Source of the DNA: Chlamydoabsidia padenii
Taxonomy: Eukaryota; Mucoromycota; Mucoromycetes; Mucorales; Cunninghamellaceae
DNA length: 64,000 nt
NCBI GenBank assembly: GCA_025330725.1
Contig: JAIWND010000002.1
Span: 1,854,501-1,918,500, forward strand
Direction of reading: 5' to 3'
The notes beneath the pieces are model-generated. The model searched no databases. It was not told the DNA's origin and saw only the letters and a list, made by a program, of their open reading frames with translations. Made by a program: the position numbers and the translations under genes. This document shows, piece by piece, positions 1 through 64,000 of this stretch (the first letter of the stretch is position 1; each line of letters starts with the position of its first letter).

Positions 1-44
1 ATATGACGATCATACTTAACTTTTTATATAATGTATATTACTAG

Positions 45-2887
45 ACAATGGTAAGATAGGGATATCATAATACAGTATTGGAACCATAACTTGACTTTTT
101 ATTCTATACCCTGTAAAATATTTAGACTGGTAAGCTCAACTAAAAGAGACAATGATCAATCATGTGCTAATTGTCGTTCTCTTACCATGTTTTATGCATA
201 GGAACCAAACAAGAACCCGGGGTGATACCAAAGGCGATACAGGACGTATTTGCTTACATTGAAGAAGAGGTAAATGGAATAATCCCAATGTCGATTACTC
301 AATGAAACTAATGGTGATTGGTTATTATAGGCACTCGATCGGGAATACCTGTTACAGATGTCATACATGGAAATATATAATGAAAAGATTAATGACCTAC
401 TCGATTCCAAGCAACACTCTTCTGGTCTCAAAATTCGGACAGCAAATGAAAAGGTAAAAAGGTGATCATTGTTTAAGAAAAAGGGAGGAAGGATGGACTA
501 TTCATCTAACTGTTTTATATTGATAGGATTACGTGGAAAACCTAACTACCGTCAATGTATCCACTCCTAAAGAAGTCCTCAACTATATCAAAATGGGTGA
601 TGGTAAGAAGAAAAAGAAAAAGAAACGGGATGTTTATGTTTGCCTTTTTTTTTTTTTTTTTTTTTTTTTTACTTAGCACGAAGACATACAAGCGAAACAG
701 ATTACAATGGAAAAAGTAGTCGATCCCATACAATCTTCCAATTGGCAAGTTGCTCACATATGCATAATAGTGGGATTTTAATCACTTTTGTCTTTTAAAC
801 CAAATAGATTATCGAAAGCAAGTCTAGATCGTCACCCATAGATCCTGTACAAACATCTCGATTAGTAAGTACAAATCCAGGATACTGTAAAAATAATCTG
901 ACTGATATCTTTTGATTCCATAGAACTTGATTGACTTGGCGGGGTCTGAAAAGGTGGCATCGAACAGTGACAGGCGGCAAGAAAGCTCATTCATAAACAA
1001 GAGGTAATAGTTGATGGATATGGATTAATGAAAATACTCACTATATCTATTCATTTAGCTTACTAACTTTGGGCAAGGTCATCATCCAATTGAATGACAG
1101 GTAAGTGGGATAAAACAAGAACGAAGACACAATTCTTAATTATAATTATTATTGGCTTATCCTTTAGATCCAAGCACATACCCTATCGTGACTCAAAACT
1201 GACAAGGATTTTAAGTACCTCACTCTCTGGAAACGACCGTGTAGCTGTTATCTGTACTATCAACCCTACCTGGAAATCAAAGGATGAATCCACAAACACC
1301 CTTCGTTTTGCACAAAGTGTCAAGAAGGTTCGTATCAACCCCAAGATTACCATGGTAAGTGTAAAAAAGAAAAAAAAATGTTATCAATCACTATCCTGAC
1401 CTTAATCCTCATAGGTGACTCCAAATTCATGCTTGCAGAACTACAAGGAACAAATTGCGGCGATTGAAATCCAGATGCAAAAGAAAACGGAGGTAAAAAA
1501 AAAAAAAAAAAAGATCACCTCCCTCACTTTCTCACACGACACCTTTTTTTTTTTTTTTTTTTAATCTTCCCCCAAACAATCGCTGCACTGACGACTTATG
1601 ACTAACGACACTGATAACATCTCGTTTTCTTCTTTGGACATACAGCAAGAAGCCGGAATCAAAGAAAGGCAAGTCCTTTTATAACACAATGATGAAACTA
1701 ATTCTCGTACCTATATAACCATTATGACTTATCATATATAGACTCTCTCAACTACTGGGTCTCATTCTAACCTACTCGAATACGTTTGCGACAGAGGTAT
1801 GTAAAAAAAAAAAAAAAAAAAAAAAAAGAAGAAGAAAAAGATAATAGTATTGCCTCCATTAACATTAAAAATAATAACACCTTTAATTGCTTAGACAACA
1901 CAACTTGATGGTGGTAGCGGTGGTGGTAGAATGATGGATAGTACTATTGACGACATAATCAAGGAATGCGAAGATAACCTGTCAGCCACTATCCAGAAGT
2001 ATCAAGCTGACATTATGAAAAAGGAACAAGACCTACAACAATTTACTGACAGACTAACCCAAAGCCAGCAAAACTTGGAAGAAAATACGATATTGGTTGA
2101 AGAACTACAACGATTTAATGAAGAACTACAATCGCAGTTGGAAAAGTACCGCAATAGCTTTGCTGAAGTCAACAAACGGTGGAATGGCTTGGAATCATCT
2201 ATCAAGGACTACAAGGAACGACTCATTATCTCTGAAGGCAAAGTTACTATTTTGGAGGCACAACGCCAGGCGGATGATCATACCAAGGCCCATCTGAAAC
2301 AACAAGTCGAAGATTACAAGGCTGAATTGGAACAAAGGCAACAAGATGATAAACTAATTGACATGGTCCAGTCTCTTCGCGACGATGGTGATGATGATGA
2401 TACTAGCTGTATTGCGACTGAACGACTACAAATAGGCGGCTACAATGTGGATAAAGAAGGCGAATTGCAACAATTAGTGAACGATTTGGAAAAACAACTT
2501 TTTGATACCAAGATGGAATCTGCACAACAAAAGGAAGCCCACAACAAGGAAATGGAAAAGGAACGGGAACACAGCAACATCTACAGAAAGAAGATTGAAC
2601 AAGTACAAACCAAGCTTTATGAAGTGGAGGCGGCCTTGAAACAAGCGAAACTGGACGAAGTCGAACATGCCCTGAAACAAACAAAGCATGTGGAACACGC
2701 CATTGAGTCATCCACAATACCACCCGCTCTGTCGGTAACCACTCTACCTTCATTGACCTCTCAACCCGATACTACTCAGACGGCGCCTCTTGTTACCTCA
2801 TCCACTCACCCGATCATCAGGTATTTACATCTTGGACAAGGTGCTTGGGTCTTATTATTGGCATTTGGCTTTTGGCTTTTCTTGTAA
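45..2887 (+). CDS. Kinesin motor protein, kinesin-7/CENP-E-like (5' end outside window)
   Basis: Microtubule plus-end motor ATPase, missing its N-terminal part. I read 14 exons: 45-50, 126-129, 202-269, 331-453, 527-602, 677-744, 808-864, 924-1003, 1059-1100, 1168-1354, 1415-1492, 1646-1668, 1742-1796, 1895-2887. They total 1860 nt in one frame (619 aa plus stop). Motor motifs appear in order: TMTG after the P-loop, PGVIPKAI, SYMEIYNEKINDLL, switch I SSRSHTI, switch II DLAGSEK, and HIPYRDSKLTRIL. A long coiled coil rich in E, K and Q follows. The chain ends in a hydrophobic GAWVLLLAFGFWLFL directly before the stop, a possible tail anchor. The kinesin-7 assignment rests on motor-core resemblance and is less certain than 'kinesin'. 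Two introns begin with GC (745, 1669). Confidence 0.9.
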
Positions 2888-3127
2888 TCGGGACCCGGCA
2901 TACATACCTACTTATAGTACCCCCTCCTCCTCCCTCTTTATCCCCATTACTGTATTATTCCTATTTCTCTTATTCCATTTAATCATCACTTTGTATATAT
3001 GCTTTATCGTTGATTCTTCTCTATCTCTCTGTTAGATAAATCACTTTTTTAACAATAAATAAAGACTTTATTAACAATAAAATTAAATGTAACACTATAT
3101 CTACATTAAAACTAATCTACCACAATA

Positions 3128-3373
3128 CTAATATAAGTCATACTGTTTCGTACCATTATATATCATTCCTGTTGGACCAATGATCGGTTTGAGATCAAAA
3201 TATCCCCAGTGATAATCAATAGGAGTACCATTATCGCATTTGACCACCAGTCGTCGTCTAGTCTGATTGGTATGCCGAGGTATATATACGTCAGTAATCA
3301 TGGTGTTACGGTTGCTGATGCGTGTCCCAGCTTTCCGTCCACTCTGATCATTATGGTCCGAAGCTGCTATGGC
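3128..3373 (-). CDS. Orphan open frame, possibly the last exon of an unrecognised gene
   Basis: On the minus strand about 81 codons are open and end in TAG. An AG acceptor-like site lies just upstream (near 3373). The peptide contains TMITDVYIPRHTNQTRRRLV and DYHWGYFDLKPIIGPTGMIY; its composition looks like real protein rather than a random frame. I found no start codon or convincing upstream exon between 3400 and 4000, and I do not recognise the family. It could be the 3' end of a degraded gene. It lies tail to tail with the kinesin gene. Confidence 0.3.
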   Translation of the reverse strand, partial: AIAASDHNDQSGRKAGTRISNRNTMITDVYIPRHTNQTRRRLVVKCDNGTPIDYHWGYFDLKPIIGPTGMIYNGTKQYDLY

Positions 3374-3376
3374 TCA

Positions 3377-3599
3377 CAGAATTAACAAGCACTCGTAATA
3401 AATATACTTCAAACCATCATATCAAAGTGAGTGATTAAATGTTGGAATAAGAGTTAAACGTATAGGTAGTAAGTGATTGTCGTGTCGTCTGTTAGATCAA
3501 ATTATAAGGAATGCGTCCCCCAATTTGTTCAAATCCCGACATATCGCCAAAATGAATGAGCTGACATTTTTTTAAAAAAAGGCGTTTCTTCCCTCTTTA

Positions 3600-3634
<35 letters not shown>

Positions 3635-3960
3635 ACAACCAATCAACTACCCTTTAATTTAAACAAACCTCCCTTCAACAGTCTATGCTTGGCAAACAAG
3701 TTGTTCCCAGCACTCCTCCCTATTGCTTACTGTGACACTGGTCCTAATTGATTCACACAAAAAGGAATCCACGAATTTATCTTATGGTTGTTTATATAGC
3801 ATAACTGTTTTGTGGTGGGTGTAAAAGTGTAATTCTGGTTATAAAGGTAATTAAATACACTTTGATGATACTCTACTGGGATTATTATATATATATATAT
3901 ACCACGTTTCTGTCTTTTGGGTTTCTTCCTCTAAAGTCATGAAGATATATCTAACTGGTT
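3377..3960. other. Intergenic stretch
   Basis: No gene recognised. It holds one copy of the recurring TTCAAATCCCGAC element (3528-3540), a T tract of about 30 (3603-3633) and a short TA microsatellite near 3888-3901. Confidence 0.6.
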
Positions 3961-3979
3961 TGTTTTTTATTTACAGTAG

Positions 3980-5550
3980 GTGGTAGCAACTCTCTTGGGC
4001 AAAATGGTGGTTCCAATGAACAACAAGGGGATGCTAATGGCTATCGGTCTTCACTTGCATATTTATTAGACAGCGGAACGGTGACATTGGTGTGGATTCT
4101 TCAACTCTCTGGGCTAACAGACAATAGGACAGTGACAGTGATGGACAGCAGCAGGTACAAAGAACGATCCCATCATCACCATAGTTTTACTAAATAATCA
4201 TGTTAGTATTACAGTGCAGCACAGACGACGATTCTTCTGTTGGCGGTGCCAATGAATATTATGAATGTGCCACTGGTGATCTACGTATGGCTGAAAGGAT
4301 GTCCAATATTGGCCTGGGTGGCGTCACGATCCTTCTTCATTCATTTATTCACGGTGACAATACCTGGGTGTCCCATAGAATCATGTAAAAGGTGATGTAT
4401 CTTCTCGTACTTGTGTTGAAGGTTTATGGAAAGTCTCATGAATCTGGTGTGCAATTCAAGTTACCTGTATTGGATACTTTATACAACTACCAGCAACGCA
4501 AAAAGAACAAAGTGCCTATTATTACAACAACTCAAGTGGACATACCTGGACCGAACCCTCGATCGTATCAATTAAAGGCTGCCGTCTACCTATCTCAACA
4601 TGCTTATCGGCAACCCAATGCATTTGAAGAAAATATCGGCCCTTCCTGACTACACTCCTAATCAGCTAGTACACTTACAACAAGGCGAAAAATGACAGAC
4701 TCATCCCCTCTTCCAACAACCTGTCATTACCATGAACATGTACGATCACTGGGTAGGTGATATTGTCTCCATTGCGAATGATGGTCATCCTCGACATGTA
4801 CTTTTTGACTCCTACTTTACGAAATCTGGTGAAACTTTTGGTCAGTGCTGTGATGTAATGTTTATGAATAATGGTACTTGGTATGTGGAAATTGCTCCTC
4901 TGAAACTCGTCAAGGTCTCATTCCACTTATCGACAAACACAAGAATCTGCTCTTTGGACGTCATTCCATTCCTAACGGTGGGGGTGCATGCTATAAAGTC
5001 AAAATTGCGCCCATTATCTTGTTTACTGACAACACATTGGGCAACATATCCAAACAATTTAACAAATTTGATGGTTGGTTCCTTTGAAGAACGCAGTCGT
5101 CGGGAAAACGCCCATTTTATTGGCGCTGTTGCTGGATCTCAAGCCTTATCGGCGATGGAACATGGTGCCTCGAATTGTGCAAGATCTCAAGATGCTGGAA
5201 AATGGAATGGTAATGCACTTGACGGAATACAATGAAAATGTGTTGGTGGTGACTCCTGTGGTGTACATCACGGCGGACAACATATGCAATCTATCAATAG
5301 GATTTTTATCAAGCTGGGCGTCCTCTCTTCTCTGGTGACATTGATGATTATATCAAACGTGTGGATGTGGCGGTGAGGGAATTGACAACAACATTATATG
5401 CTTACGACAGCTCATTTGCCGATGAGCGGTCACCCTTCTCGATGAAACCCAAGGTACAAACAACAAGCTACTGGTATTCCCAAGTGTATTTATGCTTAGA
5501 AGGTGTTTTAGACATTGACCTTAGGGGTACATGTAGTGTTGTTAATTAAT
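3980..5550 (+). pseudogene. Decayed transposase-like gene (Plavaka/KDZ-type, large Mucorales element protein)
   Basis: Conceptual translation gives consecutive pieces of one large protein spread over different forward frames with stops between them. Pieces, in order: LDTLYNYQQRKKNKVPIITT (about 4470), DHWVGDIVSIANDG (4745), FMNNGTWYVEIAPL (4860), KIAPIILFTDNTLGNISKQF (5000), FEERSRRENAHFIGAVAG (5085, another frame), MVPRIVQDLKMLENGMVM (5160, another frame) and VLVVTPVVYITADN (5240). I recall this segment order, especially the FTD-T-GN-SKQ-NK-D block, from long transposon proteins abundant in Mucorales. The exact superfamily is inference. At least two frame changes and several stops make it non-functional. 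No terminal inverted repeats were identified. Confidence 0.55.
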
Positions 5551-5724
5551 ACAAGTTTGGCTCTCACTGGCTGCTGTTCACTTTGACTTTAGAATAGATT
5601 ACATATAGATATATATTTTAAAATAGATTATAATTCAAATAAACCTCCATCATATTCACTCGTCTTTTTTTTTTGAAGGGAACAAAACTTTCAGGCGATC
5701 CTTTTTTTAAGCGCCCGGACTTTC

Positions 5725-6175
5725 AGGAGAAATGCTAGACGTGCAGAAAATGCGACCGGAATTTTGGAAGAGTACTACTCGCTCCATGGCAACGGATGCT
5801 AATGGTTAAAGTGGTGATGTGAATACTATAGCATATTTACCACACAAGTCACCGCAAAAGCCAAGCACCAAGACCCTTGTGTCGGCATGTTCAGGCTTGT
5901 GTTGAATTTTTACCTGTCCTTTCTAAGAAAGAAAAAAAAAAAAAAAAAGTACGAAGAGACACCATACTTCATTTTCAGATCCCGCCTGCCTCTACCAAGA
6001 TTTGGAAAGAGCTCTACTCGCTTCATTGTCAACAGATGCTAATGATTAAAATGGCCATTTGAATACTATGGCATATTTACAACATAATTTACCGCAAAAG
6101 TCAAGTTCCAAGACTCTTGTGTCAGTATGTTCAGGCTTGCAATGACTTTCACCTTTCCTTTGCGACGAAAGATAT
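5725..6175. repeat. Tandem dimer of a ~240-bp dispersed repeat
   Basis: Two diverged direct copies lie 240 bp apart (GGATGCTAATGGTTAAAG at 5794 and AGATGCTAATGATTAAAA at 6034). Both also share GGAAGAG-type sequence before the core, an ATACTATAGCATATTTAC-like stretch, and CCAAGACCCTTGTGTCGGCA / CCAAGACTCTTGTGTCAGTA followed by TGTTCAGGCTTG. Related dimers with the same ATGCTAATGA core occur near 18765-19160 (and its mirror) and 42695-43146. No coding potential or terminal inverted repeat is evident. Confidence 0.7.
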
Positions 6176-6444
6176 TTTTTATTTTCTAGACGGAAGGAAA
6201 CTTTCATTTTCAAGCGCCGAACACCAAAATTCCGTGAGCCTGGGCAATTCCTAGAAAATCAAATTTTTAAATACCGACTCTTTTCGGTTTACTGAAACTT
6301 TACCATTGCCCGCAGCATTCCACTTTTCAGGGGCAAGAAGGGAAGTTCCCACGTTTTTTATTATCCGCCCCAATCAGAGTATAGCGGACTTTAAACAGTT
6401 ACAGGTGAAATATATAGTACATCCAAAACTGTACAACATATAAG

Positions 6445-6515
6445 GCCGAGATAGTATAGTGGCAGTACATTGCGTTGTGGCCGCACTGACCTGAGTTCGA
6501 TTCTCAGTCTCGGCA
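6445..6515 (+). tRNA. tRNA-His (GTG)
   Basis: A 71-nt cloverleaf. The acceptor stem GCCGAGA pairs with TCTCGGC and the discriminator is A. The D arm follows TAGTATAGTGG, the anticodon loop TTGTGGC carries GTG, and the T arm contains GTTCGATTC. No intron is visible. The B box GGTTCGATTCC-like sequence is close to consensus, as expected for an internal Pol III promoter. Confidence 0.93.
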
Positions 6516-7205
6516 CTTACTTTTACATTTTGCTCCCACTTGTCGGTGTTTGAAAATCTCACTTTTTGATTTCTCCTCAAATGGTCGACAAACGATTGTT
6601 AGGCTTTGAGGGAAAGGTTTTTTCTTTGTTTTATTTTTTATGCAGAAGAATACTTTATTTGTTTTTGAACTTGGAGCAATAAGTCATGTAATATATCTTC
6701 TTCGTGTGTTGCATGAACGTATCTTTCAAATGGTGTGCTTTTGGTTAACACGAAGAGCGGAATCAAAACACAAATGGTTAGACAATGAAAAAAAAACAAG
6801 GGGTTTATTGTAATTACTTTTGATACTTTTACAAATCCTGATTTTGATTATGCATAAAACTTGACGGCGAGTCTAAAAAAGGTAATTTTGAACCTCCGCT
6901 TTCAGTGGTTTTGATATCAGGGCGGTCGTAATGCCATATGTGTACTACTTTTTATTTGATAATGATGCCTGATAGTTCAAATATTCAAATGATTATGTTA
7001 CGCAGATATGATTAGAGGAGTGAATCAATCGAGATTATCTGCATGAATCAGAAAAAAAAAATGGAGAAGGCAAAGGCAAGAGATTTTTATTTATAACATA
7101 TTTACACATACAAATGAGGCTATAACTATTATACTATTTACTACTATTGAAGGAAGTTGACTATAGCCAAGGACCATAGCCAAGATCAGGTGTGTGTTCT
7201 TGATT
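6516..7205. other. Intergenic stretch between tRNA-His and the Yippee-like gene
   Basis: AT-rich with no supported gene. It contains a T-run just downstream of the tRNA (6619-6640) that could serve as Pol III terminator sequence, and one weak relative of the recurring element (TTGAACCTCCGCTTT near 6887). Confidence 0.5.
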
Positions 7206-7985
7206 TCAGAGTACGACCTGGAGAAGTGTTTTTTCCAAGATGTATTTCCCTTCTTTAAACTTTTGTTGATTGTCACCTACCTTGATATATTTCCATCCCA
7301 ATGTAGTTAAACACCGAATACATAATATTGGGGTAATTAAATGTGTTCCAGATGTCATGATTCTATATGATGAAACAGTAATGGGTCAGCATATACAAAG
7401 GGAATACAAATTTTACATCCATCCACATTCTATGTCCTTACCGTTCTTTTTGTATATCTCTTTCAATGACGTTGACGCTATAGGAAGGGGTTTTTTTTTT
7501 TTTTAAAAAAAAAAAAAGGTAAGTCTGCTATTAAGGTCTATTTTACTGCTTACACTTTGTTGACCAAGTATGCAGGTCCATTGAATCCATTAAAGTCCTA
7601 TACAATAAAAAGAAACGTCAGTTAGTACATTTCACTATTTTTGAAAGTGTAATAGGTTCATTTTTATAAAGTACTTACTTCTGATATGATCATATCATCA
7701 ATGGTCAAATGAGTTTTACATTTCAAGCAGCCATATACTTTTTTCCCACAAACATGTTGGAAGTATTCACGATATTTGAGACCCATTACTTGTTGAAGCT
7801 ATTGAAGCGTAATGTGTTTGAGATAGATTTACAGTCAATTTTAGCGAATAGAATGGTCGAATAGAAAAAAAAAAAAAAAAAAAGTAGCTAAAAGGAGGAA
7901 GAGATTGAAGGGTCAAAAAAAAAAAAAAAAAAAAAAGAGATAGACTTACGTGCGGGATCTGAATATAATCAATACCGTCTGACAT
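7206..7985 (-). pseudogene. Yippee-like protein gene with a one-base frame disruption
   Basis: Yippee proteins are small zinc-binding eukaryotic proteins with two CxxC motifs. Exons read 7950-7985, 7679-7798, 7553-7597, 7442-7477 and 7206-7362. The product begins MSDGIDYIQIPH, then MGLKYREYF, YGCLKCKTHL (first CxxC), FNGFNGPAYLV, MTSGTHLITPILCIRCLTTLGWKY (second CxxC, given in part) and FKEGKYILE. This is the family order and length. With the splice sites visible, the exons sum to 394 nt, one more than a whole number of codons. The extra base lies in the TTT at about 7559-7561, where GTC AAC AAA GT would otherwise give the family NKVVNV. It is either a recent pseudogene, a base error, or an alternative splice that I could not find. 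Confidence 0.7.
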
Positions 7986-8038
7986 CAAGCTTTAACCAGT
8001 GGCAGAGGAGATCATACCTATCCCAATACATCGTATCC

Positions 8039-8082
<44 letters not shown>

Positions 8083-8536
8083 TTACCAGACACACCAAAA
8101 TGTTTAATGGACCTTCTATGCCACCGATATTGTCCGTGATGTTGTTGCATTACAAGAGTCAGTCATGGCTTGCTAAAGAATCTGGTGCGTCAGGACAGTA
8201 AGATCGTAAAGTAAGGATGCTGTTTTTCCTTACCGGTGCAACTGCAGCTGCTGTAATTGTTTTTGTTGTTTTTGTTGCATACAAAGTAGTAGAATGTAGT
8301 TGCTGGTATATAGTAAAGAAAGAAAGAAAGAAAGAAACAAGAGGCGGCGGTCTCCTGAAAAAAATAAATTAGAATCGGCGATTAAAACATGAAATGCATA
8401 ATGTGGGATTGGCATCCCATGGTCGAGATGATATATAAAGATAGGGCAAGTTAATGTTAAGAATAATGTTTTATTTAAAAAAGTTATAAAGATATATTTA
8501 TTATATGCTAATACAGCTACAAGTAATAAAAAAAAA
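7986..8536. other. Intergenic stretch (Yippee upstream region)
   Basis: Contains a T tract of about 39 bases (8040-8078), an AAAG microsatellite (8318-8335) and a relative of the recurring promoter element (GAATCGGCGATTAAAACA near 8372). No gene recognised. Confidence 0.5.
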
Positions 8537-11410
8537 CTATGGCATTATGGGTATCCTACTAGAGATTTCTTCAATGTTGGAGTGTATTTCCTCGGTTACA
8601 TTTTCACCAGCGTTCGATACAATCCTAAGCAGATCCAGCTAACAATCAAATAGATATAGGTTAGTGAAAAAAAAGTAACTAGGTGCTATATTATTCTGTA
8701 CTTACCGTCAACTCCCAATTACCCAAGATATCAACATGATCGGCAGTCTTGGCTCCACCACGCACGTTTAATTTTCCATCAGGCTCTTCATGCACGTATT
8801 CCTTTGTTTTAATCGGGCTATGTCCTGGATTGTATAAATCCCTATGTTTTGTCCAAGCGCCATTCTTTGGGGCACACATATACCCTAATGATAATAAAGG
8901 CACAGACCCATCTCTGACACACAAATATCACATATTAGTAACATGTTCGTCCCTACTTTTTTTTTACATATATATCCTAACTTACCCATCACTAAAGCGT
9001 ATACCATTATTAACAGAGTTGTCAATATACTAATAATAAATATGTTTAGTGTCTGTCATCCCATCATCACAACTGTTTCTTTTTTTGCTTACCATCATTC
9101 TAGGGACGATGATCTTTTTTCCATCGGTTCCGTTCCTTTCAACACGTGAGTTTCTGTCAGCAGAGTAAGGGGAAGCACCAGCATCTTGACGAGTTAAGCA
9201 TACGGAATCATCATCATTATCTTTTTCACAGTCATCATTTGAGGTAGGAGTAGGTTCATCATCCGAGAATGCATAATGATAGCTTCGTTCAGTTGGCAGA
9301 CCGACCCCATATAAGCAGTAAATCTTCATACTAGGCGCTAAATAAACCCCCACAACAACAACAACAACAAAAATGAGTTAGTTCAGTTTTGTATTCCTTC
9401 CATTGTTCTATTCTTACCATTTGGTAGTGGTGCTTCCAGAGGATTAGCCCATTTGGTGCGATTGTTGATATTCATCTGTAGCTGACGTTTTGATGCCGAG
9501 AATCCGTTGGAATAATTGGTTTTGATCATGTTGGAGAAATCAGGAGAGGCTGTCGAATACAATAGTTCCAATGCATCGTCCATAGTATAGTGGTGGTAGT
9601 TGGTTCCCTTAACATTGTCGGTATTGTTGCTGCCGTCGTCCAGATTCACAGTGATGTTTGTATCCTCGACCCCGTTGACAAATCTTTTCTTCAAAAAGGT
9701 TACAAGTTTTCCATGGGTATGATTGTAGCTGGGCTTCTTTATCGGTCGTGATTTGCTGTTGGTGTCGTTTTTGCTGCCAAGTGATCCATAGCTTGATTTA
9801 TCGGCGATATTGTCACTGTCATCAGGTGCCGCACCATCGTCCCCCCAAAACAGATTACCACCTTTTGGAAGCATAGAAGAGCCACCTGCCCAAGTTCGTA
9901 ATAATGAAGCCCGTTCGTTTCTGGAGAAGAACTTTTCCAAAAGATAAGCACCAAAGCTTCCCAAGGAGGTGGTATCACGGGTTTCACCTATAGCATAGCA
10001 AACAGTTTTAGTATATTTATCTGACCCTGTTTTTTGTGTTACCTGATAACAAAGCGGCGAATGCTTTCGGAACACCCAACATAGGCCCACCGATACTGAC
10101 AAAGGATTCTATATGATTTTCCACCCATTGATTACCACCATTACCACCTTGAGGAGATTGTACCCACTTGAAAAAGTACATCATCACATTGGAGCCTGAT
10201 TAAAGATAAAGTAAGAGATTAGAGTCCTATTTCGTCATAATGATCGCCTTTATCATATGATATTATCTCATTACCCATTGAGTGTGCCAGTATAACAGTT
10301 TTCTTTTCATGTATCAATTTAAAAGTTTCCAAATCAGCCTTGAGTTTCGTAAAGTACTTGTCGCGTACTTCCAGATTGTAAAAGGACAATCGCCAATCGT
10401 AACTAGCCAAGATCATATTATTGTTGTCGTATCCGATCGCCGCCAAGTTTTCGATGATTTTCCCCCAAATCCAATAACCAGTTATAAAGTAGTCTGCTGC
10501 ATCCAATCCCTTTGCTGCCCGTACTTTAGCACCAAAAGGATCCAATCCAGTCACAGGATCTAGTCGAATGTGATGTATCCAACTTTCCTTGTCCAAGATC
10601 ACCGCACGAAACATGGTAGCTGTTCCCCACATTCTTTTTCTAAAGTATTTGCGGGCCTTTTCGTCAGTAGACCAGGATTCCAAGCCAGAGGAGATCACAC
10701 CAGGGACAATCACTACAGGGAAATGTGGTTTTAAATCCATTGTTTCTCTTTATATGTATATATAAAAAAGTAAGCATAATGTTAGTATCGACTTTTTTTT
10801 TTTTTTTTCTTTATCTTTTGGTTTAAAACATTTACTTTGCACCCCAAGCAGGCATAAATGTTTCTTCAGTATTAGTTGTAGTGTTTGTTGGATTGTTAAA
10901 GAAGCTTGTAAAGTTGCCAAAGATATCGTCCATGGCCACACCAGCAGGAAGCATTCGAGAGGAGAAGTCCATTTCCGCCAGTTGCAATGCCAAGTAGGAT
11001 TGAAAGTCATTTGCTGTAGGGGTTGTTGAAGCACCATAGGTTGCCAAGAGTCCAACTGTCACACCAACAATGAAGTGAAACCGTTTCCGTTTCCAAAAAG
11101 GAGGTCGTGGCAGCTGAAAGATACTAGAGTCCCCAAGAATATCTTCCGGCTGTAATAATTCAGAGGTCAATCTTCTTATCGTTGGAGGTAATCTTGAGGT
11201 GAGGTTACTTGAATGTTGCTGTTGTTGTTGTTGTTGTTGCTGCCACCGTTTCTGAAGCTTTTTTGAAGGTTTACCGTTATGGGAATGGTTGGACGAGGAA
11301 GTATCAGAATTGGAAGAAGTTGCTGAATTCTGTGACAATGTTTCATGTGAGTTGTTGGTGGTGGAGGGTGTAACTTTGGAATCAGCTTTTTTCCGATGAC
11401 GCCTTTGCAT
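8537..11410 (-). CDS. LRO1: Phospholipid:diacylglycerol acyltransferase (PDAT, LRO1)
   Basis: Moves an acyl chain from a phospholipid to diacylglycerol to make triacylglycerol in the endoplasmic reticulum (family knowledge). Eight exons: 10836-11410, 10275-10747, 10043-10195, 9418-9987, 9093-9337, 8986-9029, 8706-8913, 8537-8638. They sum to 2370 nt (789 aa) in one frame. A low-complexity cytosolic N-terminus with a Q run is followed by a single membrane segment FHFIVGVTVGLLATYGAST (about residues 108-126). The LCAT-type lumenal domain then shows PVVIVPGVISSGLESW, the lipase elbow HSMG split by intron 2, FSIGG-like VSIGGPMLGVPKA, and the C-terminal histidine region TADHVDILGNWELT. A TTTTAAACCCCG element lies about 100 bp upstream of the ATG. 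Confidence 0.95.
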
Positions 11411-11629
11411 AATGTTTAATAATATATGTGAGAGTTAAAAAAAAAAAAAAAGGAAGAAGAGAGGAATAAAAGTAATACTCTCCAAGTTCACTTTTTCACC
11501 TATTTTATTTTAAACCCCGTAACGGAATACCATACATAGACTGCTTTATTCAAGACAAAACCCCTTCCAAATCATAATGATCCTATGGTCTAACTAAAAA
11601 AGAATAAAGTACGATTTATTATCATCTAC

Positions 11630-11671
<42 letters not shown>

Positions 11672-11730
11672 GAAGGTTGTATGTATAAAAGATGTATCAA
11701 AGAGGGGATGGAGGGGAAGTGAATCTATTT
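11411..11730. other. LRO1 promoter / uL5m 3' flank
   Basis: Short intergenic region with a TTTTAAACCCCG element (about 11511-11523), 100 bp upstream of the LRO1 start, and an A tract of about 34 (11634-11667) just beyond the uL5m stop. No gene. Confidence 0.6.
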
Positions 11731-12637
11731 CTATTTAGTTTTAGTAAAAGGTACAGAGAATCCAGAGAGTAAGAGACGACCATCGGTGTTTGTAAAGGCA
11801 GTAGTGTTAAATGTCACATCGAATCCAGTCATCTTTGGGTACACATCAAAAGAGCTTTCGATTTCCGGGAAGAGAGCCAACGCAGAAGGAGGGAATCCAA
11901 TAGCCACATTTCCATTTCCATCACCTGCTGTTATAGACATTCCAGGCCATTCTTTTAACCGAGGTAATACAATTTCCACCAATTTATCCATGAATTGATA
12001 CATTTCTTCTCCTTGTAACGTCACCTTGACACCAATAGGCATACCTTCACTAGAGTCCCAAAACAAAAAACAAAAAGTATTTAGTCAGTAACCACCAATT
12101 ATAATATGCTATAGCAATTTACCGAAGTTTCCAATTAGCAACAGAGGTTCGAGCATACACTACTTCAGGGCGAGTACCAGTTATGCTTTGAAAGGCCATG
12201 AATGCAGATAACAAGTTGCTTTTATTTCCAATAGCATCCTTAATCATAGCATGTAGAGTAATCTTGTCGAGACGAGGAATTGCTTTTGCACTTTTCAAAG
12301 GGAGAATGGGTTTGACAGGTTTACCACCTTTACGAGTACGAGTGACATATGGTGTTGTGTTATCTTGTTGTTGCTTTTGTTGTTCATCGGTGAGCTGTAA
12401 TGCGTGGTTGATCTGTACTTCTAAATCAGGGTATTTACAAGTAGAAGGTGCTACACGTGAATGGTCGTATCCTAGTATCATGAGGTCTTCGGCCAAAGTG
12501 CTGTCATAGTATTCCTTCAATCGCAATAATCCATGTGAAGAAGCAGCTGCTTGACTAGTGTTCAAAAATCGTGTGGTGCTGCATAAAGGAGTACGAAGAG
12601 CAAAGTTGTTGAGTCGTCTAGTCAAAGATGGTAACAT
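11731..12637 (-). CDS. MRPL7: Mitochondrial large-subunit ribosomal protein uL5m (MRPL7 family)
   Basis: Component of the 54S mitochondrial ribosomal subunit near the central protuberance. Two exons, 12123-12637 and 11731-12049, sum to 834 nt (277 aa). The MLPSLTRRLNNFAL start gives an arginine-rich amphipathic N-terminus typical of a mitochondrial presequence. Family signatures are PRLDKITLHAMIKDA, the GTRPEVVYARTSVANWKLREG hinge (given in part) and LPRLKEWPGM with a C-terminal FDVTFNTTA. A reading frame continues upstream to 12724 but passes through an untranslated leader; the methionine at 12637 is preferred because it opens the presequence. Confidence 0.88.
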
Positions 12638-12841
12638 TGATTGTATAAGTGGAAGAGAAGAGAGATTTTGTTTACCCTTGGAGGACAAAAGGTAAAAAAT
12701 AATATTTAAAAACCCGCCCACCAAAAATTGTCACATACAATGATACAGGATCAGCATTGTCAATGAAGGCATAATGATAATGTCTTTATTTAGTTGATGA
12801 CAAATAAAAGATAAAGAGGGGAAAGGGGATTAATGCTAGAG

Positions 12842-13165
12842 TTACCTACATAAAGAAGTATCATTTCCAATCACATTACCAGGACCATAGATAAAAGCTA
12901 AAAAGATAGACCTTTGGTTACTGTTAGTTGGTTCATAATAGATCATCATCATCCTTTTACTATATAATACTATTACCTTCAAGATTGTTTGCCTTCCCAA
13001 ATACCCATAGTTCTTCGAGGATGGCCTTCAGGTTGTTTTTGAGATCACTGAATTTGAACTCCACAATATCTAATATGCAAATATAATGTCAAGTATGTTC
13101 AGCACTCCTTGTTCTTACAGATTACCTGTATACACTATTGTGTTTTTCGATTTTCGTACCTCCAT
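12842..13165 (-). CDS. Small protein of unknown function (62 aa)
   Basis: Three exons, 13126-13165, 12977-13069 and 12842-12897, give 189 nt in one frame. Donors are GTAATC and GTAATA and the acceptors are normal. The product starts MEVRKSKNTIVYTDIVEF, continues FSDLKNNLKAILEELWVFGK and ends with a glycine/asparagine-rich tail. The centre looks helical. I do not recognise the family. Consistent splicing and protein-like composition support a real gene. It is divergent from XAP5, whose ATG is 366 bp away, so the two may share a promoter. Confidence 0.6.
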
Positions 13166-13531
13166 TATAGTGCCTAATCAAGTAAATAAAACAATGATTA
13201 GTACCAGGATAAACATATACAACTAACTAACTATATTCAAGGATGCAAATTACTTTGTTACGTAGGTAGATTAACGAATAGCAAGTCGATATGTCGATGG
13301 TAGGGTAATGCGTTTTGAAAAAGTGGAGAGCATTTGTTTTAGTTGGTCTATGTTTTTAAAAAGGGGGAGAGAAAAGAAAAGGAAGCAAGCCAAAAAAAAA
13401 AAAAGGCAGGACTAAAATACCAAAATCGGGATTTCAAATCACATTGATGTATTTGACTTTGATCGATTTTCGATTTTCGAATTCTTGCTTCTTTGCTCCT
13501 CTTTTTTTTTTTTTTCTTAATCAACTCAACT
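13166..13531. promoter_or_regulatory. Divergent promoter between the 62-aa gene and XAP5 (left copy)
   Basis: Intergenic 366 bp between two divergent starts. It contains AAAATCGGGATTTCAAATC (about 13421-13439), the reverse form of the recurring TTTGAAATCCCG element, about 95-110 bp upstream of the XAP5 ATG. The outer edge of the left arm of the inverted duplication falls here, at about 13415. Confidence 0.5.
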
Positions 13532-15053
13532 ATGGATTCTCAAGCTGAAGGCAACCGGCGCAAACAACTTGAAAAAGCTCGACAAAGGATTTATGAAGAA
13601 TCTGAAAAGGAGAAACAACGTATCATGAAGGTAAGTCTGCTAACTTTGACTGGTGTTAATCAAGGACTTGCTTACCTAACTTGACTTTGTTATTATAGAT
13701 GAACGAAGTACGTGTTGGCTCGGACAAGTTTGCTGCATCAACGACAGATATTGAATCACAACTCAAGACAAGCACCATTGGTCTCACCGAACTCTCTGAT
13801 TACCGTAAGATCCGTGAAAATCTGGAAGAACAACAAAAACGGGAGGCAGCAAAGACAGCGCCATTAGGGTAAGAAGACCATATTGTTTGACTTTTGTTGA
13901 TTAACTAACAAATACACACTTTATCTTGTATAACAGGGAAGAAAAAAAGAAGAAACGAAAGAAGAAACAAGTCTTGAAACTATCTTTTGCTGGAGACGAC
14001 GACGACAACGAAGGCGAAGACGAAACTCAAGAACAGCAACAAGACAACATCACCAAGAAGAAGAAAATGGCGAAGGATCCCAGCGTCAATACAAGCTTCT
14101 TACCTGATCGCGAAAGAGAAGAAGAAGAACGTAGAGAAAGGGAAAACTTGCGAAAGGAATGGCTGCAGAAACAAGAACTATTGAAAAGTAAGTAAAAAGG
14201 TCGGTAGGGGGTTATACCAACTAACTATTTATATTGTTTAACTAGATGAAAAGATTGATATTACATACTCATATTGGGATGGAACTGGTCATCGGAAATC
14301 TGTGGAGGTAACTAACTAAATGATGGGTAAAGAAATATGACTGAAATGACCTTGGACGACTAATCATACCTCCTTCTTTGATTTACATAGTGCAAGAAAG
14401 GGGACACAATTGCTCAATTCCTGGATAACTGCCGGAAACAGTTTCCTCAACTGCGGGCTGTTAATGTGGATAACTTGATCTACGTTAAAGAAGATTTAAT
14501 CATTCCTCACGTAAGTCCTAAATCAACAAAGGATTATATTACAACTAACTCTTTTTGATTTTAATCGACATGTAGCATTATACGTTTTACGACTTTATCA
14601 TCAACAAAGTACGAGGGAAATCCGGTCCTCTATTCAGCTTTGATGTACACGATGATATCCGGTTAGTGAATGATGCCACCATAGAAAAGGAAGAAGTAAG
14701 TTGGAAGACTACCATGATACTATAGATAATTGCATTGGTACTATACTAACCTTCTTGTTAACTTTTATAGTCTCATGCTGGTAAAGTGGTGGAACGAGGC
14801 TGGTATGAACGCAACAAACATATTTTTCCAGCAAGTCGATGGGAGACATATGAACACTCGAAGGATGTAAGTCGAATGGGGCATCGGATCTCATTTATAC
14901 TAACACTATTCTTTTATACTATAATTTTTTTTTTTTTTTTAGTATGGTGCTTACAGAATCAAGGATAGCCGGCAGTGATAGATAGTTAGATTAGTCTTGA
15001 TAATTGTTTTATTTGCTTTGTTATATAATAAAATGGGCGTTGATGTGTAATAG
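13415..15053. repeat. Inverted duplication, outer segment, left arm
   Basis: Nearly identical to the reverse complement of 43684-45312. It covers XAP5 with all introns. Homology fades within the XAP5 promoter at about 13415 and stops abruptly after TGATGTGTAATAG at 15053. Confidence 0.92.
13532..14978 (+). CDS. XAP5: XAP5/FAM50 family nuclear protein (left copy)
   Basis: Conserved nuclear protein linked to splicing and transcription in other eukaryotes. Eight exons: 13532-13630, 13699-13868, 13937-14187, 14246-14307, 14391-14510, 14576-14695, 14771-14866, 14943-14978. They sum to 954 nt (317 aa). The N-terminal half is a charged helix with lysine-rich KKKKRKKKQ and an acidic [10 protein letters not shown] tract. 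The C-terminal XAP5 domain shows [73 protein letters not shown] and ends [11 protein letters not shown]. This is the expected family architecture and length. An essentially identical copy lies at 43759-45200. Confidence 0.95.
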
Positions 15054-15447
15054 GGGGTGTTGATGTTTAATTGTTGTACCTGGATGTAATCGGCGCTTTA
15101 AAATTCAAACCTAGGCTGTGCTAACCCTTTAATGTTGCCCCTTTTATGGTAGCAAGACGATAAGATCAAAAGAGATGTGTAGGCAAAGAACTGTTTACTT
15201 GGTCGAATAATGTAATAGCTTTGATGTTGTATTAAACAATTCATGATGTTCCTTGCATTGTGAATATATGCATTCATGCATGAATACATCCAATGATGTT
15301 TACATGCGTAATGATATGTTTGCTTTGTAAACATCACATGGCTAGTTCCGATTCGTTCAAGTTATTTGGCGTTTTACAACTCCTCTTCCTTCTTTTCTCT
15401 TCTTCTTTTCTTCTTCTTCTTCCTATCTTCTCGACTTTGTGCATATA
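14979..15447. other. XAP5 3' flank and upstream region of the unknown gene
   Basis: The duplicated segment ends at 15053. Beyond it the sequence is unique to the left side, with a pyrimidine-rich CTTCTT tract (15385-15425) just before the next start codon. Confidence 0.5.
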
Positions 15448-16188
15448 ATGAGCTTTTTGACAACAAAAGGTGAGCCCTCTGATTTGAAAACCACTTTCCA
15501 TCATGATCGGACTTTGGCTACTGGCAGTCAATATTCCCCAGCACAACAATCCACCTCCTCGGCTTCCTTCCGAAGTAGCAACGATCATGCCCCCTCTCAA
15601 AGAAATGATCATAATCAAACTTTCGACAGTTTTACTCGGACGCCAAACACAGTACCGCTTTCTTTATCTTCAAACTTGCCGCCTCAACCACTAGTCAATC
15701 CCTCACAGCACCTACAGCTGGCAGCCTCATCACCCATGGATGGGTCTCAAGTCCTGGCTTTATTAAATGAATCATCAGGGGCTTATGATAAGGAGGTACA
15801 TGGTGATGATTTAGTGGCGGGCTCCATGTCTTACCAAAGCTATCAGCATCAGTCAGATCATCAGCATAGTTTGTCGGAATTTGAAATACAGAAGCGGCGT
15901 GCGATGGAAGAGTGGATTTTGACAGATGACATTATTGCATATATTGAGAAGCATGACTCTAGTTATGTGGACGATGTTTATGGGTTACCACCAGTGATTG
16001 CTAATTTGGTAAAGGAGGCGAAAGAGGAACTAAAGCAAGGCGGCGACGGTACCGATGGACAGCAAAAAGCGATAAATAGGCTGCAGATGATTAGAAATCA
16101 TTTGATTGGCCGATCTCGGGGAAATTTTACAATGGCAGTTCAACAAGGATTACAAATGAAAGAAGATGATTGGGCAGCTCTCTTTTAA
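15448..16188 (+). CDS. Uncharacterised protein (246 aa), present only on the left arm
   Basis: Single open exon with ATG at 15448 (MSFLTTKGEPSDL). An upstream in-frame GTG at 15439 is not a likely start. The first about 130 residues are Ser/Gln/Pro-rich and low in complexity. The C-terminal half looks folded and helical: RRAMEEWILTDDIIAYIEKH, SYVDDVYGLPPVIANLVKEA, INRLQMIRNHLIGRSRGN, ending EDDWAALF. I do not recognise the family. It sits in the block (15054-17310) where the two arms of the inverted duplication do not match, so it is single copy here. Confidence 0.7.
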   Translation: MSFLTTKGEPSDLKTTFHHDRTLATGSQYSPAQQSTSSASFRSSNDHAPSQRNDHNQTFDSFTRTPNTVPLSLSSNLPPQPLVNPSQHLQLAASSPMDGSQVLALLNESSGAYDKEVHGDDLVAGSMSYQSYQHQSDHQHSLSEFEIQKRRAMEEWILTDDIIAYIEKHDSSYVDDVYGLPPVIANLVKEAKEELKQGGDGTDGQQKAINRLQMIRNHLIGRSRGNFTMAVQQGLQMKEDDWAALF

Positions 16189-16629
16189 GTTTGTGGTAAC
16201 TTGGTCATATTATAAATAAATCACACTGCTTTAAAAATGATTTGTATACCAAACAAAAGGGCATGGTCCCTGAATTCCGGGTTGTGGAGCGCTATTTAAA
16301 TGATTGAATGAGCAGGATTACCTCTGCTACGGCAGAAACATCTAGTTCAGGCATAATGCAACATCAAAAGGCTATATGAACAAGTGATCAAAAGGGAGGA
16401 AAAGTCAACTAGTCGACTGCACATGCCTCCTTTTACCCCTAACGCATTGAGTTCATGAGTCACTCTTCCTCGGGTATTTCAAACGGCGCTTGGAAAGTAT
16501 TTTATCTTTGAATTTTTTTTTCTTTTTCTTTTTTCCTCTTTTCTTTTCTTTCCTCATTGTATTTATTCTCTTCATATCATATACCACATTGGAATAGAAC
16601 GATCAAACTTTAAGCCCCCAGTATCTAAT
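16189..16629. other. Intergenic stretch upstream of MATE (left)
   Basis: A polyadenylation-like AATAAA lies at 16215-16220. The pyrimidine tract 16500-16560 directly precedes the MATE leader. A weak TTTCAAACGGCGCTTGG copy of the recurring element lies near 16476. No gene. Confidence 0.5.
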
Positions 16630-18429
16630 ATGTCTAACAATAATATAAACTCAGAAAGATCGTCTTTACCCGGCGATCCTACTGAACGAACTCCTCTTGT
16701 CAACGCTTCTGGAAAGTTAGACTTTGATGTCTCTTCATGGAAAACAGAATTCAAGTGGTTGCTGAAGAACTGTATCCCTGTCATTGGAACCTACATGCTA
16801 CAAAACTCACTACAAATGGCTTCTATTTTTACACTTGGCCGACTTGGCGCTACTCAGCTTGCAGCAGCTGCCCTTGGATCTATGTTTGCTAGTGTCTCTG
16901 CTTGGAGTATCGCACATGGCATGACTACTGGTAAGTTTGTAGGGTGTTGAATATTGTTACTGATAGTCATCAAATACTAACTCCCTCCTCTTTTTTCTTT
17001 CTTTCTTTTTTTTTGTCATATCATATATAGCTCTAGATACTTTGTGTAGTCAGGCATGGACAGGAGCAAAGGACAAGACGTTGGTTGGTGTACATCTTCA
17101 ACGAGCATTGGTTATTTTGGCAATCATGTTTTTACCTATTGCAGGAATCTGGTGGAATGGTGAAAGAATTCTTTTGTCCTTGAATCAAGAACCTGATTTG
17201 GCAGAACATGCAGGTAAGCAACTAAATATCAAATCGGATTAAAAGTCGAATTACCGCCTATGATGATGCTTATGGAAATTAAATCTTATAACATTGATTA
17301 TGTTTTTTATAGGACTCTTCCTACGATATCTCATGATTGGTGCTCCTGCTTATATCGCCTTTGAAGCTGTCAAGAAGTATTTACAAGCACAAGGAATCAT
17401 GCAAGCGTCAACATATGCACTGATCATTGCATCACCTATTAATTTAGCCCTTAACTATACATTGGTGTACGTGGAACCCTTCAAGTTGGGATTTATTGGA
17501 GCTCCTCTTGCCACAAGCTTCAGCTACTGGTTGATGCTTCTCTTGTTACTCCTTTATATCAACTTTGTGGACGGTCTTGAAGCCTGGGGTGGATGGACTA
17601 AAGAATGTTTATCTGATTGGGGACCCTTTATTCGTCTCGGCTTACCCGGAGTTGTGGCTGTTTCAGTGGAATGGTGGTCTTTTGAACTCAGTGCTTTGGC
17701 GGCTTCTTATCTTAGCACCGTCGATCTCGCTGCTCAGTCAATCCTATTGACTTCTGGTGGTGCAACTTATACGATTCCATACGGTATTGCTGTTACTGTT
17801 TCTAATCGTGTGGGTAACTCTCTTGGTCAAGGCTGTGCTATCAAGGCTAAACGTGCATCCTCTATGGCTCTCATGTTTGCAGTTGTCTTTGGTACCCTCA
17901 ACTCACTCTTCTTCATCTTTACACGCTCTTGGTTCGGCTACTTGTTTACATCTGAAGAAGACGTCGTACAACGGGTTAGCGCAATTTTACCTCTTTGTGC
18001 TCTATTCCAAATCGCAGATGGGGCTGCTGGTGTCAGCAGGTAAAGGAAAAAAAAAAGAGTAGTGATTATGGTAAAGATGGAAACTAACTTTATGAAACTT
18101 GTATCAATAGTGGAATTATTCGTGGATTGGGACGACAAAAGGTAGCTGCATATCTCAATGTCTTTGCTTACTACGCTGTGGCTGCTCCCATTGGTTACTT
18201 GCTTACCTTCAAATTGGATTGGGCTTTAACAGGTTTGTGGACTGGTTTGACCATCGCTCTTTTCCTCAGTGCAACACTTCAAGTCGTCTTTTTATATATT
18301 GTTGATTGGCGTGCAGAAGCGAAGAAGATCCACCATCGTATCCAAGTTGCCGAACACAAATTGCACCATGATCAAAATGACGACGATGACGACTCCTTTG
18401 ACTCTGATGAACCATTACTGAATGCATAA
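16630..18429 (+). CDS. MATE-family multidrug/toxin extrusion transporter (left copy, intact)
   Basis: Proton- or sodium-coupled exporter of small organic compounds, a membrane protein with about 12 helices. Exons 16630-16930, 17031-17213, 17313-18039 and 18111-18429 sum to 1530 nt (509 aa). Recognisable parts: EFKWLLKNCIPVIGTYML, GATQLAAAALGSMF, ALDTLCSQAWTGAKD (the MATE ALDTLC signature), PAYIAFEAVKKYLQAQG, VSVEWWSFELSALAAS and a charged C-terminal tail with DDDDD and DEPLL. From 17311 the gene lies inside the near-identical inner arm. The first two exons lie in the diverged block and differ clearly from the right copy. Confidence 0.93.
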
Positions 18430-19169
18430 ACGAACTGGTGTAATAGAAACGACACTTAAAACAACAACTTCAACATCACCATAATTTGATTTGACCTATC
18501 TACACAATCTCCATCATCATTGCATTTTACCCTTTAACAGCCCTTTACTATTCTAGTTATAGTTATTATCTGCCTTTCGCACATCTTGTACTATTTTTAC
18601 ACAAATAAACTATTTATGAAAAAAAAAAAAACTCCTTGGTATACATACATGTGGTGACATACAAAGCTGATAATTAAAGCGGGTCAATGTCACTTTGTTG
18701 GGATCTCATCTCACTCTTACTCGAGCATAATGATTCACTTTCCAGGGAATGTCGTCCGCTATTTTAAACCCCGCGTCATGTACAATTTACCACTTCTGTA
18801 AAGTTGATCCATCTCAATGATGTAGGGGATGACATTTGTTGTTCTTCTATACTCCCAGCCAACTTTGTTAAGCCCAGACACTTGTATCTGTCAGGTCAGG
18901 CTTATGGTAGCATTCATTGATTATACATCTCTCCATCCTCTCCATGAAAGAGAAACAGAACAAAAAAATACTGTTTTCGAATCCCGCCACCCCAGTCAGA
19001 GTTGGAAAGGCCACTATTCACTCAATTGTCAACCGATGCTAATGATTAAAGTGACCAAAGTTTTTCTAATTTGCGTTCCCAACCAACTTTATTTAGAAAT
19101 CCAAGCCCTCAAACCGTTTTTTCAACGAATAATGGCTGAAAATCAAGATTCTTTTAGATGATGTGGTCA

Positions 19170-19217
<48 letters not shown>

Positions 19218-19737
19218 CAAAACTGGCACCTCGGATCAATATGAAAATTCAAATCTCGCCCAATTTAGAAAGGATTACATTATATTAGGTAACGTTTTTT
19301 CTTTTTTCTTTTCTTTTTTTTTGTTGTTGTCTGAGGAGTGAATAGTATGAATTGAGCAAGGTAGAAGAGAGAATGACAACTAGCCCATAGTCAAGATCCC
19401 CACCTAAACATTTCAAATCCCGCTTTTCGTTCGAGGTTCCCTTACCCGGAACACAGCTGCATAAAGTCTGTTCTTATTTTATTATGTTTCTTATCTATAC
19501 ATTAATGTGATACATCACTAACCCATTTAAAAACCAAAAAGTAAGAGTAATTTCAATAAAGTTTTATTTATAAAGGATAGATAAAAACAACAATAGATTG
19601 ATGTATGTATAACCAAGTAAAGGTGTTCGTAATATATATATATAGATCATAGAAGCATGATAAAAAATGGGAGGGGGGGAAGGAGTAAGGATTGTATAGC
19701 TAGACTTATAGGAGGGGAGGGGTTTTCTTTAAATATT
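18430..19737. other. Intergenic region between MATE and PYC 3' ends (left)
   Basis: Convergent 3' flanks. It holds a repeat dimer (18765-19160), several TTTNAAATCCCG elements (18763, 18973, 19247, 19411) and a T tract of about 46 at 19172-19217 that is clearly longer than its mirror (about 27 A at 39901-39926). No gene seen. Confidence 0.6.
18765..19160. repeat. Dispersed-repeat dimer (left arm)
   Basis: Two units start with AAACCCCGCG (18766) and GAATCCCGCC (18979), about 214 bp apart. The second carries the core CCGATGCTAATGATTAAAGT (19033) shared with 5794, 6034, 42760 and 43000. The first has GACACTTGTATCTGTCAGGT followed by CAGGC, similar to the 3' part of the units at 5.9 and 6.1 kb. 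It is mirrored at about 39940-40335. Confidence 0.55.
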
Positions 19738-21545
19738 CTAGGCATCAGCATCCTTGACAATACGGGCAACCAAATCACCTGTTGATAAAGAATCACCTTC
19801 GGCAATAGGGACATATTCGACTAGACCAGCGACAGGAGCAGAAACAATGGTTTCCATCTTCATTGCGCTTAGCACACACACTGGATCGCCTGCCTTGATA
19901 TGAGAACCAGATTTGGCACGGACTTCAACGACCACACCAGACATGGGAGCAGCGACTTCACCAGGTTTGCTAGAGTTGGCCTTTTCCCGAGTGACATGTT
20001 CGACAGCTGCATTTGTATCCACAATACCCACCACACGAGCTTCACCATTGAGTTCAAAGTACACATCACGTTTACCAGTATTGTTGATAGGTCCAACCGC
20101 CAATAACTTGATGATCAACGTTTTTCCTTCTTCAATTTCCACATGGAATTCTTCACCAATTTCCGGCTTGGATAAGAAGTAACGAGTAGGCACCTTGGAA
20201 AGATCACCATATTGATTAACCATATTGCGGTAGTCAGCAAAGACCTTGGGGTACAGGGCAGCAGAGACCACATCATAGTCACGGATGCTTTTACCATATT
20301 GTTGAGTCAATTCTTCCTTGAGCTTCGCCAAATCAAGAGGAGGTAAGGTTGCACCTGGGCGGCCATCGATACGTGGAAGATCGCGGATGATTTTCGAGCG
20401 CAAAGGTTCGGGGAATCCACCATGAGGCTGACCCAAGTAACCTTGGAAGAATTCAACGACAGATGTAGGGAAGGACAAGTTACCAGCGCGTTCAACCAAA
20501 TCATCACCATTCAATCCGTTGGACACCATGAATTGAGCCATATCACCGACAACCTTGGAAGAAGGAGTTACCTTGACAAGATCACCACACAGTTTGTTTG
20601 CTTCTTCATATGCTTTCTTGATTTGTTTCCACTGAGTACCAAGACCAAGTTGCTGAGCTTGGAACATGAGGTTAGTGTATTGGCCACCAGGCATTTCATG
20701 ATCGTAGACACCAGAATCAGCAGATTTGACGTTGGCTTCAAAGCAAGAGTACAACATACGGCATTGTTCCCAGTAAGAGTTGAGAGCTTGAATGTCTTCC
20801 ATACGGATACCAGTCCCCAAGTTGGTTTGCTCCAATCCAGCAACAAGAGCACCCATAGCAGGTTGAGAAGTCATACCAGACATGGAATCAATAGCAACAT
20901 CAATCACATCGGCACCAGCAGCAGCAGCGGCCATCATAGAGGCAACACCAGTACCAGCAGTATCGTGAGTATGGACGTGAATTGGTAGATCAGGGAATTT
21001 TTCACGGATGGCACCAATCAATAACTTGGCAGCTTCAGGTTTCAACACACCAGCCATATCCTTGATACCGAGAATATGAATACCTTCATTCACCAGTTCT
21101 TGAGTCAAATCGAGATAGTAGTTGAGGTCATACTTTTTCTTTTTAGGGTTGGACACATCACCAGTATAGCAAACAGTAGCTTCCACTACACCACCAGCTT
21201 TCTTGACAGCATCAATACCGAGTTTCATGTTTTCGACATAGTTGAGAGAGTCAAAGATACGGAAGATATCCATGCCCGCCTTGACTGCCTTGTCACAGAA
21301 TTCGTAAACGACATTATCAGGATAAGATGTATAACCCACAGCATTGGCACCACGGAGAAGCATTTGGAAGGGGATATTGGGCACAACCTTTCGGAGTTCG
21401 ATCAAACGGTCCCAAGGATCTTCATACAAGAATCGCATGGCGACATCAAATGTGGCACCGCCCCAACATTCAAGAGAGAAGGCATTGCTGAGAGCATGAG
21501 AAGTAGCAGGAGCAATACGAAGCAGGTCTAGAGTTCAAAAAGAAA

Positions 21546-21614
<69 letters not shown>

Positions 21615-23759
21615 TGAATCGATCGGAATTTTAATTGGACCCTGTACCTCTTTTTTTTTTTTTTTTTTATCATTTCTCCACTTACCAACAGTACGGACTC
21701 GAGTAGCCAACAGACTTTGATGAGCATCACGCCAAGTAGTATCCATAATCAATACACCAGGATAAGCACGGACAGCCTTGGCAAAAGCATCGGGACCTTG
21801 TTCGACAATGATTTTTCTCCAACCATCAGTAGGAGGGGCAGATACATCAACATTGTTACCATTATGACCACGGATGACAGGTACTTCGATTTCATGCTTG
21901 TAAGAAGGTTCACCAACTTGACCCTTGATTTGAGATCCATTGACAACAATATCCCCGAGGTAGCCCAAAAGACGCTGAGCACGGTTTTGGTATTGTACAA
22001 GACGGAAAAGGTCAGGAGTATCATCAATAAAAGTGGTCCAGCAGTTACCAGTCATGAATGTATCGTGAGTCAATAAGCGTTGCAAGAAGGGAATGTTTGT
22101 CTTGACACCACGGATACGGAATTCCACCAAGGCACGGACAATCTTGCGACGAGCGACTTCATAAGTAGATCCAGAGCAAGTACATTTGACAAGTAAAGAA
22201 TCATAATGAGGAGTAATGATAGCCCCAGCATAACCAGCTCCACCATCCAAACGTACACCATTACCACCAGATGATCGATAGACTTCAATCTTGCCAGTAT
22301 CAGGTTGGAAGTTCAATTCAGGGTCTTCAGTAGTAATACGACATTGGATAGCAAAGCCACGTTGACGAATTCTTTGTTGAGTCAAACCTAATTGAGGCAA
22401 AAGAGCACCAGCGGCAATTTGGATTTGAGCTGCCACAATATCAATCCCAGTAATTTCTTCGGTGATGGTGTGTTCGACTTGAATACGAGGGTTGATTTCA
22501 ATAAAGTAATGACGATTTTGACTGTCGACCAAAAATTCAGCAGTACCAGCATTTTTATACTTTACAGTTTTGGCAATTCTGACAGCATCGTTGAGAATGG
22601 CTTCACGCACAGCATTATCCAAGTTCTTCGCAGGAGCAATTTCCACCACCTTTTGATGTCGACGTTGGACCGAGCAATCACGTTCAAACAGATGGACCAC
22701 ATTACCAGCACGATCAGCAAGTAGTTGTACTTCAATATGGCGAGGCTTGTCCAAGAATCGTTCGATAAATACAGTTCCATCACCAAAGGCAGCCAATGCT
22801 TCAGATTTTGCACGATGGAAAGAGTCCTCCAGAGACGCTTCATCACGCACCACACGCATACCACGCCCACCACCACCCATAGCCGCCTTGATAATAATTG
22901 GGAATCCATGTTCTTGAATAAAGGCTTTGCATTCAGCGTATTCACTGACAGGACCAGGGGTACCAGGGACGACAGGGACCTTGCAATCCATAGCTATCAA
23001 GTAGTAGAATAGATACAAAAATAAAATTAAATAAAAAACAAGTTAGATGATTGATTGGGTAACAATATATATGTTATATTTTTCAATTACCAATTTGTCT
23101 TGCTTTAGTTTTATCACCGAGGCTATCAATCACTTCAGGTGTAGGACCAATAAAAGTAATACCAGCAGCTTCCACCTTTCGAGCGAATTCAGCATTTTCA
23201 GATAAGAAGCCATAACCAGGATGAATCATAGATACGCCTCGTTCTTTTGCAATCTTGACAATTTCATCTTGAGCCAAGTAAGCAGCCACTGGTGTATATT
23301 GTCCAAGTTGACCGATTTGATAGGATTCATCAGCCTACAAAAAAGTAATTCCCCAAAAGGAAACCAGTGTTAGTGATTCATCATTTCAATCGCCGCTTAA
23401 TTCATTTTTTTTTTTTCCCATTCTTACGTACCTTGTATCGATGCATCGAAAGTCTGTCTTCATGTGAGAAGATGGCCACAGTTCGCATAGAAAGTTCGTG
23501 AGCAGTACGGAAGACACGAATTGCAATTTCCTAAAAGTAAGAGAATTAGAATTAAAGTTAGAAGCCTTGGTATTTGTTTATGATTTCCCTACACACAAAA
23601 CAATACCTCATAACCTATATCAATCCCCCGCCCCCTTCTTGATCATATGATCAACACGATACTTACACCACGGTTAACCACCATCAGTTTTCGAAGATTT
23701 CCCATGACTTCGCTGTTTCGGCGAATGGTTTCAACTGAATGTTCACGTTGTTGAGGCAT
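19738..23759 (-). CDS. PYC: Pyruvate carboxylase (left copy)
   Basis: Biotin enzyme making oxaloacetate from pyruvate, bicarbonate and ATP; cytosolic in many fungi. Exons 23667-23759, 23432-23530, 23091-23334, 21686-22993 and 19738-21527 sum to 3534 nt (1177 aa), the normal family length. Biotin carboxylase domain: LMVVNRGEIAIRVFRTAHEL, MIHPGYGFLSENAEFA, IIKAAMGGGGRGMRVV, IEINPRIQVEHT. Carboxyltransferase domain: DTTWRDAHQSLLATRVRT, LECWGGATFDVAMRFL, MLLRGANAVGY, IHVHTHDTAGTGVASM. Biotinyl domain: VLSAMKMETIVSAP with the target lysine in AMKM. The last intron (21528-21685) carries an A tract of about 48. It has a full-length twin at 35378-39376; all base differences I found in the coding sequence are synonymous. 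Confidence 0.97.
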
Positions 23760-24714
23760 TGTTTTAGAATCAAAGGAAAGGCACCAAAGGAAGCGATAGA
23801 TATGTTATAAGGTCTATAATAGTAATGGTAAGATAAGAGAAGAGTTAAAAAAAAAAAAAAATGTCAGACCAGATTATTTTATACCCAACAAAATAACCAT
23901 CATCACCGCATTATGATCCTACCCCCACCCCCCCGCGACTACAATCACCATCATCTTGTACGCATACAACACCCCGATACAAACCGTATTTTTCATGCTG
24001 TAAAAGGATGAGACCGGAAAGCCATACTTTCCATGTTTGAATTCATATGTCATCATATGGAAACAGGGTCCGTCCCACATATCCAACCCTCTTTTTCTTT
24101 TCTTTCCCTCTATCCCCCATTTCTCTTGGTTTAATTGTTTTTGACATTACCTGAAGTATACAAAGGAAGTTGGAAGAATATGGTTATATATAAATAAATA
24201 AAAGATGGTTAACAGATTCCAAGTTCGTTAGAATCGGTGTAAAAAAAAAGAAAAAAAGAAAGATAAAACGAAAGAAAGAGGTGGAAATGGGAGCCATGAA
24301 AAATTTCCAGTTTTAAAAAAGAACAGAGAAACGATTTGCCGAGTCGGGATTTCAAATAATCCGCATACATTTGGTTCGATTTCTCATTGGAAGAATCGTT
24401 ACTTTATTATCATTGGCTATGCTCATTATTTTGGGGACATTTTCAAAACCGATCTATCTGTTTGTGGTGATACTGATTGTAAATCAAAAATTAAAATAAA
24501 AAAAAAAGATACTTTTAACAATAACAATTTAAAAAGACATTGAGTGATAACATGTTTTTATTAATCCATAAATAAGAGTATAAGGATATATATGTAGATA
24601 AAGATGATTTATTGACAACAACACTAATCAAACAACTAGACAACTGTGAGGAAGATTGTAAATACTATAAACTAAATGAGAATGAGGGTGAGAGGAGGAG
24701 AAGAGAAAAGTTTA
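23760..24714. other. PYC promoter and Kar9-like 3' flank (left)
   Basis: Intergenic 955 bp with no gene. An AGTCGGGATTTCAAAT element lies at 24342-24357, about 590 bp upstream of the PYC ATG. Poly-A/T and C-rich (CCCCCACCCCCCCGCG near 23921) stretches are present. Mirrored at 34424-35377. Confidence 0.55.
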
Positions 24715-27595
24715 TCAGTGAGATAACATAAGATTATGGTGTTCCAGTAGAAAGATTTCCAGATCAATCCAGCCACCACCGACCCTAGTTAAGACCTTCT
24801 TTCTTGTCGTTCCAGATTTACCACCAAGACTTGTCGTTTGTACACCAAATCCATTTGTTCGTCGTTCACGATTAGTATATGTCATCAGTTTGCAGGTATA
24901 TAGTCGTCTACCACCACCAGGAGTTGGGTTCAGTTCATGTCCAAAGTAATATCGACCAGATTGAGTTCCCCGTTCACAAATTATACGAATCGGATTTCCA
25001 TTGATTATCTTGGCTACTTCCACATCCAAGGGATCCTTCGGGTCGGGTATGTAAGTTTGTCGGTCTTGTTGGTTGTATATTGAATCCTCATAATCATCGT
25101 CGTCATTGTCGTTATTATCATCACCACGTCCTCGGTTGTTGTTGTAAAAATCTTCTTCTTCTTCGTCTTCTTCCGCCAAATCGTAATGTCGCCTTGATGA
25201 TGGAGGTGGTGGTGTTTGTGCAAATGAGCGATTGTGGTCATGTATATTTCGTGATTGCTGATTTAAAATGGGTGATGAGTATTTTCTATTTAGTGTTCGT
25301 TTTGGTACATGAGGTGGACTTGGTGGTGGTGATGATGATGATAGGAAGGATGAAGGTGATGGTGTCATCATAGATGGTGATGCTCGTAACATGGATGACC
25401 TTGGTCTTGGTATTTGACTAGCGTTGATTCCACCTTGTTGATGAAGATCCTGAGATGGTGTTTTGGGTCGAGGTATCATTGATGGTGTACCTGCGCGTCG
25501 GACTGGTGTTACAGATCGTCTTCCTCCATATGGTAATTCTTCTTGTCGGCTTTTACATCGGCTTGATGCAGGTGCTGGAGACTATCATATGCACAAAGGT
25601 TTCAAGATAAATAAAATAAAATAAAAAATGGGTCCTTTCCTTTCCTTTCTTATCTTTTTTTTTTTTTTTCTTTTTTCTTTTTTCTTTATTTACCTGTCTT
25701 GCAAAAGTATCCTCTTGCCCCAAAGAAGGTGATGTTGCAGAATGTTTCATAGGCGACCGAGAAGGATTGGATCCGAGAGATGGCGTGTCGGATGTACTTG
25801 ATTTTAAAACATCTTGATAACCCGAGAGTGGACTTGTTGTTCTTGTCATCGTTCTTCCATGTACCGGACTAGCACCATTTGTCGATCGCCATAAACTGAT
25901 ATGATCCCTGCTTCCAGTACCACTGCTTGGTGTCACACTTCGTCCCCGCCGCATTTCTTCCTGCATTCCATATAGTTGAGCAGTGGGTGACATATAGCCG
26001 TTGTTTCCGTGATACTGTAGTTGTTGTAATTGCTGTAGTTGATGCTGTTGTGTCGATAGTGGACTTCGTGCACGCCCACCCACTGATCCGAGGCTATTGC
26101 TTGATGTCCGATAATCAAAAAAGTCATATGATGATGGTTCAGGACTTTTATATCGATGTGATCCACCGCTTTTATCGCTGCGATCACTGACCTTGGACCA
26201 TGCTGGACTGATTGGGCGTTCAAATAATAAAAGGCGTTCGATATCAGGCAGGTCACGTATTCGAAGGTCATCCATGGTTGACTTGAGTTGCTGCCATCGT
26301 TGGACCATATGTTGATGACGAGCCACAGTAGCATTGTTTTCCGCCGCCCGCATAGCAATGTTCTCGCCGAGCATTGATAGCATCTTGGTGATAAGAGGTG
26401 TGCAGTACTTGTATTTGGCTTCAAAGTTCTTTTCTACAGATCGCAATTTGATATGATCCACAGGAGGGGGAGGAGTCGAGCCAGCAGAACCAGAAGAGGA
26501 ACTCGAAGACACCGAAGCCGAAGAGTGATGTGATTTTGATGACCGTAAGATACCTTTTGGAGGCACTGGATACTGTTGCTGTTGCTGTTGCTGTTGAAGT
26601 TGAGGAGTCACAGTTGTTGATGATGAAGAGCAGGATAATTGTTGGATTCCTTGCCATTCACGGACTTGTTGTACCATTGTACGACATTGTTCAACTGTTT
26701 TGTCGAGTCCATCCATCATTGATTCCACTTGATCAGCCACTTGTTTGAATACTGTTAACCACCGGTCTTCTTTGAGATCCGCCTTGAGTTCGTCGATTTC
26801 TACACGTAGACATTCCCAGCGTTCCTGAATCATACGATGGCGTCGTCCAAGAATACCAGTAGCATCCGTCGGAGGAGAAGTGTCAACCATCATACGGTTA
26901 TATATCTTGTTTACATGACCAAATACTGGCCCAACGCGGTTATCAATATCAACCAGAATGTCGTCAGGTGCTGAAGTCGAGTTGGAGGGATTAGATACAG
27001 TGGTAGTGTTATCCTTGTTGTTGAGATTCAATGCTGCTAAAGTCGTCATGGTTGCCGCTTGTCCACTGCTACGTTGTTCCTGATACTGAAACACCAACAA
27101 CGATAGGTCTTCGATTTGCACAAGTACTTGGTCCATCAATATTCGAAGTTGGTTTTCTTCATCCACCGCCGCGAGAGCTTGTTTTACAGAAGAGAGAAAG
27201 TGTTGTAGGCCGGACCATTCAGATTGGATTTTGGTGATACTTGATCTTGCGGATAAAGCCAAAGAGTTATCGTCAATATCCTCCATAATATCCACAAGGT
27301 CAGACAGAGAGTCGATAACTGGATTCATACGTTGCACGACATCGTCAAGTGAGTTGGTGTCCTGTGTTGTTGCAGAGTTGTTTTGTTTGATGTTTTGTTC
27401 CAAGGTAAAGAGAGTCAGATGAATAGTTTCGATCCATTGAGCAATAGAGGTGGTAATATTGGATAGTTGCTTTGTTTTTTCTTCGGCTGTAAGAGTTATG
27501 TGTTGAGCCAGCAAGTCGTTGATTTCTTGGTCAGGTAAAGTCAAAGTGTTCAATTTGGCGAAACAATCGTCTTCCGGAAGCAATGTCACTGTCAT
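24715..27595 (-). CDS. Kar9-like protein with C-terminal GAS2-related (GAR) domain (left copy)
   Basis: Probable microtubule/actin-associated spindle-positioning protein. Exons 25694-27595 and 24715-25581 sum to 2769 nt (922 aa). The N-terminal two thirds is helical with HRMIQERWECLRVEIDELKA and EDRWLTVFKQVADQVESMM, the signature block of fungal Kar9-type proteins. A Ser/Pro/Gln-rich disordered region follows (residues about 330-790) with SPxR/SxIP-like basic segments that may bind EB1. The C-terminus is a GAR domain: DPLDVEVAKIINGNPIRI, GRRLYTCKLMTY, TRVGGGWIDLEIFLLEH. The open frame runs on through the intron to 25553, but splicing at GTAAAT/GATAG restores the GAR domain. Naming as Kar9 is family inference; the GAR domain is clear. 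Confidence 0.85.
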
Positions 27596-28035
27596 GGTTT
27601 GTTACAAGTCTACTTTAAACAAAAGGGCGGGGGGGGGGGAAAGCAAAGTTAGTTAGTTATTCAACAATTGACCAACATCAAATGCATGCAACAAACAACA
27701 ACCCACTTTTTTTTTTTTTTTTTTTTTTTTTTCTTTTACCTTTTCCCAGTAATGCCAATAAAAGAGAAGGAAGGGGGTATGCGTAATGAGAATAACAACC
27801 AAAGTGTATTTAAAAGTGTATGAATAGGGTTGGGGTATATAATTATAAAAGAGGTAATAAGAATAAAGAGATGTTTAAGAAGGAAGAAGTGTAATAAACA
27901 AAGATCACAGAATCATGGAAGGGAAAGAGAGACAACAAAATGAAAAATTGGAGATAAAAATGGCCCGGTAACAAATATGTACTTTTTTTTATTGGGTGCA
28001 AAAAAAAAAAAAAAAAAAAAAAAAGAGAGGGTGCT
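27596..28035. other. Intergenic between Kar9-like start and GCN3 stop (left)
   Basis: Promoter of the Kar9-like gene and 3' end of GCN3. Two T/A tracts (27709-27732 and 28001-28024) and a G run (27630-27638). No gene. Mirrored at 31102-31542. Confidence 0.5.
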
Positions 28036-29460
28036 TTATAAATACAGCTTGATCAATTCATCACTAACTCCGCTAGGTGTGAGTACGCCTAAATCGGTCA
28101 ACAAGAGTGTCAAGTATTGAGGGGGAGTATAATCTACAGAGGGATTAGATGTGGCTAAATCAACTATATCTTGTTGGGTGGTGCTAAAGGCTTTTCGTCG
28201 TGAGGTAAAGCTAACTATTTCAGGGGTAGTGGAAGGTAAATCGTATTGATTTAAAGGATACACCCGGACAAACTTGTAACTATATATATATATATATAAA
28301 ACAAAAGTTAACAAATCAAAAATCTTTACGCTGTTCTTGTTTTGGTCTTTACCTTTCAGCCACTGCATAAACAGGCTTTCCAAGTGCTTTTGCCACCAGT
28401 GCAATTTGATAGGTTCCAATTTGATTAATGACACCACCATTTTCAACAACACCTTCAGCACCCACAAATACCATATCCACCTTGTCCATGATGTATCCAA
28501 CCGCAGAGTCTAGTACTGCTCGACATGGGATACCAGCTTCCCGGAGTTCTTCCACAGCTTGAAGTCTAACCATAAAATAATAAAGTGTCGTCAATACCTA
28601 TTTCATGTCACTTTGTTCCTAGCAACCTACCCTTCACTGTTTGGTCGTCCTTCCGCCACCAGTACCTTAAATCGCTTGTTTTGTACATTTGCAGCATGAT
28701 ATAATACACCCATAATCACACGAGAATAAGCCTGTACCAGAATAACAGCATTGTCGTGAATGAATTGTGCCCCGATTTCCGCTGCTCGAAGTCGTGCCAA
28801 AGAAGCCTTGTCGAGAATCAATGTTGCCCTGGATAAAAGATTGGTTTTAAAGTCGTCAAAGGTCCTGGCTTCGGCAGAGAGCTTATATTCAATTCCCCCC
28901 CCAAAAAAAAACAAAAACAAATGGTTAGTCTTTACTGTTATCAAACGTTTTATAAAGTACTTACAGAAAAGTCGTGAGAGTTCCTGGTCACAAAGCGCAT
29001 AAAGAGGTCCAAACCCGCAAGTGTAGCAATGGTCGCTTTGTGATGTTGACATTGTTGTTTTTCAGCCAAACGATGTTCAGTCTTTTCAGAGGCATCACGT
29101 AGAGCCTTTGCTGCTTTTTCCAAGGTTTGCATAAACTCGGACATGGTAGGTGCTAAAGAGTTGATAAGGTAGATTAGTATTTCGTCCAGTATCATTGTAG
29201 AGCAAGGTTAACCCTCCTAGTAGTAGTAGTAGTTTGATGTTTCACTTTTTAACTTACCAGTGCTTTGACGGACAAAGTCTGTAAGCGCTTTAAAGATGGC
29301 CACAGGAGTAGAGATTTCCTACATAAAACAAACAGAGAAGAATTGTATTAGTGAGAAACGTAAAAAATAGTTTATTATATACGTCTTGTCATTTTACCCT
29401 GTCTTCTAAATATGCATGGTATGAGCGAACAACAAAGTCAGTGTGATCAGTCGAGGCCAT
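28036..29460 (-). CDS. GCN3: Translation initiation factor eIF2B subunit alpha, GCN3 (left copy)
   Basis: Regulatory subunit of the eIF2 guanine-nucleotide exchange factor; it senses phosphorylated eIF2alpha. Exons 29398-29460, 29258-29318, 28965-29152, 28631-28881, 28353-28565 and 28036-28279 sum to 1020 nt (339 aa). Motifs: [94 protein letters not shown], and the C-terminus [20 protein letters not shown] ending LIKLYL. The start codon lies only 12 bp from the edge of the palindrome spacer, so all of its proximal promoter is the spacer shared with the right copy. Confidence 0.96.
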
Positions 29461-29471
29461 GATTGTAGTTG

Positions 29472-29663
29472 CTAAAAAGTGAAAGAGGGGTTAACAAAGT
29501 AGTTCACTGACTTTTGCCAGCCTGCTCTTTTCAATTTTTTTCTTTTTGCGGTCACTCGTCGTGGCATTTTCAAAACCCGAAAACAGTTTTGACAGTGCAT
29601 AGCCTTGACCAGTTAAATTTCGTCTTCGGACGGAGTTCCTTTTTTCTTTCTTTCTTCCTCAAA
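29472..29663. promoter_or_regulatory. Unique palindrome spacer, shared divergent GCN3 promoter
   Basis: The 192 bp separating the two arms are not self-complementary. They must hold the proximal promoter of both GCN3 copies (ATGs at 29460 on minus and 29675 on plus). Near the middle is TTTTCAAAACCCGAAAAC (29567-29584), a variant of the recurring element, about 100 bp from each ATG. Pyrimidine-rich stretches (29638-29659 on plus) resemble transcription-start regions of other genes here. Confidence 0.75.
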
Positions 29664-29674
29664 CAACTACAATC

Positions 29675-31101
29675 ATGGCCTCGACTGATCACACTGACTT
29701 TGTTGTTCGCTCATACCATGCATATTTAGAAGACAGGGTAAAATGACAAGACGTATATAATAAACTATTTTTTACGTTTCTCACTAATACAATTCTTCTC
29801 TGTTTGTTTTATGTAGGAAATCTCTACTCCTGTGGCCATCTTTAAAGCGCTTACAGACTTTGTCCGTCAAAGCACTGGTAAGTTAAAAAGTGAAACATCA
29901 AACTACTACTACTACTAGGAGGGTTAACCTTGCTCTACAATGATACTGGACGAAATACTAATCTACCTTATCAACTCTTTAGCACCTACCATGTCCGAGT
30001 TTATGCAAACCTTGGAAAAAGCAGCAAAGGCTCTACGTGATGCCTCTGAAAAGACTGAACATCGTTTGGCTGAAAAACAACAATGTCAACATCACAAAGC
30101 GACCATTGCTACACTTGCGGGTTTGGACCTCTTTATGCGCTTTGTGACCAGGAACTCTCACGACTTTTCTGTAAGTACTTTATAAAACGTTTGATAACAG
30201 TAAAGACTAACCATTTGTTTTTGTTTTTTTTTGGGGGGGGGGAATTGAATATAAGCTCTCTGCCGAAGCCAGGACCTTTGACGACTTTAAAACCAATCTT
30301 TTATCCAGGGCAACATTGATTCTCGACAAGGCTTCTTTGGCACGACTTCGAGCAGCGGAAATCGGGGCACAATTCATTCACGACAATGCTGTTATTCTGG
30401 TACAGGCTTATTCTCGTGTGATTATGGGTGTATTATATCATGCTGCAAATGTACAAAACAAGCGATTTAAGGTACTGGTGGCGGAAGGACGACCAAACAG
30501 TGAAGGGTAGGTTGCTAGGAACAAAGTGACATGAAATAGGTATTGACGACACTTTATTATTTTATGGTTAGACTTCAAGCTGTGGAAGAACTCCGGGAAG
30601 CTGGTATCCCATGTCGAGCAGTACTAGACTCTGCGGTTGGATACATCATGGACAAGGTGGATATGGTATTTGTGGGTGCTGAAGGTGTTGTTGAAAATGG
30701 TGGTGTCATTAATCAAATTGGAACCTATCAAATTGCACTGGTGGCAAAAGCACTTGGAAAGCCTGTTTATGCAGTGGCTGAAAGGTAAAGACCAAAACAA
30801 GAACAGCGTAAAGATTTTTGATTTGTTAACTTTTGTTTTATATATATATATATATAGTTACAAGTTTGTCCGGGTGTATCCTTTAAATCAATACGATTTA
30901 CCTTCCACTACCCCTGAAATAGTTAGCTTTACCTCACGACGAAAAGCCTTTAGCACCACCCAACAAGATATAGTTGATTTAGCCACATCTAATCCCTCTG
31001 TAGATTATACTCCCCCTCAATACTTGACACTCTTGTTGACCGATTTAGGCGTACTCACACCTAGCGGAGTTAGTGATGAATTGATCAAGCTGTATTTATA
31101 A
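29675..31101 (+). CDS. GCN3: Translation initiation factor eIF2B subunit alpha, GCN3 (right copy)
   Basis: Exons 29675-29737, 29817-29877, 29983-30170, 30256-30506, 30572-30784 and 30858-31101, 1020 nt and 339 aa; protein identical to the left copy as far as I compared. Intron 3 has a 10-G run where the left copy has 8. Divergently oriented from its twin over a 192-bp spacer, so transcription of both should respond to the same sites. Confidence 0.95.
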
Positions 31102-31542
31102 AGCACCCTCTCTTTTTTTTTTTTTTTTTTTTTTTTGCACCCAATAAAAAAAAGTACATATTTGTTACCGGGCCATTTTTATCTCCAATTTTTCATTTTG
31201 TTGTCTCTCTTTCCCTTCCATGATTCTGTGATCTTTGTTTATTACACTTCTTCCTTCTTAAACATCTCTTTATTCTTATTACCTCTTTTATAATTATATA
31301 CCCCAACCCTATTCATACACTTTTAAATACACTTTGGTTGTTATTCTCATTACGCATACCCCCTTCCTTCTCTTTTATTGGCATTACTGGGAAAAGGTAA
31401 AAGAAAAAAAAAAAAAAAAAAAAAAAAAAGTGGGTTGTTGTTTGTTGCATGCATTTGATGTTGGTCAATTGTTGAATAACTAACTAACTTTGCTTTCCCC
31501 CCCCCCCCCGCCCTTTTGTTTAAAGTAGACTTGTAACAAACC
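31102..31542. other. Intergenic between GCN3 stop and Kar9-like start (right)
   Basis: Mirror of 27596-28035. Polyadenylation-like AATAAA at 31144 is followed by the T-rich Kar9-like promoter. No gene. Confidence 0.5.
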
Positions 31543-34423
31543 ATGACAGTGACATTGCTTCCGGAAGACGATTGTTTCGCCAAATTGAACACTTTGACTT
31601 TACCTGACCAAGAAATCAACGACTTGCTGGCTCAACACATAACTCTTACAGCCGAAGAAAAAACAAAGCAACTATCCAATATTACCACCTCTATTGCTCA
31701 ATGGATCGAAACTATTCATCTGACTCTCTTTACCTTGGAACAAAACATCAAACAAAACAACTCTGCAACAACACAGGACACCAACTCACTTGACGATGTC
31801 GTGCAACGTATGAATCCAGTTATCGACTCTCTGTCTGACCTTGTGGATATTATGGAGGATATTGACGATAACTCTTTGGCTTTATCCGCAAGATCAAGTA
31901 TCACCAAAATCCAATCTGAATGGTCCGGCCTACAACACTTTCTCTCTTCTGTAAAACAAGCTCTCGCGGCGGTGGATGAAGAAAACCAACTTCGAATATT
32001 GATGGACCAAGTACTTGTGCAAATCGAAGACCTATCGTTGTTGGTGTTTCAGTATCAGGAACAACGTAGCAGTGGACAAGCGGCAACCATGACGACTTTA
32101 GCAGCATTGAATCTCAACAACAAGGATAACACTACCACTGTATCTAATCCCTCCAACTCGACTTCAGCACCTGACGACATTCTGGTTGATATTGATAACC
32201 GCGTTGGGCCAGTATTTGGTCATGTAAACAAGATATATAACCGTATGATGGTTGACACTTCTCCTCCGACGGATGCTACTGGTATTCTTGGACGACGCCA
32301 TCGTATGATTCAGGAACGCTGGGAATGTCTACGTGTAGAAATCGACGAACTCAAGGCGGATCTCAAAGAAGACCGGTGGTTAACAGTATTCAAACAAGTG
32401 GCTGATCAAGTGGAATCAATGATGGATGGACTCGACAAAACAGTTGAACAATGTCGTACAATGGTACAACAAGTCCGTGAATGGCAAGGAATCCAACAAT
32501 TATCCTGCTCTTCATCATCAACAACTGTGACTCCTCAACTTCAACAGCAACAGCAACAGCAACAGTATCCAGTGCCTCCAAAAGGTATCTTACGGTCATC
32601 AAAATCACATCACTCTTCGGCTTCGGTGTCTTCGAGTTCCTCTTCTGGTTCTGCTGGCTCGACTCCTCCCCCTCCTGTGGATCATATCAAATTGCGATCT
32701 GTAGAAAAGAACTTTGAAGCCAAATACAAGTACTGCACACCTCTTATCACCAAGATGCTATCAATGCTCGGCGAGAACATTGCTATGCGGGCGGCGGAAA
32801 ACAATGCTACTGTGGCTCGTCATCAACATATGGTCCAACGATGGCAGCAACTCAAGTCAACCATGGATGACCTTCGAATACGTGACCTGCCTGATATCGA
32901 ACGCCTTTTATTATTTGAACGCCCAATCAGTCCAGCATGGTCCAAGGTCAGTGATCGCAGCGATAAAAGCGGTGGATCACATCGATATAAAAGTCCTGAA
33001 CCATCATCATATGACTTTTTTGATTATCGGACATCAAGCAATAGCCTCGGATCAGTGGGTGGGCGTGCACGAAGTCCACTATCGACACAACAGCATCAAC
33101 TACAGCAATTACAACAACTACAGTATCACGGAAACAACGGCTATATGTCACCCACTGCTCAACTATATGGAATGCAGGAAGAAATGCGGCGGGGACGAAG
33201 TGTGACACCAAGCAGTGGTACTGGAAGCAGGGATCATATCAGTTTATGGCGATCGACAAATGGTGCTAGTCCGGTACATGGAAGAACGATGACAAGAACA
33301 ACAAGTCCACTCTCGGGTTATCAAGATGTTTTAAAATCAAGTACATCCGACACGCCATCTCTCGGATCCAATCCTTCTCGGTCGCCTATGAAACATTCTG
33401 CAACATCACCTTCTTTGGGGCAAGAGGATACTTTTGCAAGACAGGTAAATAAAGAAAAAAGAAAAAAGAAAAAAAAAAAAAAAGATAAGAAAGGAAAGGA
33501 AAGGACCCATTTTTTATTTTATTTTATTTATCTTGAAACCTTTGTGCATATGATAGTCTCCAGCACCTGCATCAAGCCGATGTAAAAGCCGACAAGAAGA
33601 ATTACCATATGGAGGAAGACGATCTGTAACACCAGTCCGACGCGCAGGTACACCATCAATGATACCTCGACCCAAAACACCATCTCAGGATCTTCATCAA
33701 CAAGGTGGAATCAACGCTAGTCAAATACCAAGACCAAGGTCATCCATGTTACGAGCATCACCATCTATGATGACACCATCACCTTCATCCTTCCTATCAT
33801 CATCATCACCACCACCAAGTCCACCTCATGTACCAAAACGAACACTAAATAGAAAATACTCATCACCCATTTTAAATCAGCAATCACGAAATATACATGA
33901 CCACAATCGCTCATTTGCACAAACACCACCACCTCCATCATCAAGGCGACATTACGATTTGGCGGAAGAAGACGAAGAAGAAGAAGATTTTTACAACAAC
34001 AACCGAGGACGTGGTGATGATAATAACGACAATGACGACGATGATTATGAGGATTCAATATACAACCAACAAGACCGACAAACTTACATACCCGACCCGA
34101 AGGATCCCTTGGATGTGGAAGTAGCCAAGATAATCAATGGAAATCCGATTCGTATAATTTGTGAACGGGGAACTCAATCTGGTCGATATTACTTTGGACA
34201 TGAACTGAACCCAACTCCTGGTGGTGGTAGACGACTATATACCTGCAAACTGATGACATATACTAATCGTGAACGACGAACAAATGGATTTGGTGTACAA
34301 ACGACAAGTCTTGGTGGTAAATCTGGAACGACAAGAAAGAAGGTCTTAACTAGGGTCGGTGGTGGCTGGATTGATCTGGAAATCTTTCTACTGGAACACC
34401 ATAATCTTATGTTATCTCACTGA
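31543..34423 (+). CDS. Kar9-like protein with C-terminal GAR domain (right copy)
   Basis: Exons 31543-33444 and 33557-34423, 922 aa. Every translated segment I compared with the left copy is identical, including the low-complexity Q and S runs, which normally drift fast. That points to very recent duplication or ongoing sequence homogenisation. See the left copy for domains. Confidence 0.85.
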
Positions 34424-35377
34424 TAAACTTTTCTCTTCTCCTCCTCTCACCCTCATTCTCATTTAGTTTATAGTATTTACAATCTTCCTCACAGTTGTCT
34501 AGTTGTTTGATTAGTGTTGTTGTCAATAAATCATCTTTATCTACATATATATCCTTATACTCTTATTTATGGATTAATAAAAACATGTTATCACTCAATG
34601 TCTTTTTAAATTGTTATTGTTAAAAGTATCTTTTTTTTTTATTTTAATTTTTGATTTACAATCAGTATCACCACAAACAGATAGATCGGTTTTGAAAATG
34701 TCCCCAAAATAATGAGCATAGCCAATGATAATAAAGTAACGATTCTTCCAATGAGAAATCGAACCAAATGTATGCGGATTATTTGAAATCCCGACTCGGC
34801 AAATCGTTTCTCTGTTCTTTTTTAAAACTGGAAATTTTTCATGGCTCCCATTTCCACCTCTTTCTTTCGTTTTATCTTTCTTTTTTTCTTTTTTTTTACA
34901 CCGATTCTAACGAACTTGGAATCTGTTAACCATCTTTTATTTATTTATATATAACCATATTCTTCCAACTTCCTTTGTATACTTCAGGTAATGTCAAAAA
35001 CAATTAAACCAAGAGAAATGGGGGATAGAGGGAAAGAAAAGAAAAAGAGGGTTGGATATGTGGGACGGACCCTGTTTCCATATGATGACATATGAATTCA
35101 AACATGGAAAGTATGGCTTTCCGGTCTCATCCTTTTACAGCATGAAAAATACGGTTTGTATCGGGGTGTTGTATGCGTACAAGATGATGGTGATTGTAGT
35201 CGCGGGGGGGTGGGGGTAGGATCATAATGCGGTGATGATGGTTATTTTGTTGGGTATAAAATAATCTGGTCTGACATTTTTTTTTTTTTTAACTCTTCTC
35301 TTATCTTACCATTACTATTATAGACCTTATAACATATCTATCGCTTCCTTTGGTGCCTTTCCTTTGATTCTAAAACA
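34424..35377. other. Kar9-like 3' flank and PYC promoter (right)
   Basis: Mirror of 23760-24714, with TTTGAAATCCCGACTCGG at 34782-34799. No gene. Confidence 0.5.
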
Positions 35378-37463
35378 ATGCCTCAACAACGTGAACATTC
35401 AGTTGAAACCATTCGCCGAAACAGCGAAGTCATGGGAAATCTTCGAAAACTGATGGTGGTTAACCGTGGTGTAAGTATCGTGTTGATCATATGATCAAGA
35501 AGGGGGCGGGGGATTGATATAGGTTATGAGGTATTGTTTTGTGTGTAGGGAAATCATAAACAAATACCAAGGCTTCTAACTTTAATTCTAATTCTCTTAC
35601 TTTTAGGAAATTGCAATTCGTGTCTTCCGTACTGCTCACGAACTTTCTATGCGAACTGTGGCCATCTTCTCACATGAAGACAGACTTTCGATGCATCGAT
35701 ACAAGGTACGTAAGAATGGGAAAAAAAAAAATGAATTAAGCGGCGATTGAAATGATGAATCACTAACACTGGTTTCCTTTTGGGGAATTACTTTTTTGTA
35801 GGCTGATGAATCCTATCAAATCGGTCAACTTGGACAATATACACCAGTGGCTGCTTACTTGGCTCAAGATGAAATTGTCAAGATTGCAAAAGAACGAGGC
35901 GTATCTATGATTCATCCTGGTTATGGCTTCTTATCTGAAAATGCTGAATTCGCTCGAAAGGTGGAAGCTGCTGGTATTACTTTTATTGGTCCTACACCTG
36001 AAGTGATTGATAGCCTCGGTGATAAAACTAAAGCAAGACAAATTGGTAATTGAAAAATATAACATATATTGTCACCCAATTAATCATCTAACTTGTTTTT
36101 TATTTAATTTTATTTTTGTATCTATTCTACTACTTGATAGCTATGGATTGCAAGGTCCCTGTCGTCCCTGGTACCCCTGGTCCTGTCAGTGAATACGCTG
36201 AATGCAAAGCCTTTATTCAAGAACATGGATTCCCAATTATTATCAAGGCGGCTATGGGTGGTGGTGGACGTGGTATGCGTGTGGTGCGTGATGAAGCGTC
36301 TCTGGAGGACTCTTTCCATCGTGCAAAATCTGAAGCATTGGCTGCCTTTGGTGATGGAACTGTATTTATCGAACGATTCTTGGACAAGCCTCGCCATATT
36401 GAAGTACAACTACTTGCTGATCGTGCTGGTAATGTGGTCCATCTGTTTGAACGTGATTGCTCGGTCCAACGTCGACATCAAAAGGTGGTGGAAATTGCTC
36501 CTGCGAAGAACTTGGATAATGCTGTGCGTGAAGCCATTCTCAACGATGCTGTCAGAATTGCCAAAACTGTAAAGTATAAAAATGCTGGTACTGCTGAATT
36601 CCTGGTCGACAGTCAAAATCGTCATTACTTTATTGAAATCAACCCTCGTATTCAAGTCGAACACACCATCACCGAAGAAATTACTGGAATTGATATTGTG
36701 GCAGCTCAAATCCAAATTGCCGCTGGTGCTCTTTTGCCTCAATTAGGTTTGACTCAACAAAGAATTCGTCAACGTGGCTTTGCTATCCAATGTCGTATTA
36801 CTACTGAAGACCCTGAATTGAACTTCCAACCTGATACTGGCAAGATTGAAGTCTATCGATCATCTGGTGGTAATGGTGTACGTTTGGATGGTGGAGCTGG
36901 TTATGCTGGGGCTATCATTACTCCTCATTATGATTCTTTACTTGTCAAATGTACTTGCTCTGGATCTACTTATGAAGTCGCTCGTCGCAAGATTGTCCGT
37001 GCCTTGGTGGAATTCCGTATCCGTGGTGTCAAGACAAACATTCCCTTCTTGCAACGCTTATTGACTCACGATACATTCATGACTGGTAACTGCTGGACCA
37101 CTTTTATTGATGATACTCCTGACCTTTTCCGTCTTGTACAATACCAAAACCGTGCTCAGCGTCTTTTGGGCTACCTCGGGGATATTGTTGTCAATGGATC
37201 TCAAATCAAGGGTCAAGTTGGTGAACCTTCTTACAAGCATGAAATCGAAGTACCTGTCATCCGTGGTCATAATGGTAACAATGTTGATGTATCTGCCCCT
37301 CCTACTGATGGTTGGAGAAAAATCATTGTCGAACAAGGTCCCGATGCTTTTGCCAAGGCTGTCCGTGCTTATCCTGGTGTATTGATTATGGATACTACTT
37401 GGCGTGATGCTCATCAAAGTCTGTTGGCTACTCGAGTCCGTACTGTTGGTAAGTGGAGAAATG

Positions 37464-37512
<49 letters not shown>

Positions 37513-39376
37513 TACAGGGTCCAATTAAAATTCCGATCGATTCACCTTCTTTTTTTTTTTTTTTTTTTTTTTTTTTTGAACTCTAGACCTGCTTCGTATT
37601 GCTCCTGCTACTTCTCATGCTCTCAGCAATGCCTTCTCTCTTGAATGTTGGGGCGGTGCCACATTTGATGTCGCCATGCGATTCTTGTATGAAGATCCTT
37701 GGGACCGTTTGATCGAACTCCGAAAGGTTGTGCCCAATATCCCCTTCCAAATGCTTCTCCGTGGTGCCAATGCTGTGGGTTATACATCTTATCCTGATAA
37801 TGTCGTTTACGAATTCTGTGACAAGGCAGTCAAGGCGGGCATGGATATCTTCCGTATCTTTGACTCTCTCAACTATGTCGAAAACATGAAACTCGGTATT
37901 GATGCTGTCAAGAAAGCTGGTGGTGTAGTGGAAGCTACTGTTTGCTATACTGGTGATGTGTCCAACCCTAAAAAGAAAAAGTATGACCTCAACTACTATC
38001 TCGATTTGACTCAAGAACTGGTGAATGAAGGTATTCATATTCTCGGTATCAAGGATATGGCTGGTGTGTTGAAACCTGAAGCTGCCAAGTTACTGATTGG
38101 TGCCATCCGTGAAAAATTCCCTGATCTACCAATTCACGTCCATACTCACGATACTGCTGGCACTGGTGTTGCCTCTATGATGGCCGCTGCTGCTGCTGGT
38201 GCCGATGTGATTGATGTTGCTATTGATTCCATGTCTGGTATGACTTCTCAACCTGCTATGGGTGCTCTTGTTGCTGGATTGGAGCAAACCAACTTGGGGA
38301 CTGGTATCCGTATGGAAGATATTCAAGCTCTCAACTCTTACTGGGAACAATGCCGTATGTTGTACTCTTGCTTTGAAGCCAACGTCAAATCTGCTGATTC
38401 TGGTGTCTACGATCATGAAATGCCTGGTGGCCAATACACTAACCTCATGTTCCAAGCTCAGCAACTTGGTCTTGGTACTCAGTGGAAACAAATCAAGAAA
38501 GCATATGAAGAAGCAAACAAACTGTGTGGTGATCTTGTCAAGGTAACTCCTTCTTCCAAGGTTGTCGGTGATATGGCTCAATTCATGGTGTCCAACGGAT
38601 TGAATGGTGATGATTTGGTTGAACGCGCTGGTAACTTGTCCTTCCCTACATCTGTCGTTGAATTCTTCCAAGGTTACTTGGGTCAGCCTCATGGTGGATT
38701 CCCCGAACCTTTGCGCTCGAAAATCATCCGCGATCTTCCACGTATCGATGGCCGCCCAGGTGCAACCTTACCTCCTCTTGATTTGGCGAAGCTCAAGGAA
38801 GAATTGACTCAACAATATGGTAAAAGCATCCGTGACTATGATGTGGTCTCTGCTGCCCTGTACCCCAAGGTCTTTGCTGACTACCGCAATATGGTTAATC
38901 AATATGGTGATCTTTCCAAGGTGCCTACTCGTTACTTCTTATCCAAGCCGGAAATTGGTGAAGAATTCCATGTGGAAATTGAAGAAGGAAAAACGTTGAT
39001 CATCAAGTTATTGGCGGTTGGACCTATCAACAATACTGGTAAACGTGATGTGTACTTTGAACTCAATGGTGAAGCTCGTGTGGTGGGTATTGTGGATACA
39101 AATGCAGCTGTCGAACATGTCACTCGGGAAAAGGCCAACTCTAGCAAACCTGGTGAAGTCGCTGCTCCCATGTCTGGTGTGGTCGTTGAAGTCCGTGCCA
39201 AATCTGGTTCTCATATCAAGGCAGGCGATCCAGTGTGTGTGCTAAGCGCAATGAAGATGGAAACCATTGTTTCTGCTCCTGTCGCTGGTCTAGTCGAATA
39301 TGTCCCTATTGCCGAAGGTGATTCTTTATCAACAGGTGATTTGGTTGCCCGTATTGTCAAGGATGCTGATGCCTAG
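35378..39376 (+). CDS. PYC: Pyruvate carboxylase (right copy)
   Basis: Exons 35378-35470, 35607-35705, 35802-36045, 36141-37448 and 37587-39376 sum to 3534 nt (1177 aa). Differences from the left copy that I found are all silent: GGA/GGG in the glycine-rich loop (36268 vs 22866), TTCCTG/TTTTTG about 36600, GGA/GGG about 36688, GGC/GGT at 38161 vs 20953, and GAT/GAC about 38318. The last intron's A and T tracts (about 42 A, then 27 T) differ in length from the left copy. Full catalytic and biotin motifs are retained. Confidence 0.97.
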
Positions 39377-40669
39377 AATATTTAAAGAAAACCCCTCCCC
39401 TCCTATAAGTCTAGCTATACAATCCTTACTCCTTCCCCCCCTCCCATTTTTTATCATGCTTCTATGATCTATATATATATATATATTACGAACACCTTTA
39501 CTTGGTTATACATACATCAATCTATTGTTGTTTTTATCTATCCTTTATAAATAAAACTTTATTGAAATTACTCTTACTTTTTGGTTTTTAAATGGGTTAG
39601 TGATGTATCACATTAATGTATAGATAAGAAACATAATAAAATAAGAACAGACTTTATGCAGCTGTGTTCCGGATAAGGGAACCTCGAACGAAAAGCGGGA
39701 TTTGAAATGTTTACGTGGGGATCTTGACTATGGGCTAGTTGTCATTCTCTCTTCTACCTTGCTCAATTCATACTATTCACTCCTCAGACAACAACAACAA
39801 AAAAAAAAAGAAAAAAGAAAAACGTTACCTAATATAATGTAATCCTTTCTAAATTGGGCGAGATTTGAATTTTCATATTGATCTGAGGTGCCAGTTTTGA
39901 AAAAAAAAAAAAAAAAAAAAAAAAAATGGTGACCACATCATCTAAAAGAATCTTGATTTTCAGCCATTATTCGTTGAAAAAACGGTTTGAGGGCTTGGAT
40001 TTCTAAATAAAGTTGGTTGGGAACGCAAATTAGAAAAACTTTGGTCACTTTAATCGTTAGCATCGGTTGACAATTGAGTGAATAGTGGCCTTTCCAACTC
40101 TGACTGGGGTGGCGGGATTCGAAAACAGTATTTTTTGTTCTGTTTCTCTTTCATGGAGAGGATGGAGAGATGTATAATCAATGAATGCTACCATAAGCCT
40201 GACCTGACTGATACAAGTGTCTGGGCTTAACAAAGTTGGCTGGGAGTATAGAAGAACAACAAATGTCATCCCCTACATCATTGAGATGGATCAACTTTAC
40301 AGAAGTGGTAAATTGTACATGACGCGGGGTTTAAAATAGCGGACGACATTCCCTGGAAAGTGAATCATTATGCTCGAGTAAGAGTGAGATGAGATCCCAA
40401 CAAAGTGACATTGACCCGCTTTAATTATCACCTTTGTATGTCACCACATGTATGTATACCAAGGAGTTTTTTTTTTTTTTCATAAATAGTTTATTTGTGT
40501 AAAAATAGTACAAGATGTGCGAAAGGCAGATAATAACTATAACTAGAATAGTAAAGGGCTGTTAAAGGGTAAAATGCAATGATGATGGAGATTGTGTAGA
40601 TAGGTCAAATCAAATTATGGTGATGTTGAAGTTGTTGTTTTAAGTGTCGTTTCTATTACACCAGTTCGT
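39377..40669. other. Intergenic region between PYC and MATE 3' ends (right)
   Basis: Mirror of 18430-19737. It holds the mirrored repeat dimer (about 39940-40335) and element copies at about 39704, 40112 and 40324. Single-base differences from the left arm are more frequent here than in genes (for example TAACGATTAAAG for TAATGATTAAAG in the repeat core). Confidence 0.55.
39940..40335. repeat. Dispersed-repeat dimer (right arm mirror)
   Basis: Reverse complement of 18765-19160, with at least three substitutions: in the repeat core, in the CTTGTATCAGTCAGG segment, and near 40430 just outside. Confidence 0.55.
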
Positions 40670-42450
40670 TTATGCATTCAGTAATGGTTCATCAGAGTCA
40701 AAGGAGTCGTCATCGTCGTCATTTTGATCATGGTGCAATTTGTGTTCGGCAACTTGGATACGATGGTGGATCTTCTTCGCTTCTGCACGCCAATCAACAA
40801 TATATAAAAAGACGACTTGAAGTGTTGCACTGAGGAAAAGAGCGATGGTCAAACCAGTCCACAAACCTGTTAAAGCCCAATCCAATTTGAAGGTAAGCAA
40901 GTAACCAATGGGAGCAGCCACAGCGTAGTAAGCAAAGACATTGAGATATGCAGCTACCTTTTGTCGTCCCAATCCACGAATAATTCCACTATTGATACAA
41001 GTTTCATAAAGTTAGTTTCCATCTTTACCATAGTCACTACTCTTTTTTTTTTTTTTTTTTTTTTTTTTTCCTTTACCTGCTGACACCAGCAGCCCCATCT
41101 GCGATTTGGAATAGAGCACAAAGAGGTAAAATTGCGCTAACCCGTTGTACGACGTCTTCTTCAGATGTAAACAAGTAGCCGAACCAAGAGCGTGTAAAGA
41201 TGAAGAAGAGTGAGTTGAGGGTACCAAAGACAACTGCAAACATGAGAGCCATAGAGGATGCACGTTTAGCCTTGATAGCACAGCCTTGACCAAGAGAGTT
41301 ACCCACACGATTAGAAACAGTAACAGCAATACCGTATGGAATCGTATAAGTTGCACCACCAGAAGTCAATAGGATTGACTGAGCAGCGAGATCGACGGTG
41401 CTAAGATAAGAAGCCGCCAAAGCACTGAGTTCAAAAGACCACCATTCCACTGAAACAGCCACAACCCCGGGTAAGCCGAGACGAATAAAGGGTCCCCAAT
41501 CAGATAAACATTCTTTAGTCCATCCACCCCAGGCTTCAAGACCGTCCACAAAGTTGATATAAAGGAGTAACAAGAGAAGCATCAACCAGTAGCTGAAGCT
41601 TGTGGCAAGAGGAGCTCCAATAAATCCCAACTTGAAGGGTTCCACGTACACCAATGTATAGTTAAGGGCTAAATTAATAGGTGATGCAATGATCAGTGCA
41701 TATGTTGACGCTTGCATGATTCCTTGTGCTTGTAAATACTTCTTGACAGCTTCAAAGGCGATATAAGCAGGAGCACCAATCATGAGATATCGTAGGAAGA
41801 GTCCTAAAAATATAGTCGAATGTTAAATTAGTATATATGATAGTACCCATAATCAGTTTCTCGTTCCTTTTTACATTTCATATCAATTTAGCTTCATCTA
41901 TTTACCTGCATACTCTGCCAATTCAGGTTCTTGATTTAATACCAATAGGATACGTTCACCATTCCACCAGATTCCTGCGATAGGTAAAAACATGATTCCC
42001 AAAACAATCAATGCTTGTTGAAGATGTACACCAACCAAAGTCTTGTCCTTTGCCCCTGTCCGTGCCTGGCTGCACAAGGTACCCAAAGCTATGTTATTGT
42101 AAATGTGCCAATCATATAATGAGAAGAGAGAATCAGTAAATTTTTAGTGCCAGAAGAAGGTGGTGATAAATTGGAGGGGGGGCTCCTTCAATTCAGCTTA
42201 CCTGTAGCCATTTCATGTGCAATGCTCCAAGCATAAACTCCAACAAACATAGATCCAAGAGCAGCTACCGCAAGCTGGGTCGTTCCAAATTGTCCTAGTG
42301 TAAATACGAGGTAATCTGTAAAGATTGTTGTAACAAGTAGGTCCCAATGACAGGAATGGAATTCTTCAATAGCCACTTGAATTCGATTTCCCAAGAGGTA
42401 TCGCAGTCCGAAATTGTAGAGTCGTTGAGTAAAGGGGTTTGTTCAGTCAT
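40670..42450 (-). pseudogene. MATE transporter, right copy, frameshifted in exon 1
   Basis: The 3' half (exon 3 onward, 40670-41805) is nearly identical to the left copy. The 5' half (41806-42450) is only a diverged homologue: it starts MTEQTPLLNDSTISD, then SWEIEFKWLLKNSIPVIGTY. Exon 2 reads TLCSQARTGAKDKTLVG with several amino-acid changes. In exon 1 the sequence TCGTATTTACACTAG (about 42295-42310) lacks one base relative to the left CTATTTTTACACTTG. Translation from 42450 therefore stops at that TAG, while the continuation (FTLGQFGTTQLAVAALGSMF) is in another frame. Intron sequences are not alignable between copies. It is a hybrid of a distinct, decaying MATE 5' half and a homogenised 3' half, unless the missing base is a sequencing error. 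Confidence 0.8.
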
Positions 42451-43683
42451 AATGTCGGGTATAGGAGAATATCATGATGAAGTCGGAGTATTGTTGGCCA
42501 TATCAGATGATGAGTGTGTTTTTACAGTTTTTCCGTTCATTTGGTGTATAACGTCGTAAACAGCATGAAGAATGGAGAAGAGGAAGAGGAAGAGAAATAA
42601 AAAAATAAATCAGGAATAAAAACAAACCTTTCCCTTCCCCCAAAATTCACGTAAATTGAACTTCCGACAGACTTTGAAAGAAAAAATTTACAGCAAACCC
42701 CGCTTACCATCACCTTGAATCTTAAGAGAGCTCTATTGTCTCAGTAAACAAGTGATGCTAATGACAAAAGTGACCGTGTGCATTCCTTAGCCTATTTCCA
42801 ACAAACTTTTACATAATGACCAATGTACCAAGTCCACTTTATAGAGCAGTATAGCCTCAAGATCGTTTTAGCCTGACTTTTGTGAATAAAAAGTTGCAGA
42901 ATAAAAATTGACACACGAGACAAAACTTAATTCAAAACCCGCTTACTATCGCCTGGAATCTTAAGAGAGCTTTACTGCCTTAATGAACAAGTGATGCTAA
43001 TGACAAAAGTGACCATGAGCATTCCTTAGCCTATTTCCAACAAATTTTACATCATGGCCATTGTGCGAAGTACCTTTTATGGAGCTAAACGGCCTTACGA
43101 TTGTTTTAACCTGACTTTTGTGAAATAAAAGGATGTAGAATGAAATTGTGTTTTGAGGCGATTCAACGGTACTCATTTTCAAGTCTGGTCGGGGTTCAAA
43201 TTACGCGATTTCTGGGGGAAGGGGAAGGCTCGTGGAATAAAATATTGACAAGCGCCGTTTAAATGTATTCTGTAAAAAGAACATTTTGTTGTGCTGTCGG
43301 TCGTTTGATTGTTCGAATAGTGGAGCAGAATCCAGAGGCATAATCCTTTCCTTGGCATGGTACTTGCTACCTTTAATGTAAAATCCCGCTTTTCAGTTGA
43401 CATGTGGTTCCTGTCTCAAATGGCATCATCACCTTCAAGCTTTGCGATTCAATCGTATCTTGAAAAATAATGCAAACCCAAAGAAGAAGAAAATCGTGCA
43501 GCTAAATGACCTTAAATCGTCTGTGGTCGATCACATAACCCCATTGGCATCATCGCCATTTTGTTTTATTCCCTTTTTAGCTTCTTATATTAGATGAGCA
43601 ATCACTGGTGTTAGTTCATTAATAATGCGACACTTCAAAGTCCAATACAGCAATGGCACTTCATGGTTCCCCTATTCATATTT
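42451..43683. other. Right-arm-specific non-homologous block
   Basis: Occupies the position of the left arm's 15054-16629, which encodes the 246-aa protein, but has no such gene. It contains a 239-bp-period tandem repeat and a TAAAATCCCGCTTTTCAG element (43381). No coding sequence recognised. Confidence 0.65.
42695..43146. repeat. Tandem dimer of the ~240-bp dispersed repeat
   Basis: Direct copies 239 bp apart: CTTACCATCACCTTGAATC (42703) and CTTACTATCGCCTGGAATC (42942). Each is headed by an AAACCCCGC/AAAACCCGC element. Each has GTGATGCTAATGACAAAAGT, GCATTCCTTAGCCTATTTCC and TTTTA(G/A)CCTGACTTTTGTGA in the same order. The period is the same as at 5.8-6.2 kb. Confidence 0.8.
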
Positions 43684-45312
43684 CTATTACACATCAACAC
43701 CCATTTTATTATATAACAAAGCAAATAAAACAATTATCAAGACTAATCTAACTATCTATCACTGCCGGCTATCCTTGATTCTGTAAGCACCATACTAAAA
43801 AAAGTTATAATATAAAAGAATAGTGTTAGTATAAATGAGATCCGATGCCCCATTCGACTTACATCCTTCGAGTGTTCATATGTCTCCCATCGACTTGCTG
43901 GGAAAATATGTTTGTTGCGTTCATACCAGCCTCGTTCCACCACTTTACCAGCATGAGACTATAAAAGTTAACAAGAAGGTTAGTATAGTACCAATGCAAT
44001 TATCTATAGTATCATGGTAGTCTTCCAACTTACTTCTTCCTTTTCTATGGTGGCATCATTCACTAACCGGATATCATCGTGTACATCAAAGCTGAATAGA
44101 GGACCGGATTTCCCTCGTACTTTGTTGATGATAAAGTCGTAAAACGTATAATGCTACATGTCGATTAAAATCAAAAAGAGTTAGTTGTAATATAATCCTT
44201 TGTTGATTTAGGACTTACGTGAGGAATGATTAAATCTTCTTTAACGTAGATCAAGTTATCCACATTAACAGCCCGCAGTTGAGGAAACTGTTTCCGGCAG
44301 TTATCCAAGAATTGAGCAATTGTGTCCCCTTTCTTGCACTATGTAAATCAAAGAAGGAGGTATGATTAGTCGTCCAAGGTCATTTCAGTCATATTTCTTT
44401 ACCCATCATTTAGTTAGTTACCTCCACAGATTTCCGATGACCAGTTCCATCCCAATATGAGTATGTAATATCAATCTTTTCATCTAGTTAAACAATATAA
44501 ATAGTTAGTTGGTATAACCCCCTACCGACCTTTTTACTTACTTTTCAATAGTTCTTGTTTCTGCAGCCATTCCTTTCGCAAGTTTTCCCTTTCTCTACGT
44601 TCTTCTTCTTCTCTTTCGCGATCAGGTAAGAAGCTTGTATTGACGCTGGGATCCTTCGCCATTTTCTTCTTCTTGGTGATGTTGTCTTGTTGCTGTTCTT
44701 GAGTTTCGTCTTCGCCTTCGTTGTCGTCGTCGTCTCCAGCAAAAGATAGTTTCAAGACTTGTTTCTTCTTTCGTTTCTTCTTTTTTTCTTCCCTGTTATA
44801 CAAGATAATAAAGTGTGTATTTGTTAGTTAATCAACAAAAGTCAAGCAATATGGTCTTCTTACCCTAATGGCGCTGTCTTTGCTGCCTCCCGTTTTTGTT
44901 GTTCTTCCAGATTTTCACGGATCTTGCGGTAATCAGAGAGTTCGGTAAGACCAATGGTGCTTGTCTTGAGTTGTGATTCAATATCTGTCGTTGATGCAGC
45001 AAACTTGTCCGAGCCAACACGTACTTCGTTCATCTATAATAACAAAGTCAAGTTAGGTAAGCAAGTCCTTGATTAACACCAGTCAAAGTTAGCAGACTTA
45101 CCTTCATGATACGTTGTTTCTCCTTTTCAGACTCTTCATAAATCCTTTGTCGAGCTTTTTCAAGTTGTTTGCGCCGGTTGCCTTCAGCTTGAGAATCCAT
45201 AGTTGAGTTGATTAAAAAAAAGAAGAGGAGGAAAGAGGCAAGAACTCGAAAATCGATCAAAGTCAAATACATCAATGTGATTTGAAATTCCGATTTGGGT
45301 ATTTGTGGCATG
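43684..45312. repeat. Inverted duplication, outer segment, right arm
   Basis: Reverse-complement partner of 13415-15053, nearly identical through the XAP5 gene. Near the outer edge the promoter begins to diverge (AATCGGAATTTCAAATCAC against AATCGGGATTTCAAATCAC), and homology is lost by about 45312. Confidence 0.92.
43759..45200 (-). CDS. XAP5: XAP5/FAM50 family nuclear protein (right copy)
   Basis: Same exon structure and protein as the left copy, read on the minus strand from ATG 45200 to TGA 43761. Introns match almost base for base; the A tract in the last intron is shorter. The start is divergent from NBS1 (ATG 45362) over 161 bp, whereas the left copy faces the 62-aa gene, so each XAP5 copy shares its promoter with a different neighbour. 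Confidence 0.94.
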
Positions 45313-45361
45313 GCGCGATATTTCTTTTCCTTGCTCCTTGTCCTTTTAAATTACTCGACCA
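45201..45361. promoter_or_regulatory. Divergent promoter XAP5 (right) / NBS1
   Basis: 161 bp between two divergent ATGs. It contains TTTGAAATTCCGATTTGG (45281-45298), a copy of the recurring element about 85 bp from XAP5 and 65 bp from NBS1. The edge of the duplication (about 45312) lies inside it. Confidence 0.55.
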
Positions 45362-48255
45362 ATGTGGTTCCTATACGCACTCGTGGATAACAAAAGTAAA
45401 GTATATAAAGTGAATCCACTTCTTTCTAATCTAATCTCTAACCTCCTCTTATTCCACATAGAAAAAACAAGGATATTCTTACAACCAGGGAAACTTTACA
45501 CGATTGGACGAGGAGGTAATTGCGTTTGGTGTTATTTGATCGTGCATCCATCAAAAGACGACTTTGATCCAACTTTTTATTCATGTAGATGTTGCGGATA
45601 TTATACCACCAATATACGAAAAGTCAATTAGCCGGAGACATGCAACCTTGAAAACTGAACCGATCCCTGTAGAAAACTTGGTAAACTAGCAAAAACATAT
45701 GACAATCAATTTATCTTTACTGAAACAAGAGTATAACCTTTATTCTTTATAAAATATAGAGACAACTAGATTGGCAGCCTTCTGTATGGTTTGATGACCT
45801 TGGATCGACATTTGGCTCTTTTGTTAACTCTGACAAACTGGAGAAAGAGCAAAGTGTCCTACTGAAGAATAATGATATCATCCGGGTTGGTAAAAAAAAT
45901 GGACTGTTTCAGTAAGTAATTGCATATAACTGGTTACAACTAAAGAATATGTTACATTTTGCTTAACATTTTATTTGAACTCTACACTTTAGGCTATCTT
46001 GGGAACCATTGATAATATGCTTTCAAACATTGCTTCCGGAGGACATGCAAAAATTACGAACCACAGCTTTGAAAATAGGTAAAAGATTATGGTTATTATG
46101 GATTTAATGGTTGTATTCTCACTTTTATTGTCATCTTTTTTTTTTTTTTTTTTTTTTTTTGATTTTAGGTGCCAAAATAACTCAATCAGTGCAATCGCCG
46201 TATACTCATCTGCTCATGTCAAGTCTTCGTACAAGTACCAAGGTGGCACACTGTTTAGCTAACGGAAATCCTATTGTCTCTCCACGCTGGCTCGATGCAC
46301 TGGTCGATACACTGGTGGATCGACATGACAATGACTTTGCTTACCCTCCTATCTCGGATTATTTGCCCCCTCTTGATGACTCTTGTGAATTTCCTCTTGG
46401 TATTCCTGAATTTGCACCAAATCCAAGGCGGGCACAATTATTCACGGGGAAAAGATTTGTCTTTTTTGAAGAGAAACAGGTAACGTAAAAGATGGATCTG
46501 AATTATATAATCATACTAACATATATTTGACTTTTGTATATATAATGTATCATAATAGCACCAATCATTATCGCCATTGGTCGATGCTTGCAATGGCGAT
46601 GCTACTTTACTTACTTTGAACAAGACGGATCCTTTTGACGAACAACTTGATGGTGAAAATACGATCGTTATCGCGTGTGATCAATTACAGGACACGAAGG
46701 CCGGGAAAACCATTATTCATGCATTGGACTCCTTGTAAGTATTATTGATGGTTAGGATATGGACAAGACAAGAAATGATACTCATCATTGCTCTTAATAT
46801 TGATAGTCAACGGAGAACTATAGATAGCATGGAAATCTTATGGGCCATCCTCTATTGTTCAACAGATATTCAATGCAACACGAATCTCAACATACCAGCT
46901 TTGAAACCAACTTGTTCTCCCAACACTGCTTCAACAAATAACACCTCAAATATTAATACAGACGGCGCACTTAATCGAGACATGTCAACATCATCAGTTC
47001 CAGGAAACGTATCTACAACAACTAATCAACCATCATCGTCACGGCCATCTTCATCAAAACAAAGTCAACGACTTGCAACTACACCGGCACCCTCGATTCA
47101 CAATCTCAAAAGCAATCAAACGAAAACTGAAACCATATCTCAACGGTCTGAAAAAGAGGTATGATGGATTTGATGATAATATAAACTATTGCATTATACT
47201 AAAACTATGTTTTGCTGTTACAATTTCAGGACCTGGATTTGGATTTGGAGGATATATTTGATCAGCTTGTAGGTAACTACGAACCCTCTCGCTCTCCGCC
47301 AACACTAAAACAACAACCTTCGGAACCATCTAATAGTCAAGCTACTACGGCTCTTAATCATACAACTGGCTCACATGCAGGACATCAAGAACACTCAAAA
47401 ACGCAGCCAACAGATCGACCACGACATACAGCAGACTTAGATCATGATGTTCTTGAAATTACAACTACAACAGGACGACGTGCACCCGATTCTCCTGATT
47501 CCTTGCAACAAGAAGAACCTTTCTCGTGCTCATCTTCTGGAACATCAACCAAACGAAAAAGAACCGCCGAACAAGAAACCTCAAGATCCGTATTGGATAA
47601 AGGCAAGGATCGCATGCACGAACCAGTTATTCATAATATCACCAATCAACTTGAACCAAGCACTGAAGGTGATATTGAAGACTCTTCCTCGGGGCAAAAG
47701 CGACGATCCCGGAAAAAGAACAGTGCTACTATATCCAATGATACTTCACCTCTGATTGACCGCACTCCGTTTACTCTTCCGGAACTGGAAAACGAAAATG
47801 TCGATGTTATGGTGGGGAAAAAATATACAAAGGTGAAATATATCAAGTTGATGGCTGCACCTGACCCTCCTATGAATCGGGCCACACGACAACAATCTTT
47901 GCCGCAAACATCGCATCAAATCAACTACAAAGCATTCAAAAAGGTAAAAAGATGGTAATGACATATATAAACTTTTTTTTCCAACTTGAACTTGGGCTTT
48001 ATAATTATTTTTCATGTATTAGGCGATCCATCCTGTTCCCACCAATCCACTATCATTTGTGAACATGGCAACCGAGATACACTACAATGAACGTGGTATG
48101 TATTATAGAACATTATCGTTTGATATAATTAACCAACAAATGCTATTGATGATATTTTAGGATCTGGCGAACATTTCTCTCCCTCAGCCGACAATGACTT
48201 CTCAGACATCCGGATCACGCCGAATGTGTTGAGCCGAAGAACAATGCGGATTTAG
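45362..48255 (+). CDS. NBS1: Nibrin/NBS1, MRN complex subunit
   Basis: Adaptor of the Mre11-Rad50-Nbs1 complex in double-strand break repair and checkpoint signalling. Exons 45362-45395, 45462-45515, 45589-45680, 45760-45911, 45993-46078, 46169-46479, 46559-46734, 46807-47158, 47230-47943, 48023-48095 and 48161-48255 sum to 2139 nt (712 aa). FHA domain: LQPGKLYTIGRG, KSISRRHATL, LGSTFGSFVN. Tandem BRCT region: LKIGAKITQSVQSPYTHLLM, CLANGNPIVSPRWLDALVD, then TIIHALDSL and SMEILWAILYC. A long polar linker follows. The C-terminus has an Mre11-binding-like segment (INYKAFKKAIHPVPTNPLSF). Domain order and length fit the family. It starts about 50 bp outside the right arm of the palindrome. Confidence 0.93.
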
Positions 48256-48280
48256 TTTAGTTTTAATAGCCTATTGTAAT

Positions 48281-48313
<33 letters not shown>

Positions 48314-49146
48314 TCCTTTGATCCTGTATATATTTTGAATAAAGCATTGCCTACCTGTATATAAAATGACACAGACACATATCTGTAAATACAATAACCC
48401 TACATCATATGAGACCATTAAAACCTGAAAGATGGCTGTCTCATAAGGTTTGCTAGCGCTTTATTGCTGCTACTGTTTGCATGATTCTTCGTGTAATGAA
48501 GTCAAGGACTAACAAAAAATAAAAAAGCAATACACACTCTTTTATAATAGTGGAATCCAGCTGTTGTGAATGCGCCGATTGAAACCTCAGCTGACCTTCT
48601 TGGGGAGTACCAGGCCATCTTCGCCTGGGCTCTCACGATTAGTACCATTTAATACTCTTTTATCATTATATTATATTAACCTTCAATTATTTTATCATCT
48701 GTGATAGTTATCCTATGAATAGTGAATCCACCCCCGAACACCATTAGTATAAATAGCCAGCTTTTTTCTATTCTTTTATCTCTTCTTTAGTTTTCAAGTT
48801 CTCAAAAATAAAAACTTAAGTACAAAACTCTATACAAGTTACTTAACAAGCGTAGCTTCTGCCTCTTTATTGCTCTCACTTTGGATCAAGAGCTTATTTC
48901 TATTTTTTATATATTTTCAAATCCCGACTTGTCTCGGTCGATCTTTTTCTTTTTTACATTTGCAATTACATTCAAGTGCATCTTAAGTTGAATCTTACCA
49001 AAAAGATTCTGGTGCTCGCTAAATATTATACAAACACAAACTACTTTTACAACCCTTGTTACCATAACTACAACCAGTTATAGTCGTAACACCGCCATTC
49101 ATGCAAATATTTAAACTCCGATATTTTGGGTTGAAGAACAAAAAAG
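48256..49146. other. Intergenic stretch between NBS1 and tRNA-Gly
   Basis: T tract (48283-48312), AATAAAG signal near 48340, and element copies TTTTCAAATCCCGACTTG (48914-48931) and TTTAAACTCCGATATTTTGG (49109). No gene recognised. Confidence 0.55.
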
Positions 49147-49217
49147 TGCGCAAACAGGGACTCGAACCCTGGCCATCAGCTTGGAAGGCTAATATTCTAC
49201 CCTTAAACTATTTGCGC
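49147..49217 (-). tRNA. tRNA-Gly (TCC)
   Basis: On the minus strand the acceptor GCGCAAA pairs with TTTGCGC, with discriminator A. The anticodon stem-loop is TTAGC-CTTCCAA-GCTGA with anticodon TCC, and the T arm holds GGTTCGAGTCC. No intron. Confidence 0.93.
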
Positions 49218-49419
49218 TCCGATGAAAAAAAAATTTTAATGTTATATATAAAGCACATTTTTATTTTTCAAACTCCGATCAATACAGCCAATCAGAAGTT
49301 CCCTTTATCCATATAGGTTTCATTATCAAAATGCCATGTAGAAATCAAGTCAATTAAAAACAGTATTAAAGGGATCTTTATTTATCAAATTAAAAGAATT
49401 ACTATCTAAACCATCTAAA

Positions 49420-50484
49420 CTATTTTCGGTCTTCCTGATGTTCAAAAAAAAAAAAAAAACGTCAAGATCAGTCCATTCCATTATAGCCATTTTGAATTCT
49501 ATAATGTACTTACCACCATGATGATATGATATCCAAATTTCGTCTTGACCTACAATAGACAATGTAAAGTATGTTGGTAAATATGTGTAGAGTGATCGCT
49601 CTTCGACTTACAGGTGGGTCGGTGAAGATTGGTTTGTCTAAATCAAAAGGAAGAGGGAGGAGTAAGTATATGAATGTCTTTTTTTTTTTTTTTTTTTTTT
49701 TTTTTTCCTTGTCATACTTACCACATGAGCTTGGTTGTAGTGCGAATGCTATAAATGATATATGGATAACGCATTATTAGATGATCATCATCGGTTACGC
49801 ATTGTGTTAAAAATGGTCCCTACTGCTTCCTTACCTGCATCCTGGAAGGCACCAACCATTCCTCCACGATTCATCCAACCAAGAGATCCTAACACGTAAA
49901 AAAAAAAAAAAAGACGTTGGGTTAGTTATCCGTCGATCCAACCAGTACCCCTTTTTTGTTGTTGTTGTTCTTACCACCTGCTTTGGCTTTGTCTTCACTA
50001 TATTGTTCGGCCACCTATCAATTAGTTAGTTCATCTTGATACTTACATCCCCACTTTATATAATCCTTTTTATGTTTATACCTTGTCAAAACGCATATTA
50101 TCTTCTTTAATTTTAGCCATAGCCTCCATCACCTATTAGAGAAGAATCAATAACATTAGTATCGTTGCTTCCTTCCATTTGCAAAGTTCCCCTGTTGGTG
50201 CCTCACCTTGCCATGTTTTTCGCACAAGATATGTCGTACCTATAGAAGAAAGAGTGTAAATAAGTTGATAACTCTTTCCCCTCCCCTCTTTTTTTTTTTT
50301 TTTACCTTGACACTGGTAGCAGTTTTTAATTTGCCACTGTCCTTTTTGTCGTCACCACCTGATTAAATACATAGGTTGTTCATCAATTAAACAAGTAATG
50401 TTAGTGCAATATCCTTTTGTAAGTGGGAGGAGATCTGAACATACCTTTTGCTTTTTGTCCAGCTGCTTGTTTTCCTTTCGCCAT
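49420..50484 (-). CDS. PIN4: Parvulin-type peptidyl-prolyl isomerase, PIN4/Par14
   Basis: Cis-trans prolyl isomerase of the parvulin class, nuclear and ribosome-biogenesis associated in animals. Many small exons on the minus strand (50445-50484, 50306-50358, 50207-50239 and further ones down to 49420) assemble a protein of about 130 aa. It has a lysine-rich start MAKGKQAAGQKAKGGDDKK, then [60 protein letters not shown] and K-stop. This tracks animal Par14 almost block by block; the usual C-terminal VEGRK is VEDRK. An A tract and GGCGGGGATTGAAAATA (50589-50605) lie about 105 bp upstream of the ATG. Confidence 0.93.
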
Positions 50485-50503
50485 GTTTGATTCGATTGAG
50501 GAC

Positions 50504-50534
<31 letters not shown>

Positions 50535-50863
50535 AAAAGAGAAAGACGAAAGCGGGTTTTCGGGAAAAACAAAAACAAAAAGTCAAAAGGGCGGGGATTG
50601 AAAATAAGCTCATGGTACTTTTAGTATGCGGCCATTTGATGCAAGATCGTTCGTCCATTATCATCTATATGGATGAACAAAAACACTCACCTTATATGTA
50701 CCTATGGGTACATACATCTTCAGTCGGGAGAAAAAGGAAGGGGAGTTACATTTCCAGGTTTTTATTGTTAATCCGGCTCATATCACCAGTCTTTGTCTGA
50801 GATGATACATTTGCATGATATCAAGTATCAAGTATGATCGTTAGAAAAGGAAAAAAAAAGAAT

Positions 50864-53750
50864 TCAATAGTTTTCCTTGGCTACTTTTGCCAACGTTTCG
50901 CTTTTCTTTTTGATGACACCCAAGTGTATGATTCTATCACCCGTTATGGCAACAGGGTTTGAACTCCGGCCAATAACCTGCATAATCAGAGAAAAAGTAG
51001 CATATGTTAAAAGTAGTTTTGGTGATGATATGCATTCACTGACCATTGATGTACATGGGGCAAAGTATTCATCAATTAATGCTCCAAACATATCTTTCAT
51101 TCGAGCAATCAAATCACCCTTTCTGATTATTGTGTTCACACCCGGATAGCATTCTAGAACCCCGCCTGTTCTGGTATAGATCTACATATGGAAAAAAAAG
51201 GGGTTTAGGTGAAGAAGAAATAGAGAAAGATGATGAACTTGCCCAAAAACCACTTGAGCATAATATTGTATGAGGAGGACCTTCATCAGCTTGCTCAGAA
51301 TGTTGACTACTTTCCAGCGAATACATGCCAAGATGATCTAACACTCTCATCACCCCCCAGTAAGACCACTTTTTGATTTCTCCCCACAAATAAAGTAAGT
51401 ATTTTAAAAATATATCATGTTGCATGATTTCAATTTACAAACCTGGATATACTGGTCTTGGAATTGTTGGGGATTCCCGATTTCCACAGTAATCGCTTTG
51501 ATATTCTTGGCAGCAGCTGCAGATCGCATGGTACCATCCTGTCCAGAATTATGTAGTATGATTTGTGATTTTTGTAACTTTGCCATTTGAGCCGCCACTG
51601 GATCATTCTAAAAAAGAAACAAGACATTTGATTCAGGGGTATTCTTTTTCTTTTTTTCTTTTTTCCATCTTACCATATCCGCCCTAACATAGTAAGAGTT
51701 GACCCGACCAAAACTAGCAGTATGCAAATCGATCATGTAGTTGAATTGAGATAAGATTTTATGCATCAAATGGAAGCAATAGACTTGTGAAGCAAATCCA
51801 TCTTCCTTTCCGGGAAATTGCCGATTCAAATCCCGCCCATCAGCAAATTCACGTTGGAACTTCAAGTACCCCACCACATTGACGCATGGTACAGCTACTA
51901 CGGTTCCTTTAAGTTTGGTGACATCAATTTGAGAAGCCAGTCTATGAATACATGGTACTCCATTCAATTCATTTCCATGAACAGCAGCAGTAACACCTAC
52001 AACAGGGCTGTCAGGAAAAAAAAAACCGCATGAATTTTTGTTCAACTCCGCTTTTTTTTTTTGTTACCCATCTTCCAAGCCTCGCAAAACAATGACAGGA
52101 ATACGGATCCATTCATTTAACCCCTGAGTAACCATGTTGATCCAAACTGTATTGGTACTATTTCTTGCAAACTCATCAATAACCAGACGATCACGTATGA
52201 CGGGCTTGGGCATAGTTGCCTGAATACGAATGGCGGAGATGGAGTTGGGCTCATAAAGCTGAGTGGGGTCATAACTGTTTGCCAGCATTGCCAAACTGTC
52301 TCTTCTTGCCCCTTCATGTTCGGCTGCAAAAGGAACATTGGATAGTTGCTGTTTTAATAATGCCGCTGTGTGTTCATGATCCACAGCAGCCGACGATAAT
52401 GGATGCACCGTTTCGCCAGTCTCATTGTATGGAACTAAAGAACGTCTTCGCGCCACGTTGGATCGACGCCGGCTGGGAATCAATTCATTAGGATCAATTT
52501 GCTTATCATACATAATATTTGGTTCGTTTTCGAGTTGACGAGGGGATTCATTCAAAGGCGTGTTTCCTTCACCATTCCTTGTCAATGTCTTGTCCTCATT
52601 CGTGCCAGTAATGTCTCCAGATGGCCATTTATTGCGCTTGTCTTCGGCAATCTGGATACAAATGATGGTCGCATCTAGCCCCCCCAAAAAAGAAAAAAGG
52701 TGTTGACATTTTGTCGGAGTTGAATTTTGCATAAATGTTTATGCAACATGGATTCTTACCTACACCCTGTATACCAACAACCCCCTTGCTGTCAGAAGGA
52801 CGGACAGTCATGATGGATGGACTTGATTCTTCATCTCGCTCGATCAATAAGGTTTGACCACGTTCTAAGAATTGGGATGAGGGGGTTCCATAATCATGAC
52901 GATGTTTTTCATCAAGATATATTTGAACATAGCCCTCCACCACATAAATCAAGCAAAAAGTCCCCAAGAGTCGCTTCTTTCCGTAACAATATAATCCATC
53001 TTCTTCATCTTCCATTGCATTAGATCCAAGTTTATCAACATCGATTCGAGATGATCCGATTTCAGGATTAAAAATCAACTGTAGGCATTTCACAGGTGGC
53101 TCTTGTACCTTACATGTGGTTTCCCTACAGCAATGAAACAATGGCGAGCGGAGTTTAGTCATGTCTTTTTTTTTTCTTTTCTCACGAACATCCTTACCAA
53201 TTACCATCCCATGTGTAAGGAAACAATGATTTGACATTTGTATTGGACTTGATTCCTTGGTGAGTTAATACAACCACAGGTTGAGTAACTGTATTACCAG
53301 TATCTTGGAATGGTAGGATGACCGTCGTACTATGCAAAAAAAAAAAAAAAGAAAAGACGATCAGTAGGAAAGACAAAGGTCGAAGCGGGATTTGAAAACA
53401 CACCACCGATAGCCTGGAAAGCGAGAGAACTGGCATTCTTGCGTTTGGATGGTATTGACACTAAGTCTCCAGAAAAATGGATCTTTGACAAAATCCTTTT
53501 CGGGTGGATAGATTGCAATCTGACCTGTCACACCTGCACCGTTTTTCCAGCTTTGCTGAACATAATCCTTACTAACAAAAGAGGCAAAGGTTAGAGGAAG
53601 GATCGGGCAATTTGCTTTTTTTTTTAAACAGTACGTTGGCTTTAAACTTATAACATGAAGTAAAGAAGGATCAGGAGAATCTGATTCAATGATAACCGAC
53701 TCTCGGCGTCTGTTCTTTTGGTTAGTAAAGTCTGATGTTGATGGTATCAT
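50864..53750 (-). CDS. HutD-family cupin fused to aspartoacylase/succinylglutamate-desuccinylase-like zinc deacylase
   Basis: Ten exons: 53635-53750, 53407-53571, 53198-53329, 52760-53124, 52068-52674, 51674-52007, 51443-51607, 51243-51368, 51044-51181, 50864-50977. They sum to 2262 nt (753 aa) in one uninterrupted frame. N-terminal HutD/Ves-type bicupin: SWKNGAGVTGQIAIYPPEKD, FFWRLSVNTIQTQECQFSRF, PFQDTGNTVTQPVVVLTH, YTWDGNW, then DATIICIQIAEDK. A polar linker of about 190 aa leads to a deacylase domain with zinc motif HGNE (TAAVHGNELNGVPCIHRLA), DGRDLNRQFPGKEDGF, YMIDLHTASFGR, TVEIGNPQQFQDQYIQ and a C-terminal barrel TGGVLECYPGVNT. The joint is exon-internal, so the fusion is not an annotation merge. 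Substrate unknown. Intron 51182-51242 is GC-AG. An in-frame ATG at 53804 exists but adds only a low-complexity FFF stretch. Confidence 0.85.
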
Positions 53751-54027
53751 TAAGGATCGATTGAAAAAAAAAGGAAAGGGAATTAAAAAAAAAATAGTTT
53801 GCATAAATGATCTTGGTCGGGTGTTTAATATGGTTCGATTTTGACAGGTTGGATTTAAAAAAGCTGTTGTCGGTTTTTGAAAGCTAAAAATAAACTTTGG
53901 ACCATCTGGCTTTCGATTATTTGTATTATGTACTCCTTAGTTTGATGATTCTAATTGGTGATATATAAAGGGGGACTCGGGACCAAACTTGTTTCTTTTC
54001 TCCTTTTCCCTTTCCTTCCTTCTTTTC
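53751..54027. promoter_or_regulatory. Divergent promoter, HutD-deacylase / TED1-like
   Basis: 277 bp between divergent starts, with A tracts and a pyrimidine-rich stretch (53991-54027) directly before the TED1-like ATG. No clear copy of the recurring element; a weak GGTTGGATTTAAAAAAG lies at 53845. Confidence 0.4.
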
Positions 54028-55520
54028 ATGCTTCGCTCGTTATGGAAAGGAAGAAACTCACTTCATCAAAGGCGGATGGTGACGATGTGGAGATTAACAT
54101 GGATGGCCATATTGCTGATAGGTGAATGGCTTGTATTTAGCTTGTCAGTAGCAAGATGTCCTTGGCCGTCTTCAATCTCACCTTTGGATGATCCAGTAAA
54201 GAACCCATCACAGACCGTCAAAAGCATTCAAGTTAACCTCATTCCTTTCCTCTCCTTGTAGTTGCCACAGCGTGTGTTATTGATTGCCGATCCACAAGTG
54301 ACAGATGCTTATTCCTACGATCGAACAGGAATATTACTTTGGCTGACTGAATTTTACAGTGATCTTTACATGCGACGAAGTTATCATCATTTGACCAATT
54401 CTAAGCAACCTGAACAAATCGTTTTCTTGGGGGATTTAATGGATGGTGGCAGAAATTGGGATGATCAAGGGTAATGCAAACTCCGCCCCGAGGCTTTTGC
54501 CTCCCCCCCCCTTTTTTTTTTCTCCGCTAACAAACGTTCTTTTTTTTTTTTTTAAACATCAGATGGGACACACAACTGAAACGATTCTATCGAAGCTTCA
54601 ACAAACAGTCAACTATACCCACGTTATACATGAGCGGGAATCATGATATTGGCATACGAGATGGAATCAAGCCAGATATTTTTCAACGTTTTCAATCTCA
54701 GTTCGGCCCCACTTCATCTATCCACTCTTTGGCATATAATCATACGATGGTGATCCTGGATACCGTTGCTATGACAAATACCAATCCAAAAACAAAATCA
54801 ATTATACAACAAGAAGCATGGACAGTGATGGATGAAATGAAAATGATGACGGTGAAAAGCGGCGAGCGTGTGTTATTGACGCATGTACCCCTGTATCGAC
54901 CTGAGGAAACGTCCTGTGGCCCTCATCGTGTCCAATCAAGACCCTTCATATACCAAAATTACGGCTACCAGTATCAAAACATGATGGAGAGCGATATATC
55001 ACAGACAATCTTGCAGCATATCCAACCTGATCTCATCTTTTCAGGGGACGATCACGATTTTTGTGAGGTGACACATGAATATCGTACACAGGAACAACAG
55101 CAGGCTTTGGAATTTACCGTACCAACCTTTAGCATGTCACAAGGGGTGAGAGTACCGGGATATATGCTGTTACAGGCAACAAGGGATAGGCTTGTACCTC
55201 AGTTATGTTGGCTACCAGATCAACTAGGGATTTTCATCAACTATGGGGTATTGGCAGGACTGACCTTGATTTCCTTCTTTGGACAGGCCTTTTTACTTTC
55301 CTATGGTGGGTTTGATAGAAAAAAGAAGATGAAGCGAATGAAACAGGAGGATGAGGAGGAACTGGTGAATTCGGTGGGAGGTTCTGAATTAGGCATGGCA
55401 TCGGTGAATTCAAATCCTGCTTCAACGTCTTCATCCCCTGTCAGAGCCTGTTTGCGTGATATCAAAGATGTTATCATCGTTGCTTTCCCGTTTTACATTG
55501 TATGCGTTTTGTTTCTGTAG
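54028..55520 (+). CDS. TED1/CDC1 (PGAP5) family metallophosphoesterase, GPI-anchor remodelling
   Basis: ER membrane phosphoesterase that trims ethanolamine phosphate from GPI anchors and promotes ER exit of GPI proteins (family knowledge). Exons 54028-54195, 54262-54470 and 54563-55520 sum to 1335 nt (444 aa). N-terminal membrane segment WMAILLIGEWLVFSLSV. Metal-site motifs LLIADPQVTD, FLGDLMDGGRNW, MSGNHDIG, LLTHVPLYRPEE and FSGDDHDFCEV in the family order. A second membrane segment FINYGVLAGLTLISFFGQAFL lies in part near residue 355; a third hydrophobic tail VIIVAFPFYIVCVLFL ends the protein. The first motif has DPQ where most metallophosphoesterases have DxH, which is usual for this subfamily. 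Alternative intron starts exist at exon 1/2; GTAAAG at 54196 was chosen to avoid a 30-nt intron. Confidence 0.92.
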
Positions 55521-55834
55521 TTTTGGCATATATAAAATAAAAGTTGTATCAATAAAACATTACATCAATGCAATAAAGATAGATTGTATGAAAAAAGAAA
55601 GGGGGTTTAACATACCGATTTTTTAAATCACGCTGCTTGGTGGCCATTGTTTATCCCCGCCCTTTTTTTTGTTCTTCCCCTTCCTTTTCTTCTTTCTTTT
55701 TCTTTCTTCGATTTATTGCCTCCTTCCATTCTACATTATATCCTCATGAACTTCCAACATAAACAGTACTGACGACACGACTATGTAAAAGGTAGTCCCT
55801 TACCAATATCGTAACAAGGTGATCTTTTCCATCG
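55521..55834. other. TED1-like 3' flank
   Basis: Poly(A) signals AATAAAA near 55537 and 55552, a weak TTAAATCACGCTGC element (55624) and a pyrimidine tract (55660-55710). No gene. Confidence 0.45.
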
Positions 55835-56560
55835 AACTAGGGTGGAACCAATATTGTGGAAAAACATCATCGTTTTATCTACAACCACTTTTATCACTCT
55901 AACACCAATATCGATCCGAGAGTTACGATCTCTTCGCAAGTACGGATTACATCTTATATAGGTTTGGCGGGGGTGCTACGAACAAAAGGTTGGCTCTTTA
56001 GTCCAAATTCAAGATAAACTCTTACTAATCACGACATCACTGGTTTGGCTCAAGTTACCCCTCCTTTTTTTGGACAAGGAAATCACCTATGGGTTGCAGC
56101 TAAAGTGAATCAATGTATGGATTGGAGAGTGACGATCAAATTCCTGTGGGTTGAACATCTTGGAATGGCTAATATTGTAAGCTGAAACACTTGAAAAACA
56201 GGATACTTTGTTTAACTTTTTTTTTTGTCATAGTAAAATTTATCACTGAAAATGCCATTGTTACCAAGTACTCTTATTTTGTCAATCCGGTATTTGCCAA
56301 CATGGGTCTCTTGTTTCTTTAGGTGGTGGGATATGAAATCAGTATGCAAGCATCCTCATCTTCCTTTTGGCCGATCTTTAGCGGGATTTGTAAGATCAAT
56401 ATGGCTACAACTCCCAACTGGGCGGCTTCATCCTTTTTTTAATTACTATATAGAATTGGATATGCATCACGTCGTTTGCCGTTTGGTAGCAGCAACACCA
56501 CCATATTAACAACATTAGTTTACAGCAGCCAGTGTTAAATTCGCCACTCCTCTTTTATCC
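55835..56560 (+). pseudogene. Decayed or intron-rich gene of unknown family
   Basis: Protein-like text continues across this interval but is broken by stops and frame changes. One frame reads EKHHRFIYNHFYHSNTNI, DPRVTISSQVRITSYIGLAG and VLRTKGWLFSPNSR-stop (to about 56015). After the stop it continues TGLAQVTPPFFGQGNHLWVA and MDWRVTIKFLWVEHLGMANI (to about 56178). Later come KFITENAIVTKYSYFVNPVF (56240) and VVGYEISMQASSSSFWPIFS (56325). Some breaks may be introns (a TTTCTTTAG acceptor at 56321), but the TAA at 56015 has no obvious splice solution. I do not recognise the family. Confidence 0.35.
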
Positions 56561-57562
56561 AACAGCCCCCAAACAAATGAAGATGGAAAGACGATTAGTT
56601 TAGTGGCCGCCCATCAAATCCAACTCTGATTACAAATACATATCATCCAGAATGCAGGTAAAATACATAACATTATCATGGATGCATAACAATTTTTCAC
56701 TCTTCACTTTTTATATCAATGTAGGAATCTAGCCCTAGCCAGACACAGTCTTCCCCTTCTCCACTTGGCTCATATAATAATCACTAGTATAGTTAGCACT
56801 TGGATTAGTTATAATTATCTTTTTATCAAATAAAAAGCATGTTGCTAATGTTTAAAGCACATTACTGTTGTCTTTGTCCTTCCTTTTAAAATAGAGCAGT
56901 GGTAAAACAGAGGTCCGCTTTGATTTCCACATATATTGAAATCCTGCTTCATGCAATCAAATCGCCGATTGCAACCCACTGACTAACAAATATCCCTTGG
57001 GCCGTAAATTTCAGACCAACGCGTGTGAAAAGTCTTTGGATTTTTTTTTTCAAACGTAAATTGCTCGTCGTGTAGATTAGCTCTGACCGTGAAAGGGGGT
57101 TCGTCTAATCAGGACATTCATGCAGAATCTGAATTTGAAATGTAAACTCCGACTTTGGCAGGGGAATATGTTGGCCGGAAATTTCAGGTGCTTGCCAGAG
57201 TACATAATTCATATGCCACACTACATTAACATCAACATATCTCCTTTATGTGTTTGATTGAGCACTTGATGTATTCAGAAATGTACTTTGGGATCTTAGG
57301 TTTGAGATCGAGATTGATTCTACATGGAGAGAGAAGAGGAAGGCAGCAATGATTGTTCAAGTTCTTTAAAAAGTCAATGAGTATTGTACTTGGAATCAAT
57401 TGATAAAGCATTTTTATTATGTAATATATATAAAGATACTTGTTGACCACAACTAATTGACCAATTCCAAGTGATTGTCATTATTTGGAGCAACACAGGC
57501 AACTATTTTCATTAATCCGTTACAAATCATTTATTAAGGACCCAATACAAAGTTTTATTAAA
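56561..57562. other. Intergenic stretch
   Basis: No gene recognised. Contains diverged copies of the recurring element (TTGAAATCCTGC at 56936, CAAATCGCCGATTGC at 56958, GTAAACTCCGACTTTGG at 57144). The 3' flank of the BORCS5-like gene extends into 57470-57562. Confidence 0.45.
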
Positions 57563-59157
57563 CTAATCTACCAATGGAGTCCTTGGGTATATGTCTTGTT
57601 CGTGATTTGAGTCGTCGTCGTCGTCATTTTCGTCGAAATCAGGAGTAGTAGGATTAGAGTCACCAATTAAACTTCTTAAACGATGCATCACCAATGTGGA
57701 AGAGTTATCTGGGGTGTGTTGTTGTTCGAGATTATTGTCTGATGAGTTTTCGGAGACGGATGCAATGTTCGTCAAACTGATAGTTGTTGAGGCGGCCAAA
57801 GTTTTTCCATCGTCCATGTTCAAAGCAGTAGTAGAAGAGGAGGAATTCAGTAAGGTTGGAGGTCTTCCAGTGTGAGTAATGGCACGTTGATGTAATGAAT
57901 GTAAAACAGGCCATCGTTTTTCAAAATCAGGATGACCAACGCGATCTTCGGGATCGAATAAATGTTGTATACGTTGAAGTGATTCAAATATAAAAGTTGC
58001 AGAGGACCTCGTTTCTTTTGCTAGTCTTTTAATGTGTTTTGCTAGTAAAATGATCAAATTGGTTAGTTTAAATTACAGTCCCCCCTACTTGTCCAAATAG
58101 ATCACCTTCATTTAATCTTTCTGATGCCATTTTGGATTGATGGAGAGCCATTGTCATGACTTGATTTGTTTTGAGACCAATTTCGTCCACATGTTTGATT
58201 TGTTGAAGTAATCGTCTCTATGATCAGATAAATATCTTGTTCAATACCATTTTATATTTTTTCTAGTCATTTACCTGATTCAAATTGATCTGTGCCATGT
58301 GTTTGTTGATATGTCCTTGAAGGGTCAGTAATATGTCCACCAATGGATCCATCCGAGCTAGATAAAAGAATAATAAAAAGTTAGATAATATCTTTTCTAC
58401 AAAAGATAAAGTACTGATAATACCTTACCAGAGATAAGAGTATCACTAGAGGAAGAGCTTGAGCGAATTGATTCTTTCCCTAGTAATCCTTTCATTCCTG
58501 CTGAGCCCATATCGATCAAGTTTTCCAATCCAAATGGTGATCGAGTATTATTAGTCATTAATGGTCGTACCTAAGAATCATTAATCCAATTTATTCCATC
58601 AAATTCTATTTTAGTGGTAGTATTCTAACTTACGGGTTCAAGCTGTTGTAGTTTGGACAAGATAGGATCTTGCTGGTTATTGTTTGGTTTGACCACGTTA
58701 ATCAAACCCTAAATGCGTCATCAAGTTAGTAACCGTAAGCAGTCTTTTATTTTTTTCCAAACATTACCTCGTCATTAACATCATCGTCTTGTTCGGAGGA
58801 TGTGGTGGGCTGTTCTAAGTAAAGGAGCAAACAGTAAGAAGGACTATACTACTAATATAGCAAGCATGTTTCATCCTTTTCAGTTTACCTCGAGTTTCAG
58901 AGATTATATTGTCCTTGAGATCAATAGCGCTATGGAAACGGTTAATCAGGGTCCTTTCATCAGTCTTCACCAAGTGTTGTTCTGATAAGGTTCGTCGAAG
59001 GTTGTGCTGTTGCGTCGTTCGGTCCAAGAGCTGATTTGAAGAAGAGCTTTTCGACTGGAGGGATTGGTCTTGACCCTATAATAATAAATAAAAAAAAGTA
59101 TGCTTAGTACACGGTAAAAAGGTGTTAGTGTGAGAGTAAGCACATGTCACTTGCCAT
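57563..59157 (-). CDS. BORCS5-like protein, predicted N-myristoylated BORC subunit
   Basis: BORC recruits Arl8 and kinesin to lysosomes in animals. Eight coding exons: 59155-59157 (only ATG), 58889-59075, 58768-58814, 58634-58708, 58429-58570, 58275-58357, 58106-58217, 57563-58041. They sum to 1128 nt (375 aa) in one frame. Splicing over a GC-AG first intron creates MGQDQS, an N-myristoylation signal as in animal BORCS5. The middle carries DPILSKLQQLEPVRPLM, then RMDPLVDILLTLQGHINKHM, LNQRRLLQQIKHVDEIGLKT and a helix ending SATFIFESLQRIQHLFDP. This order (short proline-containing strand, His-containing helix, coiled coil) resembles BORCS5. Homology is by eye and moderate. The C-terminal 110 residues are polar and acidic (DENDDDDDS). 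Confidence 0.6.
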
Positions 59158-59331
59158 TTATTTAAAAAAGGAGGATTTGAGGGGAAAGAGAAAGGTGAAA
59201 TGTTAAATTTCATTCCCCGTCATTTGTCTTCAAAATAAAAAAAATAAAAAATAAAAAATTCACCCGACTTTCCTATTCTTCTTTTCTTCTTCCTTCTACT
59301 AAAACAATCCAAACCACCCAGCTTATTAATA

Positions 59332-60471
59332 ATGAACGGAGACGATGGTATGCTTGAAACAACGAACAATTAGACAATAGTATGTTTACTAAACCCTCTT
59401 TACCTTTTTCATATAGATTGGGTACTAAGAACTCGACTGGCAATGGACGAAAGACCCATTAGGAACTTGGAAAAGAGAATCAACCAATGGATGCGATCCC
59501 TATCTACTGATTCACTGGAGGCCAGGTAATAGGAAAACTAGTTGACTGGTAATGTTTACTAATTCTCTTTTCATTCCTTACTAGTCAAAACACCTACGAA
59601 TCTATCATGACACAGATTGCTAATTATCAAGCAAATATCGAACGACACTCACTGATCAAACGGGCGAATAAGAAGGATATTGAAAAATACTCTGATACAG
59701 TTGAAAAAACAGGTAATTGGGTTGGGAATAAAAAGGCGAATGTCGTCTTTATTCACAAAGAACATGTTTTGTGGGGAACTTAGCTACGATGGTGGTGGAA
59801 ACACGTGCTGCCATTGCCAGTCTGAAAAACGATCTTATCAAGGCACAGAAAATCAGGGACAACAAACTCGAATATGACAAGGTGGCACTGGAAATCATGA
59901 AACTACAATCCCGTGATGCCTATCAAGAGTAAGTAATTTTCCTCCTCCCCACCTAAATGTAATGAAGGAATGTATTTACTCTTTTAATATAGGTCTATCA
60001 ACCAACTTCGATCTGATATAGAATTCTTGAAAAACGAAAAGGCCAAGAAGGAAAGCACACTGGTGTCAAGAAAACGACAATTGGGTGACTTGATTGAATC
60101 TGCAAAGAAAATACAAAAGGGAATGGAAGAACAACGAGCTCAAACCGTAAGTGGATGGGATCACTCAAATGAATAATAATAAAAAGAATCATATTAACAT
60201 CTCCCTTATTCTACCATAGCGTGAAACTCAAAAACGAGTGATGGATATGGATCAAGCATATGATTCTTCTGATGATGAACAAGATGAAGGCATGTCACCA
60301 GGCCCTGCTCAAGGTGAAACAGGTACATTACCCAATGGCGTATCGACTACAACAACCACGACTTCCCATCGATTCCAGGAACGCAACGAAGAGGAAGATG
60401 AAGAAGGCATGGTGCCCAACGGTGACGACGAAGAAAAGGCAAACATCATGACAAGTGATGCTAGTAGATAG
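59332..60471 (+). CDS. THOC7: THO complex subunit 7 (THOC7)
   Basis: Coiled-coil subunit of THO/TREX, coupling transcription to mRNA export. Exons 59332-59347, 59417-59525, 59585-59712, 59784-59928, 59993-60146 and 60220-60471 sum to 804 nt (267 aa). Family features: VLRTRLAMDERPIRNLEKRI, INQWMRSL, YESIMTQIANYQANIERH, the conserved KAQKIRDNKLEYDKVALEIM block, and a final coiled coil with ESAKKIQKGMEEQRAQTRET. The acidic/Thr-rich C-terminus (SSDDEQDEG, NEEEDEEG) is typical. The start codon gives the expected short leader before the R-x-R-L motif. Divergent from the BORCS5-like gene over 174 bp. Confidence 0.9.
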
Positions 60472-60780
60472 TTTTGTATATAGATTTAGTTTAGTAGTAT
60501 GTAGCTATAGTTTTGTTGTTAGATGTTGAACAATAAAATACTATGGTGCTTTTTATAAGAGATAATGAATGACCCACAATCTAATGGAACCATATAAATC
60601 TCAAGTGCTTGTTACCTATGCACTTCAGTTCCGATCATTTTAAAATCAATGCCCTCACCCAAGTCAATAATACAAACATATAAGATAAAAAGCATTCTTT
60701 ATTATTTTATTGTTAAAACAAAGATAGGACTACATGACTATACAACTAGAGTAAAAATACAATACATTTTTTATTTCATT
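60472..60780. other. Convergent 3' region THOC7 / TAF3
   Basis: AATAAAATA at 60532 serves THOC7; TTTATTATTTTATTG (about 60697-60712, minus-strand AATAAAATAA) suits TAF3. No gene. Confidence 0.5.
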
Positions 60781-62894
60781 TCAAGAAGAGCATGATCGAC
60801 AATGCCATTCTTCGACTTGATCAAATTCCGACACACCTACACAATTACCATGGAACCAGATACCACAAGTGTCACAAGCAATCATAAACGCACCATAATC
60901 AATGGTTGGGTGTTCACAAACACACCGAATCATATCTTCTTGTTGTTCTTGGCCAGGTGGTGGTAAAGTACTTGGTGCAGACACACTGGCAGGTGTATAA
61001 ATAGGAGGTTCTGCTGGCGGTGGCGGCGGCGGCGGCGGCGATGATTCTATTTTCACACTAGGTTCAGGAGGTTTCAGGGTGAATCTAATCTTGGGTGCCG
61101 AAGAAGGTGAGGAGGCTGCTGATTTGGTGGTCGAAGAATAAGATGTTGTTGCATGAGGTGATGTCTTGTTGCTTCCCGGTGCTGATTTTGATGGTAATGA
61201 TATGGTGAATTTCCCTGATTTGCTACTTGTTGGTGTTGACACGACTTCTTCCGACTTCTTTTGTAGATTTGATAGGTTAATCGTCAATTTCCGTCCCGGT
61301 TTCGCTGGCTTTGGTGTCTTATTTGCAAGTGAGGCCAAAGAGATTGGACCTGGAATGGAGGAAGAAGGTGGTGGTGGTGGTGGTGGGGCTGTCATGGAAG
61401 GTGTTGTTGTTACATCGTCTTCGTCAATATCTACAGAGTGATTTGATAGATTGTCATAGTCGAAATCGAATATATCCCGGCCATTCTTATCGGTAGGCAA
61501 CGTAGGCATTGATGGAGGTGCTGGTGTTGATGATAATGGGATGGTTGATGATGAGAGTGATCTTGCTGGGATTGTTAAAGAGATGCCACTACCATTGTTG
61601 GTGCCACTGGTACTTGTTGATATATTGCTTTTAGTTGGGATAGTAATCAAATTAGGTGCTGAAGTTGATGATGATAATGATGATGATGGTTTATCCAAAG
61701 CTGATGAAGGTGTAGATTCGTTACCAGTCGTCATTACATCCACCATCAAGTTCGGGGTTGATAGAGTCGAAAGTGCCAAAGGAGGAGCCACCTTGCGCAC
61801 AATGTCACCTAGTAAGCCTTGTGATTTCCCAAACAATCTAGTACCCGCCGCGGCTTCATCTTGAGTGTCCTGCTGGAATATTCGTGATAAGGATGAATGT
61901 GAAGCCAATTGTCGTTTCCTGGTATGTTGACCCTCTTCCTTTTCATATGCATCCATCATACGTTTTAGTGACAGATCCCGTTGAGCTGATAGTGATAAAG
62001 ATGGTACTGAAGGAGACATGTCAGTATTTGATACTGTCGTTGATGGTGTAATGTCCAGTGCTGATAAAGCCATGGGAGGTGGTGCATCCTTGTCGGTGGC
62101 AATGAATGATTCTTCAAACGGAGTGATGTGGGTGAATGGATTGGTGATCAACTTTTTCTTCTTCTTAACAGTGAGTGGATGAGGCAAGTTGGCCGAAGAT
62201 GGTAAGACTTGTTGAGTGTCGTTTTGCGTCTCTTTGTTTGATTCCAATTCTTCGTCCTTGTTGATAGTGCTGATGATTGGGAAGGCTGGAAGGTAAGATG
62301 GTACATAGTCAGGCAAGTTTGTGGTCGTTTGCTGTGTTGGTGGTGGTGGTGTTGATAGTACTGTTTTTGCCGTCTCGTCATATTGGTCTGTAGGTGTCGT
62401 TGGTAACGAGTCGACTCCATTCATTTCGTCAAGAGGATGATCACCTTGTAAGAATTCATATACTAAAGGTTCATCTAGCTTAACCTTTCCTGTATCTACA
62501 ACACCTAGTGCAAAAAGAAACAAAACAAAACGAGTTGGTGAACAAAGCCAAACGGACGTTTCTTTTACTTTTTACCTTCAAGAGCACGACTTGGATCTGA
62601 TTGATCGGACCAAGCAGGTTCAAAACTCTTCCCATCGGAATCCAACCACGCTTGTAAAGTTTCCACATCAATTGAGAGTTCAGATAAGCCGTCCATAACA
62701 TCAAAAGCGTTGCCACTTGTACGGCCAGAGAGTTGAGCATAATCACACACCGTTGATGCCAAGAATTCCATGTATTGTCCAAACACATCGGTCAACGTGT
62801 CTGCAGAGCTGAGTTGCACCGATTCAAACCCTACAGATTGTAATATTTGTAAAGTAGTTGATCGCAATAAGGCAAAACAAAAATCATCGGCCAT
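60781..62894 (-). CDS. TAF3: TFIID subunit TAF3 (histone fold plus PHD finger)
   Basis: General transcription factor subunit; in animals its PHD finger reads H3K4me3 at promoters. Exons 62576-62894 and 60781-62504 sum to 2043 nt (680 aa). The N-terminal bromo-associated histone fold is MADDFCFALLRSTTLQILQS, then VQLSSADTLTDVFGQYMEFL and an acidic segment. A long Ser/Pro/Thr-rich middle contains poly-Pro runs. The C-terminus is a complete PHD: RCVCEHPTIDYGAFMIACDT, CGIWFHGNCVGV, EEWHCRSCSS, with the Cys4-His-Cys3 ligands. The aromatic WFHG after the cysteine pair is kept. TAF3 rather than TAF8 because a PHD is present. A TCGGGAATTGAAAATTG element lies about 70 bp upstream of the ATG. Confidence 0.92.
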
Positions 62895-64000
62895 GGAGTT
62901 TTAAAAAAAGGTGAAGAAGAAAAAGGAAGAAGCAAAAAAATAAAAAAAAATAACAAATCATCCAAGTCGGGAATTGAAAATTGAAAATCGGACAAACAAC
63001 TTCATGACAGCAAAGTGAATTCAATACTGTCCTCGGAAATAGGACACCATTTACATATCAAAGTTAAAGAAAAGTACTTTGAAATGTATGAGTTATACTT
63101 TTATTGATAATATGGTTCAAGTAGCTAGAATATTGATAAAGTTATATATAAAAAAGTCATCCTAACATAACGTTTAAACCCCGAAACCAAATAGTTTTAT
63201 GTGAATGGTGTCTTTAGAATGAGAACCTGATGAAAAATATAAAACAATAGAACTACCAATGTTTATAGACATACAATACATCTCAACCTTGTTGATGATG
63301 AGATATATACTCGACAATGGGAACAAAGCAAGTAACTTCATGCAACCTGGGATATTTAAATCCCGACCAAGTCTAAAAAAAAAAAGACCTGTATGACCAA
63401 AACACAATGAAACAATCAACACAATGAAAGATAGTTTTTTATTTTTCAAGAAAAGAAAAGGGGGATATTATAGTATTCAAGGCTCATCGCCATAGAAAAA
63501 AACAGGCACCACCACAACGCTGCCCCACCAGGCCACCCCACGCGCGCGGGGGCGGCGGGCCCGATGGAGGAGGCAGAGTCGGAAATCCCCCCACCGGGCA
63601 GTAAATAAATGACCACAGATTTACCCACCCGCCAACATATCTATGAAGAAAGAAAAGGGTAAATTTTTGCATGACAAAGAAAGAAAGAGAAAGACTTACA
63701 ATTGAAGAAGAACAATAAGGCGGGTGGAAGGGGGGGGGGAAGGTATGAATATCCCCCAAAAGAAAAAGAGAAACATGTATCATTTGAAAACACTCGTTTT
63801 TATAGACAACGGGTTAGCAACATGTTGTGCAACTGGTCTCACGCCACACTCTACCCCTTTTTTTTCCATGTACATTCAAACACCGACATCATCCACTTGC
63901 TTGTCCAACTAGATACTAAAGACAGGATATGATGTATAAATAAAACAAACAAACGAGAGTAATACAAACAAGCCGTTTTTTCTCTTTTTTGACGAAGACA
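62895..64000. other. Intergenic stretch at the right edge
   Basis: Contains the TAF3 upstream region, two more element copies (GTTTAAACCCCGAAAC at 63172, TTTAAATCCCGACCAAG at 63354) and a GC-rich patch (63506-63600). Some minus-strand frames are open here (63446-63783), but I see no recognisable protein. It may be the edge of a gene beyond the window. Confidence 0.45.
63506..63600. other. GC-rich patch
   Basis: About 95 bp rich in C and G (CCACGCGCGCGGGGGCGGCG and flanks), unlike anything else in this AT-rich window. Function unknown. Confidence 0.6.

Follow-up and report, generated by a model that had tools for sequence, protein, structure and literature searches.

Yeasts such as Candida tropicalis have inverted-repeat centromeres. 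In human and ape Y and X chromosomes, palindromes with long inverted arms that are more than 99% identical are credited, in the cited passages, to arm-to-arm gene conversion (PMC3723533, PMC8981503). Maintained inverted repeats are also described in Caenorhabditis, where the cited text reports head-to-head paralogues, a 126-bp spacer and near-perfect arms of about 2.2 kb, and adds that instability has been reported, for both yeast and mammals, of long near-perfect inverted repeats with short spacers (PMC1803023). Here we describe a palindrome in Chlamydoabsidia padenii, located in a 64-kb window (the whole stretch of DNA analysed; GCA_025330725.1, JAIWND010000002.1 positions 1,854,501-1,918,500), that fits the known class of conversion-maintained palindromes.

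The C. padenii palindrome has in common with those of the Y and X chromosomes, as these are presented in the cited passages (PMC3723533, PMC8981503), its long and >99% identical inverted arms. It differs from them in being fungal, with no sex chromosome known to be involved, in carrying genes of general metabolism and translation, and in having a diverged block between identical blocks. With the Caenorhabditis example, so far as the cited text describes it, it shares near-perfect arms and head-to-head paralogues over a short spacer (126 bp in the worm, 192 bp in the fungus); the arms, however, measure about 2.2 kb in that example and 12.1 kb in C. padenii, and the Caenorhabditis structure was compared between species whereas ours is known from the DNA of one species. 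Like the centromeres of C. tropicalis, in the part of that work cited here (PMC4741521), the locus consists of inverted repeats in fungal nuclear DNA, but its arms are gene-dense and meet at a 192-bp spacer flanked by two GCN3 genes. We found no earlier report of the C. padenii palindrome among the titles and abstract openings of the papers listed on fungal palindromes or on the organism.

Architecture and copy number of the palindrome

Self-comparison of the window returned two long inverted matches, one of 16,681-29,471 against 42,447-29,664 (97.4% over 12,873 columns) and one of 13,372-15,053 against 45,346-43,684 (96.7% over 1,685 columns), and the length of both far exceeds chance. An initial annotation had proposed a giant palindrome at this place, and self-comparison and alignment recovered both its arms, of about 16 kb each (13,412-29,471 against 45,307-29,664), and the 192 bp between them. 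Each arm consists of an outer block with the XAP5 gene (left, about 13,412-15,053, + strand; right, about 43,684-45,307, - strand; alignment and Pfam), a diverged middle block (left, 2.3 kb, 15,054-17,312, +; right, 1.9 kb, 41,804-43,683, -) and a 12.1-kb inner arm (left, 17,313-29,471, +; right, 29,664-41,803, -; alignment). The aligned centre (29,472-29,663, unstranded) is non-palindromic. In the alignment the inner arms have sharp edges, at 29,471/29,664 on the centre side and, apart from 3-5 further matching bases of splice site, at 17,313/41,803 on the outer side, where the 3' splice site preceding MATE exon 3 separates unalignable from identical sequence. The inner arms have a GC content of 0.405-0.406; that of the flanks is lower, at 0.375-0.385. 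The same annotation had described near-identity over 12.1 kb (inner) and 1.6 kb (outer) with strong divergence in between, and this pattern is borne out by the substitution counts and barely alignable middle blocks described below.

From the outside to the centre, the order of genes is XAP5, a small gene, MATE, pyruvate carboxylase (PYC), KAR9 and GCN3. The left XAP5 gene has its ATG at 13,532 and its stop near 14,978 (within 13,412-15,053, +) and the right one runs from an ATG at 45,200 to a stop ending at 43,759 (within 43,684-45,307, -), both with Pfam PF04921. PYC is represented on the left by two long open frames that hold the main exons (19,738-23,042, -; Pfam) and on the right by its main exons (36,092-39,376, +). 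A KAR9-like protein with a GAS2 domain (Pfam) is encoded at 24,715-27,601 (-) and again at 31,537-34,423 (+). GCN3 (eIF2B alpha; Pfam IF-2B) lies at 28,039-29,460 (-) and 29,675-31,098 (+), and the starts of its two copies, at 29,460 and 29,675, are each 11 bp inside the arm and diverge from the centre. Of the five mirror-image gene pairs listed in the initial annotation the names hold by Pfam, but the right MATE is broken in its 5' half; a sixth gene, absent from that list, is intact on the left only (15,448-16,188).

Genome-wide searches covered 34.2 Mb in 95 contigs. With all candidates scored, no PYC (PF02436) or XAP5 (PF04921) domain was found outside the two arms. The inner-arm stretch 24,000-27,000 (3,001 bases; best 40 of 53 candidates), the stretch 17,313-18,900 (1,588 bases; three of three candidates) and a further stretch of 401 bases each had exactly two near-identical locations, both of them within the palindrome; no third near-identical copy was present among the genomic matches listed for these arm stretches. 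A query with the whole left arm (best 39 of 404 candidates) is weak evidence in this respect, since its own arm and the inner mirror copy were absent among the matches listed. A diverged GCN3-KAR9-MATE block lies about 0.5 Mb away on the same contig (1,340,179-1,347,788), and no PYC match was found within it. Its Yippee and tRNA-His neighbours were too thin a basis for an origin by tandem duplication and inversion, which we set aside.

It was also considered that two haplotypes might have been joined. The left flank, with LCAT and ribosomal uL5 genes, has a 75-91% similar copy on the same contig (1,234,646-1,239,563); neither this copy nor the distant GCN3-KAR9-MATE block resembles an allele of the palindrome. 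No allele-like near-identical second copy of the left flank (8,500-13,300) was found in the genome search and none of the right flank (45,400-50,000) among the best 40 of 120 candidates scored, where the matches other than itself were short and repeat-like. Self-comparison gave no match between the left and right flanks. Joined haplotypes are unlikely given these mutually unmatched flanks, the lack of an allele-like flank copy and middle blocks that are too different.

Divergence and near-identity between the arms

Both middle blocks are remnants of the same locus, with MATE exons 1-2 and the small gene in collinear order, and they share descent from one ancestral locus; their intron and spacer sequence barely aligns. 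In the left block, next to MATE exons 1-2, the conserved small gene (15,448-16,188, +) encodes a 246-aa protein with relatives in Absidia glauca, A. cylindrospora, A. repens, Halteromyces, Cunninghamella, Gongronella and Hesseltinella (Mucorales); 11 proteins were listed, its own included. The right block holds the broken 5' half of MATE, a repeat insertion and a relic of the small gene with an internal stop (43,541-43,613, -), detected by blastn of block against block (73 bp at 72.6%, E 5.7e-7) and by tblastn against the window (E 0.003). The interspersed repeat (42,627-43,228, +) has terminal inverted repeats of about 54 bp and inner tandem units, and at least 107 genomic matches including its own place (best 40 of 365 candidates scored).

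The left MATE transporter (16,630-18,429, +; Pfam MatE and relatives) is an open frame of 509 aa in four exons, which we drew at 16,630-16,930, 17,031-17,213, 17,313-18,039 and 18,111-18,429. A second C. padenii MATE protein is 59% identical to it. In the right MATE (40,670-42,501, -; alignment), exons 1-2 are diverged and broken by an early stop and a shifted frame. Exon 1 is 72.3% identical between the arms over 296 bp and exon 2 is 86.3% identical over 183 bp, with a dN of 0.085 and a dS of 0.456 in exon 2 (NG86, 60 codons); this low ratio suggests that selection acted on the right gene for some time before its disruption. The proteins read from exons 3-4 are nevertheless identical in the two arms; exon 3 has one substitution, and it is synonymous. 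The intact 3' half of a broken gene is not explained by the gene's own function and points to homogenisation between the arms.

The inner arms differ by 20 substitutions in 12,089 aligned bases (99.8% identical) and by 15 listed gaps, one of which is merely overhang of the aligned range. In the outer blocks there are 17 substitutions in 1,621 aligned bases, eight of them inside the first 95 bp, and four gaps. Repeat-induced point mutation (RIP), a one-sided C-to-T process, was ruled out as the source of the inner substitutions: 16 of the 20 are transitions, with A/T on the left in nine and G/C on the left in seven, counted by hand from the inner-arm alignment.

Could purifying selection alone, with no conversion, have kept two old copies alike? 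With exon borders as drawn in this analysis and XAP5 left out, eight of the 20 inner substitutions are exonic and all eight are synonymous, as such selection would predict. The other 12 lie outside the exons as drawn. The introns and intergenic DNA within the inner arm, however, are also near-identical, and the broken right MATE retains its exons 3-4. On account of the near-identical noncoding DNA we rejected this explanation, to which we attach next to no probability.

The inner substitutions are not spread evenly. All 20 fall at 17,650-23,061, in the outer 5.7 kb of the 12.2 kb, and the innermost 6.4 kb shows none between the arms in the assembled sequence; assuming independent placement, the probability of this is about 3 in 10 million. 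Such clustering implies either more recent homogenisation of the inner part or a failure of the assembly to separate the arms there. The centre join is as given by the assembly, and the lack of substitutions near it may be a consensus artefact. We nonetheless consider it quite unlikely that two inverted copies at different places were joined over the spacer, or that a single consensus supplied both of the innermost arms, even though assembly is difficult for near-identical inverted arms that reach 12 kb and the stretch without substitutions possibly extends beyond reads anchored in the unique middle blocks. Our reasoning for this is that: (i) the 192-bp centre is ordinary, non-palindromic sequence and not a simple hairpin turn; (ii) no allele-like second copy was found for either tested flank stretch (for the right flank, among the best 40 of 120 candidates); (iii) small gaps between the arms persist near the centre, though they span only 1-2 bases and a homopolymer accounts for at least one; and (iv) two middle blocks with different flanks represent two distinct outer loci.

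Age of the duplication

Comparison with relatives bears on when the two arms separated. In exons 1-2, the left MATE protein shares 92% identity with both A. glauca and Halteromyces, compared with 88% for A. cylindrospora copy 1, whereas the right is 74-80% identical to Absidia-group rows and 74% to the left. A tree of these exons (13 rows, 144 columns, with the MATE protein of the distant GCN3-KAR9-MATE block as outgroup) did not recover the arms as sisters; the right copy grouped with A. cylindrospora copy 1 (93/89) and the left with A. glauca (56/84), with no starred support for the groups concerned and a long right branch (0.42). Forcing left and right into one clade was 10.6 log units worse (AU p 0.037), in a single test near 0.05 for a pair chosen after the identity table was known. 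By eye, two exon 1 residues (C, M) set the left copy, A. glauca and Halteromyces against the right copy and A. cylindrospora copy 1, two (Q, A) are common to the right copy and A. cylindrospora copy 1, and two (G, H) unite right and left against A. cylindrospora copy 1. In the later MATE exons the left protein is the same as the right, and 7% of its residues differ from A. glauca. These comparisons lend moderate support to a left/right split that would predate the split from A. glauca; the tree evidence for age is moderate, given the short stretch and the long branch of the right copy.

The grouping of the right copy with A. cylindrospora could be indicative of introgression. A rival scenario, to which we give little weight, is that the inverted duplication is young and that one middle block was later replaced by a diverged version, either through introgression from an A. 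cylindrospora-like fungus or from a diverged allele. Both that grouping (93/89) and the 99.8% identity of the inner arms would be in keeping with it. On the other hand, exon 2 has a dS of 0.46, the right branch is long relative to A. cylindrospora (0.42), and the decayed right block, with its repeat and gene relic, does not resemble a newly transferred functional gene. This scenario also calls for a further event whose inner edge falls at the end of homology.

Also doubtful is the notion that the inverted duplication arose before the Absidia-Chlamydoabsidia group as a whole, so that the two MATE proteins of A. cylindrospora, both assigned to contigs with a stated length of 11.05 Mb, would represent the right and left types of one pair and each lineage would homogenise its own arms. 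If this were true, a palindrome of essential genes would have outlived several speciations in a fungal nuclear genome. The two A. cylindrospora proteins are sisters in the later exons (92/97) on a long branch, which offers no support for recent homogenisation in that species; its KAR9 protein listings would show one copy and two identical copies alike.

Proposed exchange between the arms

We favor the possibility, and think it probable, that an inverted duplication in an ancestor was followed by conversion that homogenised the arms while the middle block escaped. In this model the segment XAP5 - small gene - MATE - PYC - KAR9 - GCN3 would have been duplicated in inverted orientation in a C. 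padenii ancestor, leaving two GCN3 genes head to head over a short shared promoter region. The arms would then have swapped sequence non-reciprocally, by gene conversion or by template switching between arms during repair, more than once and in kilobase-sized tracts. Loss of homology in one arm, through the repeat insertion, the loss of most of the small gene and drifting introns and spacer, may have halted strand exchange, so that the 2-kb middle block escaped and diverged and its right-hand version decayed. From the pattern we infer that conversion was the process and heterology the barrier, as well as the order of these changes.

Several observations are consistent with this model. Old copies that are near-identical save for one block, near-identical noncoding DNA and the preserved 3' half of a dead gene argue together for arm-to-arm homogenisation. 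The identity of the arms (20 substitutions in 12,089 bases) is far higher than the apparent age of the duplication would predict, as judged from the dS of 0.46 in exon 2 and from the tree, with support for that age being moderate. Confinement of all 20 inner substitutions to the outer 5.7 kb of 12.2 kb is as expected of separate tracts, and the edges of the identical tracts beside the middle block coincide with the end of local homology. The reading first suggested for this DNA, in which conversion passed over the middle block of an older duplication and kept the rest alike, best fits the collinear remnants and these edges, and also a right MATE whose 5' part falls outside the pairing of left with A. 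glauca while its 3' part equals the left protein.

The palindrome, with about 12 kb per arm, holds the only PYC and XAP5 domain genes of the C. padenii genome. Its mosaic of identical and escaped blocks marks the points at which arm-to-arm exchange stopped, and the dead gene with a preserved 3' half tells conversion from selection. The locus could provide a natural fungal system for testing heterology barriers.

Repeats in and around the palindrome

Both palindrome arms carry a short dispersed repeat, at window positions 18,946-19,058 and at the mirror position, and this repeat has at least dozens of genomic matches among the best 39 of 404 candidates obtained with the whole left arm as query. 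A second repeat, at 42,627-43,228, has terminal inverted repeats of approximately 54 bp that enclose inner tandem units; many genome-wide copies of it were found among the matches listed (the best 40 of 365 candidates), and inspection by eye revealed no clear target-site duplication. A dispersed repeat of a different family (48,633-49,095) lies next to a tRNA-Gly gene (49,146-49,217). Self-comparison of the window also revealed a pair of direct copies within 5,761-6,172, each approximately 174 bp long, which are 80% identical and separated by approximately 240 bp.

Second copies of genes on the same contig

The LCAT and ribosomal uL5 genes of the left flank (window 8,537-13,064) have second copies at G000:C12:1,234,646-1,239,563 (coordinates of the whole contig), with identities of 75% and 91%, respectively.

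A distant GCN3-KAR9-MATE block

Two KAR9/MATE pairs with adjacent locus numbers are present in Apophysomyces. In C. padenii, a diverged paralogous GCN3-KAR9-MATE block (L020, L021) lies on the palindrome's own contig at G000:C12:1,340,179-1,347,788; among the matches listed (the best 39 of 404 candidates), none to PYC fell inside it. This diverged block points to an ancient duplication, either segmental or of the genome.
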